Shown: in pieces, positions 1 to 64,000 of the stretch
Layout of the letters: each line of letters begins with the position of its first letter
How positions within the stretch are numbered: position 1 is the first letter of the stretch
Origin: Agelas oroides
Lineage: Eukaryota > Porifera > Demospongiae > Agelasida > Agelasidae
Length of the DNA: 64,000 bases
Reading direction: 5' to 3'
Assembly: GCA_949130485.1 (NCBI GenBank)
Contig: OX422183.1
Location: 20,491,934 to 20,555,933, forward strand
Translations under genes and position numbers: made by a program
The notes under the pieces: model-generated
Databases searched by the model: none
What the model saw: the letters and a program-made list of their open reading frames with translations, nothing else
Told to the model about the DNA's origin: nothing

Positions 1-790
1 GGAATGCTTAGCAAGTAGGTTTTCTTGAAAGTCCACTGAGGAGCTGCTTCTTTAGTTACATTAGTTAGTCCCTTTCTTCAGAAGACCTATTTGTGGCTAC
101 ATTCCTGGTATTTCAAGGAACTCTTCCAGGGACAGATGTGTAAGATCAAAGTAAACAACAAACCTCACCAGAAATGCAAATTGTTAGATCTACATATAAT
201 GAGTCATGGGTCACTCTTACCTTAGATGTAGACTTTGGAGGAGGAGGAACACCTTCAGGACTGGAGTGAGCATTGAATGGAGTTACTGCTGACTCAGAGG
301 TAGCCAGTGCAGTTGCTGACGGTTTAACTACATTACTTCACACAATTATTAGAAATGCTGGGAATTGCCTGTTGCTTCGTCTTTCTGCTTTTTTGCTTCT
401 TCCTAGGCTTCTTCACCTTAGCCTTTGAGTGGTGGTGGTGGCAGGACAGTAGAGGCTGACAGAGAAACCAGAGGCAGAGGTTTTAGATGACCACTAAAGC
501 TCCTGACAGTTTGAGATCCCATAGCTGGAGTTTAGGCTCAGTGCAAGAGGCAGACCTAAGCCGCACAGGTCACCTTCAAGAAAAGCCACTTTAATCCTGG
601 ACCTGTTGGCCATTTGTTTATTTGTTTATTTATTTGCTTGTTCATTTGTTCAATCATTTATTTGTTTGTTTGTTTTTTGCTCTGGGTGTTTACGTATTTC
701 TTTTTGATAAAGTGGACTGTCTACTTGCATTGAATTCCTTGCTTGAAGTGCGGTTACCACTTTTTAGAATAAAGAATTCCTTCCATTTAG
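1..790. other. left flank: possible minus-strand coding remnants, no confirmed gene
   Basis: No upstream exon of receptor A is visible here, so its Ig/FN3 part must lie left of the window. On the minus strand there are coding-like fragments: a Lys/Arg-rich stretch (about 333-445, reading KAKVKKPRKKQ) and a Ser/Pro-rich stretch (about 223-330, reading GVPPPPKSTSK) that ends at a good donor, AAG followed by GTAAGA, at 221/220. The fragments are in different frames and carry stops between them. They could be exons of an unrecognised basic protein or an old pseudogene. The run 610-675 is a simple TTTGT/TTTA-rich tract. Confidence 0.25.
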
Positions 791-1099
791 GCACGACTAA
801 CAACCTCGTAACTGGAGAAATAGTAGGTGTGAGCTCACCAATTGATGCAACACTTAACTGCACATTTCTGTCTGGGTTCACTGGCTCTGCTCACTGCATA
901 GTCCAGTATGGGACTGATCCAACCTACATGAACCTGCCATACTCTGCTGAGTCCACTGAGACTGGTACAGCAGGGGACACTGTCAGTGTGGTACTGAGGG
1001 AGCGACTGAACTCCTCAACTGTGTACTACTACACTGTGTCTGCAGTTAGTGGAGATGTGACTGTGACAGTGCAAGGGTCCTTGACAACTCCACAGTATA
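791..1099 (+). CDS. receptor A exon: Cys-containing FN3-like module D
   Basis: Acceptor ATTTAG before 791 and donor GTAAGTA at 1100; phase 1-1, 309 nt. Two cysteines sit in LNCTFLSGF and AHCIVQYGTD, and the F-strand-like YYYTVSAVSGD suggests an FN3 fold. Near-identical to 54596-54904 in receptor C. It contains potential N-glycosylation sites (NCT, NSS). Confidence 0.8.
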
Positions 1100-4000
1100 G
1101 TAAGTATATGGGCTACTACCATTTTATTCCCTGAATTGCATGCCCATTGTATGCGAAGTTTGCTGTGTGCAATGTTGTGGCACAATAGAGCATTGTAAAC
1201 ACTGTATTTGAGAGACACTCATGGACTGGACTCACATTTGGCTTGCGTAGCATTAGATTAATTCCTGAAATTGAATTTCTTACGTTAAATTGGATCATAT
1301 GTAGTATTCGAATAATTACGGTATTAGTCCACATGTACAGCAGATTCGTTATGGTATGTACTTTAATGTTTTAAAAGCATTGAGATTGCTTATACATCGA
1401 TTCTGCATCATTCAAAGCTAATCTTTGTCCAGTTCAAACTAGTTATGGCCATGCTAAGTTACTTATAGAGTGCTGATTTCATGCTACCAAAACCAGATGT
1501 CCACTGTCAGTGTCTACAAGTGTGGTCTCTAGAAACCGTGACAGCATAGAGATCATGTAGTCACACTTAGCAAGAGACTAGGGATGTTGCCACCCTCTCA
1601 CAGAATATGCCGACAGGAGTCTATGAAACCCTTTTGTAGACGTACATGGTAGCCTCAGAGGCTATCTAGCCAACGTAGGTTGTACTAGTCACTTGGGTAT
1701 CGAGTTACATTCAGTGGGTGTGATGAACTAGGTTCGCACAATTCGTGACATGCATACCTTTTTTCTACCAATTTGCGAATATTTTCTCCTGTGAAGAAAA
1801 CCCATTATACGTTATATACATTTAATGATCTGTCCTAGCGACAATAGGTTCAAATGTTTACTGCTACTTGTGACTTGTTGATGTTTATCTGTGTCAAACT
1901 AGCCGAACAGTAGAAACACTGTGAGCCATAGAAAAAAGATGTGCTGAAATCTGCTAATGGCATATATGAAATTACAGTTGTCAGCATGCATTAATTTAGC
2001 CTACATGTACACATGGCCGGCTGAAAAACCTATCACTAGCACCTTGACTGATAACCCATTCAGCCTGCTTACTTAGGCCATTTTGGGAGTGGCTTATTCT
2101 CTCAGATTGCATGCACTCTGCTGTCATTTGCCTTCAAAGTCTATAGGTATACGAAAGGCAATTATGCATTCTGGTTCTATTAGGAAACAATTAGACTCAC
2201 ATAAGACACTGTGACAATATTGACAGGCAAAATTGCACTCACTATCATGTGTGGATTTATATTTCCTTTATATACTTGCATTGTATTTTTCCCAAATCAT
2301 ACTCACCTGTTTAACCATCTCAACGCTAGGTGATTGAACACTAGACAGTACATGCTGTATGCTTTATGTACATTGAAATTTGCACATTTATAAAGATTTC
2401 TGTTGTATGATTATTACATAGCTTGTTTCCTGGAAGAGTTTTGGAACCTGCCAGCTGCTGGTGCTACTTTTTTGTCCGATGTTAGTTTACTGGACGATGC
2501 TGCTCAGTATCCAAGTTGTGTTGCTGGAAGTGTCGGGAGTGCTGTACTGCAGAACACTACACTCAATACAGCCACGGTGGCTTACTACACTGGCACTACT
2601 CCTGGTTCAACAGCTTGTTTTGTCTGTGATGAGAGCAGTGGGTATGCACCAAATACAACCACTACTGCTGAGAGAGTGTGCCGAAGTAGTGGAACGTGGT
2701 CTGGAAGCACTATCCTATGCGGTACGTTGTAAAAAACTTGACATGTTATGTTAGTTAGTTATACATTCATTGAAGCAACCTTCAGAATAGCCTCAAACAT
2801 AAATTTTGTGACACAGATATCAAATGGCTGCTGTGTGTAAGGTTTTGTACTGTACACGTATACAGTTGGCATGCAAGACACTAGATGGGAGCAAACTTGG
2901 TAACCATATTTGCCTAACTCGAGAATAACCGAGCAGGCCCACCTCGACAAAATCTCAAGGATTCTGTTGATACCCATGCAGTTTATCTGTGTGTAAACCT
3001 ACTGCATTGTTAAAATCCATCAATGATATGTGTACAAGTGGTATATCATGTTCCTTTTTTGCTCTTTGGAAACACGGTTGTGTTGTCACTACAGCATTAT
3101 TTGCTACATACTGGACCTTTTGCTGGGAGAAAACTTGAGGCTGCCTTAACTTATCAGAGCTTTTGAATGCTATGCATGTACATGGGTGTGAAATGAAAGC
3201 ATGCAGTCTATCATAAGTCAGGTTAGATCTTGTCAAATGCTGTTTGGTGAGCTCTAGACTACAATAACAAGCATTAATCAATTTTTTTCTTTCTAGTTCC
3301 AACAGTGGTTACGGTGCCCTACCCTACGGATGACAGTAAGTCTTGTTACAATACTACCTTCCCTATCACTTCTCCCGATAGCTACCATGAGCCCATAAGT
3401 AATTGAGTGACCCAAGGGCTTGTGCATTAGAATGTAGGCACCCACCCACCAACTGGTACCTCAGGCAATGCGTAGACAGAGGGTTTGTAAGCACACTGCC
3501 TATTCCTAGTGGTGTGGTCTGCTACAGTAGGACCACTGCAAGATCAGAGGCCGTATACATCTGCAAAGATAGTCTTCACCAGGATGGTGCAGCAACATGA
3601 GTGTGCGAGCACCCTTGTGGGGATGATATGGACGCGACCATTATACCATCTTGTTCTCTTAGATCTGAGAAGCATCGCCATTCCATTGCCAAAATAATAT
3701 TATGAAGATTAAATAAACATCAAAGAAAAAGAAAAGGGATGGCATGCCAAAACATACACAAACAAGGTAGGGATGATATAGGAGTAGCTAAAGGTGGTTA
3801 CACTTGTATACTAAGCATTATTTTTTCACACATTTGCGATAGTTTGGACTCAGAAAGCAGACGTAAAACTTAATGGTTGTTACTACTACTAGGATGGGAT
3901 ACAAAACCATAGAACACACAACACACAAGTTATGACTGAAAACGTCATTGCAAGAGTGTGTATTAATTAGAAAGTCACTGTTTTCACAAAAACAGTTTGG

Positions 4001-5052
4001 ATTTTTATTTCTCATCCAGGATTTTTAGTGGTGGATAGGTGCTTTACCATTAGAAGAAGTTGGTAGTTGGTATAAGGTGTTAGAAATGTTTCGGAAGTTG
4101 AGCTGGCCTTCAACATAAAGATCTCAGATCACTAGAGTGGACATGGTCTCAAAATTTTAAAGAGTTTTCAATAATGTACTTTGTACTTCGCTAATGAGTT
4201 AGCATTTAAGGCAGTGTTAATAAGATGGCTATGCCTTAATGCTGTAGATTACATTCTTTTATAGGCATAGCTACTGCAATCTTGTGATACAAGTATTTGT
4301 GTTTAGGGGCAATGAAAGTTTCAGCTGTTTATAAATCTCAAACTAAAAGTTTATTAGTCCTTAGAATTCAGTGAAACTGTAGTTTCTCATTCTGAGACTG
4401 CATGCCTTTTCCATTGGTACTAACAGCAGGAAACCGGGGATAGCATAAGTGTTGTATGTAGCAAGAGTTCATAACAGTAAGAGTGTGTAACTCCCATATG
4501 GTTTCTATATCCACCATCTGGATAGGATGACGTAGGCAATCAGCAGTGAATAATTATGCTAAGCTGTGAAAACACAGGCAGGCTTTTGTTACAATGTTCA
4601 TATAGCCAGTGTGCACTAGCACCTAGAATGGCTTCACATTAAGTACCTGCTAAGCATATTCACTGCTGATTGCCAACGGCATCCTGGTGAGTGGAGTTGC
4701 ACACTCTTATCGTAATAAACTCTTGATGTAGCTAACACTGTAAGTCTCTCTCTGTATAGGTCCTGTGGAGCCCCTCACTGTTAGTGCTGCTGTGGGGGTT
4801 ACAGTAGCATGTATTGCAGTCGTGATCTTTATAGCTGTGATTGTGGCTGCAGTTCTGATGTACCACTGCATCAGCAAGTACCGATTCCAGAGCTCCAAAC
4901 CTCAAACATCCTCCCAACACCAACAGCCACAGGCAGTATTATCTCCCAATTTATTGCAGCAAACTGATCCAGATTATGCTGAGGTGATTAAACTGAAACA
5001 GAACAAGGCTTATGAACTTACACAGATTGATATTGAAATGAGAGCAAATTAA
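791..5052 (+). CDS. receptor A: single-pass FN3-like/sushi-like receptor, 5' partial
   Basis: The 3' part of a single-pass cell-surface receptor. Exons: 791-1099 (module D), 2422-2721 (module E), 3297-3335 (13-residue hinge), 4760-5052 (transmembrane helix, tail, stop TAA 5050-5052). Every junction is phase 1 with AG acceptors and GT donors. Modules D and E are close paralogues of those in receptor C, 50 kb away in the same orientation. The tail carries DPDYAEV and NKAYELTQ, which match two of the three tyrosine motifs of C. The third is lost: where C reads AATGAAGCTTAT, A reads AATTAAGCTTAT, giving a stop 24 bases before the homologous TGA at 5074-5076. Signal peptide, Ig and FN3 exons are presumed to lie outside the window. 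Function is unknown; recognition or adhesion with tyrosine-based signalling is inferred from architecture. Confidence 0.75.
2422..2721 (+). CDS. receptor A exon: sushi-like module E
   Basis: Acceptor TTACATAG before 2422 and donor GTACGT at 2722; phase 1-1, 300 nt. The product has the spacing of a complement-control (sushi) module: an early Cys, PSC, ACFVC, then a terminal RSSGTWSG...LC signature. Paralogues: 55238-55540, 15547-15840 and 35859-36155. Confidence 0.8.
3297..3335 (+). CDS. receptor A mini-exon: 13-residue hinge
   Basis: A 39-nt exon preceded by a strong polypyrimidine tract (TTTTTTTCTTTCTAG) and followed by GTAAGT. Phase 1-1, so it inserts VPTVVTVPYPTDD in frame between module E and the membrane exon. 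No such exon was found in receptor C. Too short for homology support; the call rests on splice signals and phase. Confidence 0.5.
3400..3640 (+). pseudogene. relic sushi exon inside receptor A intron
   Basis: The reading SGVVCYSRTTARSEAVYICK aligns with DGVVCYSDATVGSIAVYMCN of the intact sushi exon of receptor B (23601-23837) and lies at the same place, just upstream of the membrane exon. It is broken by a stop at 3598-3600 and by a shift to another frame (HECAST resembling RECQHS), and no good splice sites flank it. I take it as a dead second sushi exon. Confidence 0.6.
4760..5052 (+). CDS. receptor A terminal exon: transmembrane helix and tyrosine tail
   Basis: Acceptor CTGTATAG before 4760, phase 1. 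The product begins GPVEPLTVSAA, followed by one strongly hydrophobic helix (VGVTVACIAVVIFIAVIVAA), then YHCISKYR as the cytoplasmic anchor, a Gln/Ser-rich linker and two tyrosine motifs (DYAEV, AYELTQ). Ends at TAA 5050-5052. The third tyrosine motif of paralogues B and C is cut off by this stop. Confidence 0.85.
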
Positions 5053-6049
5053 GCTTATTGACCCACACAACACTGATTTGCTGTTACTAGCTGTACTAAT
5101 GTAGGCCTTTTTACTGCTACTCTATGGTATGTGCCGAGTATCAAGCATCACAAAAGCACACAATCACAATTTTGTTCCTTGAATCACATAGGACTTAACT
5201 TGATTTGTTTCTTGAATCACACAATTACTTCAGTTATTTTTTTTGCATCACACCTTATTCTTCGGAAGTACACACAATCACCTAGCTACCTTGGTTTGAT
5301 ATACTGACCTTTTTGATTTAGTGCATAAAATTTTGTACCTGTCCTTGTACGTACTGTTTATGTGAATTGAGTTAGCAAGGGGAGGGCTTAGTCCAGTTTC
5401 AGTTCTCACTGCAATGGCATTGAACAATGCCGATGGTATCATATCAGCAGATGGATGCATAACTAATCATGATATATTTAAGCCAGCAGACAATAGTCCT
5501 CTACATTATTATGGTATTAGGAAGATAGCTTTTCCTAACGAAGCTCAATGGAATAATGGTGAGTCAAATAGGATGAACAACTTTCTCAGCAACATTTTTA
5601 TACAGATTATCAACTATCAGCATTCTACCACCTATGCATCAAACTTTCATTGTAGTGAGATTTTACTGAAACTGGATTAACCACTCTACTGGTTAATTGT
5701 AGCAAGTGCTTCTTAATGTTGCGAAACTGCTACAGTCTTTTTTGTGTGTGGATGTGGTTTTGTGGCTTTATATGTGACAGACTCAGAGAAAAGGATACAC
5801 TTTTACCTTCCAGTAATTTTCAATGGCAGCACTGTAAAGTTGATAATGGCAAAATAGAGCATAATAGACATATCACTGAGCATTTAGAGTGAGAAACCAC
5901 TCAGCATGGGTTCTTTCCTGACGGAGGAATTTTTTGGTCGACCCCTAACGGAGTTCTGACGGCACATACTGAGTGGCTGCCAGGTGTGTGACTAAGGCAT
6001 TCAGTACCATCTGTGCAGTATATATAGAGGATTGTAAGGGCGCCGGTTG

Positions 6050-6175
6050 GTTGTCCGGCTGTTGTGGCTCAGTGGCAGAGCACTGGTGGCTCAAGCCAGG
6101 TGTCCTGGGTTCGACTCCCAGCAACTCCCAGCTTTTTCACTTTCCTCTGTTTTCGCCTCATAACATCTAAATTCA
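6050..6175 (+). repeat. tRNA-derived SINE, plus-strand copy
   Basis: The head carries pol III box signatures: TGGCTCAGTGG (A box, 6065-6075) and GGTTCGACTCC (B box, 6108-6118). It folds as a degraded tRNA: D stem GCTC/GAGC, T stem CTGGG/CCCAG, anticodon-arm stem CTGGT/GCCAG. The acceptor stem has mismatches and position 33 is not U, so it is not a working tRNA. The body (TTTTTCACTTTCCTCTG, then CTCATAACATC) is shared with the copy at 60060-60200. Confidence 0.7.
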
Positions 6176-6239
6176 TTTATTTCCAGTGTGAGGCAAGATG
6201 CTCTGAGCTCTTCTTTGAGCTTTGTTGAACAGAGCATAT

Positions 6240-6330
6240 ATAGACTCCAAGGGACCGAAACACGTGGTCATGCGATGACTGGAAAGGGTACTCCCCTGAA
6301 GACCAATGTTTTTTGAGTCCTAAAACAATA
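6240..6330 (+). repeat. dispersed repeat, copy 1
   Basis: The segment AGGGACCGAAAC...AAAGGGTAC.CCCCTGAAGACCA recurs as the reverse complement at about 17665-17755, inside the large intron of M1. Similar length and spacing suggest the same short interspersed element. Confidence 0.5.
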
Positions 6331-7062
6331 ACTCGCTTTGTCCCATTTAGGCCATAGATGCCCTACACATTTAAGTCATAAATGCCCCACCCATTTAATG
6401 CCCCATCCCCATATCCCATTATGTTTTAACTTCACACTTTATGTATGTGTGGAAAATTTTCACATAATGAACATCAATGTGCCAACTGCTGTTGGTGGTT
6501 CCCACAACCAGGTATAGAATGTTTTGATATTGTAGCCAGACCTGCACAAGTATTACAACATAAATCTGGTACAGCCTCTCCAACAATTTCCTGTTTGACA
6601 TATCTAATATCAACATTATATTCGTTGATGACAAGCTATCCAATGTTGCATGATGATGAACTGATTTCCATATTCACATTTGCAAACGTTACTACTACAT
6701 TCTTCGTTGCCATAACTACATTCCCCAACATGTACAGAATTGAACCAATATTCATCTGTTGTAGAATTTTGACCAACAGGATATAAATTTTAATGTATTA
6801 TCACCAATAAACACACATCTTGGTGCAGCTGAAGTCATTAGATCTGAGTCCTCTGCCTACTAATAACCAAAGCATATTATATAAAATTCAGTCCTCCAGT
6901 TGTGTAGGCAATCTTGCAGTTAAGAATTCGAAGGTACATAATACTAAAACGCATTTTAGTTTTAGTTTTAGTTAACTAAAACAACACTGGTACATATGCA
7001 TTTGAATACTACAATATCACGTTGTGAAGTGACTCATACATGCATGGCTACACCTTTATTCA

Positions 7063-7215
7063 TTGCATTCCAGATGAGCACTCCCCAACTGAGTTGATGA
7101 TTGTCTATGATTTTCCATTACGCATAAAGAAATATGTTAGTAATCCTTGCATTCCAGATTGGCACTCCCCAACTGAGTTGCTGAGTGTCCATGACTTCCC
7201 ATTATGCATAAACAA
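7063..7215. repeat. two-copy direct repeat, 85-bp period
   Basis: TGCATTCCAGAT.GGCACTCCCCAACTGAGTTG occurs at 7063 and again at 7148, each followed by a related TTCCCATTA.GCATAAA tail. Copies differ at a few positions. Confidence 0.7.
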
Positions 7216-8003
7216 GTAATTATGTCACACTTATGATTGATATCATGCTTAGCTAAGACATGATAATCAGAATCCTCCTCCACCCATCTTATGCTATTAT
7301 CTGGCTGGATACATATTTCATAGGTGAGGTTGCCCTACAGTTGTGAAAGAAACATGCAGATCAGCTATGTATATATTACACTAGCAACATACATAATCTG
7401 GACTAGATAGCTAATGAGATTATGTTAGGCAGTAGTATTTGAGGCCAATTGATACATATGGCACACTTTGTTCTAATGGTTCACAATGGAGTTGAGCAGT
7501 CCTATCACATCATATGGAGTACAGATCTGACAAGCCTGTGGCATTTTTGCTGCCCAAATAAGTCCAATGAACGACTCTCATAATTGTGAATGAATTGAAC
7601 ATGTATCAAAATACTAGTTTCAGACTGTACAAACAGTGGATCAGAAGAACAGCTACACAATTTGACCACATGCAGTCATGTAAAGATCATGGTCGCTGCA
7701 ACATAGCTACTACTTTTATAATGGTGAAAATTTTCTCATGATTTATTGCCACTATGTATATTACAGAATACACGCCACTACCCTCACTCGGCTCAATATG
7801 CACCCATTATGTACGTAAGGAAATGTCATCCTCATGGAAACTATAGCAGTGAATGTTGGGGTATATTATAGAGACTGTACTACCTACTCCATTCCCATGT
7901 CAATATACAGCATACCAATATATCATAAGTGAACATCTCATTATTCACGCCTACATCATGTGCACACACAGCAAAGGATACAATGTGTCATGGACTTTTA
8001 GTA

Positions 8004-8319
8004 TACAGTGGAACCCCTCTGTAGCGGACACGATTGGTAACCAACATTTTGTCTCTTATAGCGAGGTGTCCCTAACTCTTGCTGTAAAGGTCGACAAGTG
8101 TCCACTGCATGAGGGTCATTAAGTATTGTTAGCATACAATTGGGAGCACGAAAACTGTCCGTTATATGGAGTAGCAGGGTGTCCGCTATTCAGGGGTCGC
8201 TTAAGCATTGAAGTGAATGGAAGGAAAGTTGGGAATATTGTCTGTTATATTGTGGATGTCTGTTATATTGTGGGTGTCTGCTGTTAAGGGGTGTCTGTTA
8301 TAAGTGGGGTTCCACTGTA
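8004..8319. mobile_element. pogo/Tigger-like MITE with TA target duplication
   Basis: A 312-bp element (8006-8317) with inverted ends CAGTGGAACCCC and GGGGTTCCACTG, flanked on both sides by TA (8004-8005 and 8318-8319), as expected for the Tc1/mariner superfamily. The subterminal sequence is rich in GTCCGCTAT/TGTCTGTTATA repeats. No transposase frame is present, so it is non-autonomous. Confidence 0.8.
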
Positions 8320-9233
8320 TCTTAACTCTCCAGCCACAGTATTTGTGTAGTGTTCATGCATACATTTGGTGATAAGATCATACAATGTAAGACACAATAT
8401 TAGTGCATCAACTCTGTATCACATAGCTAGTCAATCAGTCACTCCAGACTACAGCAGTTTTAAAAGCTTTTTAGTACATAGATACCTCATGCATGCATTC
8501 ACAGTGTGGTCAAAGTTTGCTATTTTTGTAGTGTGCAAATTATGCATGAAAAATGCATAAACTAATCTGGTCGTGATATACAAAACAGTGCTATACATAG
8601 TGAAACTGCTTTTATGCATAGCATCATCTAGTGTTCTACTGCACTATTGGTACTCCATTGAAGTTATGTGACACCTGTTGGGGAGAGAATTGAACTTTCA
8701 TGTGTCTGAAAGCAGACCAGAGGGTTTCCATAGGACAAGATAGGCAATATCCATAATTAGATATAATTATATAATTATTTACACATGATGTATACCAAAA
8801 CCCAACCTGCCCAACCACTTACTACAGCCATGCCAGGTACAAACATCACAGTATGGAGGTACACACTATTATAAAGTAATAATGACAGTTCAAGGAGTGA
8901 CTATCAGATTGCTATAAACACATGAAGCAGACCGTGTGTATATACACCAAAACAGTGCTAGTATCTCAAGCTGTGGCATGCCTTGATACATAATTACGGT
9001 GGTTTCCTGACAGCATTATCAACTGAGAATCAGAGGATTATGCGATTGTCCAACAATTCAATGCTTGTGTGTATAATCACCTAGCACAAGGTACCTTGCT
9101 GTTCTGTACTGCAAGTACCCATTCGCAATTTTCCTTACTCTAGAGTTTTCATGCCTCGATCAACTCTACAGTATACTGCAAGTTAGACTTGTTGCTTACT
9201 TTATTCATGTGCTTTATTTTGCTTTCCTGTGTA

Positions 9234-9251
9234 TGTGTGTGTGTGTGCATG

Positions 9252-9338
<87 letters not shown>

Positions 9339-9366
9339 GTGTGTGTGGTGTGTGTGTGTGTGCGTG

Positions 9367-9399
<33 letters not shown>

Positions 9400-9413
9400 G
9401 TGTGTGTGTGTGA
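9234..9413. repeat. TG/CA dinucleotide microsatellite
   Basis: About 180 bases of almost pure TG with sparse interruptions (TTG, GGTG, CGTG) towards the right end. Overlapping open frames of Cys-Val or His-Thr repeats are artefacts of it. Confidence 0.98.
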
Positions 9414-9429
9414 AATGGTTTATCTCTCC

Positions 9430-12232
9430 CTCAATTTGAGAGTCAGTGGCAAGAAAGTATGCAAGGAAGGCTTCTTTTGCAAGCAACATACTGTATATAT
9501 ATCACCATACCTAGTGGATGAAATTTAGTCCTTTGCACCTTAGAGAACTTGTTCATGTGCAGCAGTCACAATAATTTCTGCAACTATATAATTATGTCAG
9601 CTTTCCAGTCTTTATTTGCTCACAGAATTAGCCTAACTATCAAGACAACACCCATAATCAGGCACACCTAAAATTTGAAGGCTTGCTTGCCCATGTAATT
9701 CTATTCACTAGAGCTTTGAGTGCAGTGATAACTCCCAACCAGGCTAAAACAGCTCTTAAATACAAACCTGAAGCTCACACCCATAACTTGACTGTGAGTG
9801 AGCCTCACACTGACAACTCAGTAACTGTGAGTGAGCCTGATACTCAAAACCCACCCTTGAAAATAAGCCCACTCCCCTTTTTTCAATGAAGTTGTTTCAA
9901 AGGGTGCTGTACTCCCACCTATTTATGCCACAGTACATGTTGTTACGCAAGAAGCACTGAAGAAGCAAAGAAGAAGCAGCACAGTGCAAAGGGAGGGACT
10001 ACCAAATGAAGGCAGGCACCATTTGCATAAGCAAGCACATTACAAAGAGGCATTGCAGGATCACTACATGTGTACAAAAAGGGGTGGGTGTATTCTGGAG
10101 ACAGCTCTCGAAAATACACCTACCCCCTCTTTGAGGAGGCACTTATGTTATTGCCCATGGGTGTATTTTTGAGAAATTACGGTATAATTATGCAAAAATT
10201 GTTTCTATGCATGCAATATTTCTATATTCGACATGGCATTGATGAGTAGTTCTACTTACTTACTGTGCTTGGCTCTACATTTTTATGTGTGGCTAGAAGC
10301 TAATTTAGAACTCCAGGTAAGAATGGAGGTAATCATTAACCAGCTCTACAAACAATGGCTGCTTATTATTGCAATTGTTACCATGCATATTACCTGTTTG
10401 TTTTCTTTGAGTTCCATTTCCTCTCTGTAAAGAGCAAATTGATATAATTTGCACCATGCTTACTGCATATTACCAGCAACCCAATGGCATAAAGAAAACT
10501 GTACAAATATGCTTTGTACATGCCATCAGTACTGCACTGTGATCATTATCAGTGGATGTAAAGGAAAGTGACATTCGCAGCCACATTGTGATGACTTGCA
10601 TAGTAGATAACATGCTGTTCTTGCACCCCATCGTCACTGTGAGAACATATATTTCTTTTCAATTTTATGAACACCAAGCTAATGTTATGCTTAGCACATT
10701 CAAAGTCAGTGATTAAGTGAAAGCTTTGGTACAAACTGTGGCATGTGTGTGCATGCCCAAAACGTCATTTCCAGTATAGAATAGCAACATGCAACAGATT
10801 GCTTCATCGGCATTTGTATAAAATTACACCGATGTATGTGTGAAATATAAACTTAGCGATCGAGCTTAAGTGGGTGACTATCAATGACCTATGCAATTTT
10901 GTCCTGTAAACTTAGATTTCCTAATATCTATAAGATATACATGAATTATAATATTATTCAGTTGATGTTTGTGTTTTCCTATTTCCATACCATGCATGAT
11001 TTTGCACAGATGTTATTGCATGGGTGCTGAGGCTATGTGATATATTAGCAACCATGATGTGCTTTCATGGTTGCATGCATCCGATGGATAAAGTGTTTTA
11101 GCTATGTAGCTTGCATGTTGCTATTATTATGATTCATTGGCTGCATTTTCACTTGGGCTTGTGAAAGTACTCCTACCCACTTGTGCAATAACTTGTGATA
11201 CTGCGTGCTGACTCGTGTAATAGAGTATATATAGAGCTATATATATATATATACATATATAGTATACGTGCATACAAATTTCTATGCATGGATCTATGTG
11301 TGTGTGTACATACCTCTTTAGTCTGTTCCATTTTATCACGATCAGTGTTACTGCCATTAGTTTGATTGTCATGTTTATCTCTATAATGTACTGTGGAATA
11401 CAAAAGAATGCATTCAAGATCCAGTGTCCTCTCTATGCTTTTTTACTACTACATACATATACTGCGCCTATAGTGTGTGCACTCTATAGGATCTACTAAT
11501 GTACCCCTTGTAAGTGTTTCACAGGGTAAAATAAAAGCAAAGTGTGCCTTAAAACAACACTTGACTAGACAAAAACACAAGTCATTAAGTTTTCCTAACC
11601 AATTCATGTCCATGTTAGAATGCTATGTATATCATTATGTACCCACTCAAAACAAGTTTCCAACTGGCATGTTACAAGGTTATAACGTGTAGACAGCGGC
11701 GGTGGAAGACATTTGATATTGAGAGGGCGAACGTTGTTTCGCATGGCCAACCTCCCCCCCGTTATGGAAGGGGGTGTGGCCACCAAGACTAGGGCTGTCC
11801 TGTGTGTATGCATGCATGTGCATTGTGCTAGGGGGTCTGGGGGTATTCTCCCTCAGGAAAATATTTGTGAATTAGATGCTGTAGGATCGCTGAGGCCATA
11901 GATTAGATTAGCTGTTCATTGATTGGGTTCACCAATCATGGAGCTCAACTCCAGAAGCTAGCCTCATTCTCATTCTTGAATAGATGTATGGCACCTTTAA
12001 ATGAACTTGTATTTGGTAGTGAGAAAATGTCACAAATGTGGGTGTAGCTGTCAATTACAGCTTACATCAATAAGAAAATATATCCTCTAACGTGGAACAG
12101 GTCACTTTCGTGATACACACATAAAACATGGTTTAGATCTATGTGTATCTAATGACAAAAAAAAAATGTGTATCCCATACCTAGTGTACCTGAACATATC
12201 TTTGAGGTTCATGGCTTGTGTTATGGACTTAC
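9430..12232. other. intergenic region downstream of M1, no gene recognised
   Basis: Only short unsupported frames. An AT dinucleotide patch lies at about 11226-11262. A G/C-rich patch (about 11696-11860, beginning GCGGCGGTGGAAG) has the look of a degraded transposon. The 3' end of receptor M1 should lie here, but no exon like the terminal ones of M2 was recognised. Confidence 0.4.
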
Positions 12233-12337
12233 TGTGAACCAACACTGCTGATGTAATCCAAAGTCCTATTCCAAGGAAAGTGAGAATAAAAGCAATGAAC
12301 AATATGCGTCTCTTCTTTTTGCTCTCCTTTATATTCT
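12233..12337 (-). CDS. M1 membrane-helix exon 5
   Basis: Acceptor TTTGCAG, donor GTAAGTC, 105 nt, phase 1-1. A basic leader (KESKKKRR) is followed by ILFIAFILTFLGIGLW and ITSAVLV. Same length as, and homologous to, M2 exon 34556-34660. Confidence 0.75.
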
Positions 12338-15300
12338 CTGCAAAGGAGACAAAATATATATATTAGTCATTTTAAGGTGACTATAATAAGTTTCCCCCTT
12401 CCAGTCAGAATCATCACAACTGAGAAGAGTATTTCCTTACCTCCGTGGTAGTAAACATGAATCCATACAGCAGTTGCAGCAAAACTGTACGCAGCAATCG
12501 AGGCTACAAATGCTGAGCCAATTAGTCCATCACGGGTTCTACGCCAACTTGGATCACATGTATCTGAGAAGGAAAGAACAATTATAATAACCTACTTCTT
12601 AGCTTTTTACCACTATGGTGCACAAATATTTGAATTGCATCTGAACACAGACTCACAAAAACATGTAAAATTTTCAGCAGCTCTTACTACACATTTAGCA
12701 GTGACATATACAATTAAAAGGTGACTATATTACATGCCGGTAATTACCTCTGAAGGGCACCATCCACTTATTTGAAGCCAAAGATAAGGTAGCTATACTA
12801 ATAGTAATAACGAATGCACATTCTCGTGCACCTTGGTTGTCTTCAGTCTCTGCAATTGGGCATATATGAATACACAAGGGACCTTTGAAGAACCCATAGT
12901 ATTCTGATTATAATGAAGAGGTAAAATGATGGTATTGATTTTTGCTTACTGCCATTTGGAGGGTTAGTCACTATCACTCCCACCGTGATCCAGAGTACTA
13001 CTCCAATCACACAGAAAAAAGTAGCAATCACCAGCAGAGCAAGCCAGCATTGATTCTTCCATTCTGCAGGTGTAAGAGATTGGGTAACATGTCTTACCAG
13101 AGTTACAGGACTCTGTTTGATGTGCACTCACAAGTGAACTCCATTACACTCACAACCAGGCTCCACCTCCATGCGTAAGACAAACTTTAGTGACCCCTTG
13201 CACAATACTTTGGCAATGGGCATGTGCACGTGCACATTGGGATGGTCTTTTGCATTGTTCACCTGTCAGCTATTTATTGTAAAATTCATTTCCTGTTGTC
13301 CGTAGGCACTGGCTGAATCCTCGAACCCCACCAAAGGCAATCCAGGAATTAGCCCAGGCTTGAACTTTGCTTGCCTTGTGCAGTCTAGGACTCACATTCA
13401 CTCAGCAGCTTCCACCCATAAGCCTACATCCTTCCACAGCCAACCCTTTCTACATAGACACAGCAAATTTTGCTGCCTGTATAGATATAAAACATATACC
13501 TTATCCATAGTCAGTTTTGCTCTATTTCGAGCCATTGTGACATGCCAAATTGGATGAATTGACAATGTTGGACAGCTTTTGGAAGAGGAAACTTAATTGA
13601 TTAGCTTGGGGCATCAAACTATGTACATGGTGCTGAAAGTAGCCCCCATAAAAAAGGAGTAGCTTTGATCCTTGAACAGAATGTACAATTGCAGTTGCAG
13701 CCCTACTAGCATATTTAGTTTTGCAAGCCCAGCAATGTTCAGGCCCATTGTTTCACATGAAAATGAGTGAGTGACTGAGAGCAGCATTGTAACAATTTCT
13801 CATCAATCGGATCAGGCACACTAACCATCACTTTCAAACAGGGCATGATTAAGATGCATAATTATGCGATAGCATCCACAAGGATGATGAACCCAGAAGG
13901 CAGAACAACTGCACCTGAGCTGAATTTTCAAGTCCAATGGATTACCAACAAGGTTTGTAGACAGAGCTACTAGAAGAAGACAAAGACCTCATAGTCAGCA
14001 ACCAAGTACAAGAATCTGCACCACTTACATAACAGGTAAATGGATCAGGAAAATTTGCAACAAGAAAGGAATCTAGGTCACCTTCCACTCATGCTGCACT
14101 CTGAGGATGATATTCATGAAGGTCAAAACCACATGGCCAATACTGATATCAAAGATGTTGTATAGAGCATCCCGTATATAGACTGTTACATTGGGAAGAC
14201 AGGAGGGACACTAAAAACCAGACTACAGGAACACAAGCATGATGTTAGACTTGGACATACAACCACCAATGTGCAGCCAGCTGCAAAATTTCAATGAAGA
14301 CGAGGGCTTACAACTCAGCCCAACCTGAAACAACATACTATACAATAACATTGTTTGTTCTTCCATGTACTGTTGCATATGTATAACTATTACGGTGTGA
14401 TTATGTAACTTCAGGTTCTGTTCTGTTAGCACTTCCCATTGCCTGATGAAGAATAGCAAAGTCAAAGACTATGTATTTGAAACATTGCATAAAATTTGTC
14501 AACTTCAGTCTGGTACTCTATGATATGATGAGATAATGACTATATCATGAACAAACTTCGGTATATGTTTGTTGGCACAGTGTATGCACTACTGACTAGA
14601 GGTTCAGTCTTGCTTGATTTTGAAAGTCCAGGGCCCAATGTCCAACTGTCCTATACAGACATCACAGATGTGTGAAAAAGATTGATGTAGGATTGGGCTT
14701 CATACTTTCATATACATCATTCACAGTTTGTTTTTATACTTTTGGCATGCCATCCCTGCACAACTTCAAACAGCATTTGACAGCAGTAGTTTGGGTAAGT
14801 CCAAGCATGTAATAGGTCCTGTACTATTGCCAGCTAGAAACTGTTGAAGGACCATACCATAAATTCTGGTTATTAAGCTATTGAAAGCACATTATCATTA
14901 GGCACATGCTTCCTTCATGGTACACGACACCATCTATTAATGTGCATCTCCAGCAGCAAGAGTTGCTAGTGGATTTTGTGCTAGAGATTATAGTTTGCTA
15001 AAACACCTACCAGATTACTACAGTTGCAATGTTATGCATTTTGACCACCTTCCCCAATGTATGTTTAGTAGGTTTTGTTGTGGATGCTTGGATTCTGTGC
15101 AAGAGGTCAGACAATGATATATTTTGTAGAACACACCCTCTAGAAATAGGAGATACATAAGGCAAGCTGCATAACAATAACTCACCGTCCTTGATATCTT
15201 TTCGTATTTTACTGCAACAATCTCCAATCCTTTGGTTCTGCTTTCTCAAATTAATGTAGCAAACAATGATCCCATCAATGGTTGTTACTATGGCACCAAC

Positions 15301-18300
15301 CAGTGTTGCCCCTATGGCAAGACCACCCATCACAATCAGAGGAATAGTCCATGGTGGTAGTCTACACACTGTTGGAACAACGATCGGAAAGAGAGAAGGG
15401 ATGACTATGACTAGGTTTGTGAATAAGCCTCCTTTGATAAAATTTGTGAATAGGTTCCTTTGAAAATGTTTTTGTTATAATATATGAACAACTATTAAAA
15501 CTTTCTCCCAAAATGCAACATTATAAATGGTAAGTTTATAACGTACCACATACAATGGAATTTCCAGACCATAAACCACTTCTTTTGCAAAATCTCTCAT
15601 CAGTGATGGTTGTATTTAGTTCAAACCCATCATTACAGACAAAGCAAGCCATTGAACCAGAAGTAATGCCAGTGTAGTAAGCCACTGTGGCCGTGTTGAC
15701 TGTAGTGTTCACCAGTGCAGCACTCCCAACACTACTGTCGTTACAACTTGGATACTGAGCAGCATTTTCCAGTAAGGTAACATCAGTCAGGAATGTAGCA
15801 CCAGCAACTGGCAGATTCCAAAGCTCTGTTATGTTACAAGCTGTGAAGTGACCATACAACATCAATTTCATGCCACATTAGTCACTTAATCGATAAAACT
15901 GCAGTATTGATTACCGTATTTATTCGAATAAACACCAGCAAATTAAATAATTTGAGTGGGCATGCACTAAGTTAGATCCTCCCATAAATTCCAGGAATTG
16001 AATTTCGTGGGTAAGATTAGATCATGTGTTGCAAGTGATTCAAACGTGAAAATTTTTTGGTCACACAGAGATGCAAGAGTTCCTGGGCTTCAGTTCTCCA
16101 TAAATGAGGTTCTTGGTAGACAGTAGCGGCTGCAGCAACGAAAAGTCCTACAAGCGCCAAAGTAGAACATTTATGGGATAGCTCCTTTTCCTGGAAATTG
16201 TTCTTGACCACCCTTTGTTGCCACAAAATAAACTGACTGGGACAACTTAGAGGCTTCATTCCTGGTATTGTGCTAAATTGGATCAACCCAAAATTAATTA
16301 GTGGGAGCTTGCGCTAAGTTGGATCCACGCATAAATTCCCAGAATTGGATTTCTTGCAGTAAATTGGATCACACGTTTTCTTTGAAAAAATTTGGTATGC
16401 TAATTACAACTCTAAGATATAGGTTTCATAGTACATACCATGCAGCAAAAATGTTTAATGTGTGAGCCATGAGTGAATTTACATACTTACTGTACTCCGC
16501 TATTTGGAAGTACTCACTATACTGTGGTGTTATGAAGTTCCCTTGCACTGTCACAGTGACATCTCCACTAACTGCAGACAAAATGTAATAGTACTCAGTT
16601 GAGGAGTTCAGTCGCTCTCTCAGTACCACACTGACAGAGTCCCCTGCTGTACCAGTCTCAGTGGATGTAGCAGAGTACGGCAGGTTCATGTAGGTTGAGT
16701 CAGTCCCATACTGGACTGTACAGCGAGCAGAGCCAGTGAACCCAGACAGAAATGTGCACAAAGTTCTTGCGTCAGTGGGTGAGGTCACACCTACCACTTC
16801 TCCAGTTAAGACAGGGTTGCTTGTGCCTACATACAGAAGAAGGAACTTGGGTTATCTGCATTCCAACAAAAAAAACAGCTTGTTGGTTGTGCCTACATTA
16901 AGAATATATAAGTAATCACATAAATTTGAATGTGATTTGTCAACAGGATTGCAAAAGTAATATTGCGAGTGATAGCAAATGTATGCATGTGTTGAACAGT
17001 GTGAGTGAATAGGCTATATCCCAAATAGGCCAAAGTAAGCAAGCTGAATGGTACTGTTTATGTCAGTCGAGAAGTCTGACAGAAAACTCTTCAGACAAAA
17101 ACAAAGCAGGAGAAAGGCAGAGGAAAAAAGGATATGGTGGAAAGTCTTTTATATCTATAGCCATCAATAGGCTAAATAATAACCTGCAAATATTCTTCAC
17201 ATATTAGGCACATCTTTTTTGTACATCCTCACAACATTTTTTACTCTTTTTAGCTACAGATAGATATACTGATAGCAACACAGCACAGTAGCATGATCGT
17301 CCAAGAGACTGAGTAGTCTGTTAACAACTGTCACCAGTCATTGTGAAACATGCATGCACAATTCTGTCGATGATGAACAAGTGTGCAATTGAAAAGATTG
17401 CCCTTTGTGTGAGAGTGAGTGTATTGATGCCTTCAGAGATTGTTGTGTCAAGTGGGAGATCTCCAACAACAACAGTCACATCATTGTTTCTATATTTCTA
17501 CATTAAACATCTAAATGGGTTACTAGTATGAGGCTCACTTGTAGTTAAGCTAAATTGTGTCTGAGTTACTTGCAGTTGGGGCAGTTAATTATGTTATGTA
17601 TTATGCGTGAATGTTGTACGTGTGTGGGGAAGTTTCCATGTATGTGAAAGATTATTTTAGATATGCTTAAACAAAAGCACTGGTCTTCAGGGGGGCACCC
17701 TTTTCAATTATTGCATCACCCTAGGTTTCGGTCCCTTTAAACTCCCTAAACATAAGACATACCCAAGTTGCTTCATCCACGTAACACAATCATGTAATTG
17801 TTGCATAATTATATTATTACAACAGGATTAGTTATACAAATTATATGCTGTGTATATAGTGATCACTGAAATGGAAAGTGACACATTTGTACCAGAGTTA
17901 CTAAATAAAGGTATACTGTTGTGCCCATCACACCCTCTACAGGAAGATTAGTCAAGACATCCAATCAGCAGCAAGCCACAACATTTCTCCCCTATACCAC
18001 TGTTAGTGATAACGTTTTCTCTCTTGTTGCTGAGAAACGTCAAAATTGCTATTACATTTACATCTACAAACATTTCGAAGTAGTCTGGTGTATGAATCTC
18101 AAAACAGTCTACAAAGGAAGACAATATTTGTAATAAAAACCAGCTTGCTGTATAACATTGCAAACATTAGCTGCCAGAAGGTGAATTAGCTGGTTTGGGT
18201 CTGCTCACACTGCAGGGACCACATGAGGAAGTACATATTATGGTCATACATTTCTCCAAACACCATGCAGTTCATGTTTTCTACACAACACCTTTCTGCA

Positions 18301-21267
18301 TAGCACCCTACAAGCTAGTACACACACACTGAGTGTGGATGCAGATATTTTGACTTTGCTTGTGGCATCCGCATTGCTCAAATGAAAACATACACTAACA
18401 CACTGCAAACATTGAGAAACCTTGTCGATATTGTATATTGCTCCTTGTTTGTCAGCCCACAGTCCATTGTTGCATGATATATGTATATGTATAGACAGAC
18501 AGCTTTATTCTGGCAGTGCTAAGTCTACTATGAAACTCACTCAACAATAGCCAATGGATTCTGGACTGGATTACTAGAATGGACTGATGAACTGGATTAT
18601 TGGATCAATGTTTGAACTGAATTTGCTCATATCACCTGACCTTTGGTCAATCAGAAGAGTGGACAAGTCACGTGTTGTACCAGCAAGTACAATGTCCGAA
18701 TATAAAATGTCAGCTGTAACCAACATGGTTGTCCACTTACAAAAATAGGTTTAGGCATGCTATACACAACATTCAGTACTTTTAAAATACAAACACATGC
18801 TGAACAAGTCACTGGTGAAGTTTTCTGTTGGTTTTGAAGTGGTTGCAATTGTCTAGAAGTAGGGCCATGACCAGTTTATGCATAATAAGTAGGGGGTCTA
18901 GGGCAGTCCAGATAATTGAGCAATAATTATTACGCAAGTGGTACTCCGTGTTTAAAAAGCAATAATTTACAGAAACTTTGTTGGCCTACCGCAAACTCCA
19001 GTCAATGATAATAGAGAACATAAAGCACATGTTCTTGTATCGTGCTACATTGTAACAATATGCTAAAACAAACAATTACGTAACTCTGTAGAATAAGAAT
19101 TTGAACATAATTATGTAGTTGTTGTGCAAAGTAGGGGAGCTCCAACACTAACTGGCACATCATTGTTTTTTTACACACACTCACAGATTAAGTCCCACTT
19201 CGTGAGTAACTAAATTGGATGGGGGATTTGTAGTTAATGGGTGGAGTAGTTGTAGTTAAATGGGTGGGTAGTCACAGCTAGTAGGATAGGGGATTTGTAA
19301 TTAAATGGGTGGGGTAGTTAATGCTAAATGAGGCTTAAAAACAATGGTCTTCATTAACTCACTTAGGCAATGAGTCTCACTATCCTGTACAAAAGTACTT
19401 CTTTATTGTGTGTAAGCAGTTTGTAAAGCTTCACTTTACTATTTGGTGGTAGCTAAATTATAAGGTCAGTAGATAATAGACATGATAGACTGAAGCTCAA
19501 GTTCGGCTACACATGCTAATACGGAGGCTGTGCAGTGGCTGTCCGTTTCGTGTGCAGCGCAAAAAAAGTTTTTACTTTCGTTAATTGAACTGTCAGGAAG
19601 CAGCTCTCAGGATGACTAGTGAAAGTAATCTGAGTTCATTTGGATGATATGGCAGTTTAATACATGCTGTACACAAATTACTCATTCATACTATTAACTC
19701 TCACTAATAATGATTCATGTACATGGGTGGCGGAACCGGTCCGGTTTTGGCCGGACAACTTTTCGGTGATCAAGTAATCAATATTCAAACAGTGCAGTGC
19801 AGAAGCGGAATGACATGTTCTTTGGAAGGCTGCACCAAGCAACACATTATATAATTATCTATGATTTCTTTAACTACTTATACTAGCGTCCCAGCCCGCG
19901 TGTATTGACTGCACATCTTCATCCTGAGAGCTGCTTCCTGACAGTTCAATTAACGAAAGTAAAAACCTTTTTTGTGCTGCACACGAAACGGACAGCCGCT
20001 GCACAGCCTCCGTATTAGGAGCCGGACCACTCTTGAGCTGCTTCTGCCACCCTGATGTATATAGCTTAATATGTCACAAGACAAATTTTAACTCACTGAT
20101 GGCTTGTGTTGTACATGTTCTTGCAGCTCCCACTCCCACCACATTCTCAGCAGCCACTGACACACCGTCATAGCTTAAGGGAGGATTTGAGGGTGGCTCA
20201 AAGGTGTGGTTACACCTCCCAGCTGTGCACATGGTAATGTTCACACTCTCAGTAGCCACAAAAGACCCAGTCTGGAATATGATCTGGTACTGTGTGATGT
20301 TCCCAGTCACATCTGGGCATGGGTCCTCTGGGTCCTGGAGGAAGTGTCTGGTATGTTAAATCTTACTGTGCATATCACGAGTGAACAGTTTCTTTCAGTA
20401 TGACTACGCTAGATACATATTCATGACAAGAAGTTTTAATTTTTAGGTCCTGAGGAGAGACTTAATAGAAAGCAGTTAATTAATGACTACAGCTTTATGA
20501 TGGGTGATTCCATTTGGATGTAAAAAGACAAATGGTTACCCAGTGCAGATCAAAGGTATCCGATAGCCATTAAAACAGTCACTATGTACTTGTTTCAAGT
20601 TTAGAAACACTCCTCTTGCACCATGTAAGGGCTCCATTTCTGCCTCTGCTTCAGACTGGATGGGGGACTGAGATCCTTGATTATTGTGATAATTGTGGTC
20701 AATAAGTGGTGTTGCTAGAGTCTTGAATATGCACAGAATGGCTGGAAATACCTCAAGTTTGAGGAGTGCTAAATCCCAGCAGAACTGGTAATACAATGAG
20801 TGGTTCATCAAACTTTATGTCACATGACTCAAGTTCTATTAGAATTGAGTTTTACAGCAATGGAAAGACTCGCAGATTATTGAAGTTGCTTTTCTTCATC
20901 TACAAATGTGCAGGTATATTACTAGCTAGTATATATATTACCCAGTGGGTGTTAGCCACACCCACCTTAATTGGCACGTGATTCTATGAATGTCATTAAT
21001 ATTTGAATTTTACTTGAACCACTCACATATGGTATGTTGAAGGAATCCATAGACTAAAATGACCTCTAAACAACAAAATGCAGTGGTGAATTACATGGAG
21101 GAGTTTTGATATGTGTATATGCTGTTCAAATATCAAAAGGCAATCTGAAGCTAGAGTGTTTGTGCGACTTACTGGTACAGTATCCCATGTGCTGTTGACA
21201 AACAGAAGTCTCCATGATGACTGGTTGTAAGACAGGGTGATGTTACAGCTGCTGGGAACTGCAGGGA
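12233..21267 (-). CDS. receptor M1: FN3/sushi-like ectodomain with a chain of membrane-helix exons
   Basis: A minus-strand receptor gene built from nine exons in transcription order: 21173-21267 and 20097-20334 (one FN3 split in two), 16518-16826 (module D), 15547-15840 (module E), 15186-15368, 12950-13063, 12748-12849, 12441-12563 and 12233-12337 (each with one hydrophobic segment). Phases are 1-0, 0-1, then all 1-1. FN3 exon lengths (95 and 238) equal those in M2 and C. The C-terminal half therefore has about five membrane segments where A, B and C have one. No signal peptide, Ig or first FN3 exon was found upstream, and the final exon after 12233 was not found, so both ends are open. The neighbour B diverges from it head-to-head 0.9 kb away. 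Function is unknown; a recognition receptor with a multi-pass membrane part is the inference. Confidence 0.75.
12441..12563 (-). CDS. M1 membrane-helix exon 4
   Basis: Acceptor TTCTCAG, donor GTAAGG, 123 nt, phase 1-1. Encodes TCDPSWRRTRDGL, then the helix IGSAFVASIAAYSFAATAVW and IHVYYHG. The homologue in M2 (34801-34934) shares CDP.WR.TRDGL and VWIHVYY but has lost this donor. Confidence 0.8.
12748..12849 (-). CDS. M1 membrane-helix exon 3
   Basis: Acceptor ATTGCAG, donor GTAATT, 102 nt, phase 1-1. An acidic leader (ETEDNQGARE) precedes a modest hydrophobic stretch (CAFVITISIATLSLAS). No counterpart was found in M2. The weakest of the helix exons. Confidence 0.6.
12950..13063 (-). CDS. M1 membrane-helix exon 2
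   Basis: Acceptor CCTGCAG, donor GTAAGC, 114 nt, phase 1-1. Encodes EWKNQCW, then LALLVIATFFCVIGVVLWIT, ending NPPNGS. The end matches FPPNGS of M2 exon 35079-35189. Confidence 0.8.
13900..14520 (+). pseudogene. Penelope-like element fragment, GIY-YIG endonuclease remnant
   Basis: At about 14154-14275 the plus strand reads DVVY, a stop (14163-14165), then SIPYIDCYIGKTGGTLKTRL and QEHKHDV. This is the usual GIY-YIG block of Penelope-like retroelements (VY-IPC...YIGeTgr-L-tRL-EH). A CCTGATGAAGAA segment near 14442 is typical of the region that follows the domain. The in-frame stop and missing reverse transcriptase mark it as dead. It sits inverted within an intron of M1. Confidence 0.65.
15186..15368 (-). 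CDS. M1 membrane-helix exon 1 with long basic loop
   Basis: Acceptor TCCAACAG, donor GTGAGT, 183 nt, phase 1-1. It begins CRLPPWTIPL, then LIVMGGLAIGATLVGAIVTT and IDGIIVCYI, followed by a charged loop (NLRKQNQRIGDCCSKIRKDI). Homologous to M2 exon 35592-35729, which has a shorter loop. Confidence 0.8.
15547..15840 (-). CDS. M1 exon: sushi-like module E
   Basis: Acceptor TTCACAG, donor GTACGT, 294 nt, phase 1-1. Shares ELWNLPVAGATFL, PSC, VAYYTGITSGS.ACFVC and the terminal SGLWSGNSIVC with the other E modules. Confidence 0.8.
15905..16400. repeat. degraded repeat element with internal direct repeats
   Basis: Related segments at about 15958-16028 and 16303-16376 share CTAAGTT.GATCC, CATAAATTCC, GAATTG.ATTTC and TTGGATCA. 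The left edge has ACCGTATTTATTCGAATAA. Similar sequence, including TTCGAATAATTACGGTATT, occurs at about 1240-1325 in receptor A, so this is a dispersed family. Confidence 0.5.
16518..16826 (-). CDS. M1 exon: Cys-containing FN3-like module D
   Basis: Acceptor GTATGTAG, donor GTGAGT, 309 nt, phase 1-1, the same length as D in A and C. Contains LTGEVVGVTSPTDA, TLCTFLSGF, ARCTVQYGTDSTYMNLPYSA and YYYILSAVSGD. Confidence 0.8.
16827..19489. other. M1 intron, no exon recognised
   Basis: Part of the 3.3-kb intron between FN3 and module D. It holds the inverted second copy of the 6240-6330 repeat (about 17665-17755) and a GGATTTGTAGTTAA/ATGGGTGG-rich patch (19195-19330). No coding sequence supported. 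Confidence 0.5.
19490..20042. mobile_element. non-autonomous element with ~120-bp inverted repeats
   Basis: The left arm (about 19490-19615) and right arm (about 19919-20042) are near-perfect reverse complements, covering CGGAGGCTGTGCAG, TGTCCGTTTCGTGTGCAG, TTTTTACTTTCGTTAATTGA and GAAGCAGCTCTCAGGAT. The 300-bp centre contains GGTCCGGTTTTGGCCGGAC. No coding capacity. It lies 55 bases from the FN3 exon of M1 that ends at 20097. Confidence 0.75.
20097..20334 (-). CDS. M1 exon: second half of FN3
   Basis: Acceptor CCTCCAG, donor GTGAGT, 238 nt, phase 0-1. It begins DPEDPCPDVTGNITQYQI and contains CTAGRCNHTFEPPSNPP and VSVAAENVVGVGAARTC, the typical FN3 F-G region. Exactly the same length in M2 and C. 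Confidence 0.85.
21173..21267 (-). CDS. M1 exon: first half of FN3
   Basis: Acceptor TCCTACAG, donor GTAAGTC, 95 nt, phase 1-0. Encodes VPAVPSSCNITLSYNQSSW, then LLFVNSTWDTVP, the A-B strands of the FN3 completed by the 238-nt exon. This is the most 5' exon of M1 that I can find. Confidence 0.8.
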
Positions 21268-22208
21268 CTGTAGGAATGAAGGCAAGTATAGCGATCCTAT
21301 ATACTGATAGGTAAATGGTTTAAACCCACAAGCCTCCTTTGTCTCTTACGAAGTTCACTCATCAATACAGCTCTATAAATTAAAAGCTGGATATGTAGGG
21401 CTTACAACTTCCATTGATTAAGTACTAAATATACCTACCTTTCCAGAACATTTTAATTTCTTCAATATCAATTACACTTTGCGTCAAATGTGACTTGTTG
21501 TAGAGGCGGACAACATAGGGGAAGAGGTAGTTAACAAATTATACCATTTCTTGTACTTTAAAAACTTCCTGCAACGCTTCAAATTGAGAAATCATGTCTC
21601 ATTCATTAACTTTTCCTCCTCTTCTTTTCAAAGTGTAACACAATTTCAAAACCACTTTTAGGACTGTTTCTCATTGGCTATTCACATCAGATTTATGCTC
21701 CCAGGTGGAACTATATGCCTGATTAACCATTTCTTTACCAGCTCAAGATTCCTGTGCTAGGACATAGCAGTTGAATTACAGATCATAGAAGCTATACATA
21801 GTCTACCAAAAGTATATTTAGCCATTCTGTACAGGTTCACATCCCTGACCACACCCACTCATTAGTGAGCTTTATTAGTCCACAATCTTTGACCAGCAAA
21901 TACTTGTCCACACTCAGAGGAGGTATGACAGCATCACATGAGCAAGACCACAGGTTTCAGTTCTTTTAACCTCCCAACCCACTACAGAAAGGGTGAGACC
22001 ACTCCCTGCTTAAAGAGTTTTGGAGGAATCTATATAGCACTTGGTCAATTTTAACTACATATATTTTGTATACCCTGATGTTGACTTTTCAATGCGATAA
22101 TTAGAGTTTTAAATTACTGACACATATATACAAAGGATATCCTCCGTCTATTGGTTACATCACTTCCTTAGTATAAAACAGCATAACACTTCTATTTCTT
22201 CTTTTTAG
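21268..22208. promoter_or_regulatory. head-to-head junction between M1 and B
   Basis: The space between the first recognisable exons of two divergent genes. A shared promoter would be expected in such a place, but no signal peptide, Ig or FN3 exon and no clear core-promoter motif is seen on either strand. The gap may instead mark a deletion that removed the first exons of both genes. Confidence 0.3.
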
Positions 22209-22437
22209 CCTGCAGTGACCATAGCAGATGGAGTTGACAGTTCACCAACTGAGTACATCTTCTCCTATGGAACTGGATCTCCAATTTCTGTGTCAACAGG
22301 CTCAACTCCACAGTGCACTAGCAGCTCATGTCAACACACATTCAGAGACACTGACTTCCAAGTACAGCAATACAATGTGTCTGTGGCTGCCAGAAACGTA
22401 GTAGGAGTGGGTAATGCAAGCACACTTGTGACAATTG
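22209..22437 (+). CDS. receptor B exon: second half of FN3
   Basis: Acceptor TTTTTAG, donor GTATGT, 229 nt, phase 0-1. Contains PTEYIFSYGTGSPI, SSCQHTF and YNVSVAARNVVGVGNAST, which match the F-G part of the 238-nt exon of the paralogues. Diverged but intact. Confidence 0.75.
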
Positions 22438-24770
22438 GTATGTAGTACAAAAAATTCAAATATGCACGCTGCTTCTTCAGCATGATACAACTAATTGTGC
22501 AACAGCCAGCACTTTGATGTCCACATGTATATATGTATGTTGTGTGTACATAATTATGTATGTATATGCATGTATGTATGTATGTGTGTATGTATGTGTT
22601 TGGATGTGTCTAAGCAACCAAATTTTGAACATGAATAACACAAAGTGGAATGGGTGGAGGTGATAATGAGTGTGGCAGTGGGTTGCTAGAGGTACAACCA
22701 ACAATTACATTTCCCAGATAGAACAGCTTCGCCCTTTGGACTCTGTCTTGAGAATTGAGACTATTATATGTATGTATGTATGTATGCAGGTATGTATGTA
22801 TGTATGTATGTATGTATGTATGTATGTATGTATGTATGCAGGTATGTATGTATGTATGTATGTATGTATGCATGTATGTATGTATGCGTGTATGCATCTA
22901 TGTTTATACATAATAATGTATAAGGATTTGTCCCCATTAGGTTCAAAAAACAACATTTTTAATGTGATTGTTGATGTTAGAGTTCCTGAAGTCACATGTC
23001 AGTTTCTGAATGGCCCAGTTACATCTGCAACTTGCACTTTTCGATATGGAACTGACTCAACCTATGTAAATCTACCATACACTGACTCATCCAATGGCAC
23101 CAATGTCGGCAATGTGACAGTTCCGCTTAATGCACTACTCCAGAGTGGCACACTCCACTACTATGTTGCATCCTCCATGGGAGTACGACTGCAGGGGAAT
23201 TTTCTGACAGGTATGCACAACTATTTAACTATAGCATTTCATGTGATGGAGCATTTGTTGATCAGCATGATTAGTATGCACTTTATAATAATATTATATT
23301 TTATATACCTTCCAACAAAAGCTTGTAATGTGATCTGAATCTGTACAATCATGAGTTTGGTACAAATGTCAATTGTCATTTTATGTAGCCATGCATGCGA
23401 TTGACATCATGTAAGTGGGAAAGTCCCTTCTAGAGTTCCTGTGAGGTGTGAGGTTGGTATGACTATGAACATGTATTTGTGCACACATGACCCATGTACT
23501 GGTTTCTATACATCCACTTATAGTCATGCTATGATACCTGCTGTAAACAAGACACTTGTTGTCGTCCACTAATTTACCACCTACTTTGCAACATTGTCAG
23601 GTTGTACGGCAGAAGACCTTGGAATTACAGGTATAACTCCAGATGAGAGGTGTGCTGGGCTGCAGTACAGTGCTCAGTTCCCAGACGGTGTTGTGTGCTA
23701 CAGTGATGCCACTGTTGGGTCCATTGCTGTCTATATGTGCAACTCTACCCATCATCTGGAGGGATCCAGGTTCAGAGAATGTCAGCACAGTGAAAACAGT
23801 GGAAACTGGAGTGGTTCTGTTCCACAGTGTGTTGCTGGTTAGTTATTTTATTCTGGCACTTGATGTGTGTTGTCTTAATTATATGTATGTTGGCTGATCA
23901 CTTATAATAAGAAATTAGCATTCATGTCTCACAACTTACATAACGTTATAGCTACTATTCTTAGCACTGTAACTAATTCACAATTACTGAATCATTAACA
24001 ATGACACATGTACTACTACTAGCTAATGTCTGTTGTAGTAAATCTGATTGGTCAACTCTTTATGGATAATAATAACATTTGCTAGACAAGGTTATAGGCT
24101 TGAGATTCTCTAAAATGATGTTGGTAGTCATTGCTAACAAAATCATATGAATTGGCTACGATCACCTATTTTAGTGTGTTTGTGATGATCTTTTTTATGT
24201 GTATAGTTTACCTTCTGGTACAGCTAAAATACACCTTGATTTTTGTTATATTGCACTGAGGATGACATCTGTATCAAAAGTACAGCAGTACTCCATATGT
24301 ACTTCAAAAGTTATTAGTCTGATAGGTTTCTAGACCTTGTCAAGGATACTGATGACATATCGCAAGGAAGGAGGAAGTGTAATTGCCAAAAATTCAGAAA
24401 CTTGTGCATGTAAGAAGTACCTTGAGAAATGGTACAAGATGTAGGGATGGTGTAGCTACAAATCTAACCCTCTTCCCTCTACATAGGTGCTGTAGAGTCC
24501 TTCACGACTAGTGCCACTATGTGGATTGCAGTCTCAACTACTGGTATAGTGGTGTTCATAGCTGGTGTCCTGGTTGGTATTCTCCTGTTCTACTGCATTA
24601 CCAAGTGCCGATCACAGAACTCCAAGCCCAAGCCGTCTTCCCATCAACCACAGCAAGCAGGTCCACAGTATGAAGAGGTGTCTGAAATTGGGGAGAGCGA
24701 AGTGGCCTATAGGCCAACACAAAGAATTGAGATGAGAACAAATGAAGCTTATTGGCCTATCCAACACTGA
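22209..24770 (+). CDS. receptor B: single-pass FN3/sushi receptor, amino end missing
   Basis: Exons 22209-22437 (second half of an FN3), 22941-23210 (diverged module D), 23601-23837 (sushi), 24487-24770 (helix and tail, stop TGA 24768-24770). Phases are 0-1, then 1-1. The first exon needs a partner with the first FN3 half, and none was found upstream, so B is either truncated or its first exons are unrecognisable. The tail has all three tyrosine motifs (PQYEEV, VAYRPTQ, EAYWPIQ). B is the most diverged plus-strand paralogue, and its sushi module has clear Cys spacing where A and C have the looser module E. It stands head-to-head with M1. Confidence 0.7.
22760..22900. repeat. TATG tetranucleotide microsatellite
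   Basis: About 140 bases of TATG repeats with a few GCAGG interruptions, ending about 40 bases before the next exon of B. The open frames across it on both strands are artefacts. Confidence 0.95.
22941..23210 (+). CDS. receptor B exon: diverged FN3-like module D
   Basis: Acceptor CCCCATTAG, donor GTATGC, 270 nt, phase 1-1. Keeps VTCQFLNGPVTSATCTF, RYGTDSTYVNLPY and LHYYVASS of module D but is 13 residues shorter. Confidence 0.8.
23601..23837 (+). CDS. receptor B exon: sushi (complement-control) module
   Basis: Acceptor TTGTCAG, donor GTTAGT (slightly off consensus), 237 nt, phase 1-1. Cysteines in GCTAED, ERCAGL, VVCYSD, VYMCNS, ECQH and VPQC, with NWSGSVPQC as the classic sushi ending. Confidence 0.8.
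24487..24770 (+). CDS. receptor B terminal exon: transmembrane helix and tyrosine tail
   Basis: Acceptor CTACATAG, phase 1, stop TGA 24768-24770. Begins GAVESFTTSATMW, then a helix (IVVFIAGVLVGILLFYC) and basic KCR. The tail has GPQYEEVSE, VAYRPTQ and NEAYWPIQH. YEEV resembles the pYEEI ligand preferred by Src-family SH2 domains. Confidence 0.85.
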
Positions 24771-27700
24771 TTTGGCACTACAGTTTTTAAAACTGACACT
24801 AACTATACAACTATAGCTACTTCCATTTTTGCCACTACGTATACTTAGAGGAGTATCAAGAATCACCACAAGAATCCCTTTCTTGTTCCTAGAATCTCAA
24901 CATCACTTTCCTTGGTTTCTCCACTAATGTAACATTACATCATTTCTTATTCCTCTATATGAGTTGCACACATGGTTGCTGATTTTGTACTGAATACGTA
25001 CCGCCTCTTTCATAGATATCTGTGTATATGCAATGACACTGAGACTTGTAACCCTAATGACTAGCAGATGCTTCCCACGAGACTGTTTTTTTTTTTTCAT
25101 TCCATGGCGATAGCTAATCAGATGCATGTTGGGGCGTACATGGCTGTATACTTATTGTGGCCCATAATTCTGAATGATTTGTGTGCCATTTGTGTTAATA
25201 CACTGCATACAAGGAAAATCAGGGTGGAGGCATCAGTAACAGGTCATTGTAAATAGTCATTACTATTACTAGTATGCCATGTTATGCAATGGCATAATGA
25301 ATTGATTTGTAATTATAGCTTCCCATTCCCATGTTTGCAAAAATCAATACTATATATACCGATTCCTACATTCCTCTCTAAATTATTCATCAGGTGTGCT
25401 CCCAGTTTGTGTTTGTGCACATAAAAATATTCCAAACTAGTAGCATGCCACAAGTGGACTGATAATCATCTGTACACTATATTATACCATAAACGTGTTT
25501 GGTGTCATGTTTCCTGCACCCACTCCAGTGCCCAGTCTGGTTGTTCAGGTACTGACTATACTTACACTACTGGTAAGCTTGAAGAATTAAGCAACTGGCT
25601 GTACATTTGAATACTAGAATGTATCACAAGGTTCATATACAAAGTAATTCATAGCATTCCAAACATTACATTATCTAAAGGTGATAGATGATTATCACTT
25701 TCACTCCATGAATTTTCAATTGACATGAATAATAATTATCACATGATGTCATGAATTTCTTCCCATGAATTTTGCATACTGTAAACAAAGATGATATCAT
25801 GCACATCACATGTTATCATCAGAGTGATTTACCCACTTTAATGAATATGTACAGCTGTGCAGGTGGTCACACAGTGACACTGTTAGCTATACGCTCCATA
25901 TACTATTCACTCTGAAAACAGCCTTAATCTTTGATGTGAAGTAGCTAGTATATACTCTAGTAGACATTAATTTTGTGTACAGTTTCACATTTAGATTTTG
26001 AACAGCTACAGTGTATGTAATAATCACGTTTTGCTTCAGTCCTCTGCCTCCAGTTAATTTTTTTCATGGCCACAGGTACTGTAATATACTATGGCCACAC
26101 CATGATGTATTACAAAAAGTGCATAGCTATGTAAAACTTTTAAAAATCCATCAGATTATACTACATAAATACTTTGCCTGGCAACTGGCTATGAATATTA
26201 ATATCAGTGATGTAATGATTACATTTCTAAATTGCAATTACTAATTACTAACATAATTTGCAATTCATAATATTACTAATAGAAAGTAATTGTTACTATT
26301 ACATTTACTTGTGCGGTTACTCAAAATGTCTGACACATTTATAGTTAATGTATTGCTTAGAGCTGTCAGTACATGTAAATGAGGTTGTAAGTTTGTGAGG
26401 ATATTCCACTTGCAACATCTTTTATACTTGGCCCAAAGAATGAGAAAAGGAGAACGGGATGAAGCACAGAAAAGGAGTTTGGGGAAAGATTTTACATACA
26501 ACCATTACATGTAATTGTACATAATTGACATTGCAAGGCAGCTATGATGGTGGTGTTTCAACTTACAAACTCCACTATGATAATTGCAATGGATTACAAT
26601 TACAAATTACCATTACAACATCACTGGTTAATTTTGTAATGAAGTCCAATAGCAACAATGTCATAATGCACCCTATAGCAATTGGTGATTGTACAATATC
26701 ATGTGCAACAAAGGACACCCAATGTGATATCAAGTTTTATATCAACTTGTCAACATATTACAGAATCAAGGCAATATGAACTCTTAATAGTTTCCAAAGC
26801 ATATTATACTGCTCTATACGAGTTGGTGCTCTTGCAACATCGAGCACGCTCACACAAATCACAATGCACATGAACTGCATGGTCAAAGTATGTAAAATAT
26901 AGAATACAAATTATAAATGGTTAAAGTAATACTATTGTGAATGAATCGGTCAATGTATGCATTCTCTCTCTGTTGCAAACCAAACAGAGCAAGATACACA
27001 CAAACAGCGTGAAAAAATCTTCCATGCAGTATGTATGAAACTAGAAATATATGCACAAACTCTTACTAAGTATATAGATTTGCAAGCAGAATGTTTTTCT
27101 TTTACAATAACGGGGAATGAAAGCTATTTACAATTCCAGCAAGTTACAATTATAAAATGCCCCTACCAGCTTAATACATAGACAAACTATGTGGGTGAAT
27201 GCCACTTATGATACATCTAACTTCAGGTTGACAGGATCAAGCTGTGGAAGTTGCAAATTTTTAACATGTATGGTTTGCTTCATGTGCTGCTGTTTGGCAA
27301 ATCACAGTGGTTTCAGTGGTGCACTGCAAAAGAAGAAGGCCTTCAGTAAGAATATTGAAATTCAACTCACTGTGGCTGCATACAAATCACACAGATATTA
27401 TTTTATTAACCACTGCTACACATGACACCATTTTCTAGCTCCGTTGAGTGAGTACATGTAGCTACCTAGGTAGAAACTCAACTGCAGCTGCTAATAAAAT
27501 CACATGCACAAATGCACCACATATTAACTATATACACATGAAACATATAAGCACAGGCATGCAGCTTCAGAGACTCGTTATGGAAGTTGTGTGTCAAGTG
27601 GGGGAGCACCGACACCGGTTTGCACCTCGGTGTTTTTATCCTCAGGAACTGACTGGTTTCTACCAGAAATGAGTAATGGTATAGGTGGCTGTAACTGAAA

Positions 27701-28137
27701 CAGTTTGGCAGCAACAGCTTATTTTGGGTGACACCAAAGTGCAAATAAATAATATGTGAAGTATATGTGAGTTCTGCTGTATGCAGAGTGAGCGCGTAAA
27801 ATCATTACGAGTACAATTGGTGATTGAGGCCAATCCTTAGTGATGAAGTTGAACACGGGTGCAGCTGTGCCACTTGTGTTCATACACAGATGTCTTGACA
27901 AGCTTCAGAAAGAATCTACCCTAAGTCACCTGAAGAAAGTCCTCATCGAAGCATAAGCTCGAGAAAACTATACTGTGAATTGCTCACAATAGATCGTGAA
28001 TACACGTGCCATTGCAGCTGCAAAGACAATAAAGAATGCAGACAGTAATGCCTTGTTCTCAAGCGTAACTGCCGCAAGCAAATTGTTAGGATTCAGCCAC
28101 AACGGCTTCAAAACGGCCTAAAAAAGTGATTCGAGAG

Positions 28138-28265
28138 CAGTTAACATTTTCTAGGGGTGGGGTACCAGGTGGGGGGAGGAGGTGGGGCGTGCCCCAGAAC
28201 ATTATGTGTGTGCTTCGCACTGCAATACGGCTGGACTATTTCAAATTTGCTTCACACGGGCCTGT
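28138..28265 (+). repeat. dispersed transposon fragment, copy 1
   Basis: TTTTCTAGGGGTGGGGTACC, GGTGGGGCGTGCCCC, AGAACATTATG and GCTTCGCACTGCAATAC recur in order at 28553-28680. Direct orientation, several substitutions. Confidence 0.75.
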
Positions 28266-28552
28266 AGTGTGAGTACTAATTCAAAGATGTGGCAAATTTG
28301 ACCACCATACCTCTTTGAAGTGAGAGTAATTGGGGTCAGCAGGGTTTGGGACAGCATGGGGATGACCTCCATGCATCGTCTTGCTGTATGTATCCCCGCC
28401 TCCTGTCTCACTATGTTCTCCCTGCAAGGAGAGATTGGAAAACACGAAGATCTCTTAGTTGACACATTCTAGTCGGATATTATTTACCAATTGTTGGTTT
28501 TCATGGAAACTGGCACACCCACACATAAACATTGCAATAAACACTAACTCCT

Positions 28553-28680
28553 CATTTTCTAGGGGTGGGGTACCGGATGGAGGGAGCTAGGGGAGGTGGG
28601 GCGTGCCCCAGAACATTATGCGCACGCTTCGCACTGCAATACAGCTGGACCATCTCAAATTTGCTTACTACAGGCCTGAA
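28553..28680 (+). repeat. dispersed transposon fragment, copy 2
   Basis: Second copy of the 28138-28265 sequence, with an 8-base insertion near GGAGCTAGGGG. Both end close to GCCTGTAG/GCCTGAAA. Confidence 0.75.
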
Positions 28681-31600
28681 ATGTGTTTGCAGATAAAAAA
28701 AAAAGCTATCTACTTTTATTTCTTCCTCATTCTTGTTCGCAGTTGGTTGCATGCATCTTTCAGGTAAGAGGAATCGTGGTGTTTAGTTTAACAAGCAAAT
28801 TCCCAAATGCCCTGGTAAAACTTAGTATGTACAAATTGTGTGTTCTTTATCTGCCCACCCACAAGTACCTAAGAATGAGGCTAAACATGAAATTGGTTTA
28901 TTGATGATGTAATTTATTTCCCTCCACTGAACAAAACTTGAGAAATGTGGCTGTTAGTTTCTCATGGTGTTAGGGTCTCTGCTGTACTTTCCATGTATCC
29001 ACATTACTATGTCATGCCACAATATAACCTGAGCTGGTAGTGAGCGTGCTGTACAAAATATGGATAGCTGAGGTGAGGCATGAAAACAATGCTATAGTTA
29101 TCCTATGAACTATTATGTATGAGGTCATTATGAGCATTTACTAAAGTATGTTTCTCTCTTACCATTTTTGAATAGTAACATGACTTGTAGAGAATATATG
29201 GTTCCTCCTGAACATGAATTTAAAACAAGAATGATGATAAAGAATACAGCCATACGTATCTATGTATCTATAACTGCAGTACAGTTCCTCCTGAGCAGCC
29301 TATAGCAAGGATTGATAGATCTTCCAAGAGGGAATATAAATTTGTATGCCGTTCTATGTGCAATGGGGGAGACAATCGTTTAATCTCACATTTAAGTTCC
29401 AATATACGGTAACTTGCACACTTGAAAATAAAAACCTGAGGTCTCCAGAGAAGACATACCCTGCACTATGCTACAATGATAAGAGTACTGACATTCACAG
29501 GTAGCTGTCACTATTAATATCCAAATAGCATTGGAGAAGGAATGGATCCTGATGGACTGCATGCATGGAATTCAAACTGTTACCAGTTGATCTACTTATA
29601 GTGATAACTTATCCAAGCAACGTAAAAATCTACTACTCCCACACCTTCAGTTGCGCTTGTAGCCCCTTTCTCACTTCAACTGGACTTTGAATCCACAAAT
29701 AGATCTTGGACTGCCATGGACTACCACAGTTCCAATTGAAGTACTTTGCTAGGATTCCCCTATATTATGAACACAAGTCTATATATTATGCTTGAATTCC
29801 CACCATATCTGAGTTGTCAACCGTATTAAAACGGTAGATGATACTGATGTAAGAATAGAAAAGAGCTGAAAATGTGGAGGGATAGAATCAGTTCAGACTC
29901 CACTACATACACACCTGTTGATTTTTTTCAACTTCAGTTTTATTGTCAACAATCATTTAACCCTGTAAATATATGCATTACTAAATTCGTCACCAGACAG
30001 ACAGACAAAAAATATAAAATGGTTTGCATGCATGGGTTAAGTTAATTATACACAAGTGTGACTTTCATACAAGAAACATTTAACATATAGCAGTGAGAAA
30101 CAAGCAAAAATGGAATAGCCTTGAGCAAAGGAAATACGAAAGAACGCCTGGCACACACTCTTCGAAGAGGTACAGACTCTAGATTATTTCCATTACTCAT
30201 GTTATATATATGATATCAGAGTTTAGTAGTATATATACTTTAGAAATGGCGTTGAAAGGTTCACTGCCAGTCCTTGCAGCATGCATGTAAGCTCTTTGTG
30301 AAGCTAAACAAGCTGTAAACAAAGCTGCATGCTGACTGGCTTTTAAAACTGTATATGGTTGATGTCTCTAAAGTGAGATTTGGTAGGCTATCATGCAAAA
30401 CAATCCATGCTGGAGTGGTTGGTTCTGGTTTGTGAGACTAGGTGACTCCTTATATATAACAGAGGATCTGCCAAGGTGGCATAGTGAGTCCAGTATTTGG
30501 ACTCATCATGGCATATATGATATCAATTTTGTTGGACAAGTGGCAACCGCACTCTACCAGGAATGTGGTTGCCAACTATCTAACAGACTTGCCAAATCAT
30601 ATCACCTAAATGCAGGATAAACACAAGAGTCTATATATAAAGTTTAATTGAACTAAGTCCCATACCATAATTATTGCCCTGGGCAAGTACACTAATAGGG
30701 CACTCATAGCTCAATCAAGACAAACCAGGAGTGGAGCCTGACAGCGGGTCAAGCTGTGCCATGCAAGCCAAGAAATGGAAGGGTGTGTGCAAACCTCGAA
30801 TCTTGTTTTTATAGTAATGCATTTGCTGTTACATGTACATTAGCAACAATACTGGCAAAACACTTACTAGCTAATGCTATGAGTCACCATATAATGTGAT
30901 TATGCAAAAAAAATGAGTCCCACCTAACGTTATTTTGCAAAATGCAAAAAGTTTCACCCACATATCTACCAACTGTTTTGTGGTTGCTAAGAGCAATATT
31001 ACCACTCTCTTTACCTCAAGGTTTGGCACGTTCACTTTGGAGTCTTGTTTTGTTGATGACAGCAGCCCTCTGACGCTGTCCCCACTATAAAGGAGGGGAA
31101 AAATATTACATTTTCCAGAACATAAACTTGCATACAAGTACAGTTGCTGCACTGTAATCTAAAAATATATGCAACTAAAATTAAAGTCAGTGAATCCTCA
31201 AAAGGGGGAGTGCACACAAAGTAAGTGTTCATTGAGAAGCACTTCTTGAAAACCATAATAATTAATATACCAATAAGTGACAGTCTGGATGGACAGATTT
31301 AACCCTTTTGAAGCTGATAGATCTTGGTTTCATGATATCACTTTGTGGAGTGCACTTGGGAGATAGCCATAAAAGCTCTGCACCATGATAAGGATGGGAC
31401 AGGGGGAAGTGGCTGGGTCCAGGGTGGAAAGCACATATCAGCCGTTTTTCTCTTCCTTCCCCAAATGGGCTTAGAAATGGCTCTATTTCTGACACTGTAG
31501 TCATGTTTCAGTGTGGAAAGCTGATTATTGAAAGCTTAATCATCACTGGGTGTGATTACTACAGTCAGGGAATTGCTGGATTTCCTGTTGGACTGAGTCA

Positions 31601-32526
31601 GCATAAATACTAACACCAGTCCAGCATTTCAGTTTTTTTGTGCATGGGAAGAAAGAGCCTTGGTACACCCCAACATGGTAATATATTTACACCCCAAGAT
31701 ACAAATTCATGTAACATCTATGTAGGCCTGCCTTTTATCAGGGAGATGGAGATGTGGTTCATTACACGTCCATCTGGCTTTATGGGGATTTGGAAAAATC
31801 GTCAGGTTCAAATTCAAGTCAGTTTTGCAACACACATGCAAATGTACTGTAGCCTTGTTCCCGGGCATCATCACTCTGCAAATTATGTATTTCACTGACA
31901 AACACACGTACAATTTGTATCAAGTGAATGCTGTGTGAGGTGTAGTGTAAATATACTGAGACATTGCATATTCAGTTAAAGACCATGCTAGGAACAATTT
32001 AAAGTTTTTTTGTCCTAAATTTGAATGCAAATTTTTCCACCCCCACACGATTGAGTTGCATGCATTCTAGATGCATTGGAAACTGCTCATTGTATTTGGT
32101 AAATGCTGTATATTAGCCAAAAAAATCTGTGAAAGGAAGACATTAAGAATTCATTACACAAAGTGGGACGGTGAATTGCCAAGTAAATGTATTTTCCTGG
32201 ATGGTGTGTATACCTATCCATACAGTGTATTTACATGCAAGTGTACCTTCCATCTGGTACAGTACGGCTCTTGTTCTCGGTCTTGTCTGAATGCCCACCT
32301 ATTTCACCGGTTCCCCTACCACCTATGTCATGACATGCACAAGGACAGAACCATGTTAATGCAGGTCCAGCCTACATGTAGCCATATCTTGCTGCTATCT
32401 TACTCCCTACAGTGTAGCTTTGTTCTGTCCACAAACGTTCATCACTGCCATACTTTGACTAATATGAAAAAACCTGCATTATTTGTAGAATGGTATCATA
32501 CATGGCCACAAGCTCTTATGATGATG

Positions 32527-32648
32527 TCATGACTGTGGGATAACTTTCATGGCTTTGCACTCATCAACTGTCATAACAATGGCCAATGGGATCCCCACCA
32601 CTGACAGAATCAGGAGGACTATGATGGTCACAAACACGCATTTAAAAA
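32527..32648 (-). CDS. M2 terminal exon: membrane helix and stop
   Basis: Acceptor TTTCCACAG, phase 1. Encodes VTIIVLLILSVVGIPLAIVM, then TVDECKAMKVIPQS and TGA. Shares TIIVLL.L.VVGIP with 33237-33341, so the two are duplicates. Confidence 0.7.
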
Positions 32649-35600
32649 CTGTGGAAAGTGAACATAAATTGTAATGCGTTCATGGATTGTTCATACATGA
32701 ACAACATAGCAATGTGCCTATACACGTCTGTCATTATGTCATGTATCACTATAAAATATGCCATGTATTCTATCATACGTTTATATATGTATTGAGTGCA
32801 GCTACTGTATCGGGTAACCCCATACAGTATAGCTGCACTCAGTACATAAACTTATGATAGAATACATGGCACATTGTATAGTGACATTTCCATACAGGCA
32901 GTATGCACACCTCAATGCAGCAATAATTGTGCTTACGGCCTGTATGGAAATGTCAGGCTTTCTCCACAAGTACCGGTACATGTATGTAGCCAGTTGTGCA
33001 CAGGATATTATCTAGTGCTTGCCAGACCATTCAGTAATGTAGGGTAGCCTATAAGCATTTAAAGACCAGTAGCTACTGTTTTGTATACTGCTGCTTCTCA
33101 TGTTGCTAAAAAGACCTATATAATACATCAACGTCAATTGCAGTTGGTGCCATACGTACTGGCACTCTATATATCAGCATTGTGGTGCCTTTAAACTGGT
33201 AGGGTAACTGTAACAAACCTAGTTACAGTATTATACCTTCCTTGGTCCTGACCCTAAAGTAAATCACAGCAAAGGCAATTGGGATCCCAACCACTGTCAG
33301 AAAGAGAAGGACCACGATGATTGTAAATATCCATGTAGGAACTGTCGGAAGAAACATAATACAAATGAGATACATGAATAGCACAACAGTGTGCCTACAT
33401 GATTGTGTGTCAGTGCCACTGCAATATGCCATGTACCTTATAATGTACTGAGTTCAGCAGCTGTAGGGGGCATTACTACATTGAGGTGTGCATACTGAAT
33501 GTGAGTAACTGTCAGGCTTTCTCTACAAGTAACAGTACATGTATGTAGATGTGCTTTGTACACAGGATATCATTTAGTCCTCGCTAAACCACTGAGATTG
33601 CTATTATTCCTTACTACTATCATATTTTGCATGTAGAAACCGCAACCAGAATGCTGTTGTGTCTTTCCACATAAAATATTTATAGCTACGTGTATGCTCA
33701 CTAGGGTTGAATTAATAATATATACATCCATTTTACTTGATGTTTTGGATGTGCATGTAACTAATGTACAATGTAACTAATGTACACTGATGGTCTACTC
33801 ACATTGTTTATCAGTTCGTGTTGGTCGAGGTGAAGGATCACTCTCGGGCTTAGTTTCCCCACTACTTGCTTTATCCTTGTGCTCTCTACAATGTACTGAT
33901 AAACATGGCATACACAAAGATAAGACCACATGAAAGTAATATAGTATGAAGCCAACAACCACATAGCCATATTTTCCTCACAATACAGACCCTACTGCAC
34001 TATAGTCATGTAAGTTATATGCACTCCTGCAATAGTTTTAACATTGGTTTACTTACCCACTTTGAATGCTAAAATGTACTGTATGAAGACAGAAAATTAT
34101 TGCCAGTTAACACACTGAATTTAGTCCCAGGCCTAAAGTATGTAACTCTATATGGTACTTTGTTATATTGTGAAACACAAAGCAAGATATAAAAGGAGGG
34201 TTCAATTTCCATATCTCAGCTTGGTGCATCTCTTCACTGCAACAGGTTCTGCAGTGACACTATTAAAGTCACATGACAAGGTGTGCAAGAAATAATGAAG
34301 AGCACCACTATTATGAAAACAAGGTTAATAGCAACAAAAGTCCTAGAATTCGCTTAACTGATGAGGCCTGATATGCGTCCTGCACAGTGAGTGCTTTTGC
34401 ATAACATTTAGGCCTGCAATGGAGATGTGGTTCATTAATTGTTCATGTATAGGGGTGTGTGGGTTCTCTCCATATCTATCATTCTAAATGCACAAGTATA
34501 CCCACTGGGTCTCACTCATGGCTTTTACATAGTATTGGATAAGCTAGTCACTTACTGTAAACTACCACTCCTAATGCAATCAAGAGTCCTATTCCAATCA
34601 CAGTGAGTATAGCAGCAATCACCAGCAGAACAATCCGCCACCGCCATATTGTCTTGCTCTCTGCAAAGGGAGGAAAAATTTATTCTATAACAGCTAGATA
34701 GTAAGTTGCCTCCTCATGCACGATCAGTCAGAGTTGTTCCAAGTGTGACCATTGAGGACATGGTTATGCTTTTCAACTAAAATACACCGTAGCTAGTTTC
34801 TCAACTGCTGCTATAGTTGTAGTAGACATGGATCCAGACCACAAGTGCAGCCAAAATGAAGGACAAAATGGAGGCAATAAATCCTGAGATAAACAGTCCA
34901 TCACGAGTAATACGCCAAGTTGGATCACATACATCTGTGAGGAAAAAAGCAGTGCATGTACAATGAAATGTACCATAACACTATATTGCATGATGGGTGA
35001 TTACACAAAGGACCCTAGGATTTTGATAATCATTGTTATGTGGGTACTTACATGGGAGAATAGGGTGTTATCACTTACTGCCATTAGGAGGAAAGTGCAG
35101 TATCACTGTCACAGCAATCCATAGCAACACTCCAAGTACTAAGAAGATAGCATCGTATACATTTAGAGCAGTCCACCCGGTTGTCCTTTCTGCAAGTGTG
35201 TAATGTGAATACGTAACATGGCTTATCAGAGAGACTAGAGTGGACACCAACTTTAAACACAAGTGAATTTCAGAAACACAATGTAAGTTTTGGAAAATTG
35301 AATGAAGTCAGCCTGGAATACAGTCAGGTGCTCTTATCACTGAGCTGAGCCACTGGAATCATGACAGGCTATATAGCAACACAATGTCATGAAGACCAGA
35401 GACAGTCTCCTATGTCTAACTGAGAAGTATAACTGCTGGAGGCTGAGAAGGTGAACAGTGAAATTGTTTGGAATTGTAGGTCTCACTTGGTACCTAATTG
35501 GCATGTACACACCTACAACTTGTAGCTATGATAGTATTGGTGCATGATATTCTCCATGACATAACTCACATGGTACTTAATTGGTACTCACCCTTTCTAA

Positions 35601-38600
35601 CGTCTTCAGGCAAATAGTAACAGGTACAAATCCCATCAATGATTGTTTCTACAGTACCCACTATGGCAAACAGTAAGGCAAGGGCACCCATCACAACAAG
35701 AGCAAAGTTCCATAGTGGCAGTCTACACTCTAATGAAGAAGAGAGGACAACATTACTATTGTTGGTAGTCTCTATTAATTAGCCACATTTGACAATATAC
35801 CTGACCTAAATAAATATGCACAAATATGATAGCTTCATGCAATCACGTTGTAACATACCACATACGATGGAATTTCCAGACCATAACGCATTTGTTTGGC
35901 AGACCCTCACATTGGCGGCTGTATTTAGTTCATACCCACTGCCATTATTACAAACAAAACATGCCCTGGAACCAGTAGCATTGCCATTGTAATAAGCTAC
36001 TGTTGCTATATTGAGTGTAGTGTCCTTGAGCACAGCACTTCCAACACTTCCATCATCACAAGATGGATATTCAGTTGCATCATCCAGTAAACTAACATCA
36101 GACAGAAAAGAAAAACCATTAGCTGGCAGGTCCCAAAGCTCCATCGGAGAACAATCTGTGGAGTAATCATGCAACAAGATTTGTGATACACAATTATATC
36201 TATAAGCAAATTAACTTGTGTATTTTACTCATAATGTAGATTTACATACTTACAGAACTGTGGTGTTGTGAAATTTCCTCGCACTGTCACAGTGATATCT
36301 CCACTAACTGCAGACACAGTGTAGTAGTAGTCAGTCAAGGAGTTCAGTCGCTCCCTCAGTATTATACTCACAGATTGCCCTGTGCCAGTGTCATTGGACT
36401 CAGCAGAGTATGGTAGGTTCATGTAGGCTGGGTCAGTCCCATACTGGACTGTACAGTTAGCAGAGCCAGTGAACCCAGATAGAAATATACACTGCAGCTG
36501 AGCATCTGTAGGAGAGCCCATATCCACCACCGACACTCCAAGCACATTATTAGTTGTACCTGCATGGCCAGGTATATTATTTTGTGTGGGTAAACCCAAG
36601 AAGAATTACATAAGTGGGGCAAGGTTGAATGAGCTGTATACCGCAAAAAAGTTTGCATATGTTTGCCTTTTGTGGAAAAGAGCTCATTAAGGCTTTCTCC
36701 CATCCAGTTTTTGATCTCTTCTAGTTATGCAAAAACAGAGAGAGCAGGCGCAAGGCTTTAAATTTAAGATGAGAGAGAAGTCCTACTTCTAAAACATAAT
36801 TATCTAGATGTGAAGCAACAATGCTGAAGAATGGTTGTGATACCAAGTCCAACAGTAGCTCCTTTTTGACTACAGAAGGTAAATTTCGCCACTGTAGATA
36901 TTTCACACTTGTCACTTGGTAACCTTTGGAGCTATACATTCCAGGTCAGATATGTTTTGTACACTTGATGTGGTTCTCAGATGGTGCTTGTCCTGTCATT
37001 GTGGATGGTACAGAAATCAGTCTTAGGCATGATGACATACCAGTATAATAGATCACATAAGAAACATGCCTACTACCTTTTTGTATATTGCAAGTGACCA
37101 AAAACTGTAATTGGAAAGGCCTGAGGATGAGGCTTTAACACTTTGTATGATTTTACTGAACAAAAATGGGATCACTCAGAAGACCCAGGTTACAATCCTG
37201 ACTAGATCACATGACAATGATATCTGAAGTTTTATACCTGTAAGAGTACACTTTTGAAATATTACACCCATTTGCAAGAAAGTGAAGCATAGGACATGCA
37301 CATCATATTAATATCCTGTGACAAGATGTATAGGGATGGCATAAAATCATTGTGGAGGTACTCCTATGTACCTTGTTTGGCTGGCTTTAGGGATTTGATC
37401 CCTATGTCTTTTTAATTTTATGGAAGATTGCTTGCAAAATGAACTTTTAGATGTTTTGCAACTTGCCATGATCAAGTCCACTACAACTACATAGCTACAC
37501 AGAGAGGAGCAATATTACCTGTTAAAATACAAGATGATGAAATTAACTCACTGATGGGTTGTGTTGTACATGTTCTTGTAGCTCCCACTCCTACCACATT
37601 CTCAGCAGCCACTGACACACTGTCATAGCTTGAGGGAGGATTTGAGGGTGGCTCAAAGGTGTGGCTACACCTCCCAGCTGTACACTCAGCAATGTTCACA
37701 TTCTCAGTAGCCACAACAGACCTAGCCTGGAAACTGATCTGGTACTGTGTGATGTTCCCAGTTACACCTGGACATGCTTCCCGTGGGTCCTGGAGGGGAA
37801 TATAACAAGTACATAATACCCAAGCTGGACCTCTACAGTACTTACCCAAAGTACCCTTAAAGCAAGATAAGAAAGCAACCCTTTCATTCAAACAGCTGCT
37901 TGGCAATCTTGGAAAGGGGCAGCATCCTTTTCAGTTAGTTTGAAAGGCGCCTAACAACATGGAAATTACGATGTATTACATACAACTTACTGGTACTGTA
38001 TCCCAGGTGTTGTCAATGGACAGTAGCACACCTGATGACTGTTTATAGATAACGGTAGTAGTACAGTTGATAGGAGCATCAGGAACTGTAGGAGGGTATA
38101 CATATCAGTAACTTGTATACGAAGAAACAACAAAACTATGTTAGTTGAATCAATATCCTAATGGTAGATGGTCATAGTTGCATACAGGCACAACTGGCTA
38201 TAATCGTACATCTCAATAAGTTGCGGAAATGCAGTATTTGCACACTCATATGTCTTACCCACAAGCAAGCAAGTATGTGGATAGTTTACATCATGGACAA
38301 CGACAACAAGATGACAATTTCTATATAAAACTAATGCAGCAGCACAACTACATAAGAGAGGGTATAAGTTCACTACAGTATTAACACCAAATCACTCATA
38401 TCACAAAGCACAGGAGAAAAGTTGCTAGAATTGCTAGTTTTCAAATTCTGCCACTAGTACATTTTGCAATATTGCACGTAGCTACCTCATTGCACACAAA
38501 AAAGCTGCTATGCATACATGCCAAAGTTCTCAGCATGGGACCATCTTGCAATTCAAGTCCTACCACAGGGCTTTCTTAAGTAGTCAAAAAAAATTATCTC

Positions 38601-40737
38601 GAGTACTAGTAAAGCACCACAGTATTAGAATTGCTTATGTATCTGACAAAGACTGCGAGCCATTCTAGCAACTGATGGCAGTGGTGGTGTGTTTCAATTC
38701 TGTGTTGTGTACTGAGCTCCTGCTATCTAATTTTTAGGCTATTCCAAAACCAATAGCTAAGGTAGATGCAGCTATTGACATTTCTGTGGCTGCTTGAGTA
38801 CTAATAGTGCATAGTATAAAAGTTAAAAGCAGGTCACCATGTGCAAGCTCTAATCTGATTGGTTAGTTTAGGGTTAGGTTAAGTTGCATGAAAAATACTG
38901 CAGGATACATTGTGTGGCTGAACATGCACTTCTTGGAACTATCCCCTTGTCGCTGTGAGTTGCCATTACATATTATGCTCTTGTGATTGTACATGATAAA
39001 GGAGTGAACTTTCATAAAGTGAAGAAGCAAGGGAAGAGTTTGGAAACTAGCCATTCTAGTAACTGATGGCAGTGGTGGTGTGTTTCCATTCTTGTGAAGA
39101 ATATTCCTGACCTTCACACAAAGAATTTACATAAGTAGGGTAAGAACTAAAGCATGACTGTTTGCTACATGCAAACTTGCCTTGAGGAGTGATTGCCAGG
39201 GGCTCACTTTCAGTCCCCTTCAGATTTACACAGTTGACACCACGTATTGTAATGTTGTACTCATAGCCTGCCATGAAACCAGTTAGTTTATGGTGTGTAA
39301 CACTGGCAGTGGTGATGTTCAGAAGTCCCTCATATGGGGTCTGGGGATCGTTGGTGGTAATGTTGATGAGGTAGGAGTCAACACTGTCACCACCACTCAG
39401 TGTCCAGCTCACAGTGACATTCACAGCTCCACTACCATCTCCAGAGAGGCCAACACAGGAGAGGGTGGGGACAGTAGAGGGGGGAACTGCATGAAGAATG
39501 GATGACTAAATTGACTAACGAGTTCTTGACAACTGTTTCCCCCCCCCCCAAAAAACGGGATAGTATGATAGCAGTACATCAGTACATGTGATGTAGGCAG
39601 AACATTTAAGGATACAGAATATGCATGTTATTCAAGATGTCATAATTATGATGGGGCATGATCCTAAGTGACAAAAACTCTTTATAATTATTGAACTGAT
39701 GCACCCTGAAATGTAGATCTTTAATAGATTGCTGGGAAGCTAGCTGTTCTTTGTTGCAAATTCAAGACCACTGGTCAGAGGGAGGTAACATTCCACTATA
39801 TAGTGGTTTCTGCTCAAGTGAAGATGACAGAAAGGTTCAAGCTGATCTCCACATGCATGCATATTTTAACGCACCCTATTGTCATGTTTGTCGAAGCCTT
39901 GACTCCAAAAGTGAACCCAAGTGCACTTTCACCAAAATAAGCAGACTCGTGACTAACTACACCCACTCATTAATGAGCATGCAATAGTCAGCATTGTTGG
40001 CTAGCAAACACCATTGCAGAACCCAAACAGCCTTCCCTGCCGGAAATGAACCCCCTTCAAGGTGAGAGTAGCACTTTCTAAACCCATTCATGCAGCCAGG
40101 GTGAGAATTGGCCCACCCGGTGCCAACCATGGCCCCTTACAGCCAAGTCTAGCAGCTGCCATGTGCATAGCACCCTGCGGGTGACCCCACGTACCTCCCA
40201 CTGTCCCACTCATTCTGCTGACACAGAATCTGTGCACAAGTGACAGAGACTGCACAGTGTGCAGTATGACTTAACCAAAAGTGAACAATAGGGTTTAATG
40301 GGTGAAAAACCTTGGGAATCTTACGTCACACTGTTCATGAATTGTGATCAACTATGAGATACAAGAAACTATTAAACTAGTGGAATCAACAATATATGTT
40401 TCGTATGTCAGTTGAATAATGTGATGGATTAATGTTATATTACCTTGGACTCTAACTCTTCGAGTATTATTCATGCTCCTATCTAGCCCATTGATGCAAG
40501 TGATGACTGTCCCATTCTCTGCAGGGAAGGTGAGGTTTGAAGTGAAGCTCCCATTGACCACACCTACGGGGAGTGCTCGGAAGTTTCCAGTTACTTCTTC
40601 CCTACTGCCTGGTGCAAGGGTAATTTCCTCCCCAGGAAATTTCCAGATGACTGCTCCTCCTGAGAGAGTGCACTGAAAGATCACTTCCTCTCCAGAACAT
40701 GGCAACCACTGCTGTGTAAGTCGCACCTCACTGCAAG
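32527..40737 (-). CDS. receptor M2: Ig-FN3-FN3-D-E ectodomain with multiple membrane-helix exons
   Basis: Exons in transcription order: 40444-40737 (Ig), 39181-39486 (FN3), 37991-38085 plus 37552-37789 (FN3), 36254-36559 (module D), 35859-36155 (module E), then 35592-35729, 35079-35189, 34801-34934, 34556-34660, 33803-33883, 33237-33341 and 32527-32648. All junctions except the FN3 split are phase 1. Exon 34801-34934 ends in an in-frame TGA where M1 has a donor, so a full-length product must skip it; including it gives a shorter protein with three helices. Skipping gives about five helices and a hydrophilic stretch, ending at TGA 32527-32529. The signal-peptide exon was not found between 40738 and 43600. 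Receptor C starts head-to-head with it. Role inferred: surface recognition receptor with a multi-pass membrane part; no close named family recognised. Confidence 0.75.
32746..32885. repeat. large inverted repeat (hairpin) in the last M2 intron
   Basis: Arms of about 64 bases (32746-32810 and 32822-32885), with GCCATGTATTCTATCATA and GAGTGCAGCTA matched almost perfectly around the short loop CGGGTAACCCC. A second inverted pair follows: GACATTTCCATACAGGC (32883-32899) and its complement (32938-32954). One arm resembles sequence at about 33425-33475, next to the duplicated exon. Confidence 0.8.
33237..33341 (-). CDS. M2 membrane-helix exon 5
   Basis: Acceptor TCCGACAG, donor GTATAA, 105 nt, phase 1-1. 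Encodes VPTWIFTIIVVLLFLTVVGI and PIAFAVIYFRVRTKE: one helix and a basic end. Confidence 0.75.
33803..33883 (-). CDS. M2 exon: hydrophilic Pro/Ser/Lys-rich segment
   Basis: With the second AG of TGTAGAG as acceptor and donor GTGAGT, this 81-nt exon is phase 1-1 and reads HKDKASSGETKPESDPSP followed by RPTRTDKQ, a likely cytoplasmic linker. Using the first AG gives a different frame with no such bias, so the acceptor choice is by composition only. Confidence 0.45.
34556..34660 (-). CDS. M2 membrane-helix exon 4
   Basis: Acceptor CCTTTGCAG, donor GTAAGT, 105 nt, phase 1-1. Encodes ESKTIWRWR, then IVLLVIAAILTVIGIGLLIA and LGVVVY. Same length and pattern as M1 12233-12337. Confidence 0.75.
34801..34934 (-). 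CDS. M2 membrane-helix exon 3 with in-frame stop
   Basis: Acceptor CCTCACAG, phase 1. Encodes VCDPTWRITRDGL, a helix (ISGFIASILSFILAALVVW) and IHVYYNYSSS, then TGA (34801-34803). The homologous M1 exon ends GGAG before GTAAGG; here that donor is absent. It is therefore either a cassette skipped in the long form or the end of a short form. Confidence 0.65.
35079..35189 (-). CDS. M2 membrane-helix exon 2
   Basis: Acceptor ACTTGCAG, donor GTAAGT, 111 nt, phase 1-1. Encodes ERTTGWTALNVYD, then AIFLVLGVLLWIAVTVIL and HFPPNGS; counterpart of M1 12950-13063. Confidence 0.8.
35592..35729 (-). CDS. M2 membrane-helix exon 1
   Basis: Acceptor TTCATTAG, donor GTGAGT, 138 nt, phase 1-1. Begins CRLPLWNF, then ALVVMGALALLFAIVGTVET, IIDGICTCYY and a short loop LPEDVRKG. 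Shares CRLP.W, VMG.LA and IDGI with M1 15186-15368. Confidence 0.8.
35859..36155 (-). CDS. M2 exon: sushi-like module E
   Basis: Acceptor TCCACAG, donor GTATGT, 297 nt, phase 1-1. Contains ELWDLPANGFSFLSDVSLLD, YPSCDDGSVGSAVL, RACFVCNNGSGY and NALWSGNSIVC. Confidence 0.8.
36254..36559 (-). CDS. M2 exon: Cys-containing FN3-like module D
   Basis: Acceptor CATGCAG, donor GTAAGT, 306 nt, phase 1-1. Reads TTNNVLGVSVVDMGSPTDA, QLQCIFLSGF, ANCTVQYGTDPAYMNLPYSA and YYYTVSAVSGDITVTVRG. Confidence 0.8.
37552..37789 (-). CDS. M2 exon: second half of FN3
   Basis: Acceptor CCCTCCAG, donor GTGAGT, 238 nt, phase 0-1. Begins DPREACPGVTGNITQYQI and has CTAGRCSHTFEPPSNPPS and AAENVVGVGATRTC. Confidence 0.85.
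37991..38085 (-). CDS. M2 exon: first half of FN3
   Basis: Acceptor TCCTACAG, donor GTAAGT, 95 nt, phase 1-0. Reads VPDAPINCTTTVIYKQSSG, then VLLSIDNTWDTVP; almost the same as 48336-48430 in receptor C. Confidence 0.85.
39181..39486 (-). CDS. M2 exon: first FN3 module, followed by a GC donor
   Basis: Acceptor TTCATGCAG, 306 nt, phase 1-1. Contains VNVTVSWTLSGGDSVDSYLI, YEGLLNITTASVTHHKL and the F-strand YEYNITIRGVNC. The donor is AAG followed by GCAAGT, the usual form of a GC-AG intron. The homologue in C (47283-47585) uses GT. Confidence 0.8.
40444..40737 (-). CDS. M2 exon: Ig-like domain
   Basis: Acceptor TTTTCCAG, donor GTAATA, 294 nt, phase 1-1. Contains CSEVRLTQQWLPCSGEEVIF, QCTLSGG.AVIWKFPG (B-strand Cys and C-strand Trp), FTSNLTFPAENGTVITC (E-F strands and F-strand Cys), consistent with an Ig domain. 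Counterpart of 45321-45620 in receptor C. Confidence 0.85.
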
Positions 40738-40871
40738 CTGGAAAATATTAAGATGTCACATATAGTGGGCACAAGACATTGACAGTGTATGTCGGTACTT
40801 AACAGACAACAGGTTTCCCAATTTGGTGAACAAAAGCGGTCAAATCTGGTAGGATTGCTTGCTTCACATAC

Positions 40872-40901
40872 CTGAAGGAGGCCAATACAGGAAGCAAAGA
40901 A
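40872..40901 (-). CDS. possible M2 mini-exon upstream of Ig
   Basis: A 30-nt candidate between TTTCTTCTCCTAG and GTATGTG, phase 1-1 compatible (VLCFLYWPPS). It would add a short hydrophobic segment before the Ig. Support is splice signals only. Confidence 0.2.
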
Positions 40902-41516
40902 CTAGGAGAAGAAACAGAACTGACGGAACCTGTAGTCAAGTGAAATAAAGACAAGGAAATGATCACATGTAGAATGTCACTGTAAACATTTGGTACAGCT
41001 GACAGAAAGAGTTTATTATTATGATAGTTACAGTGTGTAACACATCCATGCATGAACACTTTTAAGATACAGAGTTCATAATGTAGCTATTGTACCATGT
41101 CAGGGAAAGTAATAAACATTCAACCTGAATGCACACTCATTAGTTCCATGGTGTGCCTACTTCAGGAATCCATATATATTCCTCACAGAGCTCCTTGTGT
41201 CTTGGAGAGGGGGTTTTAGTGGGGGTATAAAGCGACGTACAATAGTTGAGTGGCCACTAATTGTTTACATAGCTACAGCATGACAATCCACAACTACAAC
41301 CACGTGTTCCCATTGTCCATTGGCTCTGTTGTCTTACCCCTCCCACTAGTAAGATTACTATATTATATAGATGCACTTGTAACTCAGGTGGTACCAGTTG
41401 CACAGAAACCGTCTGCAGTAGACTCACAATACCTTTACTAAAGTTGTAGAAGTTGTTAAAAATGTGTAAAATAATCCAGGATGAGAAAGGGGAGGGGGCA
41501 GGAGTAGCACAAGCAT

Positions 41517-41970
41517 GTCAGCAGTGGCGGATTTAGGGGGTGCAAATGCACCCCCCTTTGGTGGCTAGTAATGTATTTTTGCGTACATAACTGCACAAGT
41601 CCATCAAATGATTATGCAGCAGTGGCGTTAAATGCACACGTTTTCTTTTTTTCCCGCACCTCACGGCTGCTTTGCAGCCTCTGTGGAGCAAAGCAAGAGC
41701 CACACCTTTAAATTCTGCGAGCGTTTAATCAAACACAATAACTAGATTTGGCAGTAGGTCATCCAACTCTTGCTATTTCACCCCAAAACGGCACCAGAAA
41801 CGATCTCAGAAGGTCTGAAATCAAAAATTTTCCTGGGGGGGGGGGGCATGCCCCCACACCCCCTTAGCAGGTGCACTTCGCGAGCTTTATTACACTCCAC
41901 CAAGTAGCTATAGTGACCAAGTGCACACTGGAACCCCCCTTTCCAAAATCCTAGATCCGCCACTGGTCAG
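41517..41970. mobile_element. MITE with CAGTGGCGGAT ends and 5-bp target duplication
   Basis: Element 41522-41965 (444 bp), ends CAGTGGCGGATTTAGG and CCTAGATCCGCCACTG (one mismatch in 16), flanked by GTCAG on both sides (41517-41521 and 41966-41970). The interior has runs of C and G with a GGGGGGGGGGCATGCCCCC palindrome. No transposase frame. The superfamily cannot be settled from the ends alone. Confidence 0.8.
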
Positions 41971-42186
41971 GGCTACTCTAATTGAGAGTACTACATCAAA
42001 TGGTGTGGAATTAGGCTTGGTCAGTGAAATGAAGTGTACTTACCATGCCTTAATCAAAACCTGGCCTGCTATAAGGACACTACATGTTCACACATTAAAC
42101 TTCATTCTTGCCGTAGGATGTAGAGGTGAATGCATAAATTTTGGTTAGGGTCATTCTTCTTTGGGATCGGTTCTCTTTCTTGCTAG

Positions 42187-42362
42187 ATCAATTGCTCAGA
42201 AAAATGATATAGCACCTACAATAATGCAGCGTCAATTGCTCAGAAAAATGATATAGCACCTACAATAATGCAGCGTCAATTGCTCAGAAAAATGATATAG
42301 CACCTACAATAATGCACCGTCAATTGCTCAGAAAAATTATATAGCACCTACAATAATGCAGC
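42187..42362 (+). repeat. 44-bp tandem repeat, four copies
   Basis: The unit starts GTCAATTGCTCAGAAAAATG and ends TAATGCAGC; starts at 42187, 42231, 42275 and 42319. Nearly identical copies, so a recent expansion. It lies in the M2/C divergent region. Confidence 0.95.
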
Positions 42363-43669
42363 GACATAAATTTATATGTGTGCACATTCTAGACTAATCA
42401 GGCTAATGTGGTGCACGGGACCAGCCAAACTAGATAGACAATTTCCTGAGGATTGTAGCTAAGGGTCGCAGGGTCAGTAACAATTTTGAGGTGCCGTCAT
42501 GGGGTCACAGCCAAGTTTAGGCAGTCGCAATCCCAGTCGCGGCAGTTAATATGACGCTAATGGGAGTGACGACCCTTGTAAATGACCACTGAACCACACC
42601 TCCTTGAAAAATGGTAGTTCCAGATGTTATATACCCACTGTAGAGGAATTGTTTAGAAAAAGATCATACATGACAGACCAGGCCACATGGTAGCTAGTGA
42701 TTGACTTTTCTGATAAAACCACTTGCGACTTAAAACAACCAGAAAGTGTGACACCACAGCTTGCCCTCATTGCATGGCTGGTATTTACAGTATGACACAA
42801 ATGGTGTGGGTGCAACTTTGATTTTGTATTGAAAGTACAAGTGGCTACACTCAACACATCTTACCAAAAGATTTTTCAATTTGGGTATAGCTATAGATAT
42901 TAAAATTTGGTAATGACTACAGCTAGGGCTTTATGAAAGAACGTTTGAGGATTCAGAGTCACTACATGTGGTCACAGACAGCAGTAGACAGGAAGCTTGG
43001 TTCACTATAGTAGCTTCTTGGGAAGGAACTGCCATCTGCTTGAGGTAATATGATACTGTTTCATGTAAAGAGCTCCGCACATGCATGGCAGCTTGAATTT
43101 GAGAAGGGAGTGCTGCTAGCTATAGTCTGCGCCAGATTAGCTAGCCCGACGATTATACTATCAAGTAGATAGCCACTGGGAGTGTATTTTGGACTGACAC
43201 ATGAAATCTGTCTTATTAATATTTAACATAGCAAACATCTTTTGTTGCGTACCGTGTAGCCCATATTTTAGCGTCACGTACTGCCCTAGCCTTCAAGATT
43301 GACACACCTAGAAATTTTGTGTCTAACGATCTACACACTCAACAAAAATAACTCACTTTATCCATAATCATACAGCGAGCACTGTCACGCCATACCCAGG
43401 TGAAACGATTTAAGCCCTACAAATGTCTTGTTTACAATATTGTAACCAGTGTTGCGTGTAAGCTGGAATCTGATTGGACTGAAGGTCGGCGGCGCCAGAC
43501 ATGTACTCGCTTTCCGTCGCTTTGTGGGACTTGGTGAAATAAACAATGCATTAAGTAGTATTGTGTAGACAATGTGTTTGATAATTTCAATACTTAGGGT
43601 CATTCCCGTTCGAAATTTCGCGAACCCGACTTTGTGCAAGATCTGGGGTACAAGCTGTTCTCTGACACG

Positions 43670-43727
43670 ATGTTCGTTCTTCGCGGAATTTCCAGTCTCC
43701 TTATGTTCAGCTTATTGCTTACAACAG
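43670..43727 (+). CDS. receptor C exon 1: signal peptide
   Basis: ATG at 43670 opens MFVLRGISSLLMFSLLLTT, a basic residue followed by a hydrophobic core, then donor GTACAT. 58 nt, so it ends in phase 1. The G at 43727 plus CC from the Ig exon gives Ala, a plausible cleavage region. Confidence 0.75.
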
Positions 43728-46700
43728 GTACATTTTTATAATTATAAAATGATTATAACAGAAAATAGAATAGAGCTGATGTAGCCCACGTTTTCCAAAT
43801 TGTGAATGAGTTTTGCCAGCTGCAGGTCTACCAAGTACCCATCCATAACGTAAAATATCCTCCACTATTACTCACCGGTGAACAATATCCTCCCAGAACA
43901 GTAGTCACTGACACTGGTGAATATACTGTGTGCCCCCAGGACATAATTCACTTAATCGGTCACTACGTAGCAGTTCTGTCTCAGATACAATGAAAATTCA
44001 GCATGGTAGTGGATTATACATAGCTATGCTTGCTATAGACCTCCAGGCAGTCTGTAATGTTGTTGATTGAGCACCCCACATCACATGTCCTGTATTTTGT
44101 TGCTTCTAACCTGCATACTAGAGTTTTACTACATATGGAAGCCTCAAAATTGCATGGTACATGTAGCTATAGATCACTGTCAGAAAGAAATTATCATTTG
44201 GACTTGCCATTTGAGATCCAAGAACATATTACATGCATGGACAGTTAATTAGATTTGTCAAGAACGTACAACTTATTACAACAATCCTTTTGGCATCTGA
44301 AAGCCTACCATTTACTTACTCATCTGAATCAAATATACAAACATGTAGCCAAGAATGCCAAAATAGTTTTACTGATCTGCATCAGAAATACCAGACTACT
44401 TGCTTCATGGTGATATATGTAGATGGGTAAATGTCCAGCTTGGAAGGAAATGGAAAGGTGATTGCCGCGGTTTAAAGGATGTTTTTGGATTCTTAACTAA
44501 TTAACTGTCCATGCATGTAATATCTTCACTCACCTGAAGCTCAGATTGAATTTGAATGGCTAATCCAAATGACATTACGATTTTTTACAGATACATAGTA
44601 GTTCTCATTTTTGTTATAGCTGAGTTATAGCTCCCATTAACACAAGCATCATGAAGGGTTTTTGTCTTCTAGCAACAACATTTATTAGTGAATGTGACTT
44701 TATTAACAAGGCAGGTGCATCGTGGCACAACTCAATATGCAGATGTCCATTGCTCCACCTGGACATTGGATTTACTTGTTGATATGAGCAACTTGGATGT
44801 ATTATGCAATCATTTAATATTATAGCTAGTTATTCAACTATGTGGAAACATACAGCATTAATTACTTGATGATGACTGTCAGTAAAACACTAACTATTCT
44901 GTGACTTACCCTTACTATTTTCTGAAAGGGTGTGTCCCCTGGATTCCTTTTATGCTTATTTATTTCACACCAACATTATCACAACACATTCAGTGTTCCT
45001 CTCAAGTATGTACCCTAGCTATAATATAATAACACTACCTAGCTACTGCTGGAGAAGCAATAGTACTGTTGAGCACAATTGTGATCTATGCTGTTATCAT
45101 CTTCAAGACTCTTTGGTTTAGTGCAAGATGGACTCATGACCAATCTTGGGACAAGTGTCTTGAATGGGCTAATTTTTTTCATTCTGCAAAAAGCTTTAGT
45201 TTAATAAGAGGTGATAGTATCCAAATGTGTCCAACTACAACCATATTGGGCAAGATTTGGTGAACTGTTTTTGAATCTTCTTTTGCGGAATTACTGTAGC
45301 ATGTGTGCCTTCTTACACAGCCTACAGTGAGGTACGTCTTACACAGCAGTCACCACTGGGTCTGCCATGTTCTGGAGAGGCAGTGATCCTCCAGTGCACT
45401 CTCTCAGGAATAGCAGCCATCTGGACTTTTCCTGGGGGCGAAATTACGCTGGCGCCAGGCAGTAATGAAGAAATAACTGGGAACTTCCAAGCGCAACCAG
45501 TGGGTGTGGCCAATGGAGAGTTCACTTCCACTCTCACCTTTCCAGCAGAGAATGGGACAGTCATCATTTGCAGCAATGGAGATAGGAGCATGGATGACAC
45601 TCAAAGCGTTACAGTTCGAGGTACAATAGTCTTACTGACATAAACAAGATTGACTGCCAGACACACAGCGTCGTGTACAAATGTAAGCTTACTGCATGTT
45701 TCAACTTCAAGAGAGGGAGCAGGGAGCAGCATCTGAAACTAGATCCTTTTTCTGAGATGGTTAGCTACAAAAAAGGCACTGTCTCAAATGGGTCGTAATA
45801 AATTGTAATTGGGCAGTGAGGAACGCAGGTTTTACATTTGGCTCGGTTAAACTGAAAATGCTTTATTATGACTGCAATGTGAATTCCTGCACTGCACATC
45901 ACACTGAGATGTCTGTGGCATGTAGTAGGACTCCAGATAGTATTTTCTTCCCACTCCTTATGGCTAAAGTACAGGTCGGGAGGCTCCCTACATAGCTGCT
46001 TGCTCAACTAGCATCACTTGCTTGTATATCTAATATGCAAACTGGCTAGTCTTAAGTAGATTGAAACATTTGTAACTATCTCATCACCTTTTGTCAATTT
46101 GCTACAGCTAACTAGCTCTTAAAAAATTTATGATAAAGCGTTAATCTTTTATTTCAAAAAGAATACCTTTCTATCTCAAATGTGTAGAAACCTGAGTGAA
46201 TAGGTCTGTATTTTGGGGATTTGTACAACTCACTAACAACTATCTGAGACAATAAACTGGAAAGCTCTTCCAAGTGATACCTAGTTGCAACAAAGCCTGG
46301 TCTACTCTGTTTCGAGTAGAAGCAGCGCTGCAAGAAACTTGTTCAACAGCCGAGAGAGCGGCTAGTAGCATAGCTCGCAGACCGGGTCCACAAGAATCTA
46401 CTCCAACAGGCGAGTGGCTAGTAGAGTAGCCCGCTGACCAGGTCCACAAGAATCTACTCCAACAGGCGAGTGGCTAGTAGTGTAGCATTGCATGCTAAGC
46501 CAGTTAGAACAGCACCCTAACCTAACCAGAGGTTCTTAGGGCTTCAGAAGCCTGATGAAGAGTTTACATAATCCCTTTGGGCTTTACCCTCAGGAATTAT
46601 GTAAACACTTCCTCAGGCTTCTAAAAGCTCTAGCTGGTTAGGTTTCCTACCTACACAGAAGAACTATCGATACTAGTTCAATTTTTGGGGGAAAGCAAAT

Positions 46701-49700
46701 TCATTCACCAAGTGTGAAGTAAGCTAGTTAGTTTCTCCCAGTATTGTCTGCATGCAATGGAGACCCTTTCCAAGTTGTGGAGTGTGTGCATTTGTTGGTG
46801 GCATGGATTACTCTCGAAAGAGGAAGTTGGCTGGCTCATGTGAAACTAGTCACAGACAGTAGCTTGCTAGCTGAGCCAAAAGAGAAAGTGGATTCTCAGA
46901 GTTTGGTAACTGTCTTCATACATCAAATTCGGACGTCAGCTGTTCATCGTAACAGGATTTTATCTTTCTCTTCCTCCCTGCAAATTTTGATGCTGACTGG
47001 TCACCTTCAATTTTCATCTTCCCTGATATCAGCTGCTCATCTTCACTCGGTTTTCTTCTTCTTTTCTCCCTAAACGTTGGCTCTAAGTCCTGAGTTACAT
47101 TTGGTTCTCTGACAGCCTTTTCAATCTCCAGGAGCATATATCACACATGCAGATTGCAATCTTGCTAGTGTGGGATTCACTCCAGTTATTACTGCTATAG
47201 ATAGTAAAAATCAAATTTAGACTAGTACCACATGCAACCTAGCTATCAATTCATGCAAGTAGTTACATATTAATTGCTTCAGGTCCCCCCTCTGTCTCAA
47301 CTCCCTCCTGTGTTGACCTCTCTGGAGATATCAGTGGAGCTGTGAATGTCACTGTGAGCTGGACACTGAGTGGTGGAGACAGTGCTGATTTCTACCTCAT
47401 CAGCATCACTACCAATGCTCCCCAGACCCCATATGGAGGACTTCTGAACATAACCAATGCCAGTGTCACACAACATGAACTGACAAGTTTCATGGCAGGC
47501 TATGAGTATAGCATCACCGTACGTGGTGTCAACTGTGGGAGTCAAGAGGGGAGAGAGAGTGAGACCCTGACAATCAGACTTCAAGGTAAATTATTGCAAA
47601 ACCATTATCACAAGTTCGTTACACTAGTGTAATGAACTGTTGACATCAGATCATACTTCAAGAGGCAAAACAAAGAATTTGCAGAATTCCGGGCCAGAGT
47701 AAGCAATTGACATCCAATTAAATTAGTCTCATGATGCACCTACCGATTAATGTCTCAACAACAAACCTAGGAGAGTGGTGCTAGATGGCAAGACATACAT
47801 GGTTTGCATATTTGGCTGTGTAATCACAATACAGGCATAAGAAAGCATGGAGTCTAAACCATGAGTTGCATCTGCAGAGCAATAAACTGGTTGTTTGGCT
47901 TGCCAATTTCTTCCAGCACAGTTACGATCATATTACACAGGTCATGCATGTAACCAGCACCCGGGTCTGTCACTTCTCATCGTTTGTAGCCCAAAACTAA
48001 CTCTGGCCATATATATAGTTGTGAGTAGTTTATACACCTGTTGAAAGCTGGTAGGGTGAGTATGCACAATGCACTCAGGTTTTCCCCTACTACGTATTTC
48101 CTGCATTCATCTAGTAGCTGATAAAGTGGGGAAAGTTGCAAGTAGAAAGTAGCATTATAAGCCAAGAACGGTTGAAGGGTAGCACCCCATATAAATAAAT
48201 CCAGCCTTGGGTTTCATACTACTATCAACAAGATGGAAGTCTACATTCCTAAAAGTAGAAGCCTACAACCAAATATGCATGGTTGTAATAGGTAGCTCTC
48301 TTTGTACATTACAAATTATATATCCTCTACCCCAGTTCCTGATGCCCCTACCAACTGTGCTACTACTGTTATCTATAGGCAGTCATCAGGTGTGCTACTG
48401 TCCATTAACAACACGTGGTTTACAGTACCAGTAAGTCGTCTAACTACCACATAGTAATTTATTATGCACACTGATTGTTAATCAATAAACTACACCTCCC
48501 TCAAAAAAGGCAGTCTTACATGCATGGTATGCAAAGGCACTCACCTCAAAGGATGTGTTTCAGCCAATACCAGGCCTCATCAGCATGAATTTGACATTTC
48601 AGTAGCTTCTCAGTTGGCTTCTACATAAATGAAGGGAAGGTAATCTTTTACGAACTTGAGCTCGGAAAATAACTTGCCGACGTTTCGACTGAATGCTTTC
48701 GCCCTGATGACAACTGGAGCATTCAGTCGAAACGTCGGCATTTTTTGAACTCAAGTTGGTAGCTAACAGATAACCTTCTCTTCATGAATTTGACAGTTGC
48801 ATGAAGAAATGCTACACTCCAGAGCTGACTACACCACTATACAAGCAAAGCCATGACCAACTAGCTACCTGAATGCCTTCTTGCATGAAATAGTAGTCTC
48901 CATCTCAACTCATTCCTTCTTGTGTGTAAAACTATAGGTTGGCGGAAAGAACTGAACGTATGGCTGTACACTCACTGTGTTATAAAGTGCTTCCCTTCTA
49001 CCTGGAAGATCTTGACCAGGTGGTAGATTATCTGTGGTGACATATCACTGAGCTGTTTTTTGAATACCTCCATAGTTTCTATGCATGCAAGGTCTCCTGT
49101 TGAAAAGACTCATTCTATCAAAGCTGACTATGTACTATAGATCATGTTTCTTAAAATCACCACAAACTGTGCAGAATTCTTGGTAAGAGTTGCGACATCA
49201 GCTAGGTTTTAATAAGCAGCTGTAATTATGTTACTGGAGATGAATTACATCTTACAGAAAGCAATGATTGTAACTATGTCTCAAAGACTCATAAACTTTT
49301 TTCAGACTAAATTGTCGATTAGAAAGCAGAACATGGCACTAATGAATGTACATGCATGGTGTCCAATGCTTCCGTTGGCCCGTCATTTGTCAATAATGTT
49401 TTCATGCATCTTGGAATGTAACCTTTTCTGACAAAATTAGAACTCCACATTTAAGTTGCCACGTGTTTTAAATGCATCTTTCTTTTGAAATCTACGTTTA
49501 GAACATTAATGTTTTCTCCTCTATGTAATATTCACTTCCTTCAGGACCCAGAGGACCCATGCCCTGATGTAACTGGGAACATCACACAGTACCAGATCAG
49601 ATTCCAGAGTGGCTCATTATCAGCTACTCAGAATGTGAACATTGGCAGGTGTACAGCTGGGAGGTGTAGCCACACCTTTGAGCCTCCCTCAAATTCCCCC

Positions 49701-52700
49701 TCAAGCTATGACAGTGTGTCAGTGGCTGCTGAGAATGTGGTGGGAGTGGGAACTGCAAGAACATGTACAACACAACCCATCAGTGAGTTCTCACTCTTAC
49801 TTTGTCATGTTCCATACAAACATGCATTAATCATCCAGCCATGTTAGTAAACTACAGTGGGCTTTGGATTACTACTACTACCGTGTGTATTCTATCAAGA
49901 AGCATCAGTGAAGCATAATAGACTTATAACTCATCATGGTCTAGCGCAACCAACTCATCCTGGTCGGGATGGTCCAACTAGTACAACCAACTCATCCTGG
50001 TCAGGATGGTTCAACTAGTGCAACCAACTCATCCTGGTCAGGATGGTCCAACTAGTGTAACCAACTCATCCTGGTCAGGATGGTTCAACTAGTACAACCG
50101 ACTCATCCTGGTCAGGATGGTCCAACTAGTGCAACCGACTCATCCTGGTCAGGATGGTCCAACTAGTGTAACCAACACATCCTGGTCAGGATGGTCCAAC
50201 TAGTGTAACCAACTCATCCTGGTCAGGATGGTTACAACCGACTCATCCTGGTCAGGATGGTCCAACTAGTGTAACCAACTCATCCTGGTCAGGATGGTCC
50301 AACTAGTGCAACCAACTCATCCTCGTCAGGATGGTCCAACTAGTGTAACCAACTCACCCTGGTCAGGATGGTTCAACTAGTGTAACCAACTCATCCTGGT
50401 CAGGATGGTCCAACCAGTACAACCGACTCATCCTGGTCAGGATGGTTCAACTAGTACAACTGACTCATCCTGGTCAGGATGGTTCAACTAGTGCAACCAA
50501 CTCATCCTGGTCAGGATGCTCCATCTAGTGCAACCGACTCATCATGGTCAGGATGGTCCAACTAGTACAACCAACTCATCCTGGTCAGGATGGTCCATCT
50601 AGTGCAACCAACTCATCCTGGTCAGGATGGTTCAACTAGTGCAACCGACTCATCCTGGTCAGGATGGTCCATCTAGTACAACCGACTCATCCTGGTCAGG
50701 ATGGTTCAACTAGTGCAACCAACTCATCCTGGTCAGGATGGTTCAACTAGTACAACCGACTCATCCTGGTCAGGATGGTTCAACTAGTGCAACCAACTCA
50801 TCCTGGTCAGGATGGTCCATCTAGTGTAACCGATTCATCATGGTCAGGATGGTCCATCTAGTGCAACCGACTCATCGTGGTCAGGATGGTCCAACTAGTC
50901 CAACCGACTCATCCTGGTCAGGATGGTTCAACTATTGCAACCGACTCATCCTGGTCAGGATGGTCCATCTAGTGCAACCGACTCATCCTGGTCAGGATGG
51001 TTCAACTAGTGCAACCGACTCATCCTGGTCAGGATGGTCCAACTAGTGCAACCAACTCATCCTGGTCAGGATGGTCCATCTAGTGCAACCGACTCATCAT
51101 GGTCAGGATGGTTCAACTAGTCCAACCGACTCATCCTGGTCAGGATGGTCCATCTAGTGCAATGACTCATCATGGTCAGGATGGTCCAACTAGTACAACC
51201 GACTCATCCTGGTCAGGATGGTCCATCTAGTGCAACCGACTCATCCTGGTCAGGATGGTTCAACTAGTGCAACCAACTCATCCTGGTCAGGATGGTCCAT
51301 CTAGTACAACCGACTCATCATGGTCAGGATTGTCCAACTAGTGCAAACGACTCATCATGGTCAGGATTGTCCAACTAGTGCAACCGACTCATCATGGTCA
51401 GGATTGTCCAACTAGTGCAACCGACTCATCATGGTCAGGATTGTCCAACTAGTGCAACCGACTCATCATGGTCAGGATTGTCCAACTAGTGCAACCGACT
51501 CATCATGGTCAGGATTGTCCAACTAGTGCAACCAACTCATCATGGTCAGGATGGTCCAACTAGTGCATGGTCAGCTACGGTTGTCCAACTAGTGCAACCG
51601 ACTCATCATGGTCAGGATTGTGCAACTAGTGCAACCGACTATTGTAGAAAAACAGTCCAGAAACATGGTTTACTCTTGTTTGCACACCAGTTCTCACTCT
51701 TACTTTGTCATGTTCCATACAAACATGCATTAATCATCCAGCCATGTTAGTAAACTACAGTGGGCTTTGGATTACTACTACTACCGTGTGTATTCTATCA
51801 AGAAGCATCAGTGAAGCATAATAGACTTATAACTCATCATGGTCTAGCGCAACCAACTCATCCTGGTCGGGATGGTCCAACTAGTACAACCAACTCATCC
51901 TGGTCAGGATGGTTCAACTAGTGCAACCAACTCATCCTGGTCAGAATGGTCCAACTAGTGTAACCAACTCATCCTGGTCAGGATGGTTCAACTAGTACAA
52001 CCGACTCATCTTGGTCAGGATGGTTCAACTAGTGCAACCAACTCATCCTGGTCAGAATGGTCCAACTAGTGTAACCAACTCATCCTGGTCAGGATGGTTC
52101 AACTAGTACAACCGACTCATCCTGGTCAGGATGGTCCAACTAGTGCAACCGACTCATCCTGGTCAGGATGGTCCAACTAGTGTAACCAACACATCCTGGT
52201 CAGGATGGTCCAACTAGTGTAACCAACTCATCCTGGTCAGGATGGTTACAACCGACTCATCCTGGTCAGGATGGTCCAACTAGTGTAACCAACTCATCCT
52301 GGTCAGGATGCTCCAACTAGTGCAACCAACTCATCCTGGTCAGGATGGTCCAACTAGTGTAACCAACTCACCCGGGTCAGGATGGTTCAACTAGTGTAAC
52401 CAACTCATCCTGGTCAGGATGGTCCAACCAGTACAACCGACTCATCCTGGTCAGGATGGTTCAACTAGTACAACTGACTCATCCTGGTCAGGATGGTTCA
52501 ACTAGTGCAACCAACTCATCCTGGTCAGGATGGTCCATCAAGTACAACCGACTCATCCTGGTCAGGATGGTTCAACTAGTGCAACCGACTCATCATGGTC
52601 AGGATGCTCCATCTAGTGCAACCGACTCATCATGGTCAGGATGGTCCAACTAGTACAACCGACTCATCCTGGTCAGGATGGTCCATCTAGTGCAACCAAC

Positions 52701-55700
52701 TCATCCTGGTCAGGATGGTTCAACTAGTGCAACCGACTCATCCTTGTCAGGATGGTCCATCTAGTACAACCGACTCATCCTGGTCAGGATGGTTCAACTA
52801 GTGCAACCAACTCATCCTGGTCAGGATGGTTCAACTAGTACAACCGACTCATCCTGGTCAGGATGGTTCAACTAGTGCAACCAACTCATCCTGGTCAGGA
52901 TGGTCCATCTAGTGTAACCGATTCATCATGGTCAGGATGGTCCATCTAGTGCAACCGACTCATCGTGGTCAGGATGGTCCAACTAGTCCAACCGACTCAT
53001 CCTGGTCAGGATGGTTCAACTATTGCAACCGACTCATCCTGGTCAGGATGGTCCATCTAGTGCAACCGACTCATCCTGGTCAGGATGGTTCAACTAGTGC
53101 AACCGACTCATCCTGGTCAGGATGGTCCATCTAGTGCAACCGACTCATCATGGTCAGGATGGTTCAACTAGTGCAACCGACTCATCCTGGTCAGGATGGT
53201 CCATCTAGTGCAATGACTCATCATGGTCAGGATGGTCCAACTAGTACAACCGACTCATCCTGGTCAGGATGGTCCATCTAGTGCAACCGACTCATCCTGG
53301 TCAGGATGGTTCAACTAGTGCAACCGACTCATCCTGGTCAGGATGGTCCATCTAGTACAACCGACTCATCATGGTCAGGATTGTCCAACTAGTGCAAACG
53401 ACTCATCATGGTCAGGATTGTCCAACTAGTGCAACCGACTCATCATGGTCAGGATTGTCCAACTAGTGCAACCGACTCGTCATGGTCAGGATTGTCCAAC
53501 TAGTGCAACCAACTCATCATGGTCAGGATGGTCCAACTAGTGCATGGTCAGCTAGGGTTGTCCAACTAGTGCAACCGACTCATCATGGTCAGGATTGTCC
53601 AACTAGTGCAACCGACTATTGTAGAAAAACAGTCCAGAAACATGGTTTACTCTTGTTTGCACACCAAATTGCAGTCTAAATACCCATGCTATTGATGTAT
53701 TTGTAAATGCTTTCCTTATAATGAGTTTTCATAGGGCTACCAACTTGACAGTGGTTTCAATTAAGTAAGGTGCACCTTTTTACGGTATCACATTGATGTA
53801 TTGATATGTATAATGTTCATTGTCCCAATTGACTCTTTTTCGATATGATATCGTGTCACGTAAATTTACACGTGTTCTTGTAAAAAAGCAGCTTGAAAGT
53901 CGGCAAAGACAGTTGGGAAAGACAGCGGTTGTGAAAGCGGGGGCTTACATTGTGTCTATGGACAGAAAGACAACCGTGTACGGACGGGAAGCTGGTAAAA
54001 TCGCGTTTTTTGAAAAACGCGTACAAGCTGTCCATAGCAACGCGTTCCCTTATTTCACGGGCCTGCCTGTGAGTTCGAGCTTATATCGTTGTTATAGTAG
54101 CAGAGCCGGCCTTTATAATTCAGCATCATACAGTGCAAGCCCCCTGTGACACGTTGGTGCAATAATCTGAGTTTAGCTGGGAAACGACCTGTGCGGATAA
54201 AATTGCCTCTAACTCAAATTCAATATTTGCGCGAAGTGCCGGGTTTTCGCTCAGCGGGTCACATATTATAGCTCATTATATTGACCATTATCATGCACTT
54301 CTTTGTCTCATCTTGTTTATGCAATGTTAATATGTAGCATAATTTTAGAATTATATCGCAATCGGCATATTGGTACGGTGAAAACTAACTCACATAAAGA
54401 ATGCAAACATATCCTGCTATACACATGGTGAAGACTATAGTCTGAAACACTAGTAAACATATGCTTAATTGTGAAGCAGTACCTTTACTGTCACAATAAT
54501 GATTGATTTTAAGTCTACACACAGCGGTCCCCATATATATATATACAGAACATCTGGTTAATTAAGCTGATTTGAACCATCATCTTCCCATGCAGGTATG
54601 GCCAACAACCTCCTAACTGTAGAAGTAATAGGTGTAAGCTCTCCTGTTGACACCCAGCTGCAGTGCACATTCCTACCTTTTTTCACTGGCTCTGCTCACT
54701 GTACAATCCAGTATGGGACTGACCCTACCTACATGAACCTGCCATACTCTGCTGAGTCCTCTGAGACTGGTACAGCAGGGGACACTGTCAGTGTGGTACT
54801 GAGGGAGCGACTGAACTCCTCAACTGTGTACTACTACACTGTGTCTGCAGTTAGTGGAGATGTGACTGTGAGAGTGCGAGGGTCCTTCACAACACCACAG
54901 TATAGTAAATATGTGCATGTGCTAGGACTACAACAACTAGCATATTAGTCAATTAATCAGTTGCAACTTCAAGTAAAGGTGGTCAACTACAACCTTTCTT
55001 TGTTGACAAATGGACATACATTAGCTACCATGTTATGATGGCCATCTACTACTGTAAGTGTCTAAAGATTGTATGAGTATTTGAACTAAGAAAATAAGAA
55101 TAATTAACTATCGTCAACCACCTGTGCAAATCTTCTGTTTTATTGGGCCTTAGATAGTACATGTTATGTGCCTTAGTGGGAGAAATAGACATTGGTAAAC
55201 AAAACTTCAAAGATTTCATTGCACGGTCATTTCATAGGTTGTTCCCTGACAGAACTTTGGAACCTGCCAGCTGCCGGTGTCACCTTGCTGTCTGATGTTA
55301 GTTTACTGAATACTTCTGCTGCTCGGTATCCAAGTTGTGATGATAGAAGTGTTGGGAGTGTTGTGCTGGAGAACACTACACTCAAGACAGCCACAGTGGC
55401 TTACTACACTGGCACGACTTCTGGTTCAACAGCTTGTTTTGTCTGCGATGAGGGCAGTGAGTATGCACCAAATACAACCACTACTGCTGAGAGAGTGTGC
55501 AGAAGTAATGGAACGTGGTCTGGAAATACCATCCTTTGTGGTATGTTGTAAAACATGACATTACTTCCAGCTTCACAGGAGCAAGTTTTATCCTTGTAGG
55601 TACACTATGGTAGTATGCGTATTCATGGAAGCAAAGCTTGAAGCCTTGATAGATGCTCAAAACTGAAATTGTATCCACATGAGGTTGTACATACCCTTAG

Positions 55701-56671
55701 AAAACAATTTGGTTGTACCATCCCAAATAATTCATATAATCTCAGGGATGTTTCGATCCGATGTGGACCTTCATCAGGCTTGACAAAATCTGTACAGCAA
55801 TATGTGGATAAAACACAGCAGTCTATTGTCATGCAATCTAATGCTGTGTACTTTACCAATGGTCCCAGGCTAATATGGAACTGGACTGGTTCTTGGTCTG
55901 CAAATTTATTGTTATCAAACAATTATTGCAGTAACAACTTTATAAATTATTTTGTAGCACATTGTTTAGGTAGATCAAATTAGGTACTTATGTATTGATT
56001 AAAGGTACTTGTGTTATTGAGTAAAACCATATTAAGGAATTTGTATTTTAGCTGAGGGACTAAAAATTGAACCAAACTTTTTGTGAATCTTGTGTACACT
56101 TTGACGTTACCCATTCATCCGTCCACATGACTCAGAGGTTTGTGATTCAAGGGTGTCCTACCTTAAGGAATTTGTATTTCACACCTGAGGCACTTTCTCT
56201 GAGATACGGTGCCTTTCACATTTTGCTGTACTGCATTTGTGGAGGATTTATAAAAGGGATTGTTTTTGTATCCTAATTTGCTCATTCTGACCTGCTTTTA
56301 TGCACCTTTTACACTGCAATGTTTTATCAGCATCTAATAATTGAACTTGTACTTATTTCCGTTCAGGTGCTGTAGAACCCCTTCCTCCTGATGCTGCTAT
56401 GTGGATTGCAGTTTCAACTACTGCAGTAGTGGTGTTCATAGCTGGTCTCCTGGTTGGTGTTCTGGGTGGAGTTCTGCTGTACCACTGTGTTATCAAGCAC
56501 CAGGCATCCTCCCACCAACAGAAGAAGACCGTATCATCTTCTAATCCACTGCAGCAAACTGGTCCACAGTATGAGGAAGTGATGGAACTGAGACAGAATA
56601 CAGCCTATGAACCGACACAGACTGGTATTGAAATGAGACCGAATGAAGCTTATGGACCAATGCAACACTGA
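43670..56671 (+). CDS. receptor C: SP-Ig-FN3-FN3-D-E-TM receptor with tyrosine tail, complete
   Basis: Exons 43670-43727 (signal peptide), 45321-45620 (Ig), 47283-47585 (FN3), 48336-48430 plus 49545-49782 (FN3), 54596-54904 (module D), 55238-55540 (module E), 56367-56671 (helix, tail, TGA). They join without frame conflict into 1911 nt, 636 residues. Approximate residues: signal 1-19, Ig 20-119, FN3 120-220, FN3 221-331, D 332-434, E 435-535, helix 547-574, tail 575-636. Tyrosines 604 (QYEEV), 616 (AYEPTQ) and 631 (AYGPMQ) lie in the tail; YEEV could bind SH2 domains if phosphorylated. The start is the ATG at 43670, which opens a hydrophobic leader and gives the phase 1 needed by the Ig exon. 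The 4.8-kb intron before D is mostly 37-bp minisatellite. Head-to-head with M2. The architecture suggests a recognition or adhesion receptor, possibly of immune or self/non-self type; this is inference. Confidence 0.85.
45321..45620 (+). CDS. receptor C exon 2: Ig-like domain
   Basis: Acceptor TCTTACACAG, donor GTACAA, 300 nt, phase 1-1. Contains SEVRLTQQ, QCTLSGIAAIWTFPGGE (Cys and Trp of the Ig core), FTSTLTFPAENGTVIIC (second core Cys) and ends in VTVRG. Confidence 0.9.
46329..46490 (+). repeat. 56-bp tandem repeat, three copies
   Basis: GGTCCACAAGAATCTACTCC starts at 46385 and 46441; a degraded third unit begins about 46329 (GCAAGAAACTTGTTCAACAG). Lies in the Ig-FN3 intron of C. Confidence 0.8.
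46518..46643. mobile_element. fold-back element (hairpin)
   Basis: Arms of about 50 bases: CCTAACCAGAGGTTCTTAGG, GAAGCCTGATGAAG.GTTTACATAAT on the left, and the complement on the right ending CTAGCTGGTTAGG. The centre is TCCCTTTGGGCTTTACCC. No coding capacity. Confidence 0.75.
47283..47585 (+). CDS. receptor C exon 3: first FN3 module
   Basis: Acceptor GCTTCAG, donor GTAAAT, 303 nt, phase 1-1. Contains GAVNVTVSWTLSGGD, LISITTNAPQTPYGGLLNIT and YEYSITVRGVNCGSQEGRES, typical FN3 B- and F-strand signatures. Confidence 0.85.
48336..48430 (+). CDS. receptor C exon 4: first half of second FN3
   Basis: Acceptor CTACCCCAG, donor GTAAGTC, 95 nt, phase 1-0. Reads VPDAPTNCATTVIYRQSSG, then VLLSINNTWFTVP. 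Too short for ordinary ORF detection; found by similarity to the M2 exon at 37991-38085. Confidence 0.85.
48624..48792. mobile_element. fold-back element with perfect 22-bp core arms
   Basis: TGCCGACGTTTCGACTGAAT.. (48675-48696) and its exact complement (48719-48740) flank TTTCGCCCTGATGACAACTG. Outer arms (AAATGAAG.GAAGGTAATC against GATAACCTTCTCTTCAT) extend the inverted repeat to about 70-80 bases per side. Lies in the intron splitting the second FN3 of C. Confidence 0.8.
49545..49782 (+). CDS. receptor C exon 5: second half of second FN3
   Basis: Acceptor CCTTCAG, donor GTGAGT, 238 nt, phase 0-1. Begins DPEDPCPDVTGNITQYQI and has CTAGRCSHTFEPPSNSPS and VSVAAENVVGVGTARTC. The large intron duplication begins five bases after the donor, at 49788. 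Confidence 0.9.
49788..51690 (+). repeat. 1.9-kb intron duplication, copy 1
   Basis: Begins TTCTCACTCTTACTTTGTCA, runs through a unique 140-bp leader and the minisatellite, and ends GTTTACTCTTGTTTGCACAC CAG at 51690. The same leader and end flank copy 2 (51691-53666), so the array plus its edges was duplicated in tandem as one block. Confidence 0.9.
49930..51640 (+). repeat. 37-bp minisatellite, array 1
   Basis: Consensus unit, in parts: CAACCRACTCATCCTGGTCA, GGATGGTYCA, ACTAGTG. About 45 units by length. Each contains the palindrome CATCCTGGTCAGGATG (7-bp arms) and usually ACTAGT. The last units (from about 51305) carry CATGGTCAGGATTGTCC, a local variant that spread later. Since 37 is not a multiple of 3, open frames across it are incidental. 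Confidence 0.97.
51691..53666 (+). repeat. 2.0-kb intron duplication, copy 2
   Basis: Second copy of 49788-51690, with the identical leader (51691-51830) and tail (GAAAAACAGTCCAGAAACAT to ACACCA at 53666). Unit-by-unit variants largely follow copy 1, with a few units gained or lost. Confidence 0.9.
51831..53618 (+). repeat. 37-bp minisatellite, array 2
   Basis: About 48 units by length of the same 37-bp repeat. The order of unit variants (for example the 4-base-shifted GGATGGTTACAACCGACTCA and the CAATGACTCATC deletion unit) repeats that of array 1, which shows duplication of the whole array rather than independent growth. Confidence 0.97.
53820..54250 (+). other. CpG-rich segment with a 109-codon open frame
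   Basis: Unusual base use for the window: many CpGs (CGTGTACGGACGGGAAG, AAAACGCGTACAAG, GCGCGAAGTGCCGGG). The open frame 53820-54149 reads, in part, GKTAVVKAGAYIVSMDRKTT and FEKRVQAVHSNAFPYFTGLP. It has no recognised homology and only a TTG start. It could be a young transposon, an exon of another gene, or a CpG-island-like regulatory region. Confidence 0.3.
54596..54904 (+). CDS. receptor C exon 6: Cys-containing FN3-like module D
   Basis: Acceptor CCATGCAG, donor GTAAAT, 309 nt, phase 1-1. Contains LLTVEVIGVSSPVDT, QLQCTFLPFFTGSAHC, QYGTDPTYMNLPYSAESSET and YYYTVSAVSGDVTVRVRG; nearly identical to 791-1099. Confidence 0.9.
55238..55540 (+). CDS. receptor C exon 7: sushi-like module E
   Basis: Acceptor TTTCATAG, donor GTATGT, 303 nt, phase 1-1. 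Contains ELWNLPAAGVTLLSDVSLL, YPSC, STACFVCDEGSEYAPNTT and RSNGTWSGNTILCG. Confidence 0.9.
55700..55800 (-). repeat. short repeat fragment resembling a Penelope-like 3' tail
   Basis: The minus strand reads CCTGATGAAGGTCCACATCG then GATCGAAACATCCC, a form often seen at the 3' end of Penelope-like elements. Nothing else of the element is visible. Confidence 0.35.
56367..56671 (+). CDS. receptor C exon 8: transmembrane helix and tyrosine tail
   Basis: Acceptor CCGTTCAG, phase 1, stop TGA 56669-56671. Begins GAVEPLPPDAAMW, helix VVVFIAGLLVGVLGGVLLYH, then CVIKH. The tail has TGPQYEEVMEL, NTAYEPTQ and NEAYGPMQH. Confidence 0.92.
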
Positions 56672-57869
56672 TTTGCTACTGATGTATAACTGTAGGCCTT
56701 TATAGTATGTTTTTTGTATCAGAAGGCACAAGGATAAATGAGAATATATATGCATGTTGTGTATATTTCATTCCAGTAAAGAGAATTATAAAGTGTATGA
56801 TCTTGCAAGAGAAATGTCTCTACCCATGTAGCTACTCCATCACTCAGTCTACTGAACTCATCTAGCTGTGGTGATCAGATTACTGGGTTACTGCAGTCAC
56901 TTCTATACAAAACCATGACACTCTAGCATTGTTCCCAGGCCTTCCCATTATCTAGTTTCTGTTCACTTATAGTATTATATATTTTTCACACACATGTAAG
57001 TGATCAAAAACTGGACAGGCTGCTAGTTACACCAGTAATCAGTATCCAAATGTTAGTCCCTTGTGCACAACCACTTTGAACTTGACATCCTTGGACAAAA
57101 GTTATCACCAACAGCTAGCCAATTCTTCCAATGATTAATACTACATTTCTCATCAGTTATGGTTATTATTGGTATTAATTGGTGCATAACATTGCATTTC
57201 ATTCTAGTGCCCATGTGAGTGGGCCAATGATTATCTCTCTGGCGATCACTTTACACCATAGTATAGGATAAAATTAATATATGGTTACATTGTGTGGTAC
57301 CTCATCATGCCAAGTTATTTTCTGTAATCCTCTAATCTGCCTCATGAAAGGATGTGATTATGAGGCACTCAACTTACACTGAATACAGTAGATAAACCCT
57401 CCTGCAGCTACCTACATGCATGGCCCAGTCTGTTTGCTGTGATCTGAAACTGCACTGTGAACCAGACAACAATTAAGTACATCTTTGCACATACTGCTTA
57501 CTCAGCTAGGATCATCTCCAAATTGCTCTAGTATACAGGCATGATAGCCTCGTACCCAAGCTCCTCCCCAGCAGGGGAGGAGCCAGCAGGGAAGGAGCCT
57601 GGGTATGAGGCTACAGGCATGACACAAATACAGTTAATGTACATAGCTCTAGCTGTCCAAGACTCATTGAAGTCTACACTGTAGCTTGGAACACACAGAG
57701 AAGTAGACCAATCATATAGGATAGTTCTCAGATTACTCCAATTTCAACTCAGTTTGTTCTGAGACTAGTTGTCTTAGTGTGAGCAGCCGATAGAATCAAA
57801 TTATCACTGACTGTGATCAATATTGGAAAGTCGTTTTGAAAACGACTGGAATAACTAGCCGTATGCTGA
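56585..57869 (+). repeat. segmental duplication of receptor C 3' end, copy 1
   Basis: From GAACTGAGACAGAATACAGC in the last coding exon to CTAGCCGTATGCTGA downstream. Recurs at 58356-59536 with small deletions. It includes the last 29 codons, the stop and the presumed 3' untranslated region. Confidence 0.9.
57545..57613. repeat. imperfect palindrome with insertion
   Basis: TAGCCTCGTACCCAAGCTCC... and GGAGCCTGGGTATGAGGCTA form arms with a few mismatches and an extra GGAGCCAGCAGGGAA. Homologous to the perfect palindrome at 59231-59283. Confidence 0.8.
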
Positions 57870-59074
57870 TCTGTAAATGTACCGTGATGACCCGCATAGG
57901 GCAATAAAGTGGGGTATTAAACAACACAGTTTATATTAAAAATGTACATGTCTTTAAATTTTAAAAAAATACATGAGTGAATCTGAAAGTTTGGTGTGTT
58001 GGAGGGCATAGGAGGTCACATAAAATGATAGCCTTGCTCCCTGTTGATGGAAGAGAGAAAAGTCATTTTCACTTACTTGGCTACTATAGCTGCTGTACAA
58101 GAATAACAGCCAGGTGGTCCTTAATGTGCAGTGTTGAGTTAAAATCAGGTATCTTCGGATGCCAAAATTGGCACATTTTGGAAACTGTTTTCTACCACTT
58201 ATGGTGGATTGTGACATGCCAACTCTGGTTTGATTCCAAAATTGGCACAAAATGCATTCTCTGTTCTACAGAGTGACTCATGTGCCATATCTGCCAACTT
58301 TGGTTTGATTCCACCAAGTCATAAAGGTACGCAACCAAATGAAGTGTGAGAACATGAACTGAGACAGAATACAGCCTATGAACCGACACAGACTGGTATT
58401 GAAATGAGACCGAATGAAGCTTATGGACCAATGCAACACTGATTTGCTACTGATGTATAACTAGGCTTTTATAGTATGTTTTTTTGTATCAGAAGTCACA
58501 AGGATAAATGGGAATATATATGCATGTTGTGTATATTTCATTCCAGTAAAGAGAATTATAAAGTGTATGATCTTGCAAGAGAAATTTCTCTACCATGTAG
58601 CTACTCCATCACTCAGTCTAGTGAACTCATCTGGCTGTGGTGATCAGATTACTGGGTTACTGCAGTCACTTCTATACAAAACCATGACACTCTAGCCTTG
58701 TTCCCAGGCCTTCCCATTATCTAGTTTCTGTTCACTTATAGTATTATATATTTTTCACACACATGCAAGTGATCAAAAACTGGACAGGCTGCTAGTTACA
58801 CCAGTAATCAGTATCCAAATGCTAGTCCCTTGTGCACAACCACTTTGAACTTGACATCCTTGGACCAAAGTTATCACCAAAGTTATCACCAACACCACGT
58901 TATTTTCTGTAATCCTCTAATCTGCCTCATGTAAGGATGTGATTATGATGCTCTCAACTTACACTGAATGCAGTAGATAAACCCTCCTGCTACCTACATG
59001 CATGGCCCAGTCTGTTTGCTGTGATCTGAAACTGCAACAAACAACTATTAAGTACATCTATGCACATACTGCTT

Positions 59075-59238
59075 GCTCAGCTAGGATCGATCCATGTCCA
59101 AATTGCTCTAGTATACAGGCGTGATAGCTCGTGCTCAGCTAGGATCATCTCCAAATTGCTCTAGTATACAGGAATGATAGCTTGTGCTCAGCTAGGATCA
59201 TCTCCAAATTGCTCTAGTATACAGGCATGATAGCCTCG
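59075..59238 (+). repeat. 54-57-bp tandem repeat, three copies
   Basis: GCTCAGCTAGGATC...CCAAATTGCTCTAGTATACA starts at 59075, 59132 and 59186. The corresponding place in copy 1 (57500-57550) has only one unit, so the expansion followed the segmental duplication. Confidence 0.85.
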
Positions 59239-59283
59239 TACCCAGGCTCCTCCCCAGCAGGGAGGAGCCTGGGTACGAGGCTA
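59231..59283. repeat. perfect 24-bp-arm palindrome
   Basis: TAGCCTCGTACCCAGGCTCC TCCC, loop CAGCA, and the exact complement. Would form a very stable hairpin in DNA or RNA. The outer sequence resembles a short fold-back transposon. Confidence 0.9.
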
Positions 59284-59778
59284 CAGGCATGATACAAACA
59301 CAGATAATGTACATAGCTCTAGCTGTCCAAGACTCATTGAAGTAGCTTGGAACATACAGAGAAGTAGACCAATCGTATAGGATAGTTCTCAGATTACTCA
59401 AATTTCAACTCAGTTTGTTCTGAGACTGGGTGATGTCTTTTGTTGTCTTAGTGTGAGCAGAATCAAATTATCACTGACTGTGATCAATATTGGAAAGTCT
59501 TTTTGAAAACGACTGGAATAACTAGCCGTATGCTGAAAGAGAGAGGTCTCAAGTATGGGCCAATGAAACGCTTTGCTGCACACATTTTCAGTTTCCAAAA
59601 CTGAGTTTTTTTGTGGAGTCTGACAATGTCCAATATTCTGTGCACACTGGAGGTGTAGCCACATCTTTGAGGCACCTTCAAAGGTATGCAACCAAATGAA
59701 GTGTGAGAACATGAATTTACTGAATGCACTATTAGAAAACCTATTGTATATTTGATATCCTTTCTTCATTACATGCAG

Positions 59779-59962
59779 GCCATTGGTGTGATTCCTTGCG
59801 GAGGGTCATAAAGGAAGGATACAGGCATGCTGGTGTTGATGTGAACACATCAATGTTCGACTTAGAAATACACACAGAAGACAGTGAAGATGAACATGAC
59901 TTTCCGCCAGGGTCAGTTAATAGACGAGCTGATTGCTACATTTTGTCCACCAACTCCAAGAA
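59779..59962 (+). CDS. possible coding exon of unknown gene
   Basis: After ACATGCAG the frame reads HWCDSLRRVIKEGYRHAGVD, then an acidic run (EIHTEDSEDEHDFPPG) and NRRADCYI. Codon use looks coding-like, but no partner exon or donor was identified. The frame continues into the SINE at 60060. Could be the 3' end of a transposon-encoded or unrecognised protein. Confidence 0.25.
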
Positions 59963-60059
59963 GCCAGAACACGCCGCAACACCAAAGAATCCCACTATCT
60001 CCACTCATAACAACAAGTGTTCTAGTTCTGAGTTTTGGTCTTTGTCTTTGTCTGACATT

Positions 60060-60200
60060 TTGATGTTATGAGATGAAAACAGAGGACAGTGAAAAAGCCA
60101 ACAGTCACTAGGAATTCAACCCAGGACTCCTGGCTTGACCTGCCAGTGCTCTACCACTGAACTACATACAATAACCTGACAACCACAGCCTCCCCCACAG
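60060..60200 (-). repeat. tRNA-derived SINE, minus-strand copy
   Basis: On the minus strand: TAGTTCAGTGGTAGAGCACT (A-box region), GTCAAGCCAGGAGTCCTGG, GGTTGAATTCC (degraded B box), then the same body as at 6130-6175 (CTTTTTCACTGTCCTCTG, CTCATAACATC). Same family as 6050-6175. Confidence 0.7.
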
Positions 60201-61805
60201 TCACTGCCGTGATTGAGTCACTACATGTAGTGAAAATGAATGACTGAGGTCTGTACTCAGAAACTGAATAATTCAGAAGTAAAGGAAATCATTTGATGCC
60301 CCAGTTTACTGCCAAATTGCACCAGTATTAACCTCAGAGCGCCTGTTTTCTGGAGAAGCATGTCCCCAGCCACACCCAGGAGGAATAGTAGTAGTTGTGG
60401 GAAGTTTTAGGCCCGTTATCCATAGAGAGTACAACAATTGAGAAATGTGGTCACACAAAGTGCTCACATAGTTTTCATAGTTTATAATATCCTCATAAAT
60501 GTCCGTTTGTATGGTACTTTTTATGAATATGAAATAGAAGCGAGGCTATATTTCATTTTGGCTTCTGTATACAGAAGCTATATTTCATTTTGTCTTCTGT
60601 AATCATACACCAGTACACCTAGGGAATGCCCTGGTTGCATATTCAAACACTAGTTGACATTGTTTACTGCATCATCCAAATTTTGACATCACCCACAATT
60701 GAGATATTCAGTCCCACAAAGTATTCGTACAGTTCTACAATTTAAGTATGATAAGGCAAGTTGTTTGCCGTGAAGGCCCACTAACATGAATTTCCTACTG
60801 ATTTCTTACTGATTTCTTACTGAGTACAACTGGAGGAAACTGACATGAGTCATCACATGCTACATATGCACACATGACTGTACAGAGAGGCTCTGCTGGC
60901 TATCTAGATCGTGCAACATACAGTAATGTAGAAAATCTAACAATGGGACCGTGGGAAGGCCTGGAAACAAAGCATAGTAGCTGCCGCAGTTACGTGTGGA
61001 GTCGTGATGGGCTAGGATTGTGATAGTGAAGTTGCAATGTGTGGCAGCCGTATTTTACCATTGTGTTTACATGTAACCATGGGATGATGATGGTGATTAT
61101 ATTCCCATGCACTTTGTACACACATACTGTACATGCACTTACACAGTACATGTGTTAACATGTGATCAGATCATAGCCTTGTACATAGGCCTTCTTGCTC
61201 CTAGACGAAATGAGCCTGGTTATGAGGGTAATCATTGAAATTGACTGAATGAATATGGGGCACTTCAATTGTATCAGGTTCTTTACTTTTGGCACATATA
61301 ATTACACAAGTATGCAGAACACTTGCAATGACAGGTAAAAGGTTTTCTTTTTTGCACTAGTTTCTCATTGTATATTTCAATGTGGTTAGTGTTTCAATAA
61401 CTGGAGTGTTCACATTTTAACTAGAATACCATCTGTGTGATGTGTGCTCATGAAGGGTACAATTTAAGTACTCCCCTCTCTCTTCGGTTTTGAATCATGC
61501 AAGAAAGTTTTGAATCATGCAAGAAAGTTTGCTGATCGATGATGAGCCATTCATTTCTCTGCAACCACAAACAACATCTAGTGGTATAGTATGAACTCAT
61601 ACTGTTTGTCCATTTGATAAACAACAGTTAATACGCTTTGCACTCAAAAGCAATTGTCACGACAGACTTCAATTTAATTCTGTAACTACATGAGTACAAA
61701 AACAATGAAATAGTTATGTTTCAAAGCACACAATATTGTTTCACTGCATTATAGTTGACTTAACATCTTATTTAATTCACCAAACATTTTGCAACACTCC
61801 AAAAA
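60201..61805. other. intergenic region, no gene recognised
   Basis: AT-rich sequence between the SINE and the 3' end of the membrane-protein gene. Short local repeats only (ACTGATTTCTTACTGATTTC at about 60797; GTTTTGAATCATGCAAGAAA twice at 61487-61529). Confidence 0.5.
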
Positions 61806-63707
61806 TTAGTTAATGGAACCATAAGTGTACACAGGAGTCAGCCTTCTCAGTTTTTCATTGTCTGGCTCTTTGTTTTCTGTGAGCTCAGCAGCTGTGTGTT
61901 CTTCTGTGGTGGGTAGCACTGGTTCATACTCTCCTGGGTTTATCAGCCGGTCTGGCAGGGAGCCAGTATCAGACTCAGCCTCCACATCTGCTTCAGCTTC
62001 AATTGTGGGTCTGGTAGACTGCATACATCTTTTCAAAGTTTTGTATCTCCTTTTAAGGCATTGAGTGATGCCTATTTTCTTTGCTAACTTGTGGCAAACA
62101 CAGAATATCAGTATCATGTGTGGAACGAGTAACAGCAGTGTTGATCCCAGAATAACGTATGTTAAAAATGGTGATAATGGTAAAGGGCTGCTTGTTACAA
62201 ATATTAGTGTCTCAAGCAAAACTAGTATGACGATATCAACATTGTTCATGAAGTTTAACTTGTATGGTCTTGTGATAGCATGGATACAGGTGGCACATGC
62301 AAAAAGGACACCTTGCATTTCTAATGTACATGAAATTGAACGATGGTGATTTACAAACAAGGCCAGTATCAATATCCTGAGGATGAGGAATGATGCAGAA
62401 ACCATCCTAAAGTCACGAGTACTATTGGTTCCGTCCTTGTACTGTCCCTGAAATGATTCCACAAACATGTGCAGAAAATGCCACCTTCGAAATCCACAAC
62501 ATGAGACACACCTTCTGAATAGTCTTGTTGGGTACAGAATGAGAAGAATTGTTGGACAAATGATAAATATTATCAACACACAATAAGCTATAGCTGCAAA
62601 TGTGTAATACTCTTGTGTATGACATTCTACTGTTGGGTCATAATACAAAACACACTTATTTGGAGTATCAATATAATTATACTTAAAAGGGAAGGTGTGC
62701 AATAGCATGAAAGATACAAATAAGACTTTGGAGAAAGAGAGAAGCAGAAATGCTGTGAAAGCATTGATTATTGATGCTGTGGAGTCCCATCTCCTCCTCA
62801 AGTGAACAACATGTCTGTGAAATGGCTTCCATAGCCAAACAACTGGTCTGAAGTTGTTGTCATGAAGTTTTATACATACATAAGTGATCAAAATGAGAAA
62901 GCTGGGATAAAATGCTACTACATACTCAAGTGCAAGGGCATGAACAGTCTTGATATGATTGCTTACACAAAATGGTGGAATAACAGCACGAAAAATGTCT
63001 AAGCTCCAAATGCCACACAGTACTAGTAACACTTTCAGTGCAACATATGGAAATCCTGTTACTTCATTCTCAATGTACATGTGCAGGGGTACGTTGAGTC
63101 GCATTGTATACACTACAATCTGACTCATGAATACTAGGGCACTCAGAGGGGAGGAGGTGGCTCTTATGTGGAAGATCACCACCAGAAAGTACAATACGCT
63201 TATTGGAAAAAGTTCCAGGAAATAGTACAAGACCAGTCCATAACCATGTCCCCAGCACTTGCTACATTCCAGAGTGTATGAGTACAGTGCAGTGCCATAG
63301 CCATCTTTACACTTCCCACACAGTTCACCTTCTCGATTTAGTGGCCCACACATGAACTTATTAAGTGAGGACACATTACTCGGCAACTGAATATAGAAGT
63401 CACCAGCAACATAAGTAGTGGTATTGTATTGTGCAATGTACGGACAAGCTCCAAATTCAGTAGCCCCAGTTGTATTGTTGTAAGTCATACAGAAGCCAAA
63501 ATGAAGTAATGGAAAATCTGGACCACACGTGACTTTTGAAGCATCATGGTGGCAAGAGCATCCAGTGATAGATGTGTTGTCAGGGATGAACCAGGGAGGG
63601 CAGACATCTTGTTGGGCAGTAGTTTGCTCTGTGAAACAGAACAGAAGGATCAGCAAGAAGAAGCAATTAGCTTTCATGATGCAATTCTTATGACCATCAA
63701 GCAACAT
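61806..63707 (-). CDS. Cys-rich multi-pass membrane protein, 633 residues, intronless
   Basis: A single uninterrupted frame. A second Met at residue 11 opens MKANCFFLLILLFCFTEQTT, a good signal peptide, so the true start may be 63677. Residues 34-152 form a Cys-rich, N-glycosylation-rich extracellular part with CGPLNREGELCGKCKDGYG (120-138) and LECSKC. Hydrophobic segments lie near 157-180, 187-204, 219-240, 258-280, 312-336, 367-392, 434-452, 463-478, 488-505 and 512-538, giving about nine or ten helices. The conserved-looking block FQGQYKDGTNSTRDFRM (419-435) and RPYKLNFMNNVD (480-491) match, from memory, a family greatly expanded in sponges whose longer members have Pmp-like repeats before the same membrane part. 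The tail (539-633) is acidic and has GEYEPVLP. Function is unknown; receptor or channel is possible. No link to the receptor cluster is shown apart from proximity. Confidence 0.85.
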   Translation of the reverse strand: MLLDGHKNCIMKANCFFLLILLFCFTEQTTAQQDVCPPWFIPDNTSITGCSCHHDASKVTCGPDFPLLHFGFCMTYNNTTGATEFGACPYIAQYNTTTYVAGDFYIQLPSNVSSLNKFMCGPLNREGELCGKCKDGYGTALYSYTLECSKCWGHGYGLVLYYFLELFPISVLYFLVVIFHIRATSSPLSALVFMSQIVVYTMRLNVPLHMYIENEVTGFPYVALKVLLVLCGIWSLDIFRAVIPPFCVSNHIKTVHALALEYVVAFYPSFLILITYVCIKLHDNNFRPVVWLWKPFHRHVVHLRRRWDSTASIINAFTAFLLLSFSKVLFVSFMLLHTFPFKYNYIDTPNKCVLYYDPTVECHTQEYYTFAAIAYCVLIIFIICPTILLILYPTRLFRRCVSCCGFRRWHFLHMFVESFQGQYKDGTNSTRDFRMVSASFLILRILILALFVNHHRSISCTLEMQGVLFACATCIHAITRPYKLNFMNNVDIVILVLLETLIFVTSSPLPLSPFLTYVILGSTLLLLVPHMILIFCVCHKLAKKIGITQCLKRRYKTLKRCMQSTRPTIEAEADVEAESDTGSLPDRLINPGEYEPVLPTTEEHTAAELTENKEPDNEKLRRLTPVYTYGSIN

Positions 63708-63826
63708 ACACAGTCTAACACACTAACTAGCAATGTTCAACTTTGCAATATCCAAAAGTAGAACAGGCTAGCGCTGCCTCGGCTTCTAATTGAATAACTG
63801 CCTCATGTATAACCTGTTATACACTG

Positions 63827-63948
63827 CACTAATGTGATAAACGGTTGATGCCCTTATTTGGTTATAGGGAACAATTGTTGAGGCTGTCACTAATGTGATA
63901 AGCAGTTGATGCCCTTATTTGGTTATAGGGAACAATTGTTGAGGCTGT
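63827..63948 (-). repeat. 61-bp tandem repeat upstream of the membrane-protein gene
   Basis: Two copies of a unit starting CACTAATGTGATAA (63827 and 63888) and containing GTTGATGCCCTTATTTGGTT. Three substitutions or fewer between copies. Lies about 120 bases upstream of the start, in the presumed promoter region. Confidence 0.9.
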
Positions 63949-64000
63949 TCTAACCCAGAAGGGATTGTAGTAATTGGTTACCTAAACTGGTATGCAACCC

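Follow-up and report, generated by a model that had tools for sequence, protein, structure and literature searches.

Divergent pairs of multi-pass and single-pass receptor-like genes with matched Ig-like tips in a sponge genome

Described systems of paired recognition receptors

In Botryllus, proteins of the fester family carry Ig and sushi domains and three transmembrane (TM) helices, and the fester co-receptors (FcoR) carry Ig, sushi, two further Ig domains, one TM helix and a tyrosine tail; in the passages of the source devoted to them, the two kinds of genes are adjacent and co-expressed, and their knock-down affects fusion and rejection (PMC12065747). The locus analysed here resembles the system described in those passages in that a multi-pass gene with Ig and sushi domains adjoins a single-pass Ig and sushi gene with a tyrosine tail, many such pairs are arrayed, and a further locus holds single-pass members only. 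Tyrosine motifs are also present on both sides, as ITIM, hemITAM or YxxI/L/V in Botryllus and as YEE[VI], YAEV or YEDV in 15 of 16 tails of our single-pass (T) genes. However, four helix exons were found in the multi-pass (M) gene M1, with two more (TM5a and TM5b) in the M genes M2 and Mc, instead of the three helices of the fester family. FN3-like and D modules occur here, whereas the Botryllus passages describe no FN3 for either family, and the two further (C2) Ig domains of FcoR are absent. Two further differences from Botryllus, as far as those passages describe it, are the ITIM-like motifs behind multi-pass genes and the tip class that both partners of a pair have in common. The likeness to Botryllus is drawn on gene adjacency and domain content. 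The initial annotation, which was aware of no such system, needs correction, as the fester/FcoR pairs, in the parts of the source concerned with them, have nearly this layout (PMC12065747).

The Alr complex of Hydractinia is described, in the section of the source dealing with it, as a cluster of 41 Ig-like allorecognition genes (PMC11999971), and ITAM/ITIM motifs are reported for Hydractinia candidate genes in the passages cited above (PMC12065747). Clustered Ig-like genes and tyrosine-based motifs are features common to Alr and our locus, but Alr proteins are single-pass with V-set and I-set domains, whereas here one Ig-like domain is followed by FN3-like, D and sushi modules and one partner is multi-pass. 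We know of no multi-pass partner or divergent pairing for Alr. Vertebrate KIR, LILR and SIRP receptors have highly similar outer domains with differing, in many cases opposite, membrane ends, an ITIM being found on one side; both partners are single-pass, and the activating ones usually depend on an adaptor and a charged residue in the helix. In contrast to these activating receptors, 15 of the 16 T helices are without a charged residue (the other has a Glu, and none has a basic residue). Plant NLR pairs are intracellular NB-LRR proteins expressed from a divergent promoter, and their likeness to our pairs is limited to that promoter. Finally, the Tetrahymena MTA and MTB genes are head-to-head genes for membrane proteins of non-self recognition, with a type-specific part, a common TM exon and tandem pairs, but belong to a ciliate and, in the passages describing them, involve programmed DNA rearrangement and furin-like repeats (PMC3608545).

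Gene pairs in the window and along the contig

We analysed a 64-kb stretch of one contig (the window), which is part of a large receptor array that extends beyond it and in which divergent gene pairs are the most frequent unit. Gene structures were read from the genomic sequence, and the joining of exons into transcripts is predicted. The exons, in window positions, are as follows.

791..1099, +, gene A, D exon
2424..2721, +, gene A, E (sushi-like) exon; acceptor unfixed
4760..5052, +, gene A, terminal exon, single helix and tyrosine tail
12233..12337, -, M1, TM4 exon
12441..12563, -, M1, TM3 exon
12950..13063, -, M1, TM2 exon
15186..15368, -, M1, TM1 exon; match starts 178 nt past the E match
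15547..15838, -, M1, E (sushi-like) exon; acceptor unfixed
16518..16826, -, M1, D exon
20092..20334, -, M1, F2 exon; donor unfixed
21173..21267, -, M1, F2a exon; beyond it neither an F1 nor an Ig-like exon found
21942, left limit of the B/B' match; likely deletion junction, both heads removed
22233..22433, +, B, F2-like exon (contig 20514166-20514366)
22941..23210, +, B, D-like exon
23573..23837, +, B, sushi exon; 28.4 bits, above the Pfam cut-off
24487..24770, +, B, terminal exon, single helix and tyrosine tail
32545..32649, -, M2, downstream helix exon TM5b
33235..33342, -, M2, downstream helix exon TM5a; M2/Mc pS 0.14, pN 0.08
34556..34660, -, M2, TM4 exon
34801..34934, -, M2, TM3 exon; without donor site, reads into a stop
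35079..35189, -, M2, TM2 exon
35592..35729, -, M2, TM1 exon; match starts 132 nt past the E match
35859..36156, -, M2, E (sushi-like) exon
36252..36559, -, M2, D exon
37544..37789, -, M2, F2 exon
37991..38085, -, M2, F2a exon
39173..39486, -, M2, F1 (FN3) exon; donor unfixed
40444..40737, -, M2, Ig-like exon
45321..45625, +, C, Ig-like exon; 77% identity to the M2 Ig-like exon
47283..47585, +, C, F1 exon; Pfam fn3, 28.6 bits, above cut-off
48336..48430, +, C, F2a exon
49545..49790, +, C, F2 exon; donor unfixed
49797..53800, +, 37-nt minisatellite, between F2 and D of C
54596..54904, +, C, D exon; donor unfixed
55240..55540, +, C, E (sushi-like) exon; 17.7 bits, below the Pfam cut-off
56367..56671, +, C, terminal exon; single helix, then YEEV and two NxAY motifs

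M2 (minus strand) and C (plus strand) have Ig-like, F1 (FN3), F2a/F2, D and E (sushi-like) exons in common and in one order. The two genes are head to head, with 4.6 kb between their Ig-like exons, and wherever splice sites could be scored the exon phases are 1-1, with the exception of the phase-0 join of F2a and F2, in agreement with the exon content, strands and phases first annotated. Two head-to-head pairs sharing Ig, FN3, D and E modules had been proposed, and this description holds for M2/C but not for M1/B, which is headless and has only D-like (46%), sushi and F2-like modules in common. A search with three Ig-like classes and F1 found no head for either M1 or B. Aligned with a fuller paralogue, B', gene B is 99.7% identical over 21942-22530 and 87.6% identical over 23067-26221; because this match does not extend to the left of 21942, the heads of M1 and B were likely lost by deletion. 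The head of gene A lies outside the window, to the left (Ig-like match at contig position 20484371, +); another Ig-like head, on the minus strand at 20454904, is 29 kb away. Owing to this neighbour, A is plausibly the plus-strand half of a third pair, as had been suggested, although no helix exon was matched in the neighbour itself. C, B and A each end with a single helix and a tyrosine tail. A scan for signal-peptide exons gave one weak candidate for C and no consistent one.

Divergent pairing of multi-pass and single-pass genes recurs across this genome. Ig-like heads were sought with three Ig-like classes only, and genes with other tips are therefore absent from the counts. Between 18.5 and 21.5 Mb, 59 heads were found, with 20 divergent neighbours within 30 kb against 8.4 expected; 0 of 20,000 strand shuffles reached the observed number, in a procedure that takes copies as independent, which block-duplicated copies are not. 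Same-strand close hits were counted once (20254305/20255120; 20047761/20048517; 20081317/20081508; 20654793/20655408), and heads outside this interval, such as the pairs 14433461/14447328 and 29389098/29404183, were excluded. Helix-exon matches were located on the minus strand in 39 of 40 cases. Among the 19 annotated pairs, 11 have helix exons on the minus partner, 17 a T exon on the plus partner and 10 both, and the minus side of seven is without any detected membrane end; a twentieth divergent pair has both helix exons and a T exon. Some members depart from this pattern: single-pass genes stand in a row at 19.99-20.13 Mb, some M genes are without a divergent head within 30 kb, and one divergent pair has a single-pass minus partner (20047761).

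Sushi was the best Pfam hit for the corresponding modules, above the cut-off in B-type genes and below it for the C E exon. The Ig-like assignment is weaker than the sushi assignment. No Pfam hit above the cut-off was obtained for the Ig-like exons, but the tips keep a C-W-C pattern, and a profile built from six tips matched Ig-superfamily chains of the PDB at E 0.04-1 (at least 60 among the 99 matches listed); the Ig AlphaFold model (pLDDT 34) was of no use. For the helix module, no Pfam hit passed the cut-off, and PDB matches were no better than E 0.07. The D module was modelled by AlphaFold as a beta sandwich (pLDDT 76.9) with no PDB match at E ≤ 0.001, and its Pfam hit, the purple acid phosphatase N-terminal domain, fell below the cut-off.

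Tip classes, membrane ends and tails

The new observation is that the outermost domain sorts by pair, whereas F2 and D sort by gene type. Identity between Ig-like tips was 76, 68 and 77% within three pairs and 27-37% between pairs. With one duplicated unit dropped, tip class was concordant in 19 of 19 pairs (label shuffles, 3/20,000), and all six cases with a minority class in a set of 29 other neighbours (within 60 kb) were discordant. F2 identity, in contrast, was 77-86% among M and C genes and 29-41% against two B-type genes; D behaved like F2, and F1 showed no sorting by pair. In one pair the partner's tip was 69% identical, yet the best match in the genome reached 76%. Independence of the minority-class pairs is uncertain, since the M 3' regions of the two gamma pairs align and both pairs may derive from a single duplicated unit. 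Tip sharing within pairs would fit partners that act together or on one ligand.

The minus-strand genes had been described as ending in several membrane-helix exons. TM1 to TM4 were indeed found, and were recovered in other copies in an order that is constant in six M loci, but the number of helices varies and some M genes appear to add a tyrosine tail. The TM3 exon of M2 is without a donor site, whereas those of M1 and Mc have one, and TM5a and TM5b of M2 and Mc lie downstream of TM1-TM4. An Asp in the first M helix is kept in four of six clear TM1 matches.

The tyrosine tail exons of M genes were found outside the window, 6-23 kb downstream of the last helix or sushi match. Two ITIM-consensus motifs ([SIVL]xYxx[ILV]) are present in five of the six exons and one in the sixth, the tyrosines being spaced 23 residues apart in five of six, and 109 of 30,000 shuffled tails contained at least two such motifs. 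One of the five intact M tails has a single ITIM-consensus motif. In 10 of 10 tail comparisons pN was lower than pS, twice narrowly. Given their distance from the last helix or sushi match, the link of these exons to M is positional, and we infer that the ITIM-like tail belongs to M and is cytoplasmic. No such tail was found for M1 or M2 by motif or by profile. The M tail at 14.73 Mb is probably decayed, as it is interrupted by a stop and seems to have lost one base. YEE[VI], which we take to be a Src-SH2 type motif, occurs in 13 of 16 T tails, the remainder having YAEV, YEDV or, in one copy, a broken frame. The initial annotation also suggested that the partners act together, for example as a sensing and a signalling chain; the common tip is consistent with joint action, but the division into these two chains loses likelihood in that form, since a two-ITIM-like tail seems to belong to some of the M genes themselves.

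Possible origin and role of the pairs

From the observed layout, its repetition, the pair-wise tip class and the differing membrane ends, we propose, with a probability of roughly 0.4, that M and T are paired receptors with matched tips and opposite outputs for self/non-self or microbe recognition. Both partners would be co-expressed from their common 5' region and would contact a single class of ligand, or the partner's tip on an adjacent cell. The two-ITIM-like tail of M (LMYADV...VQYTLL type) would dampen the response, T would start it through the conserved YEE[VI] and the NxAY motifs, and the two signals may be integrated into fusion, tolerance or attack. The co-expression, the sign of the signals and the biological role are predictions of this proposal. 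More specifically, and only tentatively, the array may be a sponge locus of many divergent pairs, each with an inhibitory multi-pass and an activating single-pass receptor, the two receptors of a pair having one type of Ig-like tip, kept matched across the promoter by exon-limited exchange and selection.

Alternatively, the pairing may be a functionless by-product of duplication, an ancestral divergent pair having been copied as a unit and its ectodomain exons homogenised by exon-limited gene conversion. The block holding B, M2 and C is repeated at 20.73-20.79 Mb, where the copy of C is 96-99% identical module by module. Exon DNA is 80-90% identical, while the 600-nt flanks failed to align in 11 of 11 exon comparisons (the one exception was a downstream hit positioned at the neighbouring E exon), F2 synonymous divergence is just 0.10-0.18, and gene conversion could generate matched tips without any function. 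However, conversion alone does not explain tips that sort by pair together with F2 and D that sort by type, and the helix exons are in constant order at six M loci. Since the strand shuffle treats copies as independent, duplication weakens its p value but not the tip matching. We regard a functionless origin as somewhat less likely than paired receptors.

It is also conceivable, though we consider it unlikely, that M and T form one heteromeric receptor in which M is part of the binding site and T signals, as proposed for fester/FcoR. The similar adjacency of multi-pass and single-pass Ig/sushi proteins in Botryllus is in line with such a complex, common tips would make a two-domain binding site, and the first-helix Asp of M could be an assembly site; on the other hand, some M genes appear to own a tyrosine tail, T helices are without a basic residue, and tandem runs of T genes alone exist. 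With exon joining predicted from the genome and the 3' ends of M1 and M2 provisional, the helix exons might instead be a separate minus-strand membrane gene behind the ectodomain gene. This is very unlikely, however, as the TM1 match starts 132-345 nt behind the sushi match in five of six M loci (1007 nt in the sixth), the introns of M1 and M2 fit phase 1, and their TM1 exon begins with a splice acceptor.

If the array is such a sponge locus of matched pairs, specificity would be a property of the pair, and a Botryllus-like paired design for allorecognition would have originated, or been retained, near the root of the animal tree. The tunicate pairing of multi-pass and single-pass proteins would then be paralleled in a very distant animal, through either deep ancestry or convergence. 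To our knowledge, no receptor for self/non-self discrimination in sponges has been identified so far. Sponge recognition has been described, in the relevant section of one source, through Ig-like adhesion molecules, the aggregation factor and glyconectins (PMC11999971), and a transcriptome paper on sponge grafting makes no mention of immunoglobulin or sushi (PMC5450542). The array thus provides candidate sponge recognition receptors, for which co-expression of the partners and tip alleles common to the pair are predicted.

The possibility that the array is the fester locus itself, from a tunicate host, was rejected on the mitochondrial cox1 code. The ascidian mitochondrial code reads AGA as Gly. 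Tunicate origin was rejected because cox1 (contig C141) uses TGA for Trp and is split in two pieces, as if by an intron, and because all six AGA codons of the two matched pieces fall at conserved Arg sites. This mitochondrial code, on which the assignment to demosponges is based with no database match, excludes a tunicate and fits a sponge.

Divergent genes in the window

Self-comparison of the open frames of the window (20491934-20555933 of contig OX422183.1, here C1, within the 259-Mb assembly) recovered the ends of five genes: A (+), M1 (−), B (+), M2 (−), and C (+). M2, of the multi-pass (M) type, and C, of the single-pass type, lie on opposite strands with their heads facing, and share one exon order, namely Ig-like (the outermost domain, or tip), F1 (FN3), F2a and F2 (FN3-like), D, and E (sushi-like). 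M2/C is a clear case of a head-to-head pair with a shared ectodomain plan, as proposed in the initial annotation. Towards its 3' end, M2 carries the helix exons TM1-TM4 followed by two more, and C terminates in a single helix and a tyrosine tail. Ectodomain and helix exons were in phase 1-1 wherever splice sites could be scored, except for the F2a/F2 join (phase 0); for helix exons, the loci scored were M1, M2, and, in part, the further M locus Mc.

A 37-nt minisatellite (window 49797-53800; 86 register copies counted against one reference) separates the F2 and D exons of C, and a different one was observed near 20741700-20743000, in the 3' region of a paralogous M gene. A partial tandem duplication (window 56546-57868 and 58311-59535) takes in the end of C and the adjoining 3' flank, with a 288-nt stretch 98% identical and a stop inside the second tail copy. 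Two other features were recorded:

6057-6130, plus strand, tRNA-Glu (CTC) gene
61809-63722, minus strand, open frame of 638 aa containing hydrophobic stretches, without a Pfam match above the cut-off

M1/B had also been described as a pair. The minus- and plus-strand gene ends are present, but neither an Ig-like nor an F1 exon was found for either gene in searches with three Ig-like classes and F1. B and its fuller paralogue B' are 99.7% identical over 21942-22530 and 87.6% over 23067-26221, and the 1.8 kb of B' upstream of this alignment, which includes its Ig-like and FN3-like exons, had no match in the window. The simplest account would be that one deletion removed both heads, so that M1/B is probably not functioning as a pair in this haplotype.

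Membrane ends and candidate tyrosine tails of the M genes

The helix exons of M1 gave 40 genome matches, all but one on the minus strand. Single-exon profiles placed TM2, TM3, and TM4 in identical order in M1, M2, and four other loci, with TM1 in most; the distance from the sushi match to the start of the TM1 match behind it was 132-345 nt in five of six loci and 1007 nt in the sixth. The multi-pass end of the M genes is real, in line with the earlier proposal of several helix exons in the minus-strand genes. Between copies, nonsynonymous change in these exons was usually below synonymous change, with exceptions: five TM3 comparisons, all of M2, Mc, or Mb with Ma or Md, were reversed. Purifying selection is likely, but not uniform.

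A motif scan of the 3' regions of six M genes yielded one candidate tail exon, with eight genome matches, all on the minus strand and two sharing one locus. For four of the six strongest, a gene with helix-exon matches lies 6-23 kb upstream; the 27.9-Mb match has D and E exons 15 kb upstream and no helix match there, and the 14.73-Mb match, probably decayed, was not placed. Acceptor and donor are kept in the five intact tail exons. Two ITIM-consensus motifs occur in five of the six (one in the 19.72-Mb copy), and the tyrosines are 23 residues apart in five of six. No ITIM-like tail exon was found in searches for M1 or M2. Two M-like loci (21149545 and 21183208) have instead a terminal exon of the T type (one helix and a tyrosine tail) on the same strand, hinting at M-like genes with alternative ends.

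Tips sorting by pair and exon-limited likeness

Ig-like tips were 76% identical within M2/C, 68% within 21337750/21341847, and 77% within 20713174/20725645, versus 27-37% between these pairs, defining classes beta, alpha, and gamma, respectively. Tip class was concordant in 19 of 19 pairs (a copy of M2/C being dropped); shuffling of the labels gave as much in 3 of 20,000 trials. Other neighbours within 60 kb numbered 29: 23 were concordant, all alpha, and the six involving a minority class were all discordant. The weight of tip matching rests on the three minority-class pairs and the identity matrix. Both gamma pairs may derive from a single unit by copying, as Ma and Mb, their M genes, have 3' regions that align at 73-83% in four stretches. 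Against pair matching inside alpha, tip 21341847 is closest to another tip (76%) and not to its partner (69%). F1 identities do not follow the pairs (M2/C, 74%; against the 21.33-Mb M gene, 76% for M2 and 84% for C), and F2 and D exist in one kind common to M genes and C and another in B-type partners. On these identities, tips sort by pair, and F2 and D by gene type.

Where they occur in M1, M2, C, and A, the F2, D, Ig-like, and F1 exons have DNA identities of 80-90%, with F2 synonymous divergence of 0.10-0.18. Their 600-nt flanks did not align in any of 11 comparisons, a lone downstream hit falling at the position of the next exon. Such a pattern would result from exon-limited exchange or from very fast intron turnover. 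In contrast, M1 and its copy Mb have stretches that align across introns, at 75-77%. We favour exon-limited exchange.

The array and known systems

Genome matches, nearly all on C1, numbered 115 for T, 110 for D, 86 for F2, at least 76 for E, and at least 117 for F1 (the last two being lower bounds, as 150 candidates were scored); the three tips gave 20, 79, and 35, also nearly all on C1. Between 18.5 and 21.5 Mb, 59 Ig-like heads remained after merging, with 20 divergent, 3 convergent, and 10 same-strand neighbours within 30 kb. Strand shuffling (20,000 shuffles) gave a mean of 8.4 divergent neighbours and a maximum of 17, but block-duplicated copies are not independent and the count of 20 is descriptive. 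Among 19 annotated pairs, helix exons were found in 11 minus partners, T in 17 plus partners, and both in 10; the remaining minus partners comprised one single-pass gene and seven with no membrane end detected. In a twentieth pair, 20182587/20201868, the minus partner carries helix exons and the plus partner T. Unpaired members include a run of single-pass genes (19.99-20.13 Mb) and some M genes with no divergent head within 30 kb.

The fester family/fester co-receptor genes (FF/FcoR) of the tunicate Botryllus, whose partners are co-expressed (PMC12065747), resemble these pairs in the adjacency of a multi-pass and a single-pass gene, in having Ig and sushi domains, and in their tyrosine motifs. 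The pairs here differ in their FN3-like and D modules, helix number, the side bearing ITIM-like motifs, and tip matching. In Tetrahymena, MTA and MTB form a head-to-head pair for non-self recognition in which TM exons are shared (PMC3608545). No report of such receptor pairs in sponges was met among the open-licence papers listed, mostly represented by titles and abstract openings. An ascidian mitochondrial code is ruled out for this genome, and a sponge fits: cox1 on contig C141, in two pieces, uses TGA for Trp and keeps AGA at Arg sites. A second cox1-like match, with no TGA codons (C107:16176-16808), is perhaps bacterial.

Elsewhere on C1, a second sub-array (14.09-14.51 Mb) contains divergent Ig-like heads 14433461/14447328 and 14258183/14272847, with T matches on the plus strand. 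At 19620117-19637369 (−), more than 30 F1 matches follow one another at intervals of about 0.5 kb; the frames that contain them reach 741 aa. A 433-aa open frame, in which the T tyrosine-tail segment matched several times in a row, occurs once per copy of a duplicated block (20571101-20571979 and 20789079-20789957, both −).
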